This document shows, piece after piece, positions 1-64,000 of a stretch of 64,000 nucleotides of DNA (its first letter is position 1; every line of letters begins with the position of its first letter). The stretch is taken from assembly GCA_036874045.1 (NCBI GenBank), contig CM072345.1, forward strand, positions 2,443,501 to 2,507,500. The letters run 5' to 3'. The DNA comes from Cymodocea nodosa (lineage: Eukaryota; Streptophyta; Magnoliopsida; Alismatales; Cymodoceaceae). Position numbers and translations under genes: made by a program. The notes beneath the pieces were generated by a model, which was not told the origin of the DNA, made no database searches, and saw nothing but the letters and a program-made list of their open reading frames with translations.

Positions 1-336
1 TTTAACTTGGCTGGTTCCTTCATATGTAATTTGAAGGATCTTCCAAGCTTCATGGGAAAATTTACAAGCAAATATTTTATTATACCATTCACTAGTTAGT
101 GCACAGTAAATGGAATTAAGCCCACGAGCATCCATCTAGATGATTCTTTCATCCTCCTTAGTCGAGTAACTTTTATGACTAATTGGAGTTGGTGTACCAT
201 GCACAACCATTCTCCAAAGTTTCACATCTATACTCCTGAGAAAGCACTCCATCCTATTTTTCCAGTAGCTATAATTGCTACCATCAAAGAGGGGAGGTCG
301 ATGGATATTCTGACCCTCTGTAGTGTGGAAAGCCAT
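1..336 (-). pseudogene. Copia-H Gag N-terminal fragment
   Basis: The minus-strand reading starts at ATG 336 and shows the N-terminus of a plant Ty1/copia Gag, with EGQNIHRPPLFDGSNYSYWK and a second block around ALTSEWYNKIF and ITYEGTSQVK. Gag would form the capsid of the virus-like particle. A stop near 136 interrupts it; the same frame resumes beyond it towards position 1. The start lies about 40 bases downstream, on the minus strand, of a tRNA-Met-type primer site, as expected for the first ORF of an LTR element. The rest of the element is off the left edge. The sequence is related to the Gag of Copia-S1 and S2 but clearly a different family. Confidence 0.8.
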
Positions 337-374
337 GATCTCAAATGGTTAAATCTATTAACGAGATCAACCTT

Positions 375-386
375 GCTTTGATACCA
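375..386 (-). other. Primer-binding site of Copia-H
   Basis: Read on the minus strand this is TGGTATCAAAGC, one base different from the usual TGGTATCAGAGC that pairs with the 3' end of initiator tRNA-Met. It begins two bases inside the LTR end, which reads CCTAACA on the minus strand. Confidence 0.75.
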
Positions 387-388
387 AT

Positions 389-1250
389 TGTTAGGACCTT
401 AAGGCTTACCAGAGGGGGGGTGAATGGTAATAATTCGTTTCTTAACCTTTTAGAAGTAGTTTAATGTAAAGAGATAGCAAGCACACAATAAAAGAATTCA
501 CACAGAGATTTTAGGTGGTTCACCACTAACGGCTAGTCCACCCCCAAGGGATACTTGGACTTCACTAAACTCTTGCAAACTTATAATCACTTGCTTTAAG
601 GTTTAAGCAAGAACCAACCAACCATTCACTTGAGCTTCCTTGTCGAAGCTTCAATCAATCCTTTCTTTGAAGTTTTGATCCGTGTACTTTACATTAGCTT
701 GTGAGCAACAGAGTTGAGTGCGTGATGAGCTTCTGAAATTCAGTCTGTAACTGTTGAAGATGATTTGATCTCTAAAGCTTTTCTTCTGTTGAGCTTGGTG
801 TAAGTATGTATATGAGCAAAAGCTATCTAAATCAATTGTCTGTATCTTGTATATATACCAAACATGTGTAACGATCATATTTTCTTCCAACGGATGTATT
901 CTACTGTACTTGATTAGACTTCAGTCCCAAATACGGTAAGTTACCGTTCAGAAAGTTGTTTCAAGATGTCCTTCCGATTTTCTTAACCTTTCGGATAGTT
1001 AACTATGTAACTCTCCGAAGAATATCTATAACTCACCGAAAGATCACTTAAACCTTTCTGCCATGGAGGATTCCAGAATATATACTGCAAGTTGTCATTC
1101 AACCGGATACTTATAATTGTAACTTACCGAATAGTTATGTAACTATCAGACAGTTGGCTATAGTAACCCTCCTTTAACTTTTCGATTGCTTTAATTCAGC
1201 ACATGCATAAAAGACTAACTTAAGTTTCGGATGGTTATCCCTATAACTCA
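389..1250 (-). repeat. 5' LTR of Copia-H
   Basis: The inner edge at 389 (TGTTAGGACC on the plus strand) is fixed by the adjacent primer site. The outer edge is uncertain, somewhere between about 1203 and 1258, because only one LTR is in the window and no target duplication can be read. The outer half (about 930-1300) carries repeated CCGAAA / TTTCGGATAGTTA words like those in the LTRs of Copia-S. Confidence 0.6.
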
Positions 1251-1254
1251 CGAA

Positions 1255-1648
1255 ACGCTTTAGGATTTCAGATAGTTATCTTTCTAACGCTTTAGGATGG
1301 TTATCCCTATTTTCTTTTTAAAATCGTGAAACTATTAAACTCATAAAATTCAGCAAAAACATAAGATACTATATCTAGATTTGTATGAATAGTAAAATTT
1401 TGTAGTATCTTATATAAGATTCTAAATATAACATACAAGCATTACAATTCTTAAAAATTTTACAATTTCAATTATCGGATAGTTACAGCAAATTCATAAA
1501 AAAAATTTTCAATATCCATAGAACTTTGCAGTACCATTCTAATTCCTTTACTTAACAAAATTACATGGCTGTTAATCTAATTACCTCCCCCCCAAACCTA
1601 CATTTTGCATTGTCCTCAATGTAAAAGATTTTATAGTAAATACAGTGA
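1255..1648 (-). other. 3' noncoding tail of Gypsy-A1 with hairpin and purine tract
   Basis: The stretch matches 59950-60330 of Gypsy-A3, including the AAACATAAGATACTATAT block. On the minus strand 1607-1622 reads ACATTGAGGACAATGC, an imperfect hairpin, followed by a G-rich purine tract at 1584-1593. The same hairpin plus purine tract occurs in Gypsy-A3 and Gypsy-B, so it looks like an internal PPT-like signal. No coding capacity is seen. Confidence 0.55.
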
Positions 1649-1984
1649 TTGTAGTACTTGGGAAGTTCTCGTGCAGTGCCTATGGGTAGTAGTGTTGGCT
1701 CTATTCAAGCATTGACAAGTTGTAGGTGTGTGCACCACTTCCTAACTCATGTACCAATATTGCAAGCTTTGCCTAGCAAGACAAAGTGCGTGATACTTGG
1801 AAAATCTATCATGTTGGGGCCTAGCAAGGCCTCCAACAAGCTTTTGTCTCATTGGATACTCTTGGTGTATACCAGGCTATTTGAGTGTCCATGAAGGTTC
1901 ACCTTCTATCACCTACAAGGATACTCCTAGTGTTCACAAAGCTATTTAAGTGTCTAAGGAGGATCAAAAAAAAGAAAAAAAAAA
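1649..1984 (+). repeat. Unidentified insert with internal direct repeats and an A-rich end
   Basis: Flanking sequence on both sides matches Gypsy-A3, but this 0.33-kb stretch does not; it replaces about 0.8 kb there. It contains two imperfect direct copies of a unit with GGATACTC, GCTATTT and AGTGTC (about 1853-1965), two copies of GCCTAGCAAG (1773, 1820), and ends in an A-rich run at 1966-1982. It could be a SINE-like retroposon or a rearranged fragment. No target duplication was found. Confidence 0.35.
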
Positions 1985-2140
1985 TTCATTATACCACATT
2001 CCTAATTGAATTTTATCATATTCTAAAGACTGTGGTTTAGCTATATCACTCGATATAGGTAATATTTCTATAAAGTTATCATCATAACTATTTATGCTTA
2101 CTATGTATAAATCAGATCTAAATGCAATTGATATATCTGT
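1985..2140 (-). pseudogene. F-box gene of Gypsy-A1, 3' part
   Basis: This is the downstream part of the F-box-associated domain whose upstream part lies at 13412-14036; the two were separated by Copia-S1 (TSD TCTGT). It matches 61135-61290 of Gypsy-A3, including the segment encoding SDLYIVS. The last part, with the QIWIIKDL motif seen in A3, is missing because the unidentified insert at 1649-1984 replaces it. Confidence 0.7.
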
Positions 2141-3901
2141 TGTAGGATCGTATGGCTATACAAGAGGGGGGTGAATTGTGTATTTTTAATATTTTCTAAA
2201 ATATAATTGAAACTTTAAATCTCAAAAACAAGTCGAGACAGTGCTTTCATAAAATCATTTTTATTCAAGGTTTCAATTACAATATACAATTCAATTCTCC
2301 TTAGAAATTGTAGATGCAGTTATATCTCGATACCATGTATCATCTAAACAATTTCATAACTACAAACAGAGAAAACTAATTTGCAGAATTTAAAACATTT
2401 CTCCCTGTTTGAGATCTTTCTTCTTCTTCTTTCTTCTTCTTCAGCAATTCTTCAGTGACGAATATCTTGTCTTTCTCTGCTTCACTGAATTTGCTTTCTT
2501 ATGATACTTCAACTCTTCAGCGACATAAATCTAACCTTTTCTACTTCACTGAATTTTCTTCCACTTGAGAGATTTTGCTCGAAGAGGTGTTTTTGATCCC
2601 TAAAAAAGATTTTTCTTTTGGTGTGCAGGGATGGTTTGATCCTTGAAAAGATTTTTCTTTTTGTGTGCAAGGATGGTTTGATCAACGAGAACTCTATGTC
2701 TTTTATACTGTATCTTCATTTCATGCATATCCTCCACGTTTAATCACTACCAGTTTCCACTTCTCCACTTCTTTTCTCTTTCCTTCATCGAAACACACAC
2801 GTTCCAACCCCCGTTTATATTTCGAATTTTCTTCAATCATCAGTCTTGGATCTATGAAAAATTTCCTACAAAATAAACTTTCTCGTCCAAAAGTTTTTCA
2901 TTAGTGTAATAAGAAGTTGTTACTTTAATGTTAACTAAATGAGTAACACAAGTATATATATATAACTTAATGTTTCTAACTTAATGAGTTCCTCATGTGC
3001 CATTTCTCGTGACAAGTACTGTAGCTAACTCAACGAACTAAGTCTGTGGTGTTATGCTATCTCAACGAACCAACTTAACCTTTCTTTCGAAAGGTTAAAC
3101 GATAACTCACCGAAAACAGTTTAAGTTTCGGATAGTTACGGATGTAAGTCACTGAAAAACACTTTATATGATAAAACTAGTGAGACACGTGTCAAGACCT
3201 GAAAACATAACTTAAGTTACCTTTCGGATAGTTACGACTGTAAGTCTCCGAAAACTTTAATTCACCGATTTAGTAATAAACAAATGTTTTTATAATAAGA
3301 ATTTTACCACGTGCAAAAATAACAACTTAAGTTTATAATGCTAACCTAACGTGTTGCCTTAGTGTTCAATATAGCAACTTAACGCGTTAGTTATGTTAAC
3401 TTAACGAGTTAAACATGTGCACCTCACGTGATACAATACAACATTCGTAACTTATAATTTCACCACGTGTATAACACTAACTTAACGAGTTATCACGTGA
3501 CCTATTTTAACCTTTAAGCCTCTAACTTAATGAGTTATCACGTGACCTATTTTAACCTTTAAGCCTCTAACTTAACGAGTTCTCACGTGACCTCTATACA
3601 AACAAAACTCTAACTTAACGAGTTGTCTAAATGTGCACTGTTCATGATATAGAAGATATAACTTTAAAACATATCTTGCTTTTCAATAAAAACACATGTT
3701 AACTTAACGTTTAGCTATATGAGAAATTAATGCAATGAAACGACTAGTTATTAACTTCAGATCCAATACAGACAAGTATTTATATCAGTAATCTTTTTCT
3801 GTATTAATTGATGATTTTAATTTCTTTTCACAAGTAATAGTAATTGAGCAAATATGATTATTTTCATTCAGCACACATAATCAAAACAATAATACTCAAC
3901 A
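2141..3901 (-). repeat. 3' LTR of Copia-S1
   Basis: It runs from TGTAGGATCG to TACTCAACA on the plus strand, so TG..CA ends on the minus strand. It contains a (TTC)n tract near 2407-2445, a series of CCGAAA / TTTCGG words (3060-3260), and a series of TAACTTAACGAGTT words beside CACGTG G-box cores (3300-3660). Confidence 0.92.
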
Positions 3902-3915
3902 ATCTCCCCCTTTTT
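3902..3915 (-). other. Polypurine tract of Copia-S1
   Basis: On the minus strand AAAAAGGGGGAGAT abuts the 3' LTR start TGTTGAG, the expected plus-strand priming site. The same tract is found in Copia-S2. Confidence 0.9.
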
Positions 3916-4397
3916 GATGATGACAAAACCATATTAAATCAATTATGAAATATGTTTAACTCAACAAAGCACCTTCGTTGGGTTAATCTCTTAATTCAAC
4001 AAACTTGTTTGTTGACTTAAGTTCACTTAAGCTTATTTCTATTGTTTGTGCAAATTTTACCTCTCAGAACTAAAACTCTCAGATGTCAATAATTATATAA
4101 GTATCAGTTTTCTAATTATCATCTATCAGATTACAATAACCATTGAATAGCATCTCTTTTTATAATATATATATGCAATTAAGATCATAATCATCTTTTT
4201 ATAATATTTCTCCCTCTTTTTGTCATTAACCAAAAAGATAATTACAGGGAATATATATACATATATAAGAGAATTACAACTACAATTTCCGTAAACAAGA
4301 ATAATAATTGAACACATTTACAGAAAAATGTATTGTTCAATGAATCAAACAAGTAATACAAACATTACATTTTGTACTCAGAAACAAACAAAAACAG
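3916..4397 (-). other. 3' untranslated region of Copia-S1
   Basis: AT-rich sequence between the third ORF and the PPT, matching 29691-30091 of Copia-S2. No coding region is supported. Confidence 0.7.
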
Positions 4398-6556
4398 TTA
4401 TCGACCCCTCCTAAGTATATCACTTATATCATTACATATTTTATCTCCTAGATGCCTAATATCATTTCTGATGTCGTTAAGCACTACATCTAAGTCAGGA
4501 GGTAACTGGGTTTGCTGTTCTGCTTGAACTGAATAACTTTGTTGTTGTTGTTGTATATGGTCTGTATCAGGTTGTTGTTGTTGTTGTCGTTGAGGTTTAT
4601 GCATGGCTTGGAATTTTTGCAAATCTTTGACACTAAATGCTCTCATGCCTTTAGTTTCAAAGGGCCAGTCGGAAAAAGTCAATTGGCTTGCAAGGATTCT
4701 ACATACAACATCACCATAAAATAACTTTGAACTCATATGCTAAATAAATTTGCATGCAATATATTTACAATAAACCTTGCCTCTGCATTCAGATTTTTCA
4801 TTAATCTCATTTCAGAATATACATCTGGAATTTTTGATAAAGACTGAATGTTCCATTCCAGTTGTCTTATCATGTCAAATCTGTTGGTAACAACAACACC
4901 TTCATTTTTTAATCCTAAAACTTCAAAAATTAACTCAGGAGACAATATAAACTCCTATTCATTGATTTGAGTTTTCAGAAAATTTCCATTCTTGACTAGA
5001 TTGCTATAAAAAGTTGCAATAAGCTCTATGTATTGCTTTCATTTCATTCTTACTAGCAAGAATTTAATGAGGCCTTGAAACTCAAACAGATCTCTTATTT
5101 CCATCAAATTTCTGAATTTTATTGGACAAACATGTAGAATCTGACAAGTAATCAAATTATTGTATTTCTGCAATGCTTCTTCAGATCTAAAATGAATTGC
5201 ATTACCTTGAATTTGTAATATTGTACACAAAGAAGGTGATACTTGAAGCCGTGATTCAGAGTTTAATTCATCTTCAGGAGCCTCTTCTTCAAAATGAATG
5301 TCATGTTGTTCCTCTTCCAAAATATTATCTTGAAGCTGCTCATGTAAGCTTGATTCTTCAGCTTCAACAGTGTTAGGAACATTGTCAATATGCTCAACAT
5401 TCATCTATTCAGTCTCTATAGAATGTTCAGAATTCAATTTTTCCACAAATTCTACAGTTGGTGTATCTGTTTGTAATTGTTCATTTTGTTCAACAGATAA
5501 TTCCATTGATTCATGTTGTGAATTCTCAAACTCTACTTCTATAGATTCTGTAGAAGGCTGGTTAACTTTTAGCTCTTCTAGAGTCTTAACATTTTCAATA
5601 TTTGCTACTCCAGACAATTCAGCCTTTGAACTAGTTACTGCTTCAACATTGTCAATTATATCTACAATAACTTGTTCAATGTCAGGTGCCTGATGCTCTG
5701 ATTTATCAGTATCTACATCATCAGGACTTGTACTAATAGAAAAACTTGAGCTCATATTTGACTTGTATTTCTTCTCAATCTTTCTAGCAAGGAAAAATAA
5801 AGTCTCATTATCTTCATCAATTTCAATATGCTCAGAACTGATGAGTTTATTAGATGCATAATAAGGTATAATGTCTAGACATACATTATCCTTTGGAAAT
5901 AAATTTTCATCTGATTTTCCTTTTTCAATAGACTTTGTTTCCTTAGATATAATTTTTCTAACTTTCCTTCTTCTATAACATTTCTATTTCTCCTTTTCAA
6001 GTATTGTTGTTTTCTTTTCAAATTGCTCCATAAAAGTTTTCTGCTTTAATTCTTCTAAGGCACTTTCTATTGCAACAGCCTTTCAAAGACTGTCAACTTT
6101 TGTTTTGTCTATAGCAATATTTGATTCTACTTGTTTTGAATATAAAGGAGTAGGGATAACTGATTCATACTCTTCCTCAAATGCATGTAGTCTTGTACCG
6201 TTTATAGGAGTTTGAGGAGTTCTATTTGATGAACCTACACCTTTTTCCAAATATTTTGCATACTGTTCCAAAAATGCAATCTCAGTACATTTCATTCTGT
6301 ATTCTCTATCAAATTTACTACGAATACCCATGTATGTAATATTTGCATTAGTATGTTGAAGTTGTTGTCTAACTTCATTTAGTATACCTTTAGGAAAGAA
6401 GTAATCTTTATAAATTTCAGCTAACCTTTTATCCACTCGAAGTATTTTCTTGAACCAAGTACGTGGAACTTCATCATTCTCTATTTCTTTTCCTTTTGCA
6501 TCTCTTCTGCTTTTGCCTTTTCCTCTGCCACGACCTTTGTAGAACTTGGAGACCAT
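4398..6556 (-). pseudogene. Third ORF of Copia-S1 (plant-transposon-protein-like, not a proven env)
   Basis: The reading starts at ATG 6556 (MVSKFYKGRGRGKGKSR, a strongly basic N-terminus) and ends at 4398, about 720 codons with breaks. In order there is a basic head, a Lys/Glu-rich middle, a long acidic Ser/Glu region, a globular part (IHFRSEEAL.., LFEFQGLIKF, AFYSNL, GLKNEG, KLFYGD) and a Gln-rich tail. The globular part resembles the plant 'putative plant transposon protein' domain found in many retrotransposon third ORFs; this is from memory and needs a profile search. No signal peptide or membrane segment is seen. A CGA-to-TGA stop near 6083 and further frameshifts break it. Copia-S2 carries the same ORF, and Gypsy-A1 carries a homologue at 16636-18519. 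Confidence 0.7.
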
Positions 6557-8168
6557 CGTCGTAGGTTGTAACAACAACTAGCGGGAAAGATTTTCTTGAC
6601 AAAGTTTATAAGTAACCTAAGTGCCCGTGTAATAAGTGTTTAAATAGGGTTTTTAGACGTATAACTCAACGTGAAGAGAAGTCGGGTTTAGAAATAAAAT
6701 AATATTGAATAAAGTTTATTCAATCAAGGTACCCAAAATATTCAAGTATAACTCGTTGAGTTAACTAACTTAACGAGTAAAACGCTGTCTAGAGGCATTT
6801 TTATACGTTACCTTATCTAACATAACATCTAGTTTGTACACTTAAAAAATTTCTAGATGCTTCCAACTGAAACTTTTTGAAAACCACACATATGCTAAAC
6901 TTAACATTATCTTAACATTGTAAACTATTTGAACATTTTGTCCTTTGTAGGATCTAAAATAGTTTATTTGTCTTTTTAAATTAGTTCATCAAGATTTTAT
7001 GAGGACATTAATTCAGATTAACTAAGATTTGTATTCTAAATTATATTAATCTGTTTTCGACATTGTTAATGCTCCCCCTACAAATATACTTCAAATATAT
7101 TCAATCAACATACAAAATATACTTGTAGTGACAATAGATGTTAAGTATAACTATACTTTTAAATTTTCTTTTCAGAAGCTTCTGTTATCCTGAGATCATC
7201 AAAAATGATTTCCAGAATCAATTCCTACTGTATATGAATCAAAACACAACTTTGAACTCAATGTGATTAATTCAAGGAGAATAAAAGAATGTATCTCAAA
7301 TAAACATTTTCAAAAGTACTAATGTTGATTCAATAAATCAGTAGTCATATTGGTAGAAACTATATGCGATTCAAAGATATCTGTAATTAATGAAACAACT
7401 TTTTCTTTTCAAAAAAGTAAATATTGATAATTTTCTTTAAAAGTTAGTTTAAAAAGCTTGAATCATACAAGAGCTTTCTAATGTACCTGTGTAATGAGCT
7501 TTCAGTCAACAATCCCAGATCTGATCAGGACCTTAGGTTGCCAGATTTAAAGAATCCTTTTTGAGGACAACAATCCTTACATACCTATCTGCTCAAGTAC
7601 AAAAGGCTCGTGATCAAACTGATCAATAAACTCTCAAAGATTTTCACTTTGTAAGCACTTTTCATTTTAAGCATAGTATATATGTATTCCATTAATACAG
7701 ATGCAATAAAACACAAATCTTATACAATTTTTACTTCTATGATTGTACTAAGAATATGAATTAATTTCAATAAGCTTATACTTTTGATTAACAGTTTAAG
7801 ATGAGTTACATATAACTTATTCTACAAGTTTAATCAATTAAGTCAAATTTATGCATGATCATATGCATTTTCCTTGATTCAAAGAAAACATTTAATCAAA
7901 ATTTCAAAATGTCAAAAGTATTTAATGTTTTTCATTTACATTTCCACTTAAAATCGTAAAAACCATTAAAATTGATAAACTACTTAAAATCAATAAGATA
8001 CTACTATGATTTTACAATAAATGCATAGTATCTTAAGCAGCAGTTTAGATATTACTTTAGATATTTATAATAAGTATATAATATCTATGAGGTGAACAAC
8101 ATCATCAATAATATTTATTTTTTTATGTGGAGTTTAAGCATTTTACACATCACATATCCTACAAATAC
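6557..8168 (-). other. Spacer between RNase H and third ORF, containing a module shared with Gypsy-A
   Basis: There is no coding region on either strand. About 7040-8060 is homologous to 25.9-26.9 kb (Copia-S2) and, unexpectedly, to 59.1-60.15 kb in Gypsy-A3. A core at about 7451-7645 is the best conserved. On the sense strand it contains GATAGGTATGTAAGGA, a good plant 5' splice-site match, and two direct copies of GAAAGCTC. Confidence 0.7.
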
Positions 8169-8889
8169 CTAATTTAATCTAATGTTGCATAATGTATTTT
8201 CATCTAGAGGTTTTGTAAATATATTAGCTAATTGATTTTTACTAGACACAAATTCTAATTTAATTTTTCCTTTAATTACGTTATCTCTTAGAAAATGATG
8301 TCTAACCTCTATATGCTTTGCACTTGAATGTAATATAGGATTTTTGGAAAGATTTATTGCAGAACTACTGTCACAATAAATCTCAGTTGTATCATAAGAT
8401 AATTCAAAATCTTCTAAAGTTTGCCTTATCCACAAAATCTGAGTGCAACACAGTGCAGCAGCAACATATTCAGCTTCTATAGTAGAGAGTGCTACACAGT
8501 TTTGCTTTTTACTAAACCATGACACTAAATTATTTCCCAATAATTGACATGTGCCACTGGTACTCTTTCTATCAGATTTAGATCCTGCATAATCAGCATC
8601 AGTATACCCTATAAGATCTATTGAACTATCCTTAGAATAATACAGTCCGAAATTTTTAGTTCCTTGTACATATCTAAATATTCTTTTAACTGCAATTAAG
8701 TGTGATTTTTTAGGATTAGTTTGAAATCTAGCAAAAACACACAGCAAACATAATATCAGGTCTACTAGTAGTCAAATAAAGTAAAGAACCAATCATACTT
8801 CTGTATTTTCTTTGATCTATAGATTTTCCTATGTCATCAATATCTAACTTTAAAGTAGTACTCATAGGAGTTCCTTGAATCCTTGTATC
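8169..8889 (-). pseudogene. RT C-terminal part and RNase H of Copia-S1
   Basis: The minus-strand reading shows the copia RT tail (QRKYRSMIGSLLYLT) and RNase H with its acidic positions: YTDADYAG, STIEAEYVA and YCDSSSAINLS, then the terminal KHIEVRHHFLRD and IFTKPLD blocks. RNase H degrades the RNA of the RNA:DNA hybrid during reverse transcription. A frameshift near 8747 separates the RT tail from RNase H. The polyprotein ends near 8169, close to the spacer, and matches Copia-S2. Confidence 0.8.
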
Positions 8890-9195
8890 ATTAAAATTAA
8901 ATTACTTAAGCATTTCATCTGCATATTTTTCCTGATTTAAAAATATACCTTTATCTTTTATGACACTCAGCAAATTAAATCTTAGGTTTTCTACATATAG
9001 TACATTCGAAATAACACAAGTAGGAGTTATTCGAACATTGCCCATACCTATGATTTTATCTTTGCTTTTGTTTCCAAATGTTACACTTCCTTTCATGGTA
9101 TTTGTAAAATTTTGTAATAGACTTTTCTGTCTAGTCATGTGACTCGACGCTCCACTGTCTAAGATCCATTTTGATGTTGTTTCCTCCTGCAACAC
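8890..9195 (-). pseudogene. Protease fused to RT C-terminus of Copia-S1 by deletion
   Basis: The copia protease active site is intact (WILDSGASSHMT), followed by the usual PR tail (ISNVLYVENLRFNLLSVI). Directly after that, at about 8960, the frame jumps to the late RT block KGIFLNQEKYADEMLK. In Copia-S2 these two points are about 2.07 kb apart and enclose the GAG-pre-integrase zinc finger, INT and the RT catalytic core. S1 therefore cannot make its own INT or RT. Confidence 0.85.
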
Positions 9196-9198
9196 AAA

Positions 9199-10365
9199 TT
9201 AAGAAAAATTTTTTCTTGGTACCCAATGTTGTTGAAGACCAAGTTCATTAAACGCATATTTCTTCTTTTTGTTTAAAAATAGTTTAACATTATCATTTAT
9301 ATTCTTATTAGTTGTAAGTACTATTGATTTATCATTAGCTTCATACTCACATATAACATTATTGCTTTTACAATCATTCTTTTTGTTTTCAAATGTAGTA
9401 TAATCAAGACCAAATAAATTTTTATCAGATGTTAATTTATTTTGGTCATGCTCATACATTTTAGTAAGTTCGTACCAAGATTTTGTACTTGTATTAACAT
9501 TTTCCGTACATACAAAATCTTTTTCTGCACAAGAATTTTTAGTTTTATCACATGCAGAATGAGTAATTGGTCTAATACCAGTGTGTTGAATTACATGCTC
9601 AGGTTTCTAAATTTTCAGTTTACTACAATTGTCTTAAATTTTAGAAACATTAGAAACTGAATTTCCAGAACAAGAAACAAGATTTTTAGAAACATTTATA
9701 GTCATGTTAGAAGTACAATTTGACAAATCACATTGATTTATATTATTGCTACATGATTCATCCCTTGAAGTACCTACTTCTACATATTTATTACCTTGTT
9801 TCATAATAAAAGAAATTTTAGTCTTAGATTTACTTGAACTGCAACTAATAAATCCTTTATTGGCTTGAGATTCAGGATAATCAAATCTTAAGCCAAATTT
9901 ATAAGACACCGTAGGGGTACTAGTTAGTTTGTCGAACTTAGTTTGACTTAAATTCCATTTCTCAATGGTGGAATTTAAATCTCTCTCTCTCAGTTTTAAT
10001 TTATCTTTCTCTAATTCAAGTTCATTTATATTGTTTGTTAACATTTCATTTTCAGATTCTATCTTTAATTTTTCAGCATTTATATTCTGTATTTGTTCAT
10101 GCAAGATACATTCATTAAATCTAAATTTTTGCAAATCTCTAGCATGAGTTTCATTATCACATTTAAACTTTTCTAAAGTAGTAGACAGGAAACAATTTTC
10201 TTCTTCCATAATGGATGAAGATTTTCTAATATTCTTATTTTCTAGTTTACATACTTTAAGTTTTTGTAATAATGCATGGTAAGCACATAATAATTCATCA
10301 AAGTTGAAATCTGAATGACTTTTAGGATCAGATATTACCTTAGACTCATCTGCCATGAAGCACAC
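9199..10365 (-). pseudogene. Gag-Pol linker of Copia-S1 with coiled coil
   Basis: The frame runs between the zinc knuckle and protease. Residues of the 10365-9634 part form a Leu/Glu/Lys heptad-rich coiled coil (LELEKDKLKLRERDLNSTIE region), then a conserved YKFGLRFDYPE block of the kind seen before PR in SIRE-like elements. Stops near 9634 and 9199 break it. This region may help Gag multimerise, but that is inference. Confidence 0.65.
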
Positions 10366-10791
10366 ATGAGCAACGTTTTCTAACTCTTGTTCTCCTTCTG
10401 AATGTGAAGATTTTGATGCTGATTCCTCAGATTCAGACTCTTCAGAAATGTCATCTCAAGTGACCTTCAAAGCCTTTTTCTTGTAAAATTTTTTCGGAGT
10501 TTTCTGAGCCGTCTTCTTCTGATTTGTCCTACTTTGCTTCTCATTTTTCCTCCTAGGACAATCTGGAGAAAGATGTCTAGGTTTCTTACAGTTGTAACAT
10601 ACATACTTTCTGGGTGAAGAATTCTTGTCATTCAGTGATTTTGACATTGAGGGTTTATCATTTTTGTTCCTTTGCTGTTTCCTAGCTTTCCATGCTTTCT
10701 TGAATTTCCTAGTCAGCAAAATCAAATCCTCGTCAGAATCAGTAGATTTATCAGAATCTGAATTAATTTTGAAGGCTATTTCTTTCTTCAT
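10366..10791 (-). pseudogene. Gag zinc-knuckle (nucleocapsid) part of Copia-S1
   Basis: It is rich in Lys/Arg and has a CX2CX4HX4C knuckle, CYNCKKPRHLSPDC, the RNA-binding nucleocapsid motif; the usual Gly before His is Arg. It is separated from the capsid part by a stop at 10804. The frame ends at a TGA near 10456 where Copia-S2 has TGG, then an acidic Ser/Glu stretch follows. Confidence 0.8.
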
Positions 10792-10803
10792 TTTTAGTTT
10801 GTT

Positions 10804-11448
10804 TTAACTCAGTGATTCATTTAATTGAACTTCATAAGCTGTTAAATTTCCTATAAGTTCATTCATAGTATAAACATTTAAATCTCGTGATTCCTCAATT
10901 GATGTTACTTTCTGAGACCATTTGGAACATAGGGATCTGAGAATTTTCCTCACCAAATCCTTCTGTTCAAAATTCTTTCCTAAACATTTTAAAGAGTTTA
11001 TGATATCAAGAAATCTAGAAAACATCTCAGAAACATTTTCCTCTTCATGTGTCTTAAAGAGTTCATACTTATGAATCAACATGTTTATTTTTGTCTCTTT
11101 AACTTGAGAAGTACCTTCATGTGAAACTTCTAATGCATGCCACACCTCATAAGCAGATTTATATGCCAACACTTTACTGAATTGTTCATAACTCAATGCA
11201 CAAAATAAAATATTTAAGCCCTTAGCATTCAAAGTTTCATTTTCTTTTTCAGTAATTATCCAAGTATTATAAGGAGTAGTTAACAGAGTATATGGTTTAG
11301 AAATCATGAACCACAACTTATGATCTATACTTTGAAGAAAAATAGTCATCTTATATTTCCAATATTCAAAATGTATTCCATCAAATAAAGGAAGACGATT
11401 AAGATTTTGGCCTTCATATAAAGAAAAGTTACCATTTCCAGTAGCCAT
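10804..11448 (-). CDS. Gag capsid part of Copia-S1
   Basis: This is an uninterrupted 214-residue frame starting at ATG 11448, about 190 bases after the primer site. It has LFDGIHFEYWKYKM, the typical N-terminal DUF4219-like block of plant copia Gag, and the UBN2-type part with SYEQFSKV, EVSHEGTSQVKETK and FSRFLDIINSLK. Capsid self-assembly into particles is known for the family. It is one of the few intact frames in the window, ending early at a TAA where Copia-S2 reads through (LSHNK). The reading continues in the zinc-knuckle part. Confidence 0.85.
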   Translation of the reverse strand: MATGNGNFSLYEGQNLNRLPLFDGIHFEYWKYKMTIFLQSIDHKLWFMISKPYTLLTTPYNTWIITEKENETLNAKGLNILFCALSYEQFSKVLAYKSAYEVWHALEVSHEGTSQVKETKINMLIHKYELFKTHEEENVSEMFSRFLDIINSLKCLGKNFEQKDLVRKILRSLCSKWSQKVTSIEESRDLNVYTMNELIGNLTAYEVQLNESLS

Positions 11449-11634
11449 CTTACCTTAGATTTTTCAACCTATTTGATTTTAAATAGTCTAAAAGCTTTAA
11501 AACAACTTGAGATTTAAATCAAGAAAGTTAAACGTATGCTCAGATATTAATTTCTGTTTAAAATCAAGGAAGGTAGAATAAACAATGATATTAAATAAGT
11601 TGGTATAGATTTTATATCAAAGATTATTAACAAA

Positions 11635-11646
11635 GCTCTGATACCA
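11635..11646 (-). other. Primer-binding site of Copia-S1
   Basis: On the minus strand TGGTATCAGAGC follows the 5' LTR end (CCTACA) after two bases. It matches the complement of the initiator tRNA-Met 3' end. Confidence 0.92.
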
Positions 11647-11648
11647 CT

Positions 11649-13411
11649 TGTAGGATCGTATGGCTACATAAGAGGGGGGTGAATTGTGTATTTTTAATAT
11701 TTTCTGAAATATAATTGAAACTTTAAATCTCAAAAACAAGTCGAGACAGTGTTTTCATAAAATCATTTTTATTCAAGGTTTCAATTACAATATACAATTC
11801 AATTCTCCTCAGAAATTGTAGATGCAATTATATCTCGATACCATGTATCATCTAAACAATTTCATAACTACAAACAGAGAAAACTAATTTGCGGAATTTA
11901 AAATATTTCTCCCTGTTTGAGATCTTTCTTCTTCTTTCTTCTTCTTCAGCAATTCTTCAGTGACGAATATCTTGTCTTTCTCTACTTCACCGAATTTGCT
12001 TTCTTCTGATACTTCAAATCTTTAGTGTCGAAAATCTTACCTTTTTATGCTTCACTGAATTTTCTTCCACTTGAGTGATTTTGCCCGAAGAGGTGTTTTT
12101 GATCCCTGAAAAAGATTTTTCTTTTGGTGTGCAGGGATGGTTTGATCCTTGAAAAGATTTTTCTTTTTGTGTGCAAGGATGGTTTGATCAACGAGAACTC
12201 TATGCTTTTTATACTGTATCTTCATTTCATGCATATCCTCCACGTTTAATCACTACCAATTTTCCACTTTTCCACGTCTTTTCTTTTTTCTTCATCGAAA
12301 CTCACACGTTCCAACCCACGTTTATATTTCGAATTTTCTTTAATCATCAGTCTTGGATCTTTGAAAAATTTCCTACAAAATAAACTTTCTCATCCAAAAG
12401 TTTTTCATCAATGTAATAAGAAGTCGTTACTTTAATGTTAACTAAACGAGTAACACAAGTATATATATATAACTTAACGTTTCTAACTTAACGTTTCTAA
12501 CTTAACGAGTTCCTCATGTGCCATTTCACGTGACAAGTAGTGTAGCTAACTCAACGAACTAAGTCTGTGGTGTTATGCTATCTCAACGAACCAGCTTAAC
12601 CTTTCTTTCGAAAGGTTAAACGATAACTCACCGAAAACAGTTTAAGTTTCGAATAGTTACGGATGTAAGTCATCGAAAAACTCTTTATATGATAAAACTA
12701 GTGAGACACGTGTCAAGACCTAAAAGCATGACTTAAGTTACCTTTCAGATAGTTACGACTGTAAGTCTCTGAAAACTTTAACTCACTGATTCAGTAATAA
12801 ACAAATATTTTTATAATAAGAATTTTACCACGTGCAAAAATAACAACTTAAGTTTATAACGCTAACCTAACGCGTTGCCTTAGTGTTCAATATAGCAACT
12901 CAACACGTTTAGTTATGTTAACTTAACGAGTTAAACATGTGCACCTCACATGATACAATACAACATTTGCAACTTATAATTTCACCATGTGTATAACACT
13001 AACTTAACGAGTTCGTCTCTTCTTTTACTCACTAACTTAACGAGTTATCACGTGACCTATTTTAACCTTTAAGCCTCTAACTTAACGAGTTCTCACGTGA
13101 CCTCTATACAAACAAAACTCTAACTTAACGAGTTGTCTAAACGTGCACTGTTCATGATACGGAAGATATAACTTTAAAACATATCATGCTTTTTAATAAA
13201 AACACACGTTAACTTAATGTTTAGCTAAATGAGAAATTAATACAACGAAACGACTAGTTATTAACTTCAGATCTAATACAGATAAGTATTTATATCAGTA
13301 AGCTTTTTATGTATTAATTGATGATTTTAATTTCTTTTCACAAGCAATAGTAATTGAGCAAATATGATTATTTTCATTCAGCACACATCATCAAAACAAA
13401 AATACTCAACA
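11649..13411 (-). repeat. 5' LTR of Copia-S1
   Basis: It pairs with the 3' LTR at 2141-3901. A TATA box lies at about 12204-12214 (CAGTATAAAAAGC on the minus strand), placing the likely transcription start shortly downstream of it. The upstream U3 part (12480-13250) holds repeated TAACTTAACGAGTT words and CACGTG cores; these are likely regulatory but untested. Confidence 0.92.
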
Positions 13412-14036
13412 TCTGTGACTAGATATATATATCTATCAAGTATTACATGTATGTTGTTAATTAATGTTTTCTGTCCTTGATATATCATAGTATTTTTTGT
13501 CCAAGATCTATTTAGAAAATTATATACACTTAAGCATAATTCTTCCTCCCAATTTCTAGTTGGTCTCCAGTAATACAATTTTTCAGGAATGGTTGAATTT
13601 TTATTAGAAAAGAGTAATGCTGACCTACAATTTTCAGTTGGTACTTCAAATCTATTAGGCCTTCCTATATTCCATTCTTCTCTTGTGATAAGATTTCTAA
13701 TCAAAATGTTGGGTAACAGAATTGCATACCTTGGTTTGGTTTTGTAAATAATTAATCCTTTGTCTATCCCCATAATATGATCTATTCTTTCTAGTGTATT
13801 GGGTGGAATTCCAGCAGTTTCTTCCATATTCAGATATTCATTGCTGATTGAACTACGATTAAATGACTTCCATAAAAATCCATCTCTAATCTTAGTCATT
13901 TTTGCAGCTTGTAGTCCATGAAAATATTTTTCTCTAACACAATCTTTGATACACAACACAATCTACACTAATTTTTAGCTAACAAGTTACTTAGTACTTC
14001 CCTCAATGCATCTAGTGGTAATTTCATCAATTCCAT
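13412..14036 (-). pseudogene. F-box gene of Gypsy-A1, 5' part
   Basis: The minus-strand ATG at 14036 begins MELMKLPLDALREVLSNLLA, a recognisable F-box start (substrate-adaptor motif that binds Skp1 in SCF ubiquitin ligases). It is followed by the GLQAAK, GIDKGLIIY and LIRNLITREEWN blocks of an F-box-associated (FBA) domain. A stop in the F-box (AKN then TAG) and a roughly 10-bp deletion at about 13945 break the frame. Copia-S1 splits the gene, and the 3' part is at 1985-2140. It lies downstream of the capsid Gag on the same strand. A second copy sits at 61039-61931. Confidence 0.72.
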
Positions 14037-14242
14037 CTGTTGTGATTCTATATAACATAAACAAAAATTTAACATAGATAAAATTAACATAGCTACTTAC
14101 ACAGCCTCGTGAAGTTAGGTCATAACTCAACAGACTAAGTTCGTTAAGTTTAGTAATAACTCTACGATATTACTAACTATAATTAAACTTACATTTTTTT
14201 TTCTTTTTTATATATTTACTATATTTTACATAGTTACTTTAG
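14037..14242 (-). other. Spacer between capsid Gag and F-box gene of Gypsy-A1
   Basis: It is noncoding and has a counterpart at 61932-62147. On the minus strand GTGTAAGTAGC near 14094 looks like a splice donor and TTATGTTATATAG near 14049 like an acceptor, but the implied intron (about 50-65 nt) is short for a plant. It contains TAACTCAACAGACTAA and CGTTAAGTTTAG words. Confidence 0.5.
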
Positions 14243-15581
14243 TTATACTGCTTCCCTCCCATAGGAGGTATCAATTTCATTAACAATTCTGTTGACAAGG
14301 TTAGGTACTACTTGCATTGGCAATCCTCTAGTAGGTTTAACTTCTATTGATTCCTTCTGTCTAGGGGGTATATTTCTATTCATATTTTGATTTTGAATGA
14401 CAGCATTTCCAAACACAAGATCTAGACGATTGTTTAATTATTGGATTATCTTTTCTAATTTCTTTATTTTAGATCCTTGTTCAATTAATGCTTCATAACT
14501 TATATTTTTATCATTTATATTTTCTCCTCCTTGGAAATTGTTATTTCTCCAAGATAGGTTCGGGTGATTTCTCCAATTGGGGTTATAAGAATTTCCAAAG
14601 TTATCTTTATGGTTTCTAGCATAAATAATATCTAAATCATTAACGTTTGCATTCTTTTCTACTAGCTTCTGATTTAATGATAACTCATCTATTTTCTTTG
14701 TTAATTCAGTTAACTTAACTTCAAGCATAGTGCTTGAATCTATTTCATGCATTCCCCTTGGTAATATTCTTTTATCTGTAATAGCTTCAACCGAGTTTTC
14801 CCACTATGCAGTTTTTTTTGCAAAGTTTTCTATGTATGCCCATGCTTCTTCACTACACAGTTTTAAAAATCCATTCTAACAAATAGATTCTAATAAAGAT
14901 TTCGTTAAAACATCTATGCCTTCATAAATTATACCTATTAATTGTGCTTTACTCATTGCATGATGTGGACATTGAGTCAGTAAATCTTTAAATCTTTCAA
15001 AATAATTCTCCCTACTTTTGGCTACACATTAATATTTCCTTTTTCTTTTTAATCGTTTGATGTGTTAGATAATATTTTTCCAGAAAAACAGAGCAAAATT
15101 CAGTCCATACAGAAATTGAATCAGACGACAGAGTATATAACCATCTCTTAGCTGTGTCTTTTAAAGCAAAAGGGATATATCTAAGTTTAATAGCATTTAT
15201 ACTCATGTTCAGCATTTTCATCATTTGACAAACTTCGTTAAATTCTCTAAGGAAATAATAGACATCCTCTCTTTCTAATCCATGAAAATGTGGCAATTGA
15301 CTAATATAATTAGATTTCAATTCAAACCTACCTCCCTCAAAGTTTGGCAATCGAATACATGAAGGTTCATCAACTAATTCAAGATATAGAATTTCCCTTA
15401 ATGGTTTTTCTACTGGAGCAGCCATATATTCATTCTCTTTTAAAGAAAGGTTAGCTATAGCCCTAAGGATTTCCTTAAAGTTCGATTCAGAAAATATTTC
15501 AATACGTCTCTATGTTGAATAATCTTGTATAGGTGTTCTTACTAATCGTTTAGTGCTAGGAGAACGAATCCATGTGCTCAT
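14243..15581 (-). pseudogene. Capsid-type Gag of Gypsy-A1 lacking a zinc knuckle
   Basis: It is an Athila/Tat-like Gag of about 446 codons, from ATG 15581 to TAA 14243. It has the capsid block LPHFHGLEREDVYYFLREFN, IKLRYIPFALKDTAKRWLY and WTEFCSVFLEKYY, then a Lys-rich linker and the family motif GNSYNPNWRNHPNLSW. No CX2CX4HX4C is present anywhere. Stops or frameshifts occur near 15512 (TAG), 15012, about 14810 and 14438. In related plant families the zinc knuckle lies in the same polyprotein, ahead of the NPGWRNHPN motif; here it is found instead in a separate ORF at the 5' end of the element (35888-36196). A second copy is in Gypsy-A3. Confidence 0.8.
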
Positions 15582-16635
15582 AAAGTCTTAATATAAAGTA
15601 AAAAATCAGAAGATTAATTACATACCAGGCTAAAGCTTTATATTTAGTAAATAGTTGTTGACGGATGAAGTTGAATCAGCTGCTTCTCCTTCTAGTTCCC
15701 TAACGAATTTCCTTTTCTCCCCTTAAGTGCTAGTAACTTGTAAATAACATTCTATTTTATATTTATAATGCACATCCATAAAGCAAATAAATCTCATTGC
15801 AAGAACGTGTCTTGAAATGTGCAATGTGGTTCCTATTTTTATGGATACGTGTTCCACTTCTAATTTCAAATTTCAGTAACTGCTAAACCTACGAAGTTTC
15901 ATTCATGGCTAAAAGAGTAATTGTTCAGCTTAATTCATGAACTAACCTCATTGAGTTATAGTTAACTCAACGGACTAGCCTTAGTTACTGTTTCTAACTC
16001 AACGAACTAATCTCGTTGAGTTATAGCTAACTCAACGGACTAGCCTTGTCACCTATTTGCTAACTCCATGGACTAACCTCGTTGAGTTACAGATAACTCA
16101 ACGGAGTGACCTTATATTATATTATTGACCTCGTGGAGTTAAGGTTAACTCAATGAACTTACTTTGTTGAGTTAACACTTAGCAAATTTCTAAAACTTAC
16201 TCCTCGTATTAACTTCTATATATTTTTTTCTTCTCCTGTATTTTGTTAACTTAAATAAAGTTAAATACATGTCATTACTATAGTGTTCTAAATAAAACTC
16301 ATTTAAATCTGAACATTATATGCATATTTAACTTATAGTTCATTTCCTACTATGTAGAATTTACATTTTACTTTCAGCATGCAGATATATTCAAACATTA
16401 ACCAATTATCATGCATTTAATCCTATCAATCAGCAAATTTGTAAATCTTTTAAACAGTCTTGCTCATTATTTAAACAATTATATAATATTCAAGATAGTT
16501 CTCTATTATATCATTCTCAAACATGAATGAAAAATACATCTGAAAAACATACATTCATTTATATGAATAGTTTACATTACAATCAATCAGATATTTTTCA
16601 TACAAATATAAGTACAAGTAGACAAACAATACAAT
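15582..16635 (-). other. Spacer between third ORF and capsid Gag, with a cluster of near-palindromic words
   Basis: No coding region, LTR edge or primer site was found here, which argues against gag starting a separate element. About 15930-16190 is packed with copies of TAACTCAACGGACTA and its reverse form CGTTGAGTTA, several facing each other so that the RNA could fold into hairpins. On the minus strand a splice-donor-like GGTATGTAATTAATC lies near 15625. Confidence 0.6.
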
Positions 16636-18519
16636 TTAATCTTTCTTCCTAAGTTCATCTACTTCCTTCTAGAGTTTTTCTAATTGTTGCTCTAATTGAT
16701 TTATCTTCTCTACAGCTCCAATAATGCCTTTAGAAGGTTCAGCAATCTCAGCAGCAGCATAATTTCTGTATTCTTTCATTGAAATTGTTCTTGATCTGAT
16801 CCTTTTAGATGCCCATTTCGTGAAATCAATACTGTCCACCATCAGCAGTGGAATCAGATCTCCATAAAATAGTTTCTTCTTTACTGCTATCAACTTGGAG
16901 ATAAAAATTGCTGACTAATAAATCTAAATTTTGTTCACAACTGCATATGTGGCCCATTTGACAAATTGACTCAGTTCTATATCATGACTTTATCGTTGGT
17001 AGACATTCTTAATCAAAATGTTAACTATCATGTGTACTTTACCATTTAAGTGCTTCAGTCTATTTAATAATGGCACACTAGGATTGATAGCTAAACAATC
17101 CTTTATTATTTATTCTGTCCACTTGATTGCAGTTGTGCTTTCTAGAATTTCTATTCCTTCATTCTTCAGTCCTAAAATGTTGTGGAGAAGCTCTAGTGTT
17201 ATTTGTACATCAACTTGCTCCACGTTGGAAATTAATCCACTTTCTCCTTCTCTTAAATTTGCATAGAAGTAGGGCACTAGATTCTCATATACTGCATGCC
17301 CTCTCTACTGAGAAATAAATTATAGTAGACCCTAGAACTCAAATAAATCCTTAATTTCTTGCATCCTGTCCCAATTTACTGGTCTACTGTAAATGATATC
17401 ATAACCCCTAATCTCTTGTTATTTATTATATGCTTCCTGACTCCAAAAGTATACTTCATTCAAAACTATTGCTTCCATCGGGTTAGGAATTTGAATTTGT
17501 TGCTCTAGAGGGGTTTGTTCTTGAACTTCCTCTTCCATGTGCTAAACTTGAATTGGTTGAAAATGCTCTAGAGATTCTTGCATTTTATCTTCTACTTTTT
17601 TCTGTGGTGGTGAGCTGGCAAAACTCTCCACTCTATATTGAATTCTTTCCAAAACTTACTCATCAGTGGAATTTATCAAGTCATTTCGTTCTTGTTCAAT
17701 ATGCTCTTGTTTAGCTTCTTGTTCAGTTTCTTCTTTTTCTTCTTCCTCCTAACTACCAATCTGCATTGTCATTGTTCTTTCTGATTCTGTGGTAGATTGG
17801 GATGGAGTTACGAGCAAATCATCTTCTACCCTAATTTTTGTTTGTACAGGCTGTAGATTATTTTCAGCTTGATTTTCTTCTTCTCTTTGCTCTTGCTGCT
17901 GCTACTCCTACTCATCCTTAGAATCAGATAGTAGGTCTACAAAAATCGGTTCTACAGGCCCTACTGATATTTGCATCTCAGATTAAATCTCTTCTTAATG
18001 TTCAAGCACTATCTCTTTCCTTTCCTTTTTCTAATTAATTGTGCCTGGTCTTCCTCTTCTTCTTCTGAGATTAAATCTACAAAAATAGGCTCTACAGGCC
18101 CTTGAGCCACAAGTACTGGCTCTTCTTGTTCAACTTTTTCTATAATTGCTGGTCTCGAAGGACCAACTTCAATTCCTTTTGCAGCACTTAATCTAGTTGC
18201 TTCTTGATGTTGCTCTACTTTAATTTTGTATTGAGCCTTCAACTTTTCTTCTGCCTGCCTTCTCTTTATGGCATCATATAGAATATGTGCCTTGGTTATA
18301 GCCAATTCTTCATTATCTCCTTGGTCTTTTGCTGTTTTGACCAAGCTAGCAAACTCTTTATCTTCTTCTTTAGTTCTCGGCCAAACAAATGCTATTTGTG
18401 GTAATGGTTCTGTTGGCGAGACTGAAGGTCCTAGCTATTGTTCCTTAGGGATAAGTCTTTCAATAGTCGATTCCTCTTGTTCTTTAGTTGCATCTTCTTC
18501 AGTTCCTTTCCTCTGTTGC
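16636..18519 (-). pseudogene. Third ORF of Gypsy-A1, C-terminal part
   Basis: The decayed minus-strand frame ends at about 16636. It contains a charged region with AEEKLKAQYKIKVEQHQEAT, an acidic patch (ISEEEEEDQ), then EAYNK, MQEIKDLFEF, YFYANL, ILGLKNEGIEI and KKKLFYGDLIP, ending in a short coiled coil (IGAVEKINQLEQQLEKL). These match in order the third ORF of Copia-S1/S2, though that is a different superfamily. Many stops are present. Copia-S2 (TSD GTTGC) separates this from the N-terminal part at 31856-32211. Confidence 0.7.
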
Positions 18520-20272
18520 TGTCGAGTATTTTTGTTTTGATGATATGTGCTGAATGAAAATAATCATATTTGCTCAATTACTATTGCTTGTGAAAAGAAA
18601 TTAAAATCATTAATTAATATAGAAAAAACTTACTAATATAAATACTTTTCTGTACTGGATCTGAAGTTAATAACTAGTCGTTTCGTTGCATTAATTTCTC
18701 ATTTAGCTAAACGTTAAGTTAACGTGTGTTTTTATTGAAAAGCATGATATGTTGTAAAGTTATATCTTCTGTATCATGAACAGTGCACATTTAGACAACT
18801 CGTTAAGTTAGAGTTTTGTTTGTATAGAGGTCACGTGAGAACTCGTTAAGTTAGAGGCTTAAAGGTTAAAATAGGTCACATGATAACTCGTTAAGTTAGT
18901 GAGTAAAAGAAGAGACGAACTCGTTAAGTTAGTGTTATACATGTGGTGAAATTATAAGTTACGAATGTTGTATTGTATCACGTGAGGTGCACATGTTTAA
19001 CTTGTTAAGTTAACATAACTAAACGCGTTGAGTTGCTATATTGAACACTAAGGCAACGCGTTAGGTTAGCGTTATAAACTTAAGTTGTTATTTTTGCACG
19101 TGGTAAAATTCTTATTATAAAAACATTTGTTTATTACTGAATCGATGAGTTAAAGTTTTTCGGAGAGTTACAGTCATAACTATCCGAAGGGTAACTTAAG
19201 TCATGTTTTTAGGCCTTGACACGTGTCTCACTAGTTTTATAATATAAAGAGTTTTTCGGTGACTTACATCCGTAACTATCCGAAACTTAAACTATTTTCA
19301 GTGAGTTATCGTTTAACCTTCCGAAAGAAAGGTTAAGCTGGTTCATTGAGTTAGCATAACACCACAAACTTAGTTCGTTGAGTTAGCTACAGTACTTGTC
19401 ATGTGGAATGGCACATGAGGAACTCCTTAAGTTAAAAACGTTAAGTTATATATATATACTTGTGTTACTCGTTTAGTTAACATTAAAGTAATGACTTCTT
19501 ATTACATTGATGAAAAATTTTTGGACGAGAAAGTTTATTTTGTAGGAAATTTTTCAGAGATCCAAGACTGATGATTAAAGGAAATTCGAAATATAAACGT
19601 GGGTTGGAACGTGTGTGTTTCGATGAAGGAAAAAGAAAAGACGTGAAGAAGTGGAAAACTGGTAGTGATTAAACGTGGAGGATATGCATGAAATAAAGAT
19701 ACAGTATAAAAGGCATAGAGTTCTCGTTGATCAAACCATCCTTGCACACAAAACGAAAAATCTTTTCAAGGATCAAACCATTCCTGCACACCAAAAGAAA
19801 AATCTTTTTCAGGGATTAGAAACACCTCTTCGGGCAAAATCTCTCAAGTGGAAGAAAATTCAGTGAAGCATAAAAAGGTAAGATTTTCGACACTAAAGAT
19901 TTGAAGTATCAGAAGAAAGCAAATTCGGTGAAGCATAAAAAGACAAGATATTCGTCACTGAAGAATTGTTGAAGAAGAAAGAAGAAGAAGAAGAAAGATC
20001 TCAAACAGGGAGAAATGTTTTAAATTTCGCAAATTAGTTTTCTCTGTTTGTAGTTATGAAATTGTATAGATGAAACATGGTATCGAAATATAATTACATC
20101 TACAATTCTTGAGGAGAATTGAATTGTATATTGTAATTGAAACCTTGAATAAAAATTATTTTATGAAAACAATATCTCGACTTGTTTTTGAGTTTTAAAG
20201 TTTCAATTATATTTCAGAAAATATTAAAAATACACAATTGACCCCCCTCTTGTGTAGCCATACGATCCTACA
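18520..20272 (+). repeat. 5' LTR of Copia-S2
   Basis: It starts TGTCGAGTATT and ends CCTACA. The U3 part holds AACTCGTTAAGTTAG copies spaced with CACGTG-type cores (18800-19080) and TTTCGG/CCGAA words (19150-19330). A (GAA)n tract at about 19973-20000 differs in length from that of the 3' LTR. Confidence 0.93.
19705..19713 (+). promoter_or_regulatory. TATA box in 5' LTR of Copia-S2
   Basis: TATAAAAGG lies about 570 bases before the LTR end and is retained in the other LTRs of the family (for example TATAAATGG near 31276). It probably sets the U3/R boundary. Confidence 0.6.
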
Positions 20273-20274
20273 AG

Positions 20275-20286
20275 TGGTATCAGAGT
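20275..20286 (+). other. Primer-binding site of Copia-S2
   Basis: TGGTATCAGAGT, matching the initiator tRNA-Met complement except for the last base, two bases after the LTR. Confidence 0.92.
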
Positions 20287-20472
20287 TTTGTTAATAATCT
20301 TTGATATAAAATCTATACCAACTTATTTAATATCATTGCTTATTCTACTTTCCTTGTTTTTAAACAAAAATTAATATCTGAGCATACGTTTAACTTTCTT
20401 GATTTAAGGCTCAAGTTGTTTTAAAGCTTTTAGACTGTTTAAAATCAAATAGGTTGAAAAATCTAAGGTAAG

Positions 20473-21675
20473 ATGGCTACTGGAAATGGTAACTTTTCTT
20501 TATATGAAGGCCAAAATCTTAATCGTCTTCCTTTATTTGATGGAATACATTTTGAATATTGGAAATATAGGATGACTATTTTTCTTCAAAGTATAGATCA
20601 TAAGTTGTGGTTCATGATTTCTAAACCATATACTCTGTTAACTACTCCTTATAATACTTGGATAATTACTGAAAAAGAAAATGAAACTTTGAATGCTAAG
20701 GGCTTAAATATTTTATTTTGTGCATTGAGTTATGAACAGTTCAATAAAGTGTCGGCATATAAATTTGCTTGTGAGGTGTGGTATGCATTAGAAGTTTCAC
20801 ATGAAGGTACTTCTCAAGTTAAAGAGACTAAAATAAACATGTTGATTCATAAGTATGAACTCTTTAGGATGCATGAAGACGAAAATGTTTCTGAGATGTT
20901 TTCTAGATTTCTTGATATCATAAACTCTTTAAAATGTTTAGGAAAGAATTTTGAATAGAAGGATTTGGTGAGGAAAATTCTCAAATCCCTAAGTTCTAAA
21001 TGGTCTCAGAAAGTAACATCAATTGAGGAATCACAAGATTTAAATGTTTATACTATGAATGAACTTATAGGAAATTTAAAAGCTTATGAAGTTCAATTAA
21101 ATGAATCACTCAGTCACAACAAACTAAAAATGAAGAAATAAATAGCCTTCCAAATTAATTCAGATTCTGATATATCTACTGATTCTGACGAGGATTTGAT
21201 TTTGCTGACTAGGAAATTCAAGAAAGCATGGAAAGCTAGGAAACAGCAAAGGAACAAAAATGATAAACCCTCAACGTCAAAATCACTTAATGATAAGAAT
21301 TCTTCATCTAGAAAGTATGTATGTTACAACTATAAGAAACCTGGACATCTTTCTCCAGATTGTCCTATGAGGAAAAATGAAAAGCAAAGTAGGACAAATC
21401 AGAAGAAGACGGCTCAGAATACTTAGAAAAAGTTTTACAAGAAAAAGGCTTTGAAGGTCACTTGGGATGACACGTCTGAAGAGTCTGAATCTGAGGAATC
21501 AACATCAAAATCTTCACATTCAGAAGGAGAACAAGAGTTAGAAGACGTTGCTCATGTGTGCTTCATGGCAGATGAGTCTGAGGTAATATCTAATCTTGAA
21601 AGTCATTCAGATTTCAACTTTGATGAATTATTATGTGCTTATATGCATTATTACAAAAACTTAAAGTATGTAAAC
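20473..21675 (+). pseudogene. Gag (capsid and zinc knuckle) of Copia-S2
   Basis: It starts at ATG 20473 with the same capsid block as Copia-S1. A TAG at 20956 replaces the Gln codon of S1 (KNFEQ). A TAA follows MKK at about 21140. The zinc knuckle is damaged: CYNYKKPGHLSPDC has Tyr for the second Cys, while it keeps the Gly that S1 has lost. A TAG follows QNT at about 21424. A small deletion near 21643 shifts the frame at the LLCAY block. Gag would package the RNA; this copy cannot make a complete protein. Confidence 0.85.
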
Positions 21676-22730
21676 TGAAAAATAAGAATATTAGAAAATC
21701 TTCATCCATTATGGAAGAAGAAAATTGTTTCCTGTCTACTACATTAGAAAAGTTTAAATGTGATAATGAAAATCATGCTAGAGATTTGCAAAAATTTAGA
21801 TTTAATGAATGTATCTTGCATGAACAAATATAGAATATAAATGTTGAAAAATTAAAGATAGAATCTAAAAATGAAATGTTGAGAAACGATATAAATGAAC
21901 TTGAATTAGAGATAGATAAATTAAAACTGAGAGAGCAAGATTTAAATTCTACAATTGAGAAATGGAATTTAAGTCAAACTAAGTTAGACAAACTAACTAG
22001 TACCCCTACGGTGTCTTATAAATTTGGCTTAGGATTTGATTATCCTGAATATCTTGAATCTCAAGCCAATAAAGGATTTATTAGTTGCAGTTAAAGTAAA
22101 TCTAAGATTAAAATTCCTTTTATTATGAAACAAGGTAATAAATATGTAGAAGTAGGTACTTCAAGGGATGAATCATGTAGTAATAATATAAATCAATGTG
22201 ATTTGTCAAATTGTACTTCTAACATGACTATAAATGTTTCTAAAAATCTTGTTTCTTGTTCTGGAAATTCAGTTTCTAATGTTTCTATAATTTCAGACAA
22301 TTGTAGTAAACTAAAAATTCAGAAACCTAAGCATGTAATTCAATACACTGGTATTAGACCAATTACTCATTCTGCATGTGATAAAACTAAAAATTCTTGT
22401 GTAGAAAAGGATTTTGTATGTACAGAAAATGTTAATACAAGTACAAAATCTTGGTATGAACTTACTGAAATGTATAAGCATGACCAAAATAAATTAACAT
22501 CTGATAAAAATCTGTTTGGTCTTGATTATGCTACATCTGAAAACAAAAAGAATGATTGTAAAAGTAATAATGCTATATGTGAGTATGAAGCTAATGATAA
22601 ATCAATAGTACTTACAACTAATAAGAATATAAATGATAATGTTAAACTATTTTTAAATAGAAAGAAGAAATATGCGTTTAATGAACTTGGTCCTCAACAA
22701 CATTGGGTACCAAGAAAAAGTTTTTCTTAA
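21676..22730 (+). pseudogene. Gag-Pol linker of Copia-S2 with coiled coil
   Basis: The Glu/Lys/Leu-rich coiled-coil region (DINELELEIDKLKLREQDLN) and the YKFGLGFDYPE block match Copia-S1. The frame is broken near 21831 (Gln to TAG) and 22093 (TAA). It continues as a long open frame at 22125-22730 rich in Asn, Ser and Lys, with no recognised domain, ending LGPQQHWVPRK just before PR. Confidence 0.65.
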
Positions 22731-22742
22731 TTTGTGTTATAG

Positions 22743-24536
22743 GAGGAAACAACATCAAAATGGATCTTGGACAGTGGAGCGTCAAGTCACATGACTGGAC
22801 AGAAAAGTCTATTACAAAATTTTACAAATACCATGAAAGGAAGTGTAACATTTGGAAACAAAAGCAAAGATAAAATCATAGGTATGGGCAATGTTTAAAT
22901 AACTCCTACTTGTGTTATTTCGAATGTACTATATGTAGAAAACCTAGGATTTAATTTGCTGAGTGTCATAAAACTAACTGAAAATGGATATTATGTAGTG
23001 TTTGAAGATAATGTATGCAAAATAATTGATAAAAATACAGATGAAATTAAATTTATTGCTAAAAGAAAAGGTTCTGTATGTATTTTATCTTTACCTTCTG
23101 GTGTAGTTGATTTAAATTCATGTTTGCTAGCTGAAACTAGTGATGCATATCTATGGCATAGAAGGATTGGGCATATAAATATGAGACTGTTACATAAACT
23201 ATCTAGAAAACATTTAGTGAGAGGTTTACCAAAGATTAAATACTCAAAGGACTTTATGTGTGATGCATGTAAGTTAGGTAAACTTCACAAAAACTCTTTT
23301 AAATCTAAAACTGATATTTCAAGCAAGAGAGTCTTAGAACTTATACATATGGATCTATTTGGACCAACAAGAATCATGAGTCCTGGTGGTAAATGGTATG
23401 TATTTGTTTTAGTAGATGACTTCTCTAGATACACTTGGGTATATTTTCTAGCATCTAAGATAGAAGTCTTTGAAAAATTTAAAATGTTTTGCAATTTTGT
23501 TCAAAATGAGCAGAGTGTCTCTATTCAAAAACTTAGGAGTGATCATGGAATTGAATTTAATAATAATCAAATGGATAACTATTATAATGAGCATGGCATT
23601 GATCACAGATTTTCTTTTCCAAGAGCACCGTGTCAAAATGGTGTTGTTGAGAGAAAGAATAGATCACTTCAAGAAATGGCTAGAACTATGTTGAATGAAC
23701 ATAAGTTACCTCAAAATCTTTGGGCTGAAGTAATAAATACAGCTTGTTATGTTATTAACAAAAGTCATTTAAGACCTCATGTTAATAAAACTCCTTTTGA
23801 AATTATGTTTAATAGGGTTCCAAAAGTTTCCTATATGAAACCATTTGGCTGCAAGTGTTTTATTCTAAATACTAAGGATAAAAGGGATAAATTTCAAGCC
23901 AAATCAGATGAAGGAATTTTTGTAGGTTACTCTACTAGAAGTAAAGCCTATAGAATATATAACAAGACTTCTAGGACTATTGAAGAAACCCTCCATGTAA
24001 GCTTCAATGAAAATTCTCTTAGAGAATCTCAATCTAAAGCTGATAATGATGATATGATCAATTTTCCAAATGAGTTAGAGATCAATAGAGAGATTGATGA
24101 TTTATCTAAGAAAATCAAAAATATGAACTTAAATGATCAAACTAATGATGAAAGTGATGTACCTCCAGATGTTGATGAGAATATTGAGGAAAATCAAAGA
24201 AATTGGCGTTATTCTTCATCACATCCCATCACTCAAGTCATTGGTAATATTAATGAGGGAGTTAAAACTAGAGATTCAGTAAATTTAAATAGTATGTGTA
24301 TGTTTGTTTCTTTGGTGGAACCAAGGAATATACAAGAATCATTATCTGATGAAAATTGGATAGTGTTAATGCAAGAAGAACTAAATCAATTCATCAGAAA
24401 TGATGTATGGGAATTAGTCTCTCCACTAGAAAATCAGTCCATAATAGGTACAAAGTGGATCTTTAGAAACAAAACTAACGAAACTAGTCAAATTATAAGG
24501 AATAAAGCTAGATTAGTTGCACAAGGGTATATATAG
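22743..24536 (+). pseudogene. Protease and integrase of Copia-S2
   Basis: PR shows WILDSGASSHMT at about 22761, then a TAA near 22897 inside the PR tail. A 526-codon open frame (22956-24536) follows: the GAG-pre-integrase zinc finger (HRRIGH.. CDACKLGKLH), then the INT core with Asp in HMDLFGP, Asp in LRSDHGIEF and Glu in CQNGVVERKN, completing the DDE triad. It continues through the INT C-terminus (GCKCFILNTKDKRDKFQAKS) into the start of RT (GTKWIFRNK). This is the best preserved enzyme frame in the window. It ends at a TAG in the RT block QGYI. Confidence 0.9.
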
Positions 24537-25850
24537 GAAGAAGGATTAGATTATGATGAAAAATTTGCTCATGTGGCTAGGTTAGAAAGTATTAGAATAT
24601 TATTGGACTATGCTTGTTATATGGATTTTAAATTATATCAAATGGATGTAAAGAGTGCATTTCTAAATGGTTTAATTAATGAAGAAGTCTATGTAAAACA
24701 ACCACCTGGATTTAAAGATATAAAAAATCCTGACTTTGTGTATAAATTGAAGAAAGCCTTATATGGTTTGAAGTAAGCACTTAGATCATGGTATGAAAGA
24801 TTGTCTACTTTTTTAATAGAAAAAGGCTATATCATGGGAAAAGTGGATCATACTCTATTTATTAAGAGAGATGGTAAAGATCAGATTGTTGTTCAAATAT
24901 ACGTGGATGATATAATCTTTGGAGCAACTTCTGATAAGTTGATAGAAATATTCTCTGAAGAGATGACTAATCAGTTTGAAATGAGTATGATAGGAAAACT
25001 TTCATATTTTCTAGGACTTCAAATTAAGCAAATGGATAAAGGTATATTTTTAAATCAAGAAAAATATGTAGATGAAATGCTTAAGAAATTTAATTTTAAT
25101 GATACAAGGATTCAAGGAACTCCTATGAGTACTACTTTAAAGTTAGATATTGATGACATAGGAAAATCTATAGATCAAAGAAAATACAGAAGTATGATTG
25201 GTTCTTTACTTTATTTGACTGCTAGTAGACTTGATATTATGTTTGCTGTGTGTGTTTGTGCTAGATTTCAATCTAATCCTAAAGAATCACACTTAATTGC
25301 AGTTAAAAGAATATTTAGATATATACAAGGAACTAAAAATTTTGGACTGTATTATTCTAAGGATAGTTCAATAGATCTTATAGGATATACTGATGCTGAT
25401 TATGTAGGATCTAAATCTGATAGAAAGAGTACTAGTGGCACATGTCAATTATTGGGAAATAATTTGGTGTCATGGTTTAGTAAAAAGTAAAACTGTGTAG
25501 CACTTTCTACTACAGAAGCTGAATATGTTGCTGGTGCACTATGTTGCACTCAGATTTTGTGGATAAGGTAAACTTTAGAAGATTTTGGATTATCTTATGA
25601 TACAACTGAGATTTATTGTGACAGTAGTTCTGCAATAAATCTTTCCCAAAATCCTGTATTACATTCAAGAGCAAAGCATATAGAGGTTAGACATCATTTT
25701 CTAAGAGATAACGTAATTAAAGGAAAAATTAAATTAGAATTTGTGTCTAATAAAAATCAATTAGCTGATATATTTACAAAACCTTTAGACGAAAATACAT
25801 TCTGCAACATTAGACTAAATTTAGGTATTTGTAGGCTATGTGATGTGTAA
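24537..25850 (+). pseudogene. Reverse transcriptase and RNase H of Copia-S2
   Basis: RT blocks follow in order: QMDVKSAFLNG, KKALYGLK, and the catalytic YVDDIIFG at about 24900, then FLGLQIKQ and SLLYLTAS. RNase H follows with YTDADYVGS, TTEAEYVAG and YCDSSSAINLS, ending in DIFTKPLDEN. Stops at about 24774, 25488 and 25569 all fall where Gln is expected (CAA to TAA). RT copies the RNA, and RNase H removes the template. The terminal TAA is at 25848. Confidence 0.9.
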
Positions 25851-27427
25851 AATGCTTAAACTCCACATAAAAAGATAAATATTATTGATGATGTTGTTCA
25901 CCTCATAGATATTATATACTTATTATAAATATCTAAAGTAATATCTAAACTGCTGCTTAAGATACTATGTATTTATTGTAAAATCATAGTAGTATCTTAT
26001 TGATTTTAAGTAGTTTATCAATTTTAATGGTTTTTACGATTTTAAGTGGAAATGTAAATGAAAAACATTAAATACTTCTGACATTCTGAAATTTTGATTA
26101 AATGTTTTCTTTGAATCAAGGAAAATGCATATGATCATGCATAAATTTGACTTAATTGATTAAACTTGTAGAATAAGTTATATGTAACTCATCTTAAACT
26201 ATTAATCAAAAATATAAGCTTATTGAAACTGATAAATATTCTCAGTACAATCATAGAAGTAAAAATTGTATGAGATTTGTGTTTTATTGCATCTGTATTA
26301 ATGGAATACATATATACTGTGCTTAAAATGAAAAGTGCTTGCAAAATGAAAATCTTTGAGAGTTTATTGATCATGAGCCTTTTGTACTTGAGCAGATAGG
26401 TATGTAAGGATTGTTGTCCTGAAAAAGGATTCTTTAAATTTGGCAACCTAAGGTCCTGATTAGATCTGGGATTGTTGACTGAAAGCTCATTACACGGGTA
26501 CATTAGAAAGCTCTTGTATGATTCAAGCTTTTCAAACTAACTTTTAAAGAAAATTATCAATATTTACTGTTTTGAAAAGAAAAAGTTGTTTCATTAATTA
26601 CAGATATCTTTGAATCGCATATAGTTTCTACCAGTATGACTACTGATTTATTGAATCAACATTAGTACTTTTGAAAACATTTATTTGAGATACATTCTTT
26701 TATTCTCCTTGAATTAATCACATTGAGTTCAAAGTTGTGTTTTGATTCATATACAATAGGAATTGATTCTGGAAATCATTTTTGATGATGTCAAGATAAC
26801 GAAAGTCTTTGAAAAGAAAATTTAAAAGTATAGTTATACTTAACATCTATTATCACTACAAGTATATTTTGTATGTTGATTGAATATATTTGAAGTATAT
26901 TTGTAGGGGGAGGATTAACAATGTCAAAAATAGATTAATATAATTTAGAATACAAATCTTAGTTAATTTGAATTAATGTCCTCTCAAAATCTTGATGAAA
27001 TAATTTAAAAAGACAAATAAACTATTTTAGATTCAAAGGACAAAATGTTCAAATAGTTTACAATGTTCTCAAGATAATGTTAAGTTTAGCTTGTGTGTTG
27101 TTTTTAGATCGTTTCAGTTGGAAGCATCCGAAAATTGTTTACTGTATTAACTAGACGTTATGTTAGATAAGGTAACGTGTAAAAATGCCTCTAGACAGTA
27201 TTTTACTCGTTAGGTTAGTTAACTCAACGAGTTATACTTGAATATTTCAGGTACCTTGATTGAATAAACTTTATTCAATGTTTATTTAATTTCTAAACCC
27301 GACTTCTCTTCACGTTAAGTTATACGCCTAAAAACCCTATTTAAACACTTATTACACGGGCACTTAGGTTATTTGTAAACTTTGTTAAGAAAATTTTTCC
27401 TGCTTGTTGCTATTACAACCTGCGACG
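25851..27427 (+). other. Spacer between pol and third ORF of Copia-S2, with the shared module
   Basis: Noncoding counterpart of 6557-8168. The conserved core is at about 26344-26545 and has AGATAGGTATGTAAGGATTG (5' splice-site-like) and two GAAAGCTC copies. The region is homologous to 59.1-60.15 kb in Gypsy-A3 on the opposite plus/minus orientation, that is, in the sense direction of both elements. Confidence 0.7.
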
Positions 27428-29690
27428 ATGGTCTCCAAGTTCTACAAAGGTCGTGGTAGAGGAAAAGGCAAAAGCAGAGGAGATGCAAAAGGAAAAGAAA
27501 TAGAGAATGACGAAGTTACACGTACTTGGTTCAAGAAAATATTTCGAGTGGACAAAAGGTTAGCAGAAATTTATAGTGAATATTTCTTTCCTGAAGGTAT
27601 ACTAAATGAAGTTAGACAAGAACTCCAAAATACAGATGCTAGTATTACATACATGGGTATTCGTAGTAAATTTAATAAAGAATACAGAATGAAATGTGTT
27701 GAGATTGCATTTTTGGAACAGTATGCAAAATATTTGGAAAAAGGTGTAGGTTCATCAAATAGAACTCCTCAAACTCCTATAAACGGTACAAGACTACATG
27801 CATTTGAGGAAGAGCATGAATCAGCTATCCCTACTCCTTTATATTCAAAACAAGTAGAATCAGATATTACTGTAGACAAAACAAAAGTTGATAGTCTTCG
27901 AAAGGCCGTTGCAATAGAAAGTGTCTTACAAGAATTAAAGCAGAAAACTTTTATGGAGCAATTTGAAAAGAAAACAGCAATACTTGAAAAGGAGAAACAG
28001 AAATGTTATAGAAGAAGGAAAGTCAGAAAAATTATGTATAAGGAAACAAAGTCTATTGAAAAAGGAAAATCAGACAAAAATTTATTTCGAAAGGATAATG
28101 TATGTCTAGACATTGTACCTTATTGTGCATCTGATAAACTCATCAGTTCTGAACACACTGAAACTGATGAAGATAATGAGACTTTATTTTCCCTTGCTAG
28201 AAAGCTTGAGAAGAAATACAAGTCAAATATGAGCTCAAATTTTTCTATTAGTACAAGTCCTGATGATGCAAAAATTAACAAATCAGAGCACCAGACACCT
28301 GACATTGAACAAGTTATTGCAGATATAATTGACAATGTTGAAGCAGTAACTAGTTCACATGCTGAATTATCTGGAGTAGCAGATATTGAAAATGTTAAGA
28401 CTCCAGAAGAGCTAAAAAGTTAACCAGCCTTCTACAAAATCTATAGAAGTAGAGTCTGAGAATTCACAACATGAATCAATGGAATTATCTGTTGAACAAA
28501 ATGAACAATTACAGACAGATACATCGGTTGTAGAATTTGTGGAAAAATTGAACTCTGAACATTCTATAGAGACTGAACAGATGAATGTTGAGCATATTGA
28601 CAATGATCCTAACACTATTGAAGCTGAAGAATCAAGCTTACTTGAGCAGCTTCAAGATAATATTTTGGAAGAGGAACAACATGACATTCATTTTGAAGAA
28701 GAGGTTCCTAAAGATGAATTAAACTTTGAATCACAGCTTCAGGTATCACCTTCTTTGTATACAATATTAAAAATTCAAGGTAATGCAATTCATTTTAGAT
28801 CTGAAGAAGCATTGTAGAAATACAATAATCTGATTACATGTCAGATTCTACATGCTCATCCAATAAAATTCAGAAATTTGATGGAAATAAGAGATCTGTT
28901 TGAGTTTCAAGGCCTCATTAAATTCTTGCCAGTAGGAATGAAATGGAAGCAATACACAGAGCTTATTACAGCTTTTTATAGCAATCTGGTCAAGAATGGA
29001 AATTTTCTGAAAACTCAAATAAATGAATTGGAGTTTATATTGTCTCCTGAGTTAATTTTTGAAGTTTTATGATTAAAGAATGAAGGTGTTGTTGTTACCA
29101 ACATATTTGACATGATAAGACAACTGGAATGGAACATTCAGTCTTTATCAAAAATTCTAGATGTATATTCTGAAATGAGATTAATGGAAAATCTGAATGC
29201 AGCGGCAATGTTTATTGCAAATATATTGCATGCAAATTTATTTCAAAGAGTTGGACACAATTTGGAAGTCAGCAGAAGCTGTTTATATGCAACTTATGGC
29301 CTACTGAATAGAATTCAAATAAATTGGTTTGATGTATTTATGTCTCAACTACAGCATATGAGTTCAAAGTTATTTTATGGTGATACTGTATGTAGAATCC
29401 TTGCAAGCCAATTGACTTTATCCAACTGGCCCTCTGAAACTAAAGGCATGAGAGCATTTAGTGTCAAAGATTTGCAAAAATTTCAGGCCATGCATAAACC
29501 TCAATGACAACAACAACAACCTGATACAGACCATATACAACAACAACAAAGTTATTCAGTTCAAGCAGAACAGCAAACCTAGTTACCTCCTAACTTAGAT
29601 GCAGTGTTTAACGACATCAGAAATGATATTAGGCATCTAGGAGATAAAATATGTAATGCAATAAGTGATATACTTAAGAGGGGTCGATAA
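27428..29690 (+). pseudogene. Third ORF of Copia-S2
   Basis: From ATG 27428 to TAA 29688, about 754 codons. The first 332 codons are open (basic RGRGKGKSR head, then an acidic Ser/Glu-rich region). An extra A in the run at 28416-28420 shifts the frame (S1 has one fewer). TAG at 28816 and TGA at 29503 replace Gln and Arg codons of S1. The globular part has IHFRSEEAL, LFEFQGLIKF, KLFYGDTVCR; the tail is Gln-rich. This is the SIRE 'env-like' position, but no signal peptide or membrane helix was seen, so envelope function is not supported. Confidence 0.72.
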
Positions 29691-30091
29691 CTGTTTTTGT
29701 TTGTTTCTGAATACAAAATGTAATGTTTTTATTACTTGTTTGATTCTTTGAACAATACATTTTTCTGTAAATGTGTTCAATTATTATTCTTGTTTACAGA
29801 AATCGTTGTTGTAATTCTCTTATATACGTATATATATTTTCTGTAATTATCTTTTTGATTAATGACAAAAAAGGAGAGAAATATTATAAAAAGATGATTA
29901 TGATCTTAATTGCATATATATATTATAAAAGGAGATGCTATTTAAATGGTTATTGTAATAGATGATAATTAGAAAACTGATACTTATATAATTATTGACA
30001 TTTGAGAGTTTTAGTTCTGAGAGGTAAAATTTACACAAACAATAGAAATAAGCTTAAGTCATAATTGATTTAATATGGTTTTGTCATCATC
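29691..30091 (+). other. 3' untranslated region of Copia-S2
   Basis: AT-rich and noncoding, matching 3916-4397 of Copia-S1; it leads directly to the PPT. Confidence 0.7.
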
Positions 30092-30105
30092 AAAAAGGGG
30101 GAGAT
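30092..30105 (+). other. Polypurine tract of Copia-S2
   Basis: AAAAAGGGGGAGAT immediately before the 3' LTR start TGTTGAG. Confidence 0.92.
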
Positions 30106-31855
30106 TGTTGAGTATTTTTGTTTTGATGATGTGTGCTGAATGAAAATAATTATATTTGCTCAATTACTATTGCTTGTGAAAAGAAATTAAAATCATCAAT
30201 TAATACTGAAAAAGCTTACTGATATAAATACTTTTCTGTATTGGATCTGAAGTTAATAACTAGTCGTTTCGTTGCATTAATTTCTCATTTAGCTAAACGT
30301 TAAGTTAACATGTGTTTTTATTGAAAAGCATGATATGTTTTAAAGTTATATCTTCTGTATCATGAACAGTGCACGTTTAGACAACTCGTTAAGTTAGAGT
30401 TTTGTTTGTATACAGGTCACGTGAGAACTCGTTAAGTTAGAGGCTTAAAGGTTAAAATAGGTCACGTGATAACTCGTTAAGTTAGTGAGTAAAAGAAGAG
30501 ACGAACTCGTTAAGTTAGTGTTATACATGTGGTGAAATTATAAGTTACGAATGTTGTATTGTACCACGTGAGTTGCACATGTTTAACTCATTAAGTTAAC
30601 ATAACTAAACACGTTGAGTTGCTATATTGAACACTAAGGCAACGCGTTAGGTTAGCGTTATAAACTTAAGTTGTTATTTTTGCACGTGGTAAAATTCTTA
30701 TTATAAAAACATTTGTTTATTAGTGAATCGATGAGTTAAAGTTTTTCGAAGACTTACAGTCGTAACTATCCGAAAGGTAACTTAAGTCATGTTATCAGGT
30801 CTTTACACGTGTCTCACTAGTTTTATAATATAAAGAGTTTTTCGGTGACTTACATCCGTAACTATCCGAAACTTAAACTATTTTCGGTGAGTTATCGTTT
30901 AAACTTAAGCTGGTTTGTTGAGTTAGCATAACACCACGAACTTAGTTCGTTGAGTTAGCTATAGTACTTGTCATGTGAAATGGCACATGAGGAACTCGTT
31001 AAGTTAAAAACGTTAAGTTATATATATATACTTGTGTTACTCGTTTAGTTAACATTAAAGTAACGACTTCTTATTACACTGATGAAAAATTTTTGGACGA
31101 GAAAGTTTATTTTGCAGGAAATTTTTCAAAGATCCAAGACTGATGATTAAAGGAAATTCGAAATATAAACGTGGGTTGGAACGTGTGTGTTTCGATGAAG
31201 GAAAAAGAAAAGACGTGAAGAAGTGGAAAACTGGTAGTGATTAAATGTGGAGGATATGCATGAAATGAAGATAGAGTATAAATGGCATAGAGTTCTCGTT
31301 GATCAAACCATCCTTGCACACAAAACGAAAAATCTTTTCAAGGATCAAACCATTCCTACACACTGAAAGAAAAATCTTTTTTAGCGATCGAAAACAGCTC
31401 TTCGGGCAAAATCTCTCAAGTGGAAGAAAATTCAGTGAAGCATAAAAAGGTAAGATTTTCGACACTAAAGATTTGAAGTATCAGAAGAAAGCAAATTTGG
31501 TGAAGCATAAAAAGACAAGATATTCGTCACTGAAGAATTACTGAAGAAGAAAGAAGAAGAAGAAGAAGAAGAAGAAGAAAGATCTCAAACAGGGAGAAAT
31601 GTTTTAAATTTCGTAAATTAGTTTTCTCTGTTTGTAGTTATGAAATTGTATAGATGAAACATGGTATCGAAATATAATTGCATCTACAATTCCTGAGGAG
31701 AATTGAATAGTATATTGTAATTGAAACCTTGAATAAAAATGATTTTATGAAAACAATATCTCGACTTGTTTTTGAGTTTTAAAGTTTCAATTATATTTCA
31801 GAAAATATTAAAAATACATAATTCACCCCCCTCTTGTGTAGCCATACGATCCTAT
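30106..31855 (+). repeat. 3' LTR of Copia-S2
   Basis: It pairs with 18520-20272. Differences include a longer (GAA)n tract at about 31545-31580, loss of the CCTTCCGAAAGAAAGG stretch near 30900, and the terminal CCTATA. Confidence 0.93.
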
Positions 31856-32211
31856 AGTTGCTCCTAGATTGCCCACCGTGCATGTCCACCTATGCCTCTT
31901 TTGAACCATAGTTAGGACTTACGTTGGATCAATTCTAGGGTAACTTCATTATTTGGTTTGATTTTTCTCTCTCTATTTAATGCAACATCTATAGCTACTT
32001 TGATTCTTTTTTCCATAATCTGAGGTATTTATATGCCTAAATCCACTAAAACTTTTCTCTAGTAGAAAAGATCAGATTTTACCTTTTGTAGCTCTTTTTC
32101 CCTCGTCGTATTTCTGATCTTTTGCCTTGTGTACCATTCTTCCGATTCTTTAAGAAATCTTGTCATGTCAATTGCTTCCTCCTAGAATTCTGGTGTCATC
32201 TTTTTCATCAT
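31856..32211 (-). pseudogene. Third ORF of Gypsy-A1, N-terminal part
   Basis: The likely start is ATG 32211 (MMKKMTPEF) followed by a Lys/Glu-rich, probably helical segment (REKELQKVKSDLFY, KRIKVAIDVALNRERK). Several stops interrupt it. It continues, past Copia-S2, at 18519. No domain is recognised in this part by itself. Confidence 0.5.
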
Positions 32212-32934
32212 AGAGTTACGAAATGGAACGGAATCGCTCTGATCTCTACTATTCTAAGTTCTAAATGATTCTACGGATAATGCCCCCAAACCCTAAGTTT
32301 AGTATAAATAAGCCCTAAGTTTAAGCGGGTAAACGGGTCATTTTTCTGCACAAACTCTCGCTCTCTCATCTACCTCTCCATGGAATTACGATTAACTCCA
32401 CGGACTAAGTACGTGGACTTAACTACAGTACTCCATTGAGTTATAGTTAACTCAACAGGGTAAATTTGTTAACTTATCCTAGACTCAACGAAGTAAGTTC
32501 GTTGAGTTAAGCGTAACACAATGGACTTTCCATAAAGTTATATCTAATAAAATTACTTATAATAATAATTTTTACTTTAGTCAAGATTGAAGAGTTTTCA
32601 GTCTAACCGACTCTTAATTTTCCAACATTTTAAAATTTCGGTCAAACCGTTATATTCCTTGGTTGCACCAAAATTAATTAAATTTTTTATTATTATTATC
32701 AATTAAACCGATACTATACTTCGGTAACATCGACACTATACTAAATATAATATATAGATTTTTTTATGTTTTTGTGTTTCGATCAGACCAATGGATCTTG
32801 TCGGTTGAACCGCAACGATTTTTTTTCTTTTAAAATATATTTCGGTAAAATCGATAATTCCTTTCGGTTGAACCATGACTATGTTTAAATAATGTTCTTT
32901 TTTTTTGACAAAACAAATAATTAGCTAATTTTTA
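32212..32934 (-). other. Spacer between INT and third ORF of Gypsy-A1, with two repeat-word clusters
   Basis: It is noncoding. 32380-32530 holds TTGAGTTATAGTTAACTCAA, GTTCGTTGAGTTAAG and related words. 32585-32890 holds a different recurrent word built on TCGGTTGAACCG / TTCGGTAAAATCGAT. Neither cluster is explained by a known element. Confidence 0.6.
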
Positions 32935-33896
32935 CTAAGTAAAGCTCAAGTAGTCCTCTACTCTTACTTCTTCTATAATTCCAAAGGAGCTTTTTGGTAT
33001 TTTCAGAATAGGTCTAAGCTTTTGTCCATTTACTTTAAATATATTCTGATTTTTAGGATTTTCAATTTCAATAGCTCCATAGGAATAAATATTTCAAATT
33101 ATGTAAGGTCCTACCCATCTAGATCTTAATTTTCCTAAATGGTTATGGAGTCTAGTCATGCAAAGATATACTTCTTGTCCTATTTCAAAGGTTTTGGAAT
33201 AATTTTTTTGTCATGCTAGAACTTCATTTTCTCTTTTTTTCTTACAATTTTCGAATAAGCTTCATTCCTAAATTCTTCCAATTCAATCAATTGCATTTTC
33301 CTATTTTCAACAACTTGATTTAAATTAGTGTTCAGAGTTTTTAATGCCCAATAAGCTTTATATTCAATTTCAACTGGTAAATGACAACCTTTTCCATATA
33401 CTAGCCTAAAAGGTGACATACCTAAGCTTGTCTTATAAGCAGTTCTATAAGCCCAAAGTAAATCTATTAATCTATTAGCCCAATCTTTTCTAATAGGATT
33501 TATTACTTTTTCTAAGATTAACTTAATTTGTTTGTTTGCACTTTTTACTTATCCACTTGTTTGCAGATGATATGATATTGCAATTTTGTGATTTACTCCA
33601 TATTTCTTCATTAAGGCTTCAAAACTTCTATTACAGAAATGAGTTCCTCTATTACTGATAATAGCTTTAGGTATTCCAAATTTGGCAATTATATTAGTTC
33701 TTATAATATGTATTACCACTTTGTTGTCATTAGTTTTTGTAGGAATAGCTTTTATCCATTTAGATACATAATCCACCTCCAACAATATATAATTAAATTG
33801 ATTAGACATAGGAAATTGACCTATAAAATCTATTCCGCACACATCAAAGATTTCAACCTCAACAATAGGATTGAGAGGCATCATATTCCTCTTTGA
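32935..33896 (-). pseudogene. Integrase of Gypsy-A1
   Basis: The gypsy INT core begins MMPLNPIVEVEIFDVCGIDF (first catalytic Asp), then VDYVSKWIKAIPT, AIISNRGTHFCN (the second catalytic Asp is Asn here; Gypsy-B keeps ISDRGTHF), a stop near the Glu block, the MSPFRLVYGKGCHLPVE block and the C-terminal FKVNGQKLRPIL tail. The HHCC zinc finger is missing because a deletion joins this frame to RT at about 33900. INT would insert the cDNA; this copy is dead. Confidence 0.85.
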
Positions 33897-34397
33897 TATT
33901 CTTCCTATTTAAATCTTTGACATAGGCCCTACTAATCTTTCCAGCATTTGATCTATAAAAGGTAAGGGAAAATGATCTTTCCTAGTCACAGCATTTAGCT
34001 TTCTATAGTCTATACACACTCTCCAGCCTGATTGAATTATAGTAGGTATCAAGTCCTGACTTTCATTCACAATAACTGTTAATCCTGATTTCTTGGGAAC
34101 TACATGGATTGGACTAACTCATGAGCTATGAGAAATAGGATAAACTATGTCATTATCTAACCATTTCACTATTTCCTTCCTGACTACTTCTTTAAGGTTT
34201 GGATTTAATCTCCTCTTAGGAATTCTAACTGGTTTAGCATTCTCTTCTAAATATATGTGGTGATAACATAAAGTTGCATTTAACCATTTTATATCCATCA
34301 TAGTCCATCCTATTGCTTCTTTATAAGTTTTTACTACATCTTTTAATTTAACAATTTGATCTTCTTTTAAATCAGAAGCAATAATGATTGGACATGT
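33897..34397 (-). pseudogene. Reverse transcriptase N-terminal part of Gypsy-A1
   Basis: It shows YLEENAKPVRIPKRRLNPNL, VVRKEIVKWLDNDIVYPIS, SPIHVVPKKSG, GWRVCIDYRKLNA and DHFPLPFIDQMLERLVGP, the gypsy RT fingers region. It then stops: the palm with the FMDD box and all RNase H are absent, and INT follows almost at once. Gypsy-B shows the full arrangement, with about 1.4 kb between these points. Confidence 0.85.
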
Positions 34398-35266
34398 TCA
34401 TTTTTCTTCCAGAAATATATAGGTTAATTTAGGAGGTAAATATTTTAAATCTAAATGTTGCCCATCAGAAGCTAGAGCTCCTAATTGAACAACATCATTT
34501 TCTAAATTAATTTCTTCTTGATCTCCTTCTATATTTATGCTTTCACTTTCTCCTAAAGTTTCAAAATTTAGTTGCTTATTTAGTTCTTCTTGAATCACAT
34601 CATCTAGCATATCTCCTTCATCCTCCAAAAAGTCTATAGTATGTAAGGACATTTCTAACTCAAACTTTTCTGGTTTAAAAATGTTTAATTGAGTATCCTC
34701 ATTACCATATGCTAACTTCATTACTCCAGTTTTACAATTTATAACAGCCCTTGATGTTGCTAAGAATAGCCTTCTCAAGATTAAAGATGTATCACAATTT
34801 TTATGCTTAATTTGTTGGGAATCCAAAATTACAATATCAATAGGATATATGAAATTTTTTATTTTAATTAAGACATCCTCTTTTTTCCTCTAGGGTATCT
34901 TATACTTCTATCAGCTAATTGAATAACAGTCCTAGTAGGAATTAAGCATTCTAATCCTAAGGATACAAATATATCACTTGGCATAACATTTATACCTACA
35001 CCTAGGTCTATTAAGGTTTTTTCTAGAATGGTATTTCCTATGGTGCATGATATAATAGGAATTCTAGGATCAGATAACTTTTTAGGAATTTGTGGTAGAA
35101 ATAGGGAACTACTTTGCTCAGCTAAGAAGACTTTCCTTAAAACTTTTCGCTCTCTTTTCTTAGTACACTAATCCTTAAGAAATTTAGCACAAGGTGGCAT
35201 TTTCTGCAATAAGTCTAAGAAAGGAATGTTAACTTGTACTTTTTCAAAAATTTCTCTAATTTTTTC
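34398..35266 (-). pseudogene. Aspartic protease region of Gypsy-A1
   Basis: The minus-strand reading gives NIPFLDLLQKMPP, the TLIDLGVGINVMPSDIFVSL active-site block (DLG in place of the commoner D[ST]G, as usual for this plant family), DRSIRYP, and TSLILRRLFLATSRAVINCK. An acidic linker to RT follows (ends at 34398). Frameshifts occur near 34890 and 35170. Confidence 0.8.
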
Positions 35267-36196
35267 TTATTTTTCAGGAAATGTTTGTTGTAATATTTCA
35301 AGATATGGTGCTAATGATTGTGATTTAAAAGATTCTTTTTCTTTCATTTCATTTGTTTGATCATTTTTAGTATCATTTTCAGGTTCAGATTTTTCTTCAT
35401 TTATTTCTATGTTTTTAGATATTACATTTTCATTATCATTTTGATTTTTGCTCTTATCCACCTTCATATTACTTTCTTTTTGAATTCTTGGAGGTATATC
35501 AGTTCCAGATCTTAATGTTATACATACATCTTCCAGATTTTCGTTACTTTCATGATGTTCCTGTATATCATTTTTGTGATTATGATCTTCAACTATTTTT
35601 AGTTTTAAATTGCATTCTTTAAATTCTATTGCATTGGTATTTTCTTTTGTTTGTATATCTTGCAAATTTTGCACTTTTGTAACATTAAAGTTTTTGTTTG
35701 TGTTTTCTTGTTGCATAACTTGTAATTTCATTGTAAATTTGTCCAATGCTTTTAGTTTTCTTTCCAGATCATCTAATGTCATTGCATTCAATTTTTGATG
35801 AATTTTCATTATGATTTTTTTAGTTTCATAAATTATATCAATTTTAGGTTCTGAATATTCTTCTCTATAGTTTAATTGGTTAACTTCTTATTGCTGCCAC
35901 ATGTATTGTTCCAATTTGTCCATGTTTTGCACTAAGCTACGTCTGCCATACCTATCCCAAACTTCCTTGTCTCTCAACATATTACACATTTTAAACTGAC
36001 CATCAGTTGGGTAAACTATAGGATTCTCATACTCAGCTCTATTATATTGAAGATAATTCATTTGTTGTTCATGTGATCTAACCATCTGCAACCATCTTAG
36101 TTTCAAACAATCAGAGATGTTGTGACCTTCCAAATTGCAGAATTCACATATGCTAACTACAGGTTTCAGAAATCTTGGAGCATAAGCATATGCCAT
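35267..36196 (-). pseudogene. 5' ORF of Gypsy-A1: zinc knuckle first, no capsid
   Basis: From ATG 36196 (MAYAYAPRFLKPVVS) the knuckle CEFCNLEGHNISDC appears at residue 18 or so. A hydrophilic linker follows with CITLRSG, typical of the Gag-PR junction of Athila/Tat elements. There is no capsid domain between the primer site (36278) and the knuckle; only about 80 bases of leader. Stops occur at 35888 and at 35267 (PEK, TAA, EKIREIF). The capsid of the family is found instead at 14243-15581. Nucleocapsid RNA binding is expected from the motif. Confidence 0.82.
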
Positions 36197-36277
36197 ATTC
36201 TCAATTATAGAATAAAACACACAACACTCCTCTTGCTATTAAAACAAAACAACACTCACAATTGCTTAGCTTCTCAA

Positions 36278-36297
36278 TCCCCGGCAACAACGCTAGA
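36278..36297 (-). other. Degenerate primer-binding site of Gypsy-A1
   Basis: On the minus strand TCTAGCGTTGTTGCCGGGGA resembles the tRNA-Asp complement TGGCGCCGTTGCCGGGGA, with mismatches in the 5' half, which pairs with the tRNA 3' end. Gypsy-B has a better match. Confidence 0.6.
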
Positions 36298-36302
36298 AAA
36301 CT

Positions 36303-38280
36303 TGTTTGGGCTTTGTTACTTCTATTTTTACTTGTTTAATTTGTCTTTATACTTATATCAATAATTACTTTTAGAAGTAAACTAACAACTTTTCACAAAA
36401 ATTAGATATTAATTCCAATTTGTATTTTAACTGCAAGTGCACAGTGTATATTGTATTTGTGTGCAAGTACAGGTCGATCTCACAGAGATTGATTAAGAAT
36501 TGTGTACTGTTCTGATTTTTATATTGGAGTATATGTGTTCAATAAGCACTCCGTTGAGTTATAGTTAACACAATAGACCTAGATCGTGGAGTTATGGCTA
36601 ACTCAACGAACTAACCTCGTGGACTTAAGTTAACTCCTTGAGCTTATCTTTCCAGTTAAATACTGTTATTTATAGAGGAATTTGGCCAACCATTAGGCGG
36701 TTCCACAGATTGTAAATAACATCAATTAAGCTCTTCAATGTTAGTTAATATTAGATTTATCATTAAGCAACACTAACATTCAGATATTTCAAACAGTAAC
36801 CATTAAAATCTTTAAGTATCTAGAATGAATTAATTTTAGTAAACTGTAAAATTATTTTCTATTTTCTAAATCAAACAAACATAAAACACTCACAATATTG
36901 ACAATGGTAACATTAATCACGATACAAAACAAACAATACAACACTTAAATACTAAATGTAAACACAGATAATTTGTTATTTTTGGTATTTTTGTTTTGAT
37001 ATTTTCATGAAGATGAATAAAAGGTGAAATGTAAAAATCTCTATCGATAGTAAATACTTCCGTCATGACATGTGATGCAATTACACCATTGAAAACTTAA
37101 TCACTTACAATCTTACCTCCTCTCCCTATAGAATCACAAGTCCAAAATTGTAAGATCTCCTCTTCAGCATACTGGCATCAACCCAAAACCAAGGCTAGAA
37201 GCTTTACAATCTCCTAAGATATGAGTCGATGCTAGGTGAAAATGGCTTCCCTTCTTATGATGCGATCACTCTTCACAATGGTTGTCAAGCACCGTGTTTG
37301 GCTCAGAATCGACCCGACATCAGGAAAGTATCCTCACAGACCTCTGATGGTTGGTGATTTTGGGGGTTTTGGTGATTTTGGTGATGGTGTAGAGTTTCAG
37401 TGAACTTTCAATGTTGCTTGCAGTTAGCGCGGTCCTCCACCTTTGCACACACTACCCACCACACTTTCTTCGTCTTTCTCCTCTTCTTTTATATTTCTTT
37501 TAGTAGTAACTACTTCTGCTTAGATGATCGGTTGGATTTCCTTCATTCATATCAACGATGGTGATTTGTTCTTTCTTCCACGAGTGAATTCCTACGTGAT
37601 ACGTGCAATCGTGGTTTTCCTTTGAATGTCCTATTTTTGTAACTACTACAATGACATATTAGAAAATAAATGGTCCATGGAGTTACAAATAACTCAACGG
37701 ACTTACTTCGTTGATTTAACTATAAAACACGTGCAATAAAGAAATAAGCTGCTAATATAACGTGTTACCTTAGTGTGCATTCATTTAATTCAACGCATAT
37801 AGTTATGCTAACTTAACGAGTTAAACATGTGCATCTCACGTGATATACTAAAGCATTTAAATTCAACACGTGCATAATTCTAACTTAACGAGTTCAGATA
37901 TACAACTTACGATTTTTACTCACTAACTCAACGAGTTGTTACTATGCCTTTCACATCTTTAAGCCTTTAACTCAACAAGTTGTTACTATGTACCAGAATA
38001 TTCTTTTAGCGTTTAAAACATAATTGTCCGGTACTTTAAATATAACTCTCTGAAATAACATAAAATTTGGATACTTAAGAATTTCACAACCTGCAATTCA
38101 CCAATAGTTTAGAAATGTACTTAATTAACATTAATTCCATGAAATTATGTAGATTCCTTCATTAAAGCATATAATAGTGCAATTATAACATAATGGCTTA
38201 ATTCTCATATGATAAACTAAATATTATGTAATTAACCATCATTTAACCCTTAATATTATGCACATTTTCATTCTAAACAG
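36303..38280 (-). repeat. 5' LTR of Gypsy-A1
   Basis: It runs from TGTTTGGGC (inner edge, approximate) to TCTAAACA (outer edge, clean). It matches the LTR of Gypsy-A3 (57020-58969) except for a cassette at 37748-37996. A TATA-like AATATAAAAGAAG is on the minus strand near 37485. Beyond 38280 the sequence switches at once to the LTR of Gypsy-A2 in opposite orientation. Confidence 0.85.
37748..37996 (-). repeat. LTR cassette of Gypsy-A1 related to the Copia-S U3
   Basis: Between flanks shared with Gypsy-A3 (GCAATAAAGAAATAA and ATATTCTT), A1 has a 250-bp segment with repeated CTAACTTAACGAGTT, ATGTGCATCTCACGTGATA and ACACGTGCATA. It aligns by eye with Copia-S1 LTR 3330-3600, in the same sense relative to each element. 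Confidence 0.65.
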
Positions 38281-39330
38281 GATACTTTCCTAATGTTGGG
38301 TCGATTTCGAGCCAAACATGGTGACTGACAACCACTATGAGGAGTGATCACGTCGCGGGAAGTGAAGTCATTTTCACCAAGCACTGACTCATATCTTAGG
38401 AGATCATAAAACTTCTAGCCTTGGTTTTGGGTTGATGCTAGTATGTTGAAGAGGAGATCATCTTACAATTCTTGGTTCACGATTCTATAAGGAGAGGAGG
38501 CAAGATTGTAAGTGATTAAGTTTTCAATGGTGTAATCGCATTGCATGTAGTGACGAAAGTTTTTATTGTCGATAGAGATTTTTACATTTCACCTTTCACT
38601 CATCTTCAAGAACATATCAAAACAAAAATACCAAAACCAACAAATTATCTGTGTTTACATTTAGTATTAAAGTGTTGTATTGTGATTAATGTTATCATTG
38701 TCAGTATTGTGAATGTTTTATGTTTGTTTGATTCAGAAAATAGAAAATAATTTTATTGTTTACTGAAATTGATTCGTTTGAAATACTTAAAGATTTTAAT
38801 GGTTACTGTTTGAAATATCTGAATGTTAGTGTTGCTTAATGATAAATCTAATATTAACTAACATTAAAGAGTTTAATTGATGTTATTTACATTCTGTGGA
38901 ACCACCCAATGGTTGGTTGAATTCCTCTGTAAATAGCAGTATTTAACTGGAAAGGTAGGCTCGTGGAGTTAACTTAAGTCCATGAGGTTAGTCCATTGAA
39001 TTAGACATAACTCCACGAACTAAGTCCATCATGTTAACTATAACTCAACGAAGTGGTTAATTGAACACATATAAACTCCAACATAAAAGTCGAAACAGTA
39101 CACAATTCTTACTCAATCTCTATGGGATCAACCTATAGTTGCATACAAATACAATATACACTATGCACTTGTAGTTAAAAATACAAATTAGATTTAATAT
39201 CTAATTTGTGTGAAAGTTTGTTTGTTTACTTCTAAAAGTAATTATTGATATAAGCATAAAAACAAATTAAACAAGTTTTTTGGCATGGCTGTATAAACAA
39301 GTTTAAGATTTAACTTTTCACAACAATACA
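38281..39330 (+). repeat. Truncated 5' LTR of Gypsy-A2
   Basis: It is the same LTR family as 36303-38280 but on the plus strand, starting abruptly at GGATACTTTCC. The missing 5' half is presumed to lie beyond the other end of Gypsy-A1, which would have inserted here (expected TSD GGATA). The inner edge is uncertain (39273 or 39330). Confidence 0.7.
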
Positions 39331-39335
39331 AGTTT

Positions 39336-39355
39336 TCTAACGTCATTACCAGGGA
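39336..39355 (+). other. Degenerate primer-binding site of Gypsy-A2
   Basis: TCTAACGTCATTACCAGGGA, a weak match to the tRNA-Asp complement and clearly derived from the same site as in Gypsy-A1. Confidence 0.5.
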
Positions 39356-39363
39356 TTGAGAAG

Positions 39364-40987
39364 TGTATGGATTAAAATGTTGCATATTTTTATAGGATCT
39401 TATTGGTTAAATAGATTTACATGAAATTTATTAAAGTCATATTATACATTTATTTCATTATTTAACCAATAAGAACCAATCCCCATTTTATACAGTTAAA
39501 AGTAGGAAATTATTTCAAACATGCATCATTTATGAATTTTATGGATGACTTGATACTTTGATGTATTTATTGTTATGAAAAGTTTATAATTCAATAGAAG
39601 ATCATGGAAATTGAAGATTGGAGAAAGAAAGTCAAGTGGGATTTAATCCCAATCGTTGAATCAAAGATGAATTTCCAGACTTGGAAACTCTCTATATAAA
39701 AGAGAGTGGTGCACATCTAGGGCTCTCTCTCTTGGAGTTTTTGTTTTCCACCTCCAACACCACCAGCTGTCACCCCCAATTGGAGCTCCACATCTTGAAG
39801 CAAGGAAGGAGAACGTTGGTCATTCCCCCACCTCTCTTCAACTCGGATCTCATCATCTTCATTCCACAAGTCATCTCCAATGTGAAAGCCTTCATTCCAC
39901 ATCTTGGAGGAGGTTACCTCTACAAGGGTTCTCTTCTTCATTTGTAAGATTCCACAAATCATTTCTCTACTTTCCCCTCTTCTTTGGCTTCAGATGTATC
40001 ACATTTTATCATGTTTCACGTAGGTAGTTATTTATGTTCTTAGTTTTCATTGTAATAGGGTAAAAGCAGAAAACAGATTCATTTTTATTTGTATGTTCCT
40101 TTGTGAATCCGTGAATCTTTGGTATTTTCATCTGAAAATCGTCAAAACAGGTGCTGTTATTGATATATATTCATATATTATTGTTTTTTGATGTTGAAAT
40201 CCGGATATTACATTCTGTTATGCATGAAACAACATAAAATTCGTTGAAGGTTGTGCATGTTGTTTGCAGATTTGCAGTTTTGTTGATCTCTTTTTATTCC
40301 GAGAATTCATATGTGTTCTGGAGCATTTCTGTTTAACTGAAAATTATGAAAAAATTCATAATCGTGATATTATAAGTCTTCTGTGATTCTCTAAAATTTC
40401 ATAGCAATCCGAAAAGATTTTATGTCATTTTCAAGCTATAACTGTATCGAGCACAGAATTCAGTCTGAGACTCTTTTATCGTGATTGTAACACATTTTTC
40501 TCACAACTCAGATCGTATAAAAATTAGAATAAATATTTCATTAATATCTACATCATGTCTATTTTGCAACACATTTAATTTTGGAATTTTTGGTTGAGTA
40601 ATTATGGATTTATAAGGTTTTTAAGATACTGTTGTTAACGCACAGAAGTTTCCAATTTTCTGCATCATTTTCAATGTCCGAATTTTCAGTCATAACATTC
40701 GTGCGTTTTTAAGTGTGAAAATTTTTATCTAAATTCCACATTAACATATCTAATTGATATTAAATTTTCAGTCTAATCTGTTGATTGGTCGATAAATTAA
40801 AAATCCGTGGACTTACCTTTTTTGTAATCTAATCTATATTTGGAAAGTATTTGCTTGCCATATTCTTGTAATTAGAATCCTAGATTATCCCCATTTCCCT
40901 GTGGTTCAACCCGTACTTGCCGACATACTTCATTGGACACTGTGCACTTGCGGTTTATAAATTTAAAACTTTCAAAAAATCCAAACA
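39364..40987 (+). repeat. 5' LTR of Gypsy-B
   Basis: It starts TGTATGGAT (one change from TGTTTGGAT) and ends ATCCAAACA. Compared with the 3' LTR it has an extra stretch of about 47 bp near 40480-40530 (or the 3' copy lost it). Confidence 0.95.
39693..39700 (+). promoter_or_regulatory. TATA box in 5' LTR of Gypsy-B
   Basis: TATATAAA within CTCTCTATATAAAAGAGAG; the same box is at about 48031 in the 3' LTR. A CT-rich initiator-like run follows about 25 bases downstream. Confidence 0.75.
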
Positions 40988-40993
40988 AGTTTT

Positions 40994-41011
40994 TGGTGCC
41001 GTTGCCAGGGA
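40994..41011 (+). other. Primer-binding site of Gypsy-B
   Basis: TGGTGCCGTTGCCAGGGA, close to the complement of the plant tRNA-Asp 3' end, six bases after the LTR. Confidence 0.88.
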
Positions 41012-41100
41012 ATTGGCATGGTATAATCTAGGTTTTAATTTTTTTTATTAGACTTGAGCCTTTTAAGTGTTTTGGTTGTGCATCTTCAAGGGAGGTAATT

Positions 41101-41925
41101 ATGGAGAATAATTTCTACGCCTTTGGAGATGAATGTTCTCTTTATTGTGACTTATGTCATGTAGAGGGGCATACCACAACCAATTGCAATTTTTATTATT
41201 ATCCACCTCAACCATTAGAAAATGTTAAACAATGTAATAAATGTTTAATGTTAGGACATAATGAAGAAGAATGTCTACAAAATCCTGAAGATGAAATAGT
41301 AAAATTCATTAATTCAATTAATTACTATCATAAACAAAATGAATGTCAAAATTATTATACTCAACCAACTATTTATGAAAAACCAATTGAGGAAAAAGAA
41401 TTTAGAATTATGAGTGAGGTGCAAGCCTTAGGAAAACAAATTGAAGATCTAGCTAGGATGGTAGAAGAAGGAGGTTATGAGATAAATCCATCCATAGGAT
41501 TAGAGGAGTCTTCAACCCAACCTAGTGAAGAGGTAGAGCACCAATTTCAAATTAATATAGAAAGAGAACGGGAGGATAATCTAGAAAATTTTGTAATAAT
41601 TGAAGAAAATAATGAAAATAGTGGGAAAAATTTAAGTGAAGTAAGTGACTTAGTAGATGCTTATGTAACACTTAGATCAGGTAATGTCACTCATAAGACC
41701 CCACCCATAAGAGAAGAAAATGAAATAATTAAACAAGAAGAAGAAAAGAAGAAAAATGAAAATATTGAAAATCAACATAGTAACTTAGATGGAGAGAGAG
41801 TAGATTTAGAACCTAAAGAAAATCATTTAGAACCTACTCAACCCATAGCTTTAGCACCTTATCCTAATAGGTTAAAATTAAATGAAAATATAGAAGATAA
41901 AGATATTGAAAGAATTTTTAAATAG
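41101..41925 (+). CDS. 5' ORF of Gypsy-B: two zinc knuckles, no capsid
   Basis: Open frame of 274 residues from ATG 41101, 90 bases after the primer site. CX2CX4HX4C knuckles are at residues 18-31 (CDLCHVEGHTTTNC) and 46-59 (CNKCLMLGHNEEEC). A short helical segment (MSEVQALGKQIEDLARMVEE) and a very acidic linker follow, with VTLRSGN and LAPYPNRLK, the Gag-PR junction motifs of Athila/Tat elements. No capsid domain exists here or elsewhere in the element. The frame ends in a TAG before VQVNIPLLD, which continues in frame. Confidence 0.85.
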   Translation: MENNFYAFGDECSLYCDLCHVEGHTTTNCNFYYYPPQPLENVKQCNKCLMLGHNEEECLQNPEDEIVKFINSINYYHKQNECQNYYTQPTIYEKPIEEKEFRIMSEVQALGKQIEDLARMVEEGGYEINPSIGLEESSTQPSEEVEHQFQINIEREREDNLENFVIIEENNENSGKNLSEVSDLVDAYVTLRSGNVTHKTPPIREENEIIKQEEEKKKNENIENQHSNLDGERVDLEPKENHLEPTQPIALAPYPNRLKLNENIEDKDIERIFK

Positions 41926-42680
41926 GTGCAAGTTAATATACCTCTCCTTGATTTATTAAAACAAATGCCTAACTATGCTAAATTTCTTAAGGGGTGGTGC
42001 ACTAAGAAGAGAACCAGGAAAGTCATTAAGAGAGCCTTTCTGGCTCAAAAAGCTAGTTCTCCTTTTACCAACCACCTTCCTTTTAAGTTAGATGATCCAG
42101 GTACTCCTTTGATTTCTTGTATTATTGGGGATAAAACATTAGATAAAGCTCTCATAGATTTGAGAGCTCGAATTAATGTCATGCCTAGTAGCATTTTTGA
42201 ATCCCTAGGATTAAGGGGCCTGGTAAGCACCAAAACCATTATACAATTAGCTGATAGGTCTTTAAGATACCCTCGAGGGAAGATTGAGGATGTCTTAATT
42301 AGGATTAGAGATTGTATTTACCTTGTAGATTTTTTAGTTTTACAAACCTATAATTCTCCACATAAGTCTGATTTTATTCCTCTTATTTTAGGTAGACCAT
42401 TTTTGGCCACTACTGAGGCAGTGATTAATTGTAAGTCAGGTGTCATGAGGTTAACCTATGGAGATAAGAGAATTGAGTTGAATGTTTTCCATCCTAAAGG
42501 AGGAACAATTGAGGAGCATAAAGATGATGAAGTGAGTGCATATATGCTCTAATTTTTTGAAGATGAAGAGGATGGAATGGATGAGATTGTGTAGGTAAAG
42601 ATGCTCAATGTTTTAAATGAATCAAACTCTGGAATGAGATGTGAAGACGATGAAGTTGAGATCATTGGAGGAGAGGATGA
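41926..42680 (+). pseudogene. Aspartic protease of Gypsy-B
   Basis: 208 open codons: NIPLLDLLKQMPNYAKFLK, then the active-site block LIDLRARINVMPSSIFESLG, DRSLRYPRGKIEDVLI, and IPLILGRPFLATTEAVINCK. The conserved Gly after Asp-Leu is Arg, which should damage the catalytic loop. An acidic linker with stops at 42550 and about 42594 leads to RT. Confidence 0.82.
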
Positions 42681-42752
42681 GGAGAGCCAAGTTTGGGAAC
42701 TCCCCACCAATACTCCACATGAACTCCCAACTTTAGAAGTCCTTCATTAGAG

Positions 42753-43615
42753 TTGAAACCTTTACCTGACAATTTGAAATATGGATTTTTAGGAGAACAT
42801 GAAACCTTTCCAGTGATTATTGCAAATGACTTATCTAGAGAACAAGAGTTGAGTTTGTTAGATTTACTAAAGGAATTTAAAGAAGCCATTGGTTGGACTA
42901 TGGCAGATATCAAGGGTATAAGTCCTACTATCTATCAACATAGAATTTATTTGGAAGATAATGTTGTGCCCTCTCGTGAGTTTCAAAGGAGATTAAACCC
43001 CAACATACGAGAGGTAGTTAAAAAGGAAATAATTAAACTTTTGGATAATGATGTCATCTACCCAATCTCTAATAGTACTTGGGTGAGTCCTATTCAGGTT
43101 GTCCCTAAGAAATCTAGAGTGACAATAGAAGCAAATGATAAGAACGAGCTCATCTCTGTGAGGAAGCAAACTGGTTGGCGTGTATGTATTGATTATCAGA
43201 AGCTCAATGCCACCACCAAGAAGGATCATTTTCCATTGCCCTTTATTGATCAAATGTTAGAAAGATTAGTAGGGCAAGAATATTATTGATTTCTTGATGG
43301 ATACTCAGGTTATAATTAGATTGTTGTGGAACTTGAAGACCAAGATAAGACAACCTTCACATGTCCTTTTGGAATGTTTGCATATAGGCAAATGCCTTTT
43401 GGACTTTGTAATGCACCAACAACTTTCCAAAGGTGCATGATGGGCATTTTTAATGAAATGATTGAGTTGTCTTGAGATTTTCATGGATGATTTTTCTGTT
43501 TTTGGATCTTCATTTGATGTATGTTTGAAGAATTTAAGATCAATACTAGAAAGATGCAAATTGAAGAAGCTGGTCTTAAATTGGGAAAAGTACCATTCCA
43601 TGGTCTAGAGTGGAA
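42753..43615 (+). pseudogene. Reverse transcriptase of Gypsy-B
   Basis: Open to 43289 with PLPDNLKYGFLGE, YLEDNVVPSREFQRRLNPN, NSTWVSPIQVVPKKS, GWRVCIDYQKLNA and DHFPLPFIDQMLERLVG. A TGA follows EYY where Cys is usual, and a TAG replaces Gln at about 43318. The region then has TFTCPFGMFAYRQMPFGLCN and, after a one-base frameshift near 43473, the catalytic IFMDDFSVFG. RT is thus complete in content but broken in three places. Confidence 0.85.
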
Positions 43616-43620
43616 TTGTA

Positions 43621-45625
43621 TTGGGACACGTGGTCTCTAAAAAAGGATTGGAAGTGGATAAGGCAATAGTGGAATTAATTGCCAATCTACCTGAGCCTAA
43701 AACAGTTAAAGATATAAGATCCTTTCTAGGCCATGCCGGATTTTACAAGAGGTTCGTTAAGAATTTTAGCAAGATAGCTAGACCCTTAACAAACTTGTTA
43801 AAAGATGTCCCATTTTTGTTCAACCAAGAGTGCAAGGAAGCATTTTATAAGATTAAGAATCAACTTGTATCATCCCCTATTGTCCAATCTCCTAATTGGG
43901 CATATCCTTTTGAGGTTATATGTGATGCTTCTGATTTTACAGTAGGGGCTGTATTGGGACAAAAGATTGATAAGCTTCCATATGTAATTTGTTATGCCAG
44001 CAAAACCCTCAATGATGCTCAACTCAATTATGCAATCACTAAGAAAGAACTTTTAGCTGTTGTGTTTGCTTTAAAGAAGTTTAGGTCATATATAATTGGA
44101 ACCAAAGTAATTGTTTATACAGATCATGCAGCTTTAAAGTATTTGTTGGCAAAGAAGGATGTCAAGTCACGTTTGATGAGATGGATTTTATTACTGCAAG
44201 AATTTGATATTGAAATCAAAGACAAGAAAGGATGTGAAAATGTTGTAGTTGATCATTTATCCAGACTACAGTTAGCACGCTCAAATTCAGAATTTGGAGA
44301 GTCATTTCCTGATGAGCAAGTTTTAATGGTTAATGTCGTCCCATGGTTTGCAGATATTGTTAATTATTTAGTCATGGGATCAATGCTACATGATTGGACA
44401 AGGCAGGATAGGAAGATCTTCTTGTCTCGAGTCAAGTATTTTTACTAGGATGATCCTTATTTGTTTAAGCAATGCCTAGACTTGATCTTGAGATGTTGCA
44501 TCCCTAACAATGAGGTTAGGAGTGTTCTTTCCTTTTGCCATGACCAAGCATGTGGGGGACATTTCGGCTTTGGGAAGACTGCTACCAAGGTGCTACAATG
44601 TGGATTTTACTGGCCAACTTTGTTCAAGGATGCACATCAGTATTGTATAAGTTGTGCTAGATGTCAACAACTGGGAAAATTTTCAAAAAGGAACATGATG
44701 CCTCTCAACCCCATTATTGAAGTTGAAGTATTTGATGTTTGGGGGATTGACTTCATGGGCCCATTTCAGCAGGATATCTTTATGTATTGTTGGTAGTTGA
44801 TTATGTTTTCAAGTGGATTAAAGCTATCCCTACCAGAACTAATGATAACAAGGTAGTTGTGAAATTTGTAAGAAATAATATTATATCAAGGTTTGGTATG
44901 CCTAGAGCTATTATAAGTGATAGGGGCACACATTTCTACAACAGAAGTTTTGAAGCTTTAATGAGAAAATATGGAATTATGCATAAGTTTGCTAACCCTT
45001 AATGTGTGGCCAAGTTGAGAGTGCTAATAAACAAATTAAGACAATTTTTGAAAAGATGGTTAACCACACAAGAAGGGATTGGGCAGACAAGCTAGTGGAT
45101 GCACTATGGGCATACCGAACTACTTACAAGACTACCCTTGGAATGACCCCCTATAGAATGGTATATGGGAAAGCTTGTCACTTGCCGATAGAAGTGGTGC
45201 ATAAAACATTTTGGGCTATAAAGAAACTCAATTTGGATTTAGAAGTAGCTGGCCCACTTAGGAAGTTTCAATTGGCAAAATTAGAGGAGATGAGGGATGA
45301 AGCATATGTAAAAACTATCTCAGGGAAAGAGAAAATGAAAGCTGTTCATGATAAAAAGATAAGTAAGAAATCATTTGTCCCTAGACAAGATGTTTGGTTG
45401 TATATGTCTAGGCTTCATACTCATCCTGGTAAGTTAAGATCTCATTGGGTTGGGCCTTTTGTGGTGCATAATGTATATCCTTATGGTTCTGTAGATATCA
45501 AGAATCCTAAAGACCACACCATTTTCAAAGTTAATGGACAAAGGCTCAAGCCTATTTTGAAGACACCTGCTGGTATTGATTTTAGAGCTAGAGAGGAGAA
45601 TTTGCAGAAACCTCAATATGAATAA
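43621..45625 (+). pseudogene. RNase H and integrase of Gypsy-B
   Basis: RNase [53 protein letters not shown]. After a stop at about 44446, INT follows: HHCC finger (CHDQACGGHFGFGK.. CISCARCQQLGK), catalytic Asp in WGIDFMGPF, Asp in ISDRGTHFYN and Glu in GQVESANKQIK, then MTPYRMVYGKACHLP and the C-terminal VNGQRLKPIL. A frameshift at about 44795 and a stop at 45000 separate the catalytic blocks. All three INT catalytic residues are retained. The frame ends at 45625. Confidence 0.88.
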
Positions 45626-45955
45626 ATGGAATAGTAGATTTTGTTTTTCTTTTCCTTTTATCTTTATTTTCTGTGTTTTCTTTTAGTTTGTTTTACTATC
45701 TTAGTTTAGTTTAGTAGTTAGAAATTTTATTTTATTTTACTCTTTTGTTGTCTATTTTTCTTATCTGTGGTATTGTGGAGTGTGTTCTTATTTTATTGTA
45801 TGGAGATTATCTGATGTGCATTATTGTTATAATTGTTGTTTCATTGCTGAAATTCATGTTTATTATTTTATGTGCTGAAATACTTACTATTGTTTTATCA
45901 TAATTGTTACTTATCCACATGTAGCTCTTATAGAAGTTTTTCACAGGTTTAACAC

Positions 45956-46285
45956 ATGGAGACTAGAAAAGCTAGAAAGAACCGTCAATCAAAAGGGAAA
46001 ACAAAGCAACAAGCACAATCGACAAAAGCAACAAGGGTAGAGAAAGGAAAAGTTCCTATCACTACAGCACAACCATCTACAAGCGTAAGAAATTCCAATG
46101 CTGTAATAGAGAAGTCTGTGCTCACCTCTAAGAAGTGTTATGAAGATGATTATATCTGTTACTTTGATAAGACAAACACAGATGAAGAGCCAAAGATGAT
46201 AAGTGTGAAACCACGAAAGAAGATAGATGCAAAAATTCAATGCTTTATTGATCAGATTGACCAAGGTTTTTCTTTCATTGCTTAG
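45956..46285 (+). CDS. Small basic ORF of Gypsy-B, unknown function
   Basis: A 109-codon open frame from ATG 45956. The N-terminus is strongly basic (METRKARKNRQSKGKTKQQA); the middle has CYEDDYICYFDKTN; the end is KPRKKIDAKIQCFIDQIDQG. It lies 330 bases after INT in the position of third ORFs but shows no similarity by eye to those of Gypsy-A or Copia-S, other than a basic head. It may be a remnant of a longer ORF. Confidence 0.45.
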   Translation: METRKARKNRQSKGKTKQQAQSTKATRVEKGKVPITTAQPSTSVRNSNAVIEKSVLTSKKCYEDDYICYFDKTNTDEEPKMISVKPRKKIDAKIQCFIDQIDQGFSFIA

Positions 46286-47690
46286 CATATAATTTAATGA
46301 TGCATGAATAAGACAACATGTAGTAGGCTAAAACAATTATTTCATTACAGATTATGTTGTATTATCTTGAACTTATAACCTTTAGTACATACCTTATATG
46401 TAATTTTCAAGATATTTTGCTAACAAGAATTCCACGCAGGACAGGTATGGAATAAGGTTTGACTTTATGTGACTTCAATCTGGTATGATATCTATATCCC
46501 CTCTTTTATATTACATTGAGGACAATGTCAAATTTAAGCATGGGGGGAAGGTAAATTTCATTTCATTACAATTGCTTTGATAGACTTAGATTTTAAAATT
46601 TTTTATCTATTAGATACATATCTAGATGCATGATTTTATTGTATTTTTACTTGAAAAACACACTTGATGAGATTGCCTATTCAGTTGTCACTATTAGATT
46701 TTATGGGACAACTCCATTTCCTTTAGAGTGGTGAGACTCCAGAACCAAAAAGCATAGGACCTAATAGTGATGTTTTCCAAAGAAGATGAGTTTAAGCTAT
46801 TTGTGTTTTGAGTTGAGTCTTCCTGGTCACTTGAACTTATGCATTGTTATTTTTAAACACCTTTTCTGAGCAATCCCTAAGTCGAGCACCACCATAATCA
46901 GGTTATTCATTACATGACCTTTGGTGAGATATTTAGGACCCTCCCAAACTACTATGAGATTTTGAAGGATATGTTTAGAAAAGCACCTAAGTTATCACAT
47001 TTGGCATGCTAAGGAGTTTCTTGGGGTAGGTTAGGCATAAAGGTGAAATAAGGTGTTTGATACCATTGGAAAATTCTATTGTTAAAAAAAAAAAAAAAAA
47101 AGAAGAAGAAGAAAAAAAAAGAGAGAGGCCAAAGTGGCCCAAAATAAAAGAAAAGACAAGAAGTTGAAAAAAAAAAAAAAGGGAAGAAAAGAAAAACAAG
47201 AGCTTTCAATGTAAAAAGGGGGCTTGGAGACATATGGGATGTGAGGAAGTAATGGGCTTTCTCAAGTGTCTAGCTTCTTTTATTTTCTTGAGAGTGAGTT
47301 GATTAGTACGTTATAATGCGATACTTTGGTTGTTCATTCTAAGCATTGTCTAACTTATCTCATTTGAAGGGAGGGAGTTAGTCACTACCACATATTTCTT
47401 TCATTTTGATTCATTGTCATATTGTTATACAATGAGATTTTTCTTGAGTAATGAGGGTGTGAATCCCTTTTGTTCAAGGCAAAATAGTTCATGTGGACAA
47501 GTGACTTCTCATTCCAATAGTGTAAACTTGTTGAAGATTGGAGGACATTGTGAGAGATTGCGATGTTAGTTTGAGCCACCACCATGCCCAACGAGTTCAA
47601 TAGTGACAAGTGAACTGAATAATTTTTCGTGTGATTTCAAGTTCTTGATTTTTAGTTGTTTTATTACTCGGGACGAGTAAAAGTTTAGGC

Positions 47691-47701
47691 ATGGGGGAGT
47701 T
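47691..47701 (+). other. Polypurine tract of Gypsy-B
   Basis: ATGGGGGAGTT immediately before the 3' LTR start TGTTTGGAT. Confidence 0.85.
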
Positions 47702-49284
47702 TGTTTGGATTAAAATGTTGCATATTTTTATAGGATCTTATTGGTTAAATAGATTTACATGAGATTTATTAAAGTCATATTATATATTTATTTCATTATT
47801 TAACCAATAAGAACCAATCCCCATTTTATACAGTTAAAAGTAGGAAATTATTTCAAACATGCATCATTTATGAATTTTATGGATGATTTGATACTTTGAT
47901 GTATTTATTGTTATGAAAAGTTTATAATTCAATAGAAGATCATGAAAATTGAAGATTGGAGAAAGAAAATCAAGTGGGATTTAATCCCAATCATTGAATC
48001 AAAGATGGATCTCCAAACTTGGAAACTCTCTATATAAAAGAGAGTGGTGCACGTCTAGGGCTCTCTCTCTTGGAGTTTTTGTTTTCCACCTCCAGCACCA
48101 CTAGCCATCACCCCCTCTTGGAGCTCCACGTCTTGAAGCAAGGAAGGAGAACGTCGGTCATTCCACCACCTCTCTTCAACTCGGATCTCATCATCTTCAT
48201 TCCACAAGTCATCTCCAATGTGAAAGCCTTCATTCCACATCTTGGAGGAGGGACGTCTACCTCTACAAGGGTTCTCTTCTTCATTTGTGAGATTCCACAA
48301 ATCGTTTCTCCACTTTCCCCTCTTCTTTGGCTTCAGATGTATCACATTTTATCATGTTTCATGTAGGTAGTTATTTATGTTCTTAGTTTTCATTGTAATA
48401 GGGTAAAAGTAGAAAATAGATTCGTTTTTATTTGTATGTTCCTTTGTGAATCTATGAATCTTTGTTATTTTCATCTGAAAATCATCAAAATAGGTGTTGT
48501 TATTGATATATATTCATATATTGTTGTTTGTTGATGTTGAAATCCAGATATTACATTCTGTTATGCATGAAACAACATAGAATTCGTTGAAGGTTGTGCA
48601 TGTTGTTTGTAGATTTGTAGTTTTGTTGATCTATTTTTATTCTGAGAATTCATATGTGTTCTGGAGCGTTTCTGTTTAACTAAAAATTCCGAAAAAATTC
48701 ATAATCGTGCTATTATAAGTCTTCTATGATTCTCTAAAATTTCATAGCAATCCGAAAAGATTTGATGCCATTTTGAAGCTATAACTGTATTGAGCATAGA
48801 ATTCAGTCTGGGACTCTTTTGTCGAATAAATATTTCATTAATATCTACATCATGTCTATTTTTCAACGCATTTGATTTTGGAATTTTTGGTTGAGTAATT
48901 CAATATTTATAAGATTTTTAAGATACTATTGTTAACGCACAGAAGTTTCCAATTTTATGCATCATTTTCAATGTCTGAATTTTCAGTCATAACATTCGTG
49001 CTTTTTTAAGTGTGAAAATTTTTATCTAAAGTCCAAATTAACAAATCTGATTGAGATTAAATTTTAAGTCTAATCTGTTGATTGGTCGATAAATTAAAAA
49101 TCTGTGGACTTACCTTATTTTGTAGTCTAATCTATATTTGGAAAGTATTTGCTTGCCATATTCTTGTAATTAGAATTCTAGATTATCCCCATTTCCCTGT
49201 GGTTTGACCCGTACTTGTTGACGCACTTCATTGGATGTCGTGCACTTGCGGTTTAAAAATTTGAAACTTCAAAAAATCCAAACA
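47702..49284 (+). repeat. 3' LTR of Gypsy-B
   Basis: TGTTTGGATTAAAATG to AAAATCCAAACA, followed by the TSD copy AGAAG. Differences from the 5' LTR are scattered point changes plus a deletion near 48820. Confidence 0.95.
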
Positions 49285-49362
49285 AGAAGCTAAGCAATTG
49301 TGAGTGCTGTTTTGTTTTAATAACAGAAGGAGTGTTGTGTGTTTTATTTTATAATTGAGAAT

Positions 49363-50285
49363 ATGGCATATGCTTATGCTCAAAGATTTCTAAAACCTGT
49401 AGTTAGCATATGTGAATTCTACAATTTGGAAGGTCACGACATCTCTAATTGTTTGAAACTGAGACGATTGCAGATGGTTATATCATATGAACAACAAATG
49501 AATTATATTCAATATAATAGAGTTGAGTATGAGAATCTTATAGTTTACCCAACTAATAGTCAGCTTAAAATGTGTAATATGTTGAGAGACAAGGAAGTTT
49601 GGGATAGGTACGACAGACTAGAGTGTAGCTTAGACCAAAACATGGACAAACTAGAATAATACATGTGTCAGCAACAAGAAGTCAACCAATTAAACTATAT
49701 GGAGGAATATACAGAACCTAAAATTGATATCATATACGAAACAGAAAAAACCATAATGAAAATTGATAAAAAATTGAATGCAATGAGATTAGATGATTTG
49801 GAAAGAAAACTAAAAGCATTAGACAAAATTACAAGTTATGCAACAAGAAAACATAAATGAAAACTTTAATATTATAGATTTGCATAATTTACAAGATATA
49901 TAGACAAAAGCAAATACCAATGTAATAGAATTTAAAGAATGTAAGTTAAAACTAAAAACAATTGAAGATTGAAATTATGAAAATGAAATACAAGAATATC
50001 ATGAAAGTAATAAAAATCTAGAAGATGTATGTATAACATTAAGATTTGGAATGATATACCACCAAGAATTCAAAAAGAAAGTAATATGAAGGTGGATAAG
50101 AATAAAATTCAAAAGGATAATGAAAATGTAAAATCTGAAAATTTAGAAATCAATGAAGAAAAAACTGAATCTGAAAATGAGACTAAAAATGATGAAACAA
50201 ATGAAATGAAAGACAAAGAACCTTTTAAATCACAATCATTAGCACCCAATCCTGAAAGATTACAACAAACATTTCCTGAAAAATA
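49363..50285 (+). pseudogene. 5' ORF of Gypsy-A2: zinc knuckle first, no capsid
   Basis: ATG 49363 (MAYAYAQRFLKP) corresponds to ATG 36196 of Gypsy-A1. The knuckle is damaged: CEFYNLEGHDISNC has Tyr for the second Cys. The linker is Lys/Glu/Asn-rich. Stops at 49657 and 49858 and a frameshift at the LRSG block (about 50040) break it. The terminal TAA at 50284 (PEK, TAA, EKIREIF) is the same stop as in A1. Confidence 0.8.
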
Positions 50286-51502
50286 AGAAAAAATTAGAGA
50301 AATTTTTGAAAAAGTACAAGTTAACATTCCTTTGTTAGACTTATTGCAGAAAATGCTACCTTATGTTAAATTTCTTAAGGATTGGTGTATTAAGAAAAGA
50401 GAGCGAAAGTTTTAAGGAAAGTCTTTTTAGTTGAGCAAAGTAGTTCCCTATTTCTACCACAAATTCCTAAAAAGTTATCTGATCTTGGAATTCTTGTTAT
50501 ATCATGCACCATAGGAAATACCATTCTAGAAAAAACCTTAATAGACCTAGGTGCAAGTATAAATGTTATGCCGAGTGATATATTTACATCCTTAGGATTA
50601 GAAGGCATAATCCCTACTAGGATTGTTATTCAATTAGTTGATAGAAGTATAAGATACCCTAGAGGAAAAATTGAGGATGTCTTAATTAAAATAAAAAACT
50701 TCATATATCCTATTGATCTTGTGATTTTGGATTCCCAACAAATTAAGCATCAAAATCATGATACATCTTTAATTTTGGAAGACCACTCTTAGCAACATCA
50801 GGGGCTATTATAAATTGTAAAACTGGAGTGATGAAGTTAGCATATGGTAATGAGGATACTCAATTAAACATTTTCAAACTAGAAAAGTTTGAGGAGTTAG
50901 AAATGTCCTTACATACTATAAACTTTTTAGAGGATGAAGGAGATATGATAGATGATGTGATTCAAGAAGAACTAAATAGGCAACTAAATTCTGAAACTTT
51001 AGAAGTAAGTGAAAGCATAAATGTAGAAGGAGATCAAGAAGAGATTTACAAAGAAGATGAAAATGTTCAATTAGGAGCTCTAGCTTCTAATGGTAGATTT
51101 AAAACATTTACCTCCTGAATTAACCTATATATTTCTAGAAGAAAAATGAACATGTCCAGTCATTATTGCTTTAGATTTAAAAGAGGATCAAATTTCTAAA
51201 TTAAAAGATGTAGTAAAAACTTATAAAGAGGTAATAGGATGGACTATGACTAATATAAAAGGATTAAGTGCAACTTTATGCTGTCACTACATATATTTAG
51301 AAGAGAATGCTAAACCAATTAGAATTCCTAAGAGGAGATTAAATCTAAACCTTAAAGAAGTAGCCAGGAAGGAAATAGTAAAATGATTAGATAATGATAT
51401 AATTTATCCAATTTCTGATAACTCATGGGTTAGTCTAATCCATGTAATTCCTAAGAAATCAGGATTAACAGTTATTAGGAATGAAAGTTAGTACTTGATA
51501 CC
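50286..51502 (+). pseudogene. Protease and RT start of Gypsy-A2
   Basis: VQVNIPLLDLLQKM, then LIDLGASINVMPSDIFTSLGL with a normal Asp-Leu-Gly active site, DRSIRYPRGKIEDVLI and an acidic linker. RT begins with YIYLEENAKPIRIPKRRLN and VIPKKSGLTV. One-base shifts near 50412 and 50780 and several stops (for example about 51386) are present. The frame is cut by Copia-T1 at 51502 and resumes at 56822. Confidence 0.8.
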
Positions 51503-51876
51503 TGTGATGCGTGTGTCTTCCATCAAGTATATGTATGTGTTTTTGTATATGGTTGTATTTCTTTGATAATTTGTATAGGGGCAAACTTGTCTTTTTGTGT
51601 ATCACCAACCGTTGCCCCTATATATGTAAGCGGTCATCCACGTCCAAGGGATGTCATGCCAAACCATCCATTGATTTTGTTCTCCCCCTTCTTTGTACTA
51701 GCAACCATACAGCAAGGAATTATGATAGATTGATCACCCGTGGACGTACCCGTGTTGGGGAACCACGTAAATTTGTTGTTCTTCGAATTCTCTACTCGCA
51801 ATCCTCTCTTCCACGTAGATCTCTTCTCCACGCCACCCTTAGATGCTCCACGTTTGTTTGATCTTTCCACACAACA
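51503..51876 (+). repeat. 5' LTR of Copia-T1
   Basis: TGTGATGCGTG to CCACACAACA. A TATA-like CCTATATATG is at about 51616. Nearly identical to the 3' LTR by eye. Confidence 0.94.
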
Positions 51877-51878
51877 AC

Positions 51879-51890
51879 TGATATCAGAGC
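51879..51890 (+). other. Primer-binding site of Copia-T1
   Basis: TGATATCAGAGC, the initiator tRNA-Met complement with one G-to-A change at the third base. Confidence 0.88.
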
Positions 51891-52441
51891 TAGGTTGGAC
51901 ATCTCTGGGTTTGCATCTGAAGTTTTGAAGAGTTTCATCAAGGTTCAAGCCATTTCTGCAAGGGATCTCTCCATTGTTGTAACTACCGTCGTCGTCGGCG
52001 CCAGTCTGCACACTCCGACGCCAAGTCGTGCGCCTTCCTCGTCTGTGCTCCGTTGCATCTCAAATTTTGAGGACATGTAGTAAGCTTTCTGAAATTCCTT
52101 TCTTTAAAATTTCAGGGTCAGAAGTTTCGTATTCAGAGAGATACAGTAGGAGGCGTCTGGCTAGGGCATAGCAGTTTTCTAGACGAGTGACTCTTTCATT
52201 GTCGGATTTTGGGCATTTTGTGATTGTGGTTTTGTGCTTGGTTTGTGCGAGTATTTGCTACTGTTTTGTGCTAAGTAGTGTGCTTGGCTTGTGACTAATT
52301 GCATTTTGTTGAAATCAGTAGCTTCAGTAGCATATTGTTGTTGAGATATTACTTGCTATTGTGTACTTTGCCGCAGAATTGTGTTTGTTGAAATCACATT
52401 GTATCTCGTGTGTATTGCTGGTTGTTTGTTGTTTTGAAAAC
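51891..52441 (+). other. Leader of Copia-T1
   Basis: About 550 bases between the primer site and Gag ATG; no gene supported. It presumably holds packaging signals; none is identified. Confidence 0.6.
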
Positions 52442-53200
52442 ATGAATACTTCGGGGTTGAAGATAGAAAAGTTTGATGGTAAGAATAGCTTCAGCTTATG
52501 GCAAATTAAGATGAAAGCACTTCTAAAGCAACAAGGTATTTGGGCTCCTTTAAATAAGGAAACCACTCTGAACAGAAATTTGCCAGAGTTTGAATTACAG
52601 GAGGAGAAATCTCACTCCACCATCTTGTTGTGTTTGTCTGATGAAGTTATAATAGAAGTTGCTGATGAATCTACCTCTTTAGGTCTTTGACAGAAACTTG
52701 AGTCATTGTATATGACTAAGTCTTTAACAAACAAATTATTGTTAAAGCAGAGACTGTTCTCTTTAAAGATGATAGAAGGTGTACCTCTTAAGCAGCATTT
52801 AGATCAGCTAAATGCTATCCTGATGGAACTCAAGAATATTGGAGTAATCATAGAAGATGAAGATGCAGCTCTTATCTTGCTTTGTTCACTCTCATTGAGT
52901 TATGAAAATTTTGTTCAGCCTTGTTTAGTTGGAAGAGATTCAATTACACTAGAATAAGTGAGGTCCAACCTTCATTCCAGGGAGCTCAGGCACATGGTGC
53001 ATGGTAGAAACGAGGCAAGTGGTGTTGGCCTCTCAGCTCAGTAGCAAGAGAATAGGGGAAGAAGCCAGAGACAAGGTGGAGGGAAGAATAGAAGCAAAAG
53101 CAAGTCGAAGGGCAAGTACTCTAGGGATACTTGCCATTACTGTAAGGAGAAAGGACACTGGAAATCACTTTGTCCCAAGCTTATGAACAAAGCAAAGGCT
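52442..53200 (+). pseudogene. Gag of Copia-T1
   Basis: ATG 52442 opens MNTSGLKIEKFDGKNSFSLW, the Tnt1-type Gag start, then KALLKQQGIW and the UBN2-type region (LYMTKSLTNKLLLKQRLFSL, LILLCSLSLSYENF). The knuckle CHYCKEKGHWKSLC is near 53137. A TGA at 52688, a TAA near 52956, a TAG at 53041 and a frameshift near 53100 break it. Confidence 0.88.
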
Positions 53201-54585
53201 GCTATGGCAGAAACCAGTTCTACGTCAAGTGATGACTTTTCTCTTACAGTTTGTTGCAGTGCCTATTCTGATGATCAGTGGATTATAGACTCAGGAGTTT
53301 CACATCATATGACTCCTACTAGGGAGTATTTTGACACCTACGAGCAGGTGGAGGGTGGTCAAGTGACTTTGGCCAATGATGATGTGTGTTCTAGAGTTGG
53401 TGTGGGCACTATAAAATTTAAACTGCATGATGGCACAGTTAGAATTCTAGAGGAGGTTTGGCACGTCCCAAAGCTTGGAAAAAGTCTGATCTCACTGATG
53501 GCCATTGATGCTAAGGGTTATAGATATACAGGTGGTGAGGGGAAGATCAGCATACTGAAAGGCTCATTAGTTGTTATGAAGGGAACCAAATCTAATCCCT
53601 TATACATTTTGTAGGGCACTCCAATTGTTGGCATAGCTACATCAGCTATATCTGATCAGCAGGATTTTTCTGTCATATGACACTCAAGGATGGGTCATTT
53701 GGGGCAGAAAAGAAAGCAGAAACTGAGTAGTCTGGGCAAGTTTGATGGGCACAAGGTTGCTTGTATTGACATGTGCAAGCATTGTACCTTTGGCAAACAG
53801 AAAAGAGTGTCATTTGCACGCAGTCAGCATAACTCCAAGGGAGTTCTTGATTATATTCATGCTGATTGTTGGGGGCCTTCACGTTAGCCTTCTATTGCAG
53901 GTTCTAGATATTTTCTTTATATCATTGACTATCATTCAAGGATGAATTGGGTTTTCTTTTTGACACACAAAAGTGAAGCTTTTTCTTACTTCAAGCATTG
54001 GAAGAAGTAGGTAGAAAGCCAAACAAACAGAAAGGTAAAATATCTTAGAACTAATAATGGTCTTGAGTTTTGTTCTCAAGAATTTGTAACTTTTGTAAAG
54101 ATGAAGGCATTACACGGCATAACACTGTCAGGTATATCCCTCAGCAAAATGGAGTGGCTGAAAGATTGAACAGAACACTCCTAGAAAAGGCACGTTGTAT
54201 GCTGTCTCATGCAAGTTTGAGCAAGAAGTTTTGGGTAGAGGCTGTTAACACAGCTTCTTATCTGGTAAACAGGTCCCCTTTTAGTGCCTTAGATGGGAAG
54301 ATACCTCTTGAGGTATGGTTGAAAAGATCTGCTAGTTATTCAAAGCTCAGAATTTTTGGGTGTCCAACTTACTATCATGTGAACAATGGCAAGCTGGAAC
54401 CACGTGCCAAGAAAGGCATATTTCTGGGCTATGGTGTTGGTGTAAGGGGATACAGGATATATGATATTGAATCTCACAAAGTAATATATAGCCGTGATGT
54501 TACTTTTGATGAGAATTCTCTTTTGCAGGCAACAGATAAATTAGTAGGTGAAACACCAGAAATTGAACACACCCTTCCTGAATAG
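53201..54585 (+). pseudogene. Protease and integrase of Copia-T1
   Basis: PR has WIIDSGVSHHMTP (Ala to Val beside the catalytic Asp). The GAG-pre-integrase finger reads HSRMGHLG and CKHCTFGK after a TGA where Trp is expected (about 53678). INT has Asp in IHADCWGP, but the second catalytic Asp is Asn in LRTNNGLEF. After a frameshift near 54080 the Glu is kept in PQQNGVAERLN. The C-terminal part is open (SYSKLRIFGCPTYYHVNNGK). A TAG at 54583 ends the frame. Confidence 0.88.
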
Positions 54586-56374
54586 ATGGAGATAGATGAT
54601 GCACAGCAGCCATCTATCACTGATCAAGTTGAAATTAGAGAAATCTCATCTGAAACTCTGGAAAATGTAGTTGAGGAGGAAGAGGTGGAGCAACCACCAC
54701 TAAGAACCATTGGCAAAGATCGTCCTAGAAGAGACGTTAGACCTCCAATTAGATATGGCTACGACAGTTTGATTGCTTTTGCCTTACAAGTAGCAGTTGA
54801 GGTGGAGGATTCTGTTGATCCTCCTACATATGAAGCTACAATGAAAGATTCAGAAGCTGGTCTTTGGATGTCTACTATGGAGGAGGAACTCCAATCTCTC
54901 CATAAGAACAAGACTTGGGAACTGGTGAAACGTCCAAAGAACACAAATATTGTTGGTTGCAAATGGGTCTATAAGAAGAAGATTGGGACTCAAGGCAATG
55001 CAGGTGTGCAGCACAAGGCAAGATTAGTCGCCAACGGTTTCACAGCGAGAAGGAGTTGACTTCAATGAGGTATTTGCTCCTGTTGTACGTCATACATCTA
55101 TTAGAATTTTGTTATCCATTGCTGCAGCACAAAATTTAGAATTGGAACAACTAGATGTAAAGACGGCCTTCTTGCATGGTGAGTTGGAAGAAAATATTTG
55201 GATGGAACAACCAAAAGGGTTTGTGGTGAAAGGTAAATTTGATTGGGTGTGCAAATTAAATAAGTCCTTATATGGACTTAAACAGTCATCACGCTAATGG
55301 TACAAAAGGTTTGATGCCTTTATAGTTAAAGTTGGTTTTAGACGTAGCAACTATGATTCATGTGTATATGTTAAAACTCTTGATAAGAGTACATATGTTT
55401 ATTTGTTATTGTATGCTGATGATATTCTTATAGCTGCGAAGAATATCGAAGTGATATAGGAGCTGAAGGACACATTAAAATCAGAATTTGATATGAAGGA
55501 TCTTGGTCCAGTTGGTAGAATTCTTGGAATGGAGATTAGGCGTGAAAGAAATTCTGGTAAGCTGTTTTTGAATCAACAGAAGTATATTGAGAAGATCCTT
55601 AGCAGATTTGGTATGGCTTCATACAAAGCCATTAGCACGTCTTATGACAGAAATGTTAAATTGTCATCTACGATGTGTCCATAAACTGATTCTGAAAAGC
55701 TTGATATGCAGCGAGTTCCTTATGCACAAGTAGTTGGAAGTCTTATGTATGCTATGGTATGCACTAGGCCTGATTTGGTATATCCTTTGAGTGTTGTTAG
55801 TAGGTTCATGTCCAATCCGGGTAGGGAAAATTGGAAAGCAGTTAAAATGATATTTAGATATTTGAAAGGAACTCCAGGTGTTTGCTTGATGTATGCAGCA
55901 GATCAGGGTTGTACTATGGCTGGTTATACAGACTCAGACTATGCAGGTGATGTTGACAGAAGGAGATCATTATCCAGTTATGTTTTTACATTTGTAGGTT
56001 CTATTGTGAGTTGGAAATCAACTCTTCAGCCTACGGTATCTCTGTCCACAACTGAGGCTGAATATGTGGCTATGACAAAAGCTGTAAAGGAAGGGATTTG
56101 GTTGAAAGGCTTACTTGGAGACTTTGGTTGGCGCATTGATAAAACTGATATCTTTTGTGATAGTCTTAGCGCTATTTGTCTCTCCAAAGATAATGTCTTT
56201 CATGATAGAACTAAGCATATTGATGTTAAGTATCACTTCCTCAATAATGAAGACAGGATAAAGATTATGAAGGTCAACACAAAGGACAATCCGACTAATA
56301 TGTTTACAAAGGGCGTTGTTGAAAGCAAGTTCAAGCATTGCTTGGACTTACTCAACATCTATTGCTGCTGCTGA
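54586..56374 (+). pseudogene. Reverse transcriptase and RNase H of Copia-T1
   Basis: RT blocks: NIVGCKWVYKKK, QLDVKTAFLHGELEE, LNKSLYGLKQSSR, catalytic LYADDILIA near 55415, and MKDLGPVGRILGMEI. RNase H: YTDSDYAGDVDRR, TEAEYVAM, FCDSLSAICLSKD, KHIDVKYHF and MFTKGV. Breaks are a frameshift near 55040 and stops near 55296, 55458 and 55682. The polyprotein ends at TGA 56372. These are known copia enzyme domains and the assignment is firm. Confidence 0.9.
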
Positions 56375-56429
56375 CCCAAGTTGGGTCTTAGTGATCCATC
56401 ACCTATTTGTGGTGAAGATTGATGAAAGG

Positions 56430-56442
56430 CAAGGTGGAGATT
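56430..56442 (+). other. Polypurine tract of Copia-T1
   Basis: CAAGGTGGAGATT next to the 3' LTR start, the usual form for Tnt1-like elements. Confidence 0.85.
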
Positions 56443-56816
56443 TGTGATGTGTGTGTCTTCTATCAAGTATATGTATGTGTCTTTGTATATGGTTGTATTT
56501 CTTTGATAATTTGTATAGGGGCAAACTTGTCTTTTTGTGTATCACCAACCGTTGCCCCTATATATGTAAGGGGTCATCTACGTCCAAGGGATGCCATGCC
56601 AAACCATCCTTTGATTTCGTTCTCCCCCTTCTTTGTACCAGCAACCATACAGCAAAGAATCACGATAGATTGATCACTCGTGGACGTACCTGTGTTGGGG
56701 AACCACGTAAATTTGTTGTTCTTCGAATTCTCCAATCGCAATCCTCTCTTCCACGCAAATCTCTTCTCCACGCCACCCCTAGATGCTCCACGTTTGTTTG
56801 ATCTTTCCGCACAACA
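56443..56816 (+). repeat. 3' LTR of Copia-T1
   Basis: TGTGATGTGTG to CCGCACAACA, 374 bp, followed by the TSD ATACC. Confidence 0.94.
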
Positions 56817-56946
56817 ATACCTACTAGAATTCAATCAGGCTGGAGAGTATGTATAGACTATAGAAAGTTGAATGCTATAACTAGGAAAGATCATTTTCTC
56901 TTACCTTTCATAGATCAAATGCTAGAGAAATTAGTAGGTGTTTAGT
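56817..56946 (+). pseudogene. RT fragment of Gypsy-A2
   Basis: Continuation of the RT from 51502: TRIQSGWRV, DYRKLNAITRKDHF and PFIDQMLEKLVG. The catalytic palm is absent. Similarity to RT stops at about 56946. Confidence 0.8.
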
Positions 56947-57019
56947 TTGAATTTGTAAACTTCTATTTGGTAGTCGGTGCTAGAAAAATTTGTTTGTTTG
57001 TTAAGTTAAATCATAAACT
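56947..57019 (-). other. Junction of unclear origin between Gypsy-A2 and the LTR of Gypsy-A3
   Basis: About 70 bases that match neither RT nor the LTR clearly. The GGTGCTAGAAAAATTTGTTTG stretch resembles the leader next to the LTR in Gypsy-A1, so the LTR edge could be placed near 56985 instead of 57020. Confidence 0.35.
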
Positions 57020-58969
57020 TGTTTAATTTGCTTTTATGCTTATATCAATAATTACTTTTAGAAGTAAACAAACAACCATTCGCACAAATTAGATATTAAT
57101 TCCAATTTGTATTTTAATTGCAAGTGCATAGTGTATATTGTATTTGTGTGCAAGTACAGGTCGATCCCATAGAGATTGAGTAAGAATTATGTATTGTTTC
57201 TATTTTTTATATTAGAGTTTATATGTGTTCAGTTAAGCACTCCGTTAAATTACAGCTAACACAACAGACTTAGTTTGTGCAGTTATGGTTAACTCAACGG
57301 ACTAACCTCGTGAACTTAAGTTAACTCCACGAGCCTACCTTTCCAGTTAAGTATTGCTATTTACAAAGGAATTTGACCAACCATTTGGTGGTTCCATAGA
57401 ATGTAAATAACATCAATTAAGCTCTTTAACGTTAGTTAATGTTAGATTTATCATTAAGCAACACTAACATTCAAATATTTCAAACAGTAACCATTAAAAT
57501 CTTCAAGCATCTGGAATGAATCAATTTCAGTAAACAATAAAACTATTTTCTATTTTCTGAATCAAACAAACATAAAACATTCACAATACTAACAATGATA
57601 ACATTAATCATGATACAAAACAAACAATACAATACTTTAATACTAAATGTAAACATAGATAATTTTTTGTTTTTGGTATTTTGTTTTGATATGTTCCTAA
57701 AGATGAACAAAAGGTGAAACGTAAAAATCTCTATCGGTAGTAAAAACTTCCGTCACTAAATGCAACACGATTACACCACTAAAAACTTAATCACTTACAA
57801 TCTTACCTCTTCTCTCTATAGAATTGCAAATCAAGAATTGTAAGATGACCTCCTCTTCAGCATATTGGCATCAACCCAAAACCAAGGCTAGAAGCTTTAC
57901 AATCTCTTGAGATATGAGTCAGTGCTTGGTGAAAATGGCTTCCCTTTCCGCGACGTGATCACTCCTCATAGTGGTTGTTAGTCACCGTTTTTGGCTCAAA
58001 ATCGACCTAACATTAGGAAAGTATCCTTACAGACCTCCGATGGTTGGTGATTTTGGTGATGGTGTGGAGTTTTAGGGAACGTCCGATGCTTCCTATAGTT
58101 AGCGCGGTTCTCCACCTCTACACACACTTTTTTCGTCTTTCTCCTCTTCTTTTATATTTCTTTCTATAGTAACTGCTTTTGCTTAGATGATCAGTTGGAT
58201 TTCCTTCATTCATATCAATGATGGTGATTTCTTCTTCATTCCATGAGTGAGTTCCTGTGTGATACGTGTAATCATGGTTTTCCTTCGAATGTCCTGTTTC
58301 TACAACTGCTACAATGGCATATTAGAAAGTAAATGGTCCGTGGAGTTACATCTAACTCAACGGACTTACTTCATTGATTTAACTATAAAACACGTGCAAT
58401 AAAGAAATAACTAGTTCAATTGTTTTGGATAGTTATAACTATAAATATCTGAAACTTATATGCATTTTGGATAGTTAGCACCTAACCTTCCAAAAGATAA
58501 CTTAAGTCAAGTTTCCAGAATGTGACACGTGTCCTCAAGCAGTTTTATGATAAAAAGATATTTTAGATACTTAAAAATCTAACTATTCGATGCTCAGATG
58601 CATTTCGAATAATTACCAGATAACTTACCAAACATTCTTTTAAGTCATGCATTAATGTTTCAACACGTGTACTCTAGGAAATAATAAAATATTCTTCAAG
58701 CATTTAAAGCATAAGTGTCCGGTACATGCAATATAACTCTCCAAAATAACAGAAAATTTGGATACTTAAGAATTAAAAACCTACAACTTACCTACAGTTC
58801 AGAAATATACTTAATTAACATTAATTCCCTGAAATTATGCAAATTCTTTCATTAAAGCATATAATAGTGCAATTATAACATAATGGCCTAATTCTCATAT
58901 GATAAGCTAAATATTATGCAATTAACCATCATTTAACTGTTAATATTATGCACTTTTTCATTCTAAACA
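57020..58969 (-). repeat. 3' LTR of Gypsy-A3
   Basis: TGTTTAATTTGC to TTCTAAACA on the plus strand, about 1.95 kb, aligning with 36303-38280 apart from the cassette at 58411-58687. It contains CCGTGGAGTTA and TAACTCAACGGACTAA words near 57300 and 58340. Confidence 0.85.
58411..58687 (+). repeat. LTR cassette of Gypsy-A3 related to another part of the Copia-S U3
   Basis: At the same LTR position as 37748-37996 of A1, A3 has a different segment with GATAACTTAAGTCAAG, GTGACACGTGTCCTC and AGTTTTATGATAAAAAGA. It aligns by eye with Copia-S2 LTR 19190-19250 on the plus strand, so it is inverted relative to the direction of Gypsy-A3. Confidence 0.65.
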
Positions 58970-59003
58970 CTTCCCCCATACTTAAATTTTACTAGTCCCT
59001 TAG
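58970..59003 (-). other. Polypurine tract and preceding motif of Gypsy-A3
   Basis: On the minus strand GGGACTAGTAAAATTTAAG is followed by TATGGGGGAAG and the LTR start TGTTTAGAATG. The motif resembles the one before the Gypsy-B PPT (GGGACGAGTAAAAGTTTAG). Confidence 0.8.
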
Positions 59004-61038
59004 CAAACTACTAAGATCTAACTAGTTGGTCTTTCTAAAGTTGCTAGAATTAATTCTTCATTTTGTATCTTTAGAACACATAAATTAGATTACTATAAAG
59101 ATATTCTGTATTTTTTAGTAATCTATTGTAACATTGTTTTCTCCTCTTCAACCTGCAAATATATTTAAAACATATGTAAATTACATACAAAATATATTAG
59201 CATTACATAGGTGTTAATTATATTATCATCTTTTTCTTTTCTAACATCTATTATCCTGAATTTTCCAATATGATTTCCAAAATAAATTTCAACTACATAT
59301 GAATCAAAACATAATCCAATTTAATATGATTAAAACAAGTAGAATAATGAATTGTATTTCAAATAAACAACTTCAAAAGTCTAATCTAGATTCACACTTC
59401 AATAATCGTAGATAATAGAAAATATACTTGATTCAAAAGATTTCTATATTTTACAAAACACTTTTATCTTTTCAGAACAATATATGCATATTTCTACTTT
59501 AAAAGTTAATTTGAAAAGCTTGAATCATACAAGAGCTTTCTAGTGTACCTATGTATCGAGCTTTCAGTCAACAATCTCAGATCTAATCAAGATCTTAGGT
59601 TGCCAGATTTAAAGAGTCCCTTTTCAGGTCATTAATCCTTACATACCTATCTACTTAAGTACAAAAGGCTCGTAATCAAACAAGTCAATAAACTCTCAAA
59701 GTTTTTTTCTTTTTTTCTTTTCAACACAGTATATATACATATTTCATTAATATAGATGCAATAAAACACAAATTTCATATAATCCTACTTCTATTATTTA
59801 CTGAAAATATGAATCCATATCAATAAGCTCATACTTTTTCTGTAGTTTAATAAGATTTACATATAAATCATTCTATAAGTTTAATCAATCAAATTAAATG
59901 TATCCTTGATTATATGTATTTCATTTAATCCAAAAATCAACATTTTAGCTCTTTCAGGATTTCAGATAATTTACTAAATTTTAGTTAAGCATTCTGATTT
60001 CTTTTTAAAATTGTGAAATTGTTAAACTCATAAAATTCAACAAAAACATAAGATACTATATCAGATTTATATTAATAGTAAAATTTTGTAGCATCTTATA
60101 TAAGATTCTAAATATAACATTCAAGTAGTTAGAATTCTTAAAAATTTGATAATTTCAATTATTAGATAGTTACAATAAACTCATAAAAACAAATTTCAAT
60201 TTCCATAGAACTTTTGTAGTACCATTCTAATTCCTCTAATTAACAAAATTACTTGGCTTTTAATCTAATTACCTCCCCCCATACCTACATTTTGTATTGT
60301 CTTCAATGTAAAAGATTTTACAGTAAATACAGTAAATGTTAGCAGGCATGAATATTGTTTCGTTGACTTAGCACCTAACTCAAGGAACTTAATTCGTTGA
60401 GTTAATGAATAACTCCATGATCTGAGTTTAAATCTAAATTTAGGATAAATAATCAATTACATACCTTGTTCTTTTGTATCTCTTTGAATATCTTCCAACT
60501 TTTAATTCTGAAAAACTTTTCATTTACAAATAAAAGCAGAATATATAACAAAATAACAAAACATAAATTGTTAAATCAGTGTCTTGTGTGGTACCAGGCT
60601 CCTATGCCTTTGGTGGCTCATAAGCAAGCTAGTTGGTTTCCTAGAATAGATACCAACAAACTGGATTGATACTTTGTTTTTTTTTTTTTCTTTTCTTTTT
60701 ATAAAATAAAACAAAACTAAAAATTTTCTACAAATAAATGTAGATTACACACAACATTAAAAGCACAGAATCATACTTTAAGAACATGATTGAAAAGTAG
60801 TAACAAATGGAATAAACATGTTAGTCCAAGCAAACTTTTTAGGTATAATTCTTCTTGCTATTAATTCTATTTTAATGCAGTTTGTTTTCCTTTTTAACTT
60901 GTAAACTTGTAGTATGTTATCAATACTAAATATAAGTGTATTTTCATTAATGAAATGAAATGCAGAAAGGGATCCTTTTCTGTTTCAAGATAATGTAGTT
61001 GTTTCTATTTCTACATTTATTTCAATATATTCCTCTTC
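59004..61038 (-). other. Noncoding tail of Gypsy-A3 with the module shared with Copia-S
   Basis: About 59090-60160 is homologous to the Copia-S spacer; the core at 59500-59705 is nearly collinear with 7451-7645, including the splice-donor-like GGTATGTAAGGATTA on the minus strand. A purine tract (60271-60282) and an imperfect hairpin (60294-60309) follow the Gypsy-B pattern. 60360-60430 has TTCGTTGAGTTAATGAATAAC-type words. A second donor-like AAGGTATGTAATTGATT is near 60465. A relatively GC-rich stretch at 60585-60665 was not identified. Confidence 0.65.
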
Positions 61039-61931
61039 TCACTTCCATTCATTTAGGTCTTTTATAATCCATATTTGAAATTTCATCAATTCATCCCACT
61101 ATCTTATTAGACATAAAGTAGGATCATCATATTCATTGTACCACATTCCTAATTGAATTTTATCATATTCTACAGACAGTGGTTTAGCTATATCACTTGG
61201 TATAGACAATATTTCTATAAAGTCATTATCATAACTATCTATACTTACTATGTATAAATCAGATCTAAATGCAATTGATATATTTGACACTAAATATATA
61301 TATCCATCAAGTACGACATGTATGCTATTAATTAATGTTTTCTGTCCTAGATATATCATAGTATTTTCAATCCAAGATCTATTCAGAAAATTATACACAC
61401 TTAAGCATAAATCCTCATCCCAATTTCCAGTTGGTCTCAAGTAATACAATTTTTCAAGAATTGTCAAATTTTTATCAGAAAATGTTAAAGCTGACCCACA
61501 ATTTTCAGTTGGTATTTCAAATCTATTAAGCCTTCTTATATTCCATTCTTCTCTAGTGATAGGATTCCGAATCAAAATATCAGGTAATAGAATTGCATAC
61601 CTTGGTTTGGTTCTATAAATAATTAATCCTTCATCTATCCCCATAATATGATTTATTCCTTCTAATGTATTGGGTGGAATTCCAGCATTTTCTTCCATAT
61701 TCAGATATTCATAGCTGATTGAACTACGATTAAATGACTTCCATAAAGATCCATCTTTAATCTTAGTCATTTTTGCAGCTTGTAGTCCATGAAAATATTT
61801 TTCTCTAACATAGTCTTTGATTTCCTTTAATACACAACACAATCTGCACAACACAATATGCACAGATCTTTAGCTAACAAGTTACTCAGTACTTCCCTCA
61901 ATGCATCTAGCGGTAATTTCATCAATTCCAT
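61039..61931 (-). pseudogene. F-box / F-box-associated gene carried by Gypsy-A3
   Basis: ATG 61931 opens MELMKLPLDALREVLSNLLA, an F-box; TGA is at 61039, about 295 codons. The body follows the FBA plan: HGLQAAK, GIDEGLIIYRTKPRYAILLP, LIRNPITREEWN, NFLNRSWIEN, VVLDGYIYLV, SDLYIVSIDS, and near the end FQIWIIKDLNEW. F-box proteins recruit substrates to SCF ubiquitin ligases. A short near-tandem duplication at about 61841-61866 (the GTGTTGTGCA repeat) shifts the frame inside the F-box, and a TAG lies near 61100. A 254-codon frame remains open (61099-61863). Host origin is inferred from the domain; no parent gene is in the window. Confidence 0.75.
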
Positions 61932-62147
61932 CTGTTGTGATTCTATATAACATAAACAAAAATTTAACAGAGATAAAATTAACATAGCTACTTACACACC
62001 CTCGTGGAGTTAGGTCATAACTCAACGGACTAAGTTCGTTGAGTTAAGTAATAACTCTACAATATTACTAACTATAATTAAACTTACATTTTTTTTTCTT
62101 TTTTATATATTTACTATATTATACATAGTTACTTTAGTTATACTACT
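61932..62147 (-). other. Spacer between capsid Gag and F-box gene of Gypsy-A3
   Basis: Counterpart of 14037-14242, noncoding. It has CTCGTGGAGTTAGGTCATAA and ACTCAACGGACTAAGTTCG words and a donor-like GTGTAAGTAGC on the minus strand. Confidence 0.5.
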
Positions 62148-62859
62148 TCATTTAGCTTCCCTCCCATAGGAGGTATCAATTTCAATAACAATTCTGTTGA
62201 TAGGGTTAGGTATTACTTGCATTGGTAATCCTCTAGAAGATCTAACTTTTATTGATTCCTTCTATCTAGGGGGTATATTTCTATTCATATTTTGATTTTG
62301 AATAGCAGCATTTCCAAATACAAGATCTAGACGATTGTTTAATTGTTAAATTATCTTTTCTAACTTCTCTATTCTAGATCCTTATTCAATTAATGCTTCA
62401 TAACTTATATTTTTATCATTTATATTTTCTCCTCCTTGGAAATTGTTATTTCTCTAAGATAGATTCGGGTGATTTCTCCAATTAGGGTTATAAGAATTTC
62501 CAAAGTTATCTTTCTGGTTTCTAGCATAAATAATATCTAAATCATTAATGTTTGCATTCTTTTCTGCTAGCTTTTGATTTAATGATAACTCTTCTATTTT
62601 CTTTGTTAATTTAGTTAATTTAACTTCAAGCATAGTGCTTGAATCTATTTCATGCATTCCCCTTGGCAATATTCTTTTATCTATAATAGCTTTAGCTGAG
62701 TTTTTCCACTGTGTAGTTCTTTTGCAAAGTTTTCTAAATATACCCATGCTTCTTCACTACACAATTTTAAAAATCCATTTTGACAAGTAGATTCTAATAA
62801 AGATTTTGTTGAAACATCTATGACTTCATAAATTATACCTATTAATTGCGCTTTACTCA
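62148..62859 (-). pseudogene. Capsid-type Gag of Gypsy-A3, C-terminal part
   Basis: The minus-strand frame includes MSKAQLIGIIYEVIDVSTKS, EEAWVYLENFAKELH, ARNQKDNFGNSYNPNWRNHP and the terminal LPMQVIPNPINRIVIEI-like tail, ending at TGA 62148. As in A1 there is no zinc knuckle. A frameshift at about 62720 and stops near 62454, 62384 and 62348 are present. The N-terminal capsid half is cut off by Copia-T2 at 62860 (target CTCAT). Confidence 0.8.
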
Positions 62860-63229
62860 TGTTGTGCGGAAAGATCAAACAAACGTGGAGCATCTAGGGG
62901 TGGCGTGAAGAAGAGATCAACGTGGATGATAAGAATGCGAGTGGAGAATTCGGAAGTACAACAAATTTACGTGGTTCTCCAACATGGGTACATCCACGGG
63001 TGATCAATCTATCATGATTCCTTGTTGTATGGTTGCTAGTACAAAGAAGGGGAAAAATGAAATCTAGGGATTTGGCTTGTTGGCCTCCCTTGGATGAAGA
63101 TGACCCCTTATATAGGGACAATGATGGGTGATACCCAAAAGACAAGTTTGCCCCTATACAAATTACCAAAGAAATACAATCATATACAATGACATATACA
63201 TATACTTGATGGAAGACACATGCATCGCA
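62860..63229 (-). repeat. 3' LTR of Copia-T2
   Basis: TGTTGTGCGG to TGCATCGCA on the plus strand, 370 bp, matching the Copia-T1 LTRs (374 bp). Confidence 0.92.
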
Positions 63230-63245
63230 AATCTCCACCTTGTCT
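63230..63245 (-). other. Polypurine tract of Copia-T2
   Basis: On the minus strand AGACAAGGTGGAGATT abuts the LTR. Confidence 0.85.
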
Positions 63246-63840
63246 TTCATCAATCTTCACCATGAACAAGTGATAGATCACCAAGACCCAGTGTGGGTCA
63301 GCAGCAACAATAGACGTTGAGTAAGTCCAAGCAATGCTTGAACTTGCTTTCAACAATGCCCTTTGTAAACATATCAACCGGGTTGTCCTTTGTGTTGAAC
63401 TTCATAATCTTTATCTTGTCTTCATTCTTGAGGAAGTGATACTTAACATCAATATGTTTAGTTCTATCATGAAAGACATTATCTTTGGAGAGACAAATAG
63501 CACTAAGACTATCACAGAAGATATCAGCTTTATCAATGCACCAACCAAAGTCTCCAAGTAAGCCTTTCAACCAAATCCCTTCCTTTGCAGCTTCTATCAT
63601 AGCCACATATTCAGCCTCAGTTGTGGATAGAGATATCGTAGGCTAAAGAGTTGATTTCCAACTCACAATAGAACCTGCAAATGTAAAGACATAACCGGAT
63701 AATGATCTCCTTCTGTCAACATCACCTACATAGTCTGAGTCTATATAACTAGTCATAGTACAACCCTGATCTGCTGCATACATCAAGCCAACGCCTAGAG
63801 TTCCTTTCAAATTCTGAATATCCTTTTAACTACTTTCCAA
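63246..63840 (-). pseudogene. RNase H of Copia-T2
   Basis: The minus-strand reading has EAAKEGIWLKGLLGDFGW, FCDSLSAICLSKDNVFHD, KHIDVKYHFLKNEDK and MFTKGIVESKFK, as in Copia-T1. The upstream DSDYVGDVDRR block is present near 63720. A stop replaces the Gln of LQPT at about 63643 (CAG/CAA to TAG). Confidence 0.88.
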
Positions 63841-64000
63841 TGCTTGAAGTAAGAAAAAACTTCACTTTTGTGTGTCAAAAAGAAAACCCAATTCATCCTT
63901 GAATGATAGTCAATGATATAAAGAAAATATCTGGAACCTGCAATAGAAGGCTGACGTGAAGGCCCCCAACAATCAGCATGAATATAATCAAGAACTCCCT
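63841..64000 (-). pseudogene. Integrase N-terminal core fragment of Copia-T2
   Basis: Encodes DYIHADCWGPSRQPS (first catalytic Asp), YFLYIIDYHSRMNWVFFL and SYFKHWK, then jumps to the RNase H-proximal region. It corresponds to 53850-54000 of Copia-T1. Confidence 0.88.

Follow-up and report, generated by a model that had tools for sequence, protein, structure and literature searches.

The sequence analysed here (the window) is a stretch of 64,000 nucleotides of Cymodocea nodosa (contig CM072345.1, positions 2,443,501 to 2,507,500) in which the LTR retroelements designated A1, A2, A3 and B were delimited. On the minus strand, A1 is organised in the order LTR, tRNA-Asp-type primer binding site (PBS), zinc-knuckle ORF, protease (PR), RT (mostly deleted), integrase (INT), third ORF, knuckle-free capsid Gag and F-box ORF, with the following features:

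36303-38279, minus strand: A1 5' LTR (TGTTTAG...AAACA), which sits inside the A2 LTR
36278-36295, minus strand: A1 primer site, tRNA-Asp type (3/18 mismatches to the tRNA-Asp complement)
35268-36196, minus strand: A1 knuckle (NC) ORF, continuing via LRSG into the protease and interrupted by stops
34900-35252, minus strand: A1 protease region (related ORFs match Asp_protease_2 no better than E 0.005 and 0.004, below cut-off)
33000-33900, minus strand: A1 integrase (rve E 5e-10)
32402-32510, minus strand: palindromic boxes between the A1 integrase and third ORF (4 hits)
18520-31854, plus strand: copia2 insertion in A1 (TSD GTTGC)
16635-18519, minus strand: A1 third ORF region, placed like env (PF20167 below cut-off, at no better than E 0.005)
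15940-16174, minus strand: box cluster upstream of the A1 capsid (10 hits)
15754-15767, minus strand: TATA motif of A1, 186-180 bp before the Gag ATG
14243-15581, minus strand: A1 knuckle-free capsid Gag (capsid piece matching PF03732 at E 1.1e-6)
13418-14036, resuming at 2139-1990 past copia1, minus strand: A1 F-box ORF (F-box E 2e-5)
2140-13411, minus strand: copia1 insertion in A1 (TSD TCTGT)
1311-1652, minus strand: A1 PPT-like region (PPT1)

The ATG of the A1 knuckle ORF, at 36196, lies 99 bp from the primer site at 36295; all primer sites were scored against the tRNA-Asp complement. The earlier note had described a knuckle joined to PR/RT/INT, of which knuckle, PR and INT are present, RT and RNase H (RH) being mostly deleted immediately upstream of the integrase. 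Its placement of a capsid Gag without zinc knuckle downstream of pol and the third ORF was confirmed (ATG 15581, Gag stop 14243), although several stops and a frameshift, located near 15015, disrupt this ORF. Nested insertions are numerous in the window: copia2 (13.3 kb) splits the A1 integrase from the third ORF, and the target-site duplications (TSDs) of the copia elements nested in A1 match on both sides. The 3' LTR of A1 lies beyond the window, in which A1 alone runs from integrase to capsid. No LTR or PBS was detected at 15582-16635 in A1, where the best tRNA-Asp match has 8/18 mismatches and where blastn against LTRs matched short box repeats alone.

The other elements of the window contribute the following features:

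38280-39340, plus strand: partial LTR of A2, with a degenerate primer site
49282-51502, plus strand: A2 knuckle ORF, protease and start of RT, in the same order as in A1
39364-49281, plus strand: element B (TSD AGAAG), with LTR, PBS, knuckle ORF (41101), PR, RT, RH, INT and LTR
62151-62860, minus strand: A3 Gag tail without knuckle
60900-61950, minus strand: A3 F-box ORF
58970-60339, minus strand: A3 PPT1 region and 3' untranslated region, with terminal PPT GTATGGGGGAAG
56985-58969, minus strand: A3 LTR, immediately past the PPT

A2 repeats the knuckle-first arrangement and A3 the location of gag near the 3' LTR (Gag tail, F-box, LTR), both as previously claimed. The primer site of element B has 2 mismatches of 18 to the tRNA-Asp complement, and its knuckle ORF, used as protein query, retrieved no homologue. 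The spacer between Gag and F-box is better conserved between A1 and A3 (K2P 0.043 over 193 columns) than the adjoining genes, so that coding constraint is not the sole force acting on this region.

The nucleocapsid half of Gag (the CCHC knuckle) opens the 5' ORF and runs straight into protease and the remaining Pol, and the capsid half forms a Gag gene of its own, knuckle-free and located after the third ORF, which is env-like in position, and before the F-box gene. A six-frame search of the window, using a profile built from two capsid sequences, returned a single match (15422-15018, E 7e-83); the runner-up reached only E 0.34. By this search the 5' ends of A1, A2 and B contain no detectable further capsid. 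The CX2CX4HX4C knuckle was located in the 5' ORF and not, within one polyprotein, between capsid and protease; knuckles were called from this pattern together with an alignment against P0003, Pfam matches being below cut-off (E 0.05 and 0.005). Neither A1 nor A3 has a knuckle in its 3' Gag at the place where P0001 and P0003 have one and where P0002 is degenerate; among database Gags spanning this site 21/28 carry a CCHC knuckle, and a relaxed CCHC pattern detected no residual knuckle in the 3' Gag (0/30 copies). Moreover, one standard Gag-Pol fragment aligns split across the 5' knuckle ORF and the 3' Gag. Open natural ORFs persist for each Gag half, in different copies: an unbroken 3' Gag (PF03732 E 4e-19) and an unbroken 608-aa knuckle-type ORF in copy L058.

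This gene order recurs genome-wide. In the 374.6-Mb genome, 5512 capsid candidates were counted. The order LTR, primer site, knuckle, PR, RT, RH, INT, third ORF and capsid was found in 7/10 upstream stretches, each one a 10-kb stretch, and the order Gag tail, F-box, PPT region and LTR in 10/10 downstream stretches, which derive from other copies; the A3 PPT1 and 3' untranslated parts were found again in 9/10 of the latter. The end of the third ORF precedes the capsid in 24 of 30 loci, and an F-box follows it in 26. The distance from primer site to knuckle start is 96-167 bp in 9 copies (1-4/18 mismatches to the tRNA-Asp complement), and copy L040 has one RNase H region, between RT and INT. In an uninformative comparison of the 150 best capsid places with the 150 best knuckle places, one pair was less than 10 kb apart, with the capsid 7.1 kb downstream. 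An LTR comparison for L029 (K2P 0.21, with 746 gap columns) was discarded as a misalignment. In both copies that could be tested at two ends the 5-bp TSDs agree (GTACC, over 16.86 kb, and CTATG), the comparison leaving aside L051 (3' LTR not reached), L052 and L053 (no LTR match) and L055 (LTR start missed). Read at their ends only, that is up to RT and then from the end of the third ORF onward, these two copies start with LTR-PBS-knuckle-PR-RT and finish with third-ORF end, capsid, F-box, PPT and LTR, in keeping at both ends with the order expected of TSD-matched copies in the earlier note. The split Gag which it proposed, with the knuckle 5' with Pol and the capsid 3', is supported by the order in the seven stretches and by the two matching TSDs.

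The capsid would need its own mRNA or promoter, and a candidate promoter architecture is present. Upstream of the 3' Gag, 29/30 copies have LTR-like palindromic boxes and 28/30 a TATA motif some 170 bp ahead of the Gag start, in a layout that resembles the first LTR cluster; boxes are also found in coding sequence (8 hits within the gag regions of 30 copies), and the shared TATA is not independent evidence, given the relatedness of the 30 copies. TATA-like motifs are common in the AT-rich DNA of this window. We consider it probable that the capsid of this reorganised Gag has a transcript of its own, for which an internal promoter is the likeliest origin. The palindromic boxes and TATA, arranged like an LTR promoter, favour the internal promoter; capsid and NC-Pol would not form one polyprotein, and the Gag:Pol ratio would be set by two transcripts. 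Foamy virus Pol is thought to enter the particle by binding genomic RNA, and NC-Pol may, by analogy, reach the particle in the same way.

Splicing is the main rival to the internal promoter: with the same architecture, capsid, third ORF and F-box would be produced from spliced subgenomic RNAs begun in the 5' LTR, and the boxes would have another role. In BAGY2 and Athila, the env-like ORFs are described as having predicted splice acceptors (PMC2829016), and acceptor-like sequences, judged by eye, are located ahead of the F-box ATG (TTATATAG and CAACAG), but splicing has no need of a conserved box cluster and TATA upstream of Gag, and we regard it as possible though doubtful. It is unlikely that the 3' Gag is a derivative with a regulatory or interfering role, retained as the F-box is, with the working capsid provided in trans by ordinary elements. 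Its lack of a knuckle would suit such a role, and element B, in which no capsid was detected, nonetheless has both LTRs and flanking TSDs, so that capsid supplied in trans may serve some relative; however, the knuckle-first order is common to A and B, which indicates that their ancestor already lacked a 5' capsid, and no ordinary capsid-knuckle Gag was seen in the 10 upstream stretches. The capsid is also still under selection, with a dN/dS of 0.21 that is pushed down by the choice of copies by protein score (knuckle 0.43, F-box 0.51; the third ORF value of 0.16 was set aside because a dS of 0.59 suggests mixed subfamilies). A chance join, in which nesting brought together the 5' part of one element and the 3' part of a second, could be suspected from the heavy nesting of the window and from A1 being alone there in running from integrase to capsid, but it is extremely improbable and was rejected on the basis of the same junctions in most of the 30 loci, the order in 7/10 stretches and the two copies with matching TSDs.

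Judging from its sequence features, the family appears to be an Athila-type Ty3/gypsy family with a reorganised Gag, a variant not in standard descriptions, and no description of the split-Gag gene order was found among the open-licence papers searched. The 3' Gag gave 111 database hits to plant Gags of its type, which bear no lineage names. The domain order given for the Athila lineage is GAG-PROT-RT-RH-INT (PMC6317226); PROT-RT-RH-INT holds in the present family, whereas GAG is not first, the capsid following INT and the third ORF. Common features with Athila, Calypso and Diaspora as described in PMC1142308 and PMC2829016 are the tRNA-Asp PBS, the CX2CX4HX4C knuckle, protease-RT-RH-INT, the extra ORF after pol present in most members (here the third ORF) and the extra PPT of Athila4 and Calypso. 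Gag homology also links the family to this lineage, in which, however, Gag core, knuckle and Pol are consecutive from the 5' end, whereas here the capsid is encoded separately, downstream of pol, and there is an additional F-box ORF. In Retand/Tat, a long region between pol and the 3' LTR likewise contains extra ORFs, but these are reported as antisense, of the TRP28 type in 97% of clusters, and not capsid (PMC11963269). Foamy viruses make Pol apart from Gag and have a Gag without Cys-His motifs (PMC3196705, PMC4198681), a likeness of gene layout; their order is gag then pol, and in the present family it is Pol that has acquired the Cys-His motif. A foamy virus-like strategy (Pol separate from Gag and packaged through RNA) is compatible with the gene layout. 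In Sireviruses (Ty1/copia), the first half of the LTR carries palindromic repeats ahead of the TATA, and these recur upstream of env, much as here, but with another motif sequence and the copia order GAG-PROT-INT-RT-RH, which the RT-RH-INT of this family does not match; the motif is called Sirevirus-specific in PMC2829016, yet here it is found in a gypsy element. More tentatively, the Gag/Gag-Pol polyprotein may have been replaced by two genes under separate LTR-like promoters, with NC given to Pol for RNA-mediated packaging and the capsid freed of its knuckle, and the boxes might be shared with co-resident Sirevirus-like copia elements and act as joints for the exchange of modules (third ORF, capsid, F-box) across superfamilies.

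In the usual description of retroelements, a single RNA gives rise to Gag and Gag-Pol, and one protein contains both capsid and nucleocapsid. The family described here departs from this plan and has thousands of candidate places in one genome. A large survey of plant elements is described as having discarded all elements with unexpected domain order as likely mispredicted (PMC6317226), a filter which suggests a blind spot. If the proposed mode of expression is true, this family would allow direct tests of Pol recruitment without Gag-Pol fusion, of RNA packaging by a knuckle-free capsid, and of the gain of promoters by element genes.

Self-comparison resolved the window into nested LTR elements, which include three copies (A1, A2 and A3) of Gypsy-A, a Ty3/gypsy family that we tentatively assign to the Athila lineage, and a related element, B.

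Features of the nested elements
38279-36303, minus strand: A1 LTR (self-comparison)
36295, minus strand: A1 primer site (PBS), tRNA-Asp type
from 36196, minus strand: A1 ORF with zinc knuckle, then protease (PR) and RT stub
down to about 33000, minus strand: A1 integrase
18520-31854: copia inside A1, between integrase and third ORF (TSD GTTGC)
to 16635, minus strand: A1 third ORF (env-like position)
15581-14243, minus strand: A1 capsid-type Gag
from 14036, minus strand: A1 F-box ORF, interrupted by the next feature
2140-13411: copia in A1 F-box ORF (TSD TCTGT)
plus strand: A2, LTR-PBS-knuckle-PR in the same order as A1; hosts B (TSD AGAAG) and copia C (TSD ATACC)
minus strand: A3, Gag tail, F-box, polypurine tracts (PPT), LTR
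39364-49281: element B, related, TSD-flanked, knuckles first

A six-frame profile search detected a single capsid in the whole window. As the earlier note had claimed, the knuckle-first 5' ORF recurs in A2 and a Gag near the 3' LTR recurs in A3. A stretch of the A1 3' region without A3 counterpart (1664-1970, with an internal polypyrimidine run) is perhaps a small insertion.

The Gag tail retrieved three Gags as a database query, and a profile search (7997 candidates scored) gave at least 111, including Gags of Papaver, Acorus and Ulmus. One plant-type retrotransposon Gag (P0059) is recorded under Streptomyces plicatus, probably through contamination. Among the 28 database Gags with a WRNHPN-like motif past residue 60, a CCHC knuckle precedes this motif in 21 using a relaxed pattern and in 17 using the strict one; on inspection by eye, four of the remaining seven have a degenerate knuckle-like stretch, and the last three, Ulmus models that are near-identical, have none. 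The knuckle is absent at this place from the 3' Gags of A1 and A3, and its flanks are conserved. Alignments of a standard Gag-Pol fragment (P0003) are divided between the two A1 proteins, residues 1-142 matching the 3' Gag (E 4e-16) and residues 255-400 the 5' ORF (E 2e-13), and its knuckle-LRSG-protease linker aligns with the 5' ORF of B (E 8e-17). Judged by these alignments, the two proteins are complementary halves of one Gag, as had been proposed.

The genome search (374.6 Mb, 28 contigs) yielded 5512 capsid candidates, the best 150 of which, taken from the list ranked by score, showed at least 89% identity (stop in 12); searching with the knuckle produced 4652 candidates, of which 150 were scored. 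Thirty capsid loci were cut out, the window itself being one. A third-ORF end lies within 1.5 kb upstream of capsid in 24 (exceptions L002, L011, L012, L015, L020 and L028), and an F-box within 1.5 kb downstream in 26 (exceptions L005, L006, L015 and L023). An extra cluster of short palindromic repeats (boxes) replaces the third-ORF end in L011, L012, L020 and L028, perhaps a subfamily lacking this end. The third ORF precedes capsid in all ten upstream 10-kb stretches, and the full order LTR, leader, knuckle, PR, RT, RH, INT, third ORF, capsid is found in seven, with less than 215 bp between LTR match and knuckle; in the remaining three, a nested element (L034) or copia-like sequence (L036, L038) interrupts the stretch. 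Ten further capsids were followed downstream: all have Gag tail, F-box, PPT region and LTR start, and nine have the 3' UTR. The primer site starts 96-167 bp ahead of the knuckle start (9 copies); five 5' end windows reached the LTR in three cases and contained its start in two. The check suggested earlier, for copies with matching TSDs, returned two with 5-bp duplications at both ends, GTACC (C19, 16.86 kb) and CTATG (C15); parts of the LTR pairs of these copies differ by K2P 0.051 (411 sites) and 0.063 (761 sites).

A split-Gag architecture is nearly certain. No account of such a split was found in searches of the open-licence PMC literature. Neumann et al. 2019 (PMC6317226) give the Ty3/gypsy order as GAG-PROT-RT-RH-INT, report that elements of unexpected order were discarded as likely mispredictions, and failed to recognise GAG in 159 Ty3/gypsy elements.

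Unbroken ORFs were recovered for both halves: a 447-aa Gag in L004 (PF03732, E 4e-19), in which the domain search found no knuckle family, and a 608-aa knuckle-LRSG-protease ORF in L058, whose protease match falls short of the cut-off (E 0.004). In L040, a single ORF covers the end of RT (E 1e-7) together with RNase H (E 3e-36) and also integrase (E 1e-14). Pairwise NG86 values in the window were 0.41 (knuckle) and 0.16 (PR) for A1-A2, and 0.40 (Gag tail) and 0.33 (F-box) for A1-A3. Across fetched copies, dN/dS was 0.21 for capsid (30 copies), a value biased down because copies were picked by protein score, 0.24 for RNase H (8), 0.43 for knuckle (9), 0.51 for F-box (8), 0.52 for PR (8) and 0.60 for Gag tail (10). 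The A1-A3 Gag/F-box spacer (K2P 0.043, 193 columns) is more conserved than the adjoining genes, the PPT1 region (0.098) and the LTR (0.188), which stands against a simple reading of selection. The F-box ORF, regular in the A family (window 14036-13418 and 61950-60900; 26/30 loci; 10/10 downstream stretches), was possibly captured from the host.

Allowing one mismatch, the 10-mer CGTTGAGTTA occurs 97 times in the window (20 Markov-1 simulations: mean 3.4, maximum 8), many sites being counted on both strands because the 10-mer forms palindromes. A elements hold 17 matches in LTRs and 22 in the spacers that precede the F-box, the PPT, the capsid and the third ORF. There are no matches in A coding pieces of the window or in B. 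Two large copias hold 55 (46 in LTRs, two within gag ORFs), and other places three. The gag regions of the 30 copies contain 8 box matches. Of the 30 loci, 29 have boxes no farther than 600 bp from the Gag start, 28 have a TATA motif between -120 and -250 (control: 26/330 overlapping upstream windows), and 26 have the ATG in position. The box-to-TATA gap ahead of Gag is about 190-410 bp; in the A1 LTR, 206-484 bp separate the first box cluster from a downstream TATA that is also present in A3. In loci other than A1-like ones, identity to A1 is 82-92% in the box segment versus 69-77% in the adjoining spacer, which fits constraint or exchange.

On nucleotide and protein similarity, sharing across superfamilies is seen between gypsy A elements and large copias: box repeats, a 3' untranslated block (59113-59966 versus 26077-26943 and 7077-7893, 76-78% DNA identity), an LTR stretch (37751-37981, 72% identity to copia LTRs), and the A1 third ORF, which resembles 28689-29489 (30% protein identity, E 4e-36).

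The predicted capsid product is very probably separate from NC-Pol (NC, nucleocapsid). Since boxes and TATA before Gag show LTR-like spacing and recall the Sirevirus pattern, in which palindromic motifs begin 200-400 bp into the LTR ahead of TATA and are repeated before env (PMC2829016), an internal promoter for capsid appears reasonably likely. Element B, in which the six-frame search of the window detected no capsid, may depend on capsid supplied in trans. In foamy viruses, Pol is produced separately from Gag, and Gag is without Cys-His motifs (PMC3196705, PMC4198681); we tentatively suggest that recruitment of NC-Pol in the Gypsy-A family could be mediated by RNA.
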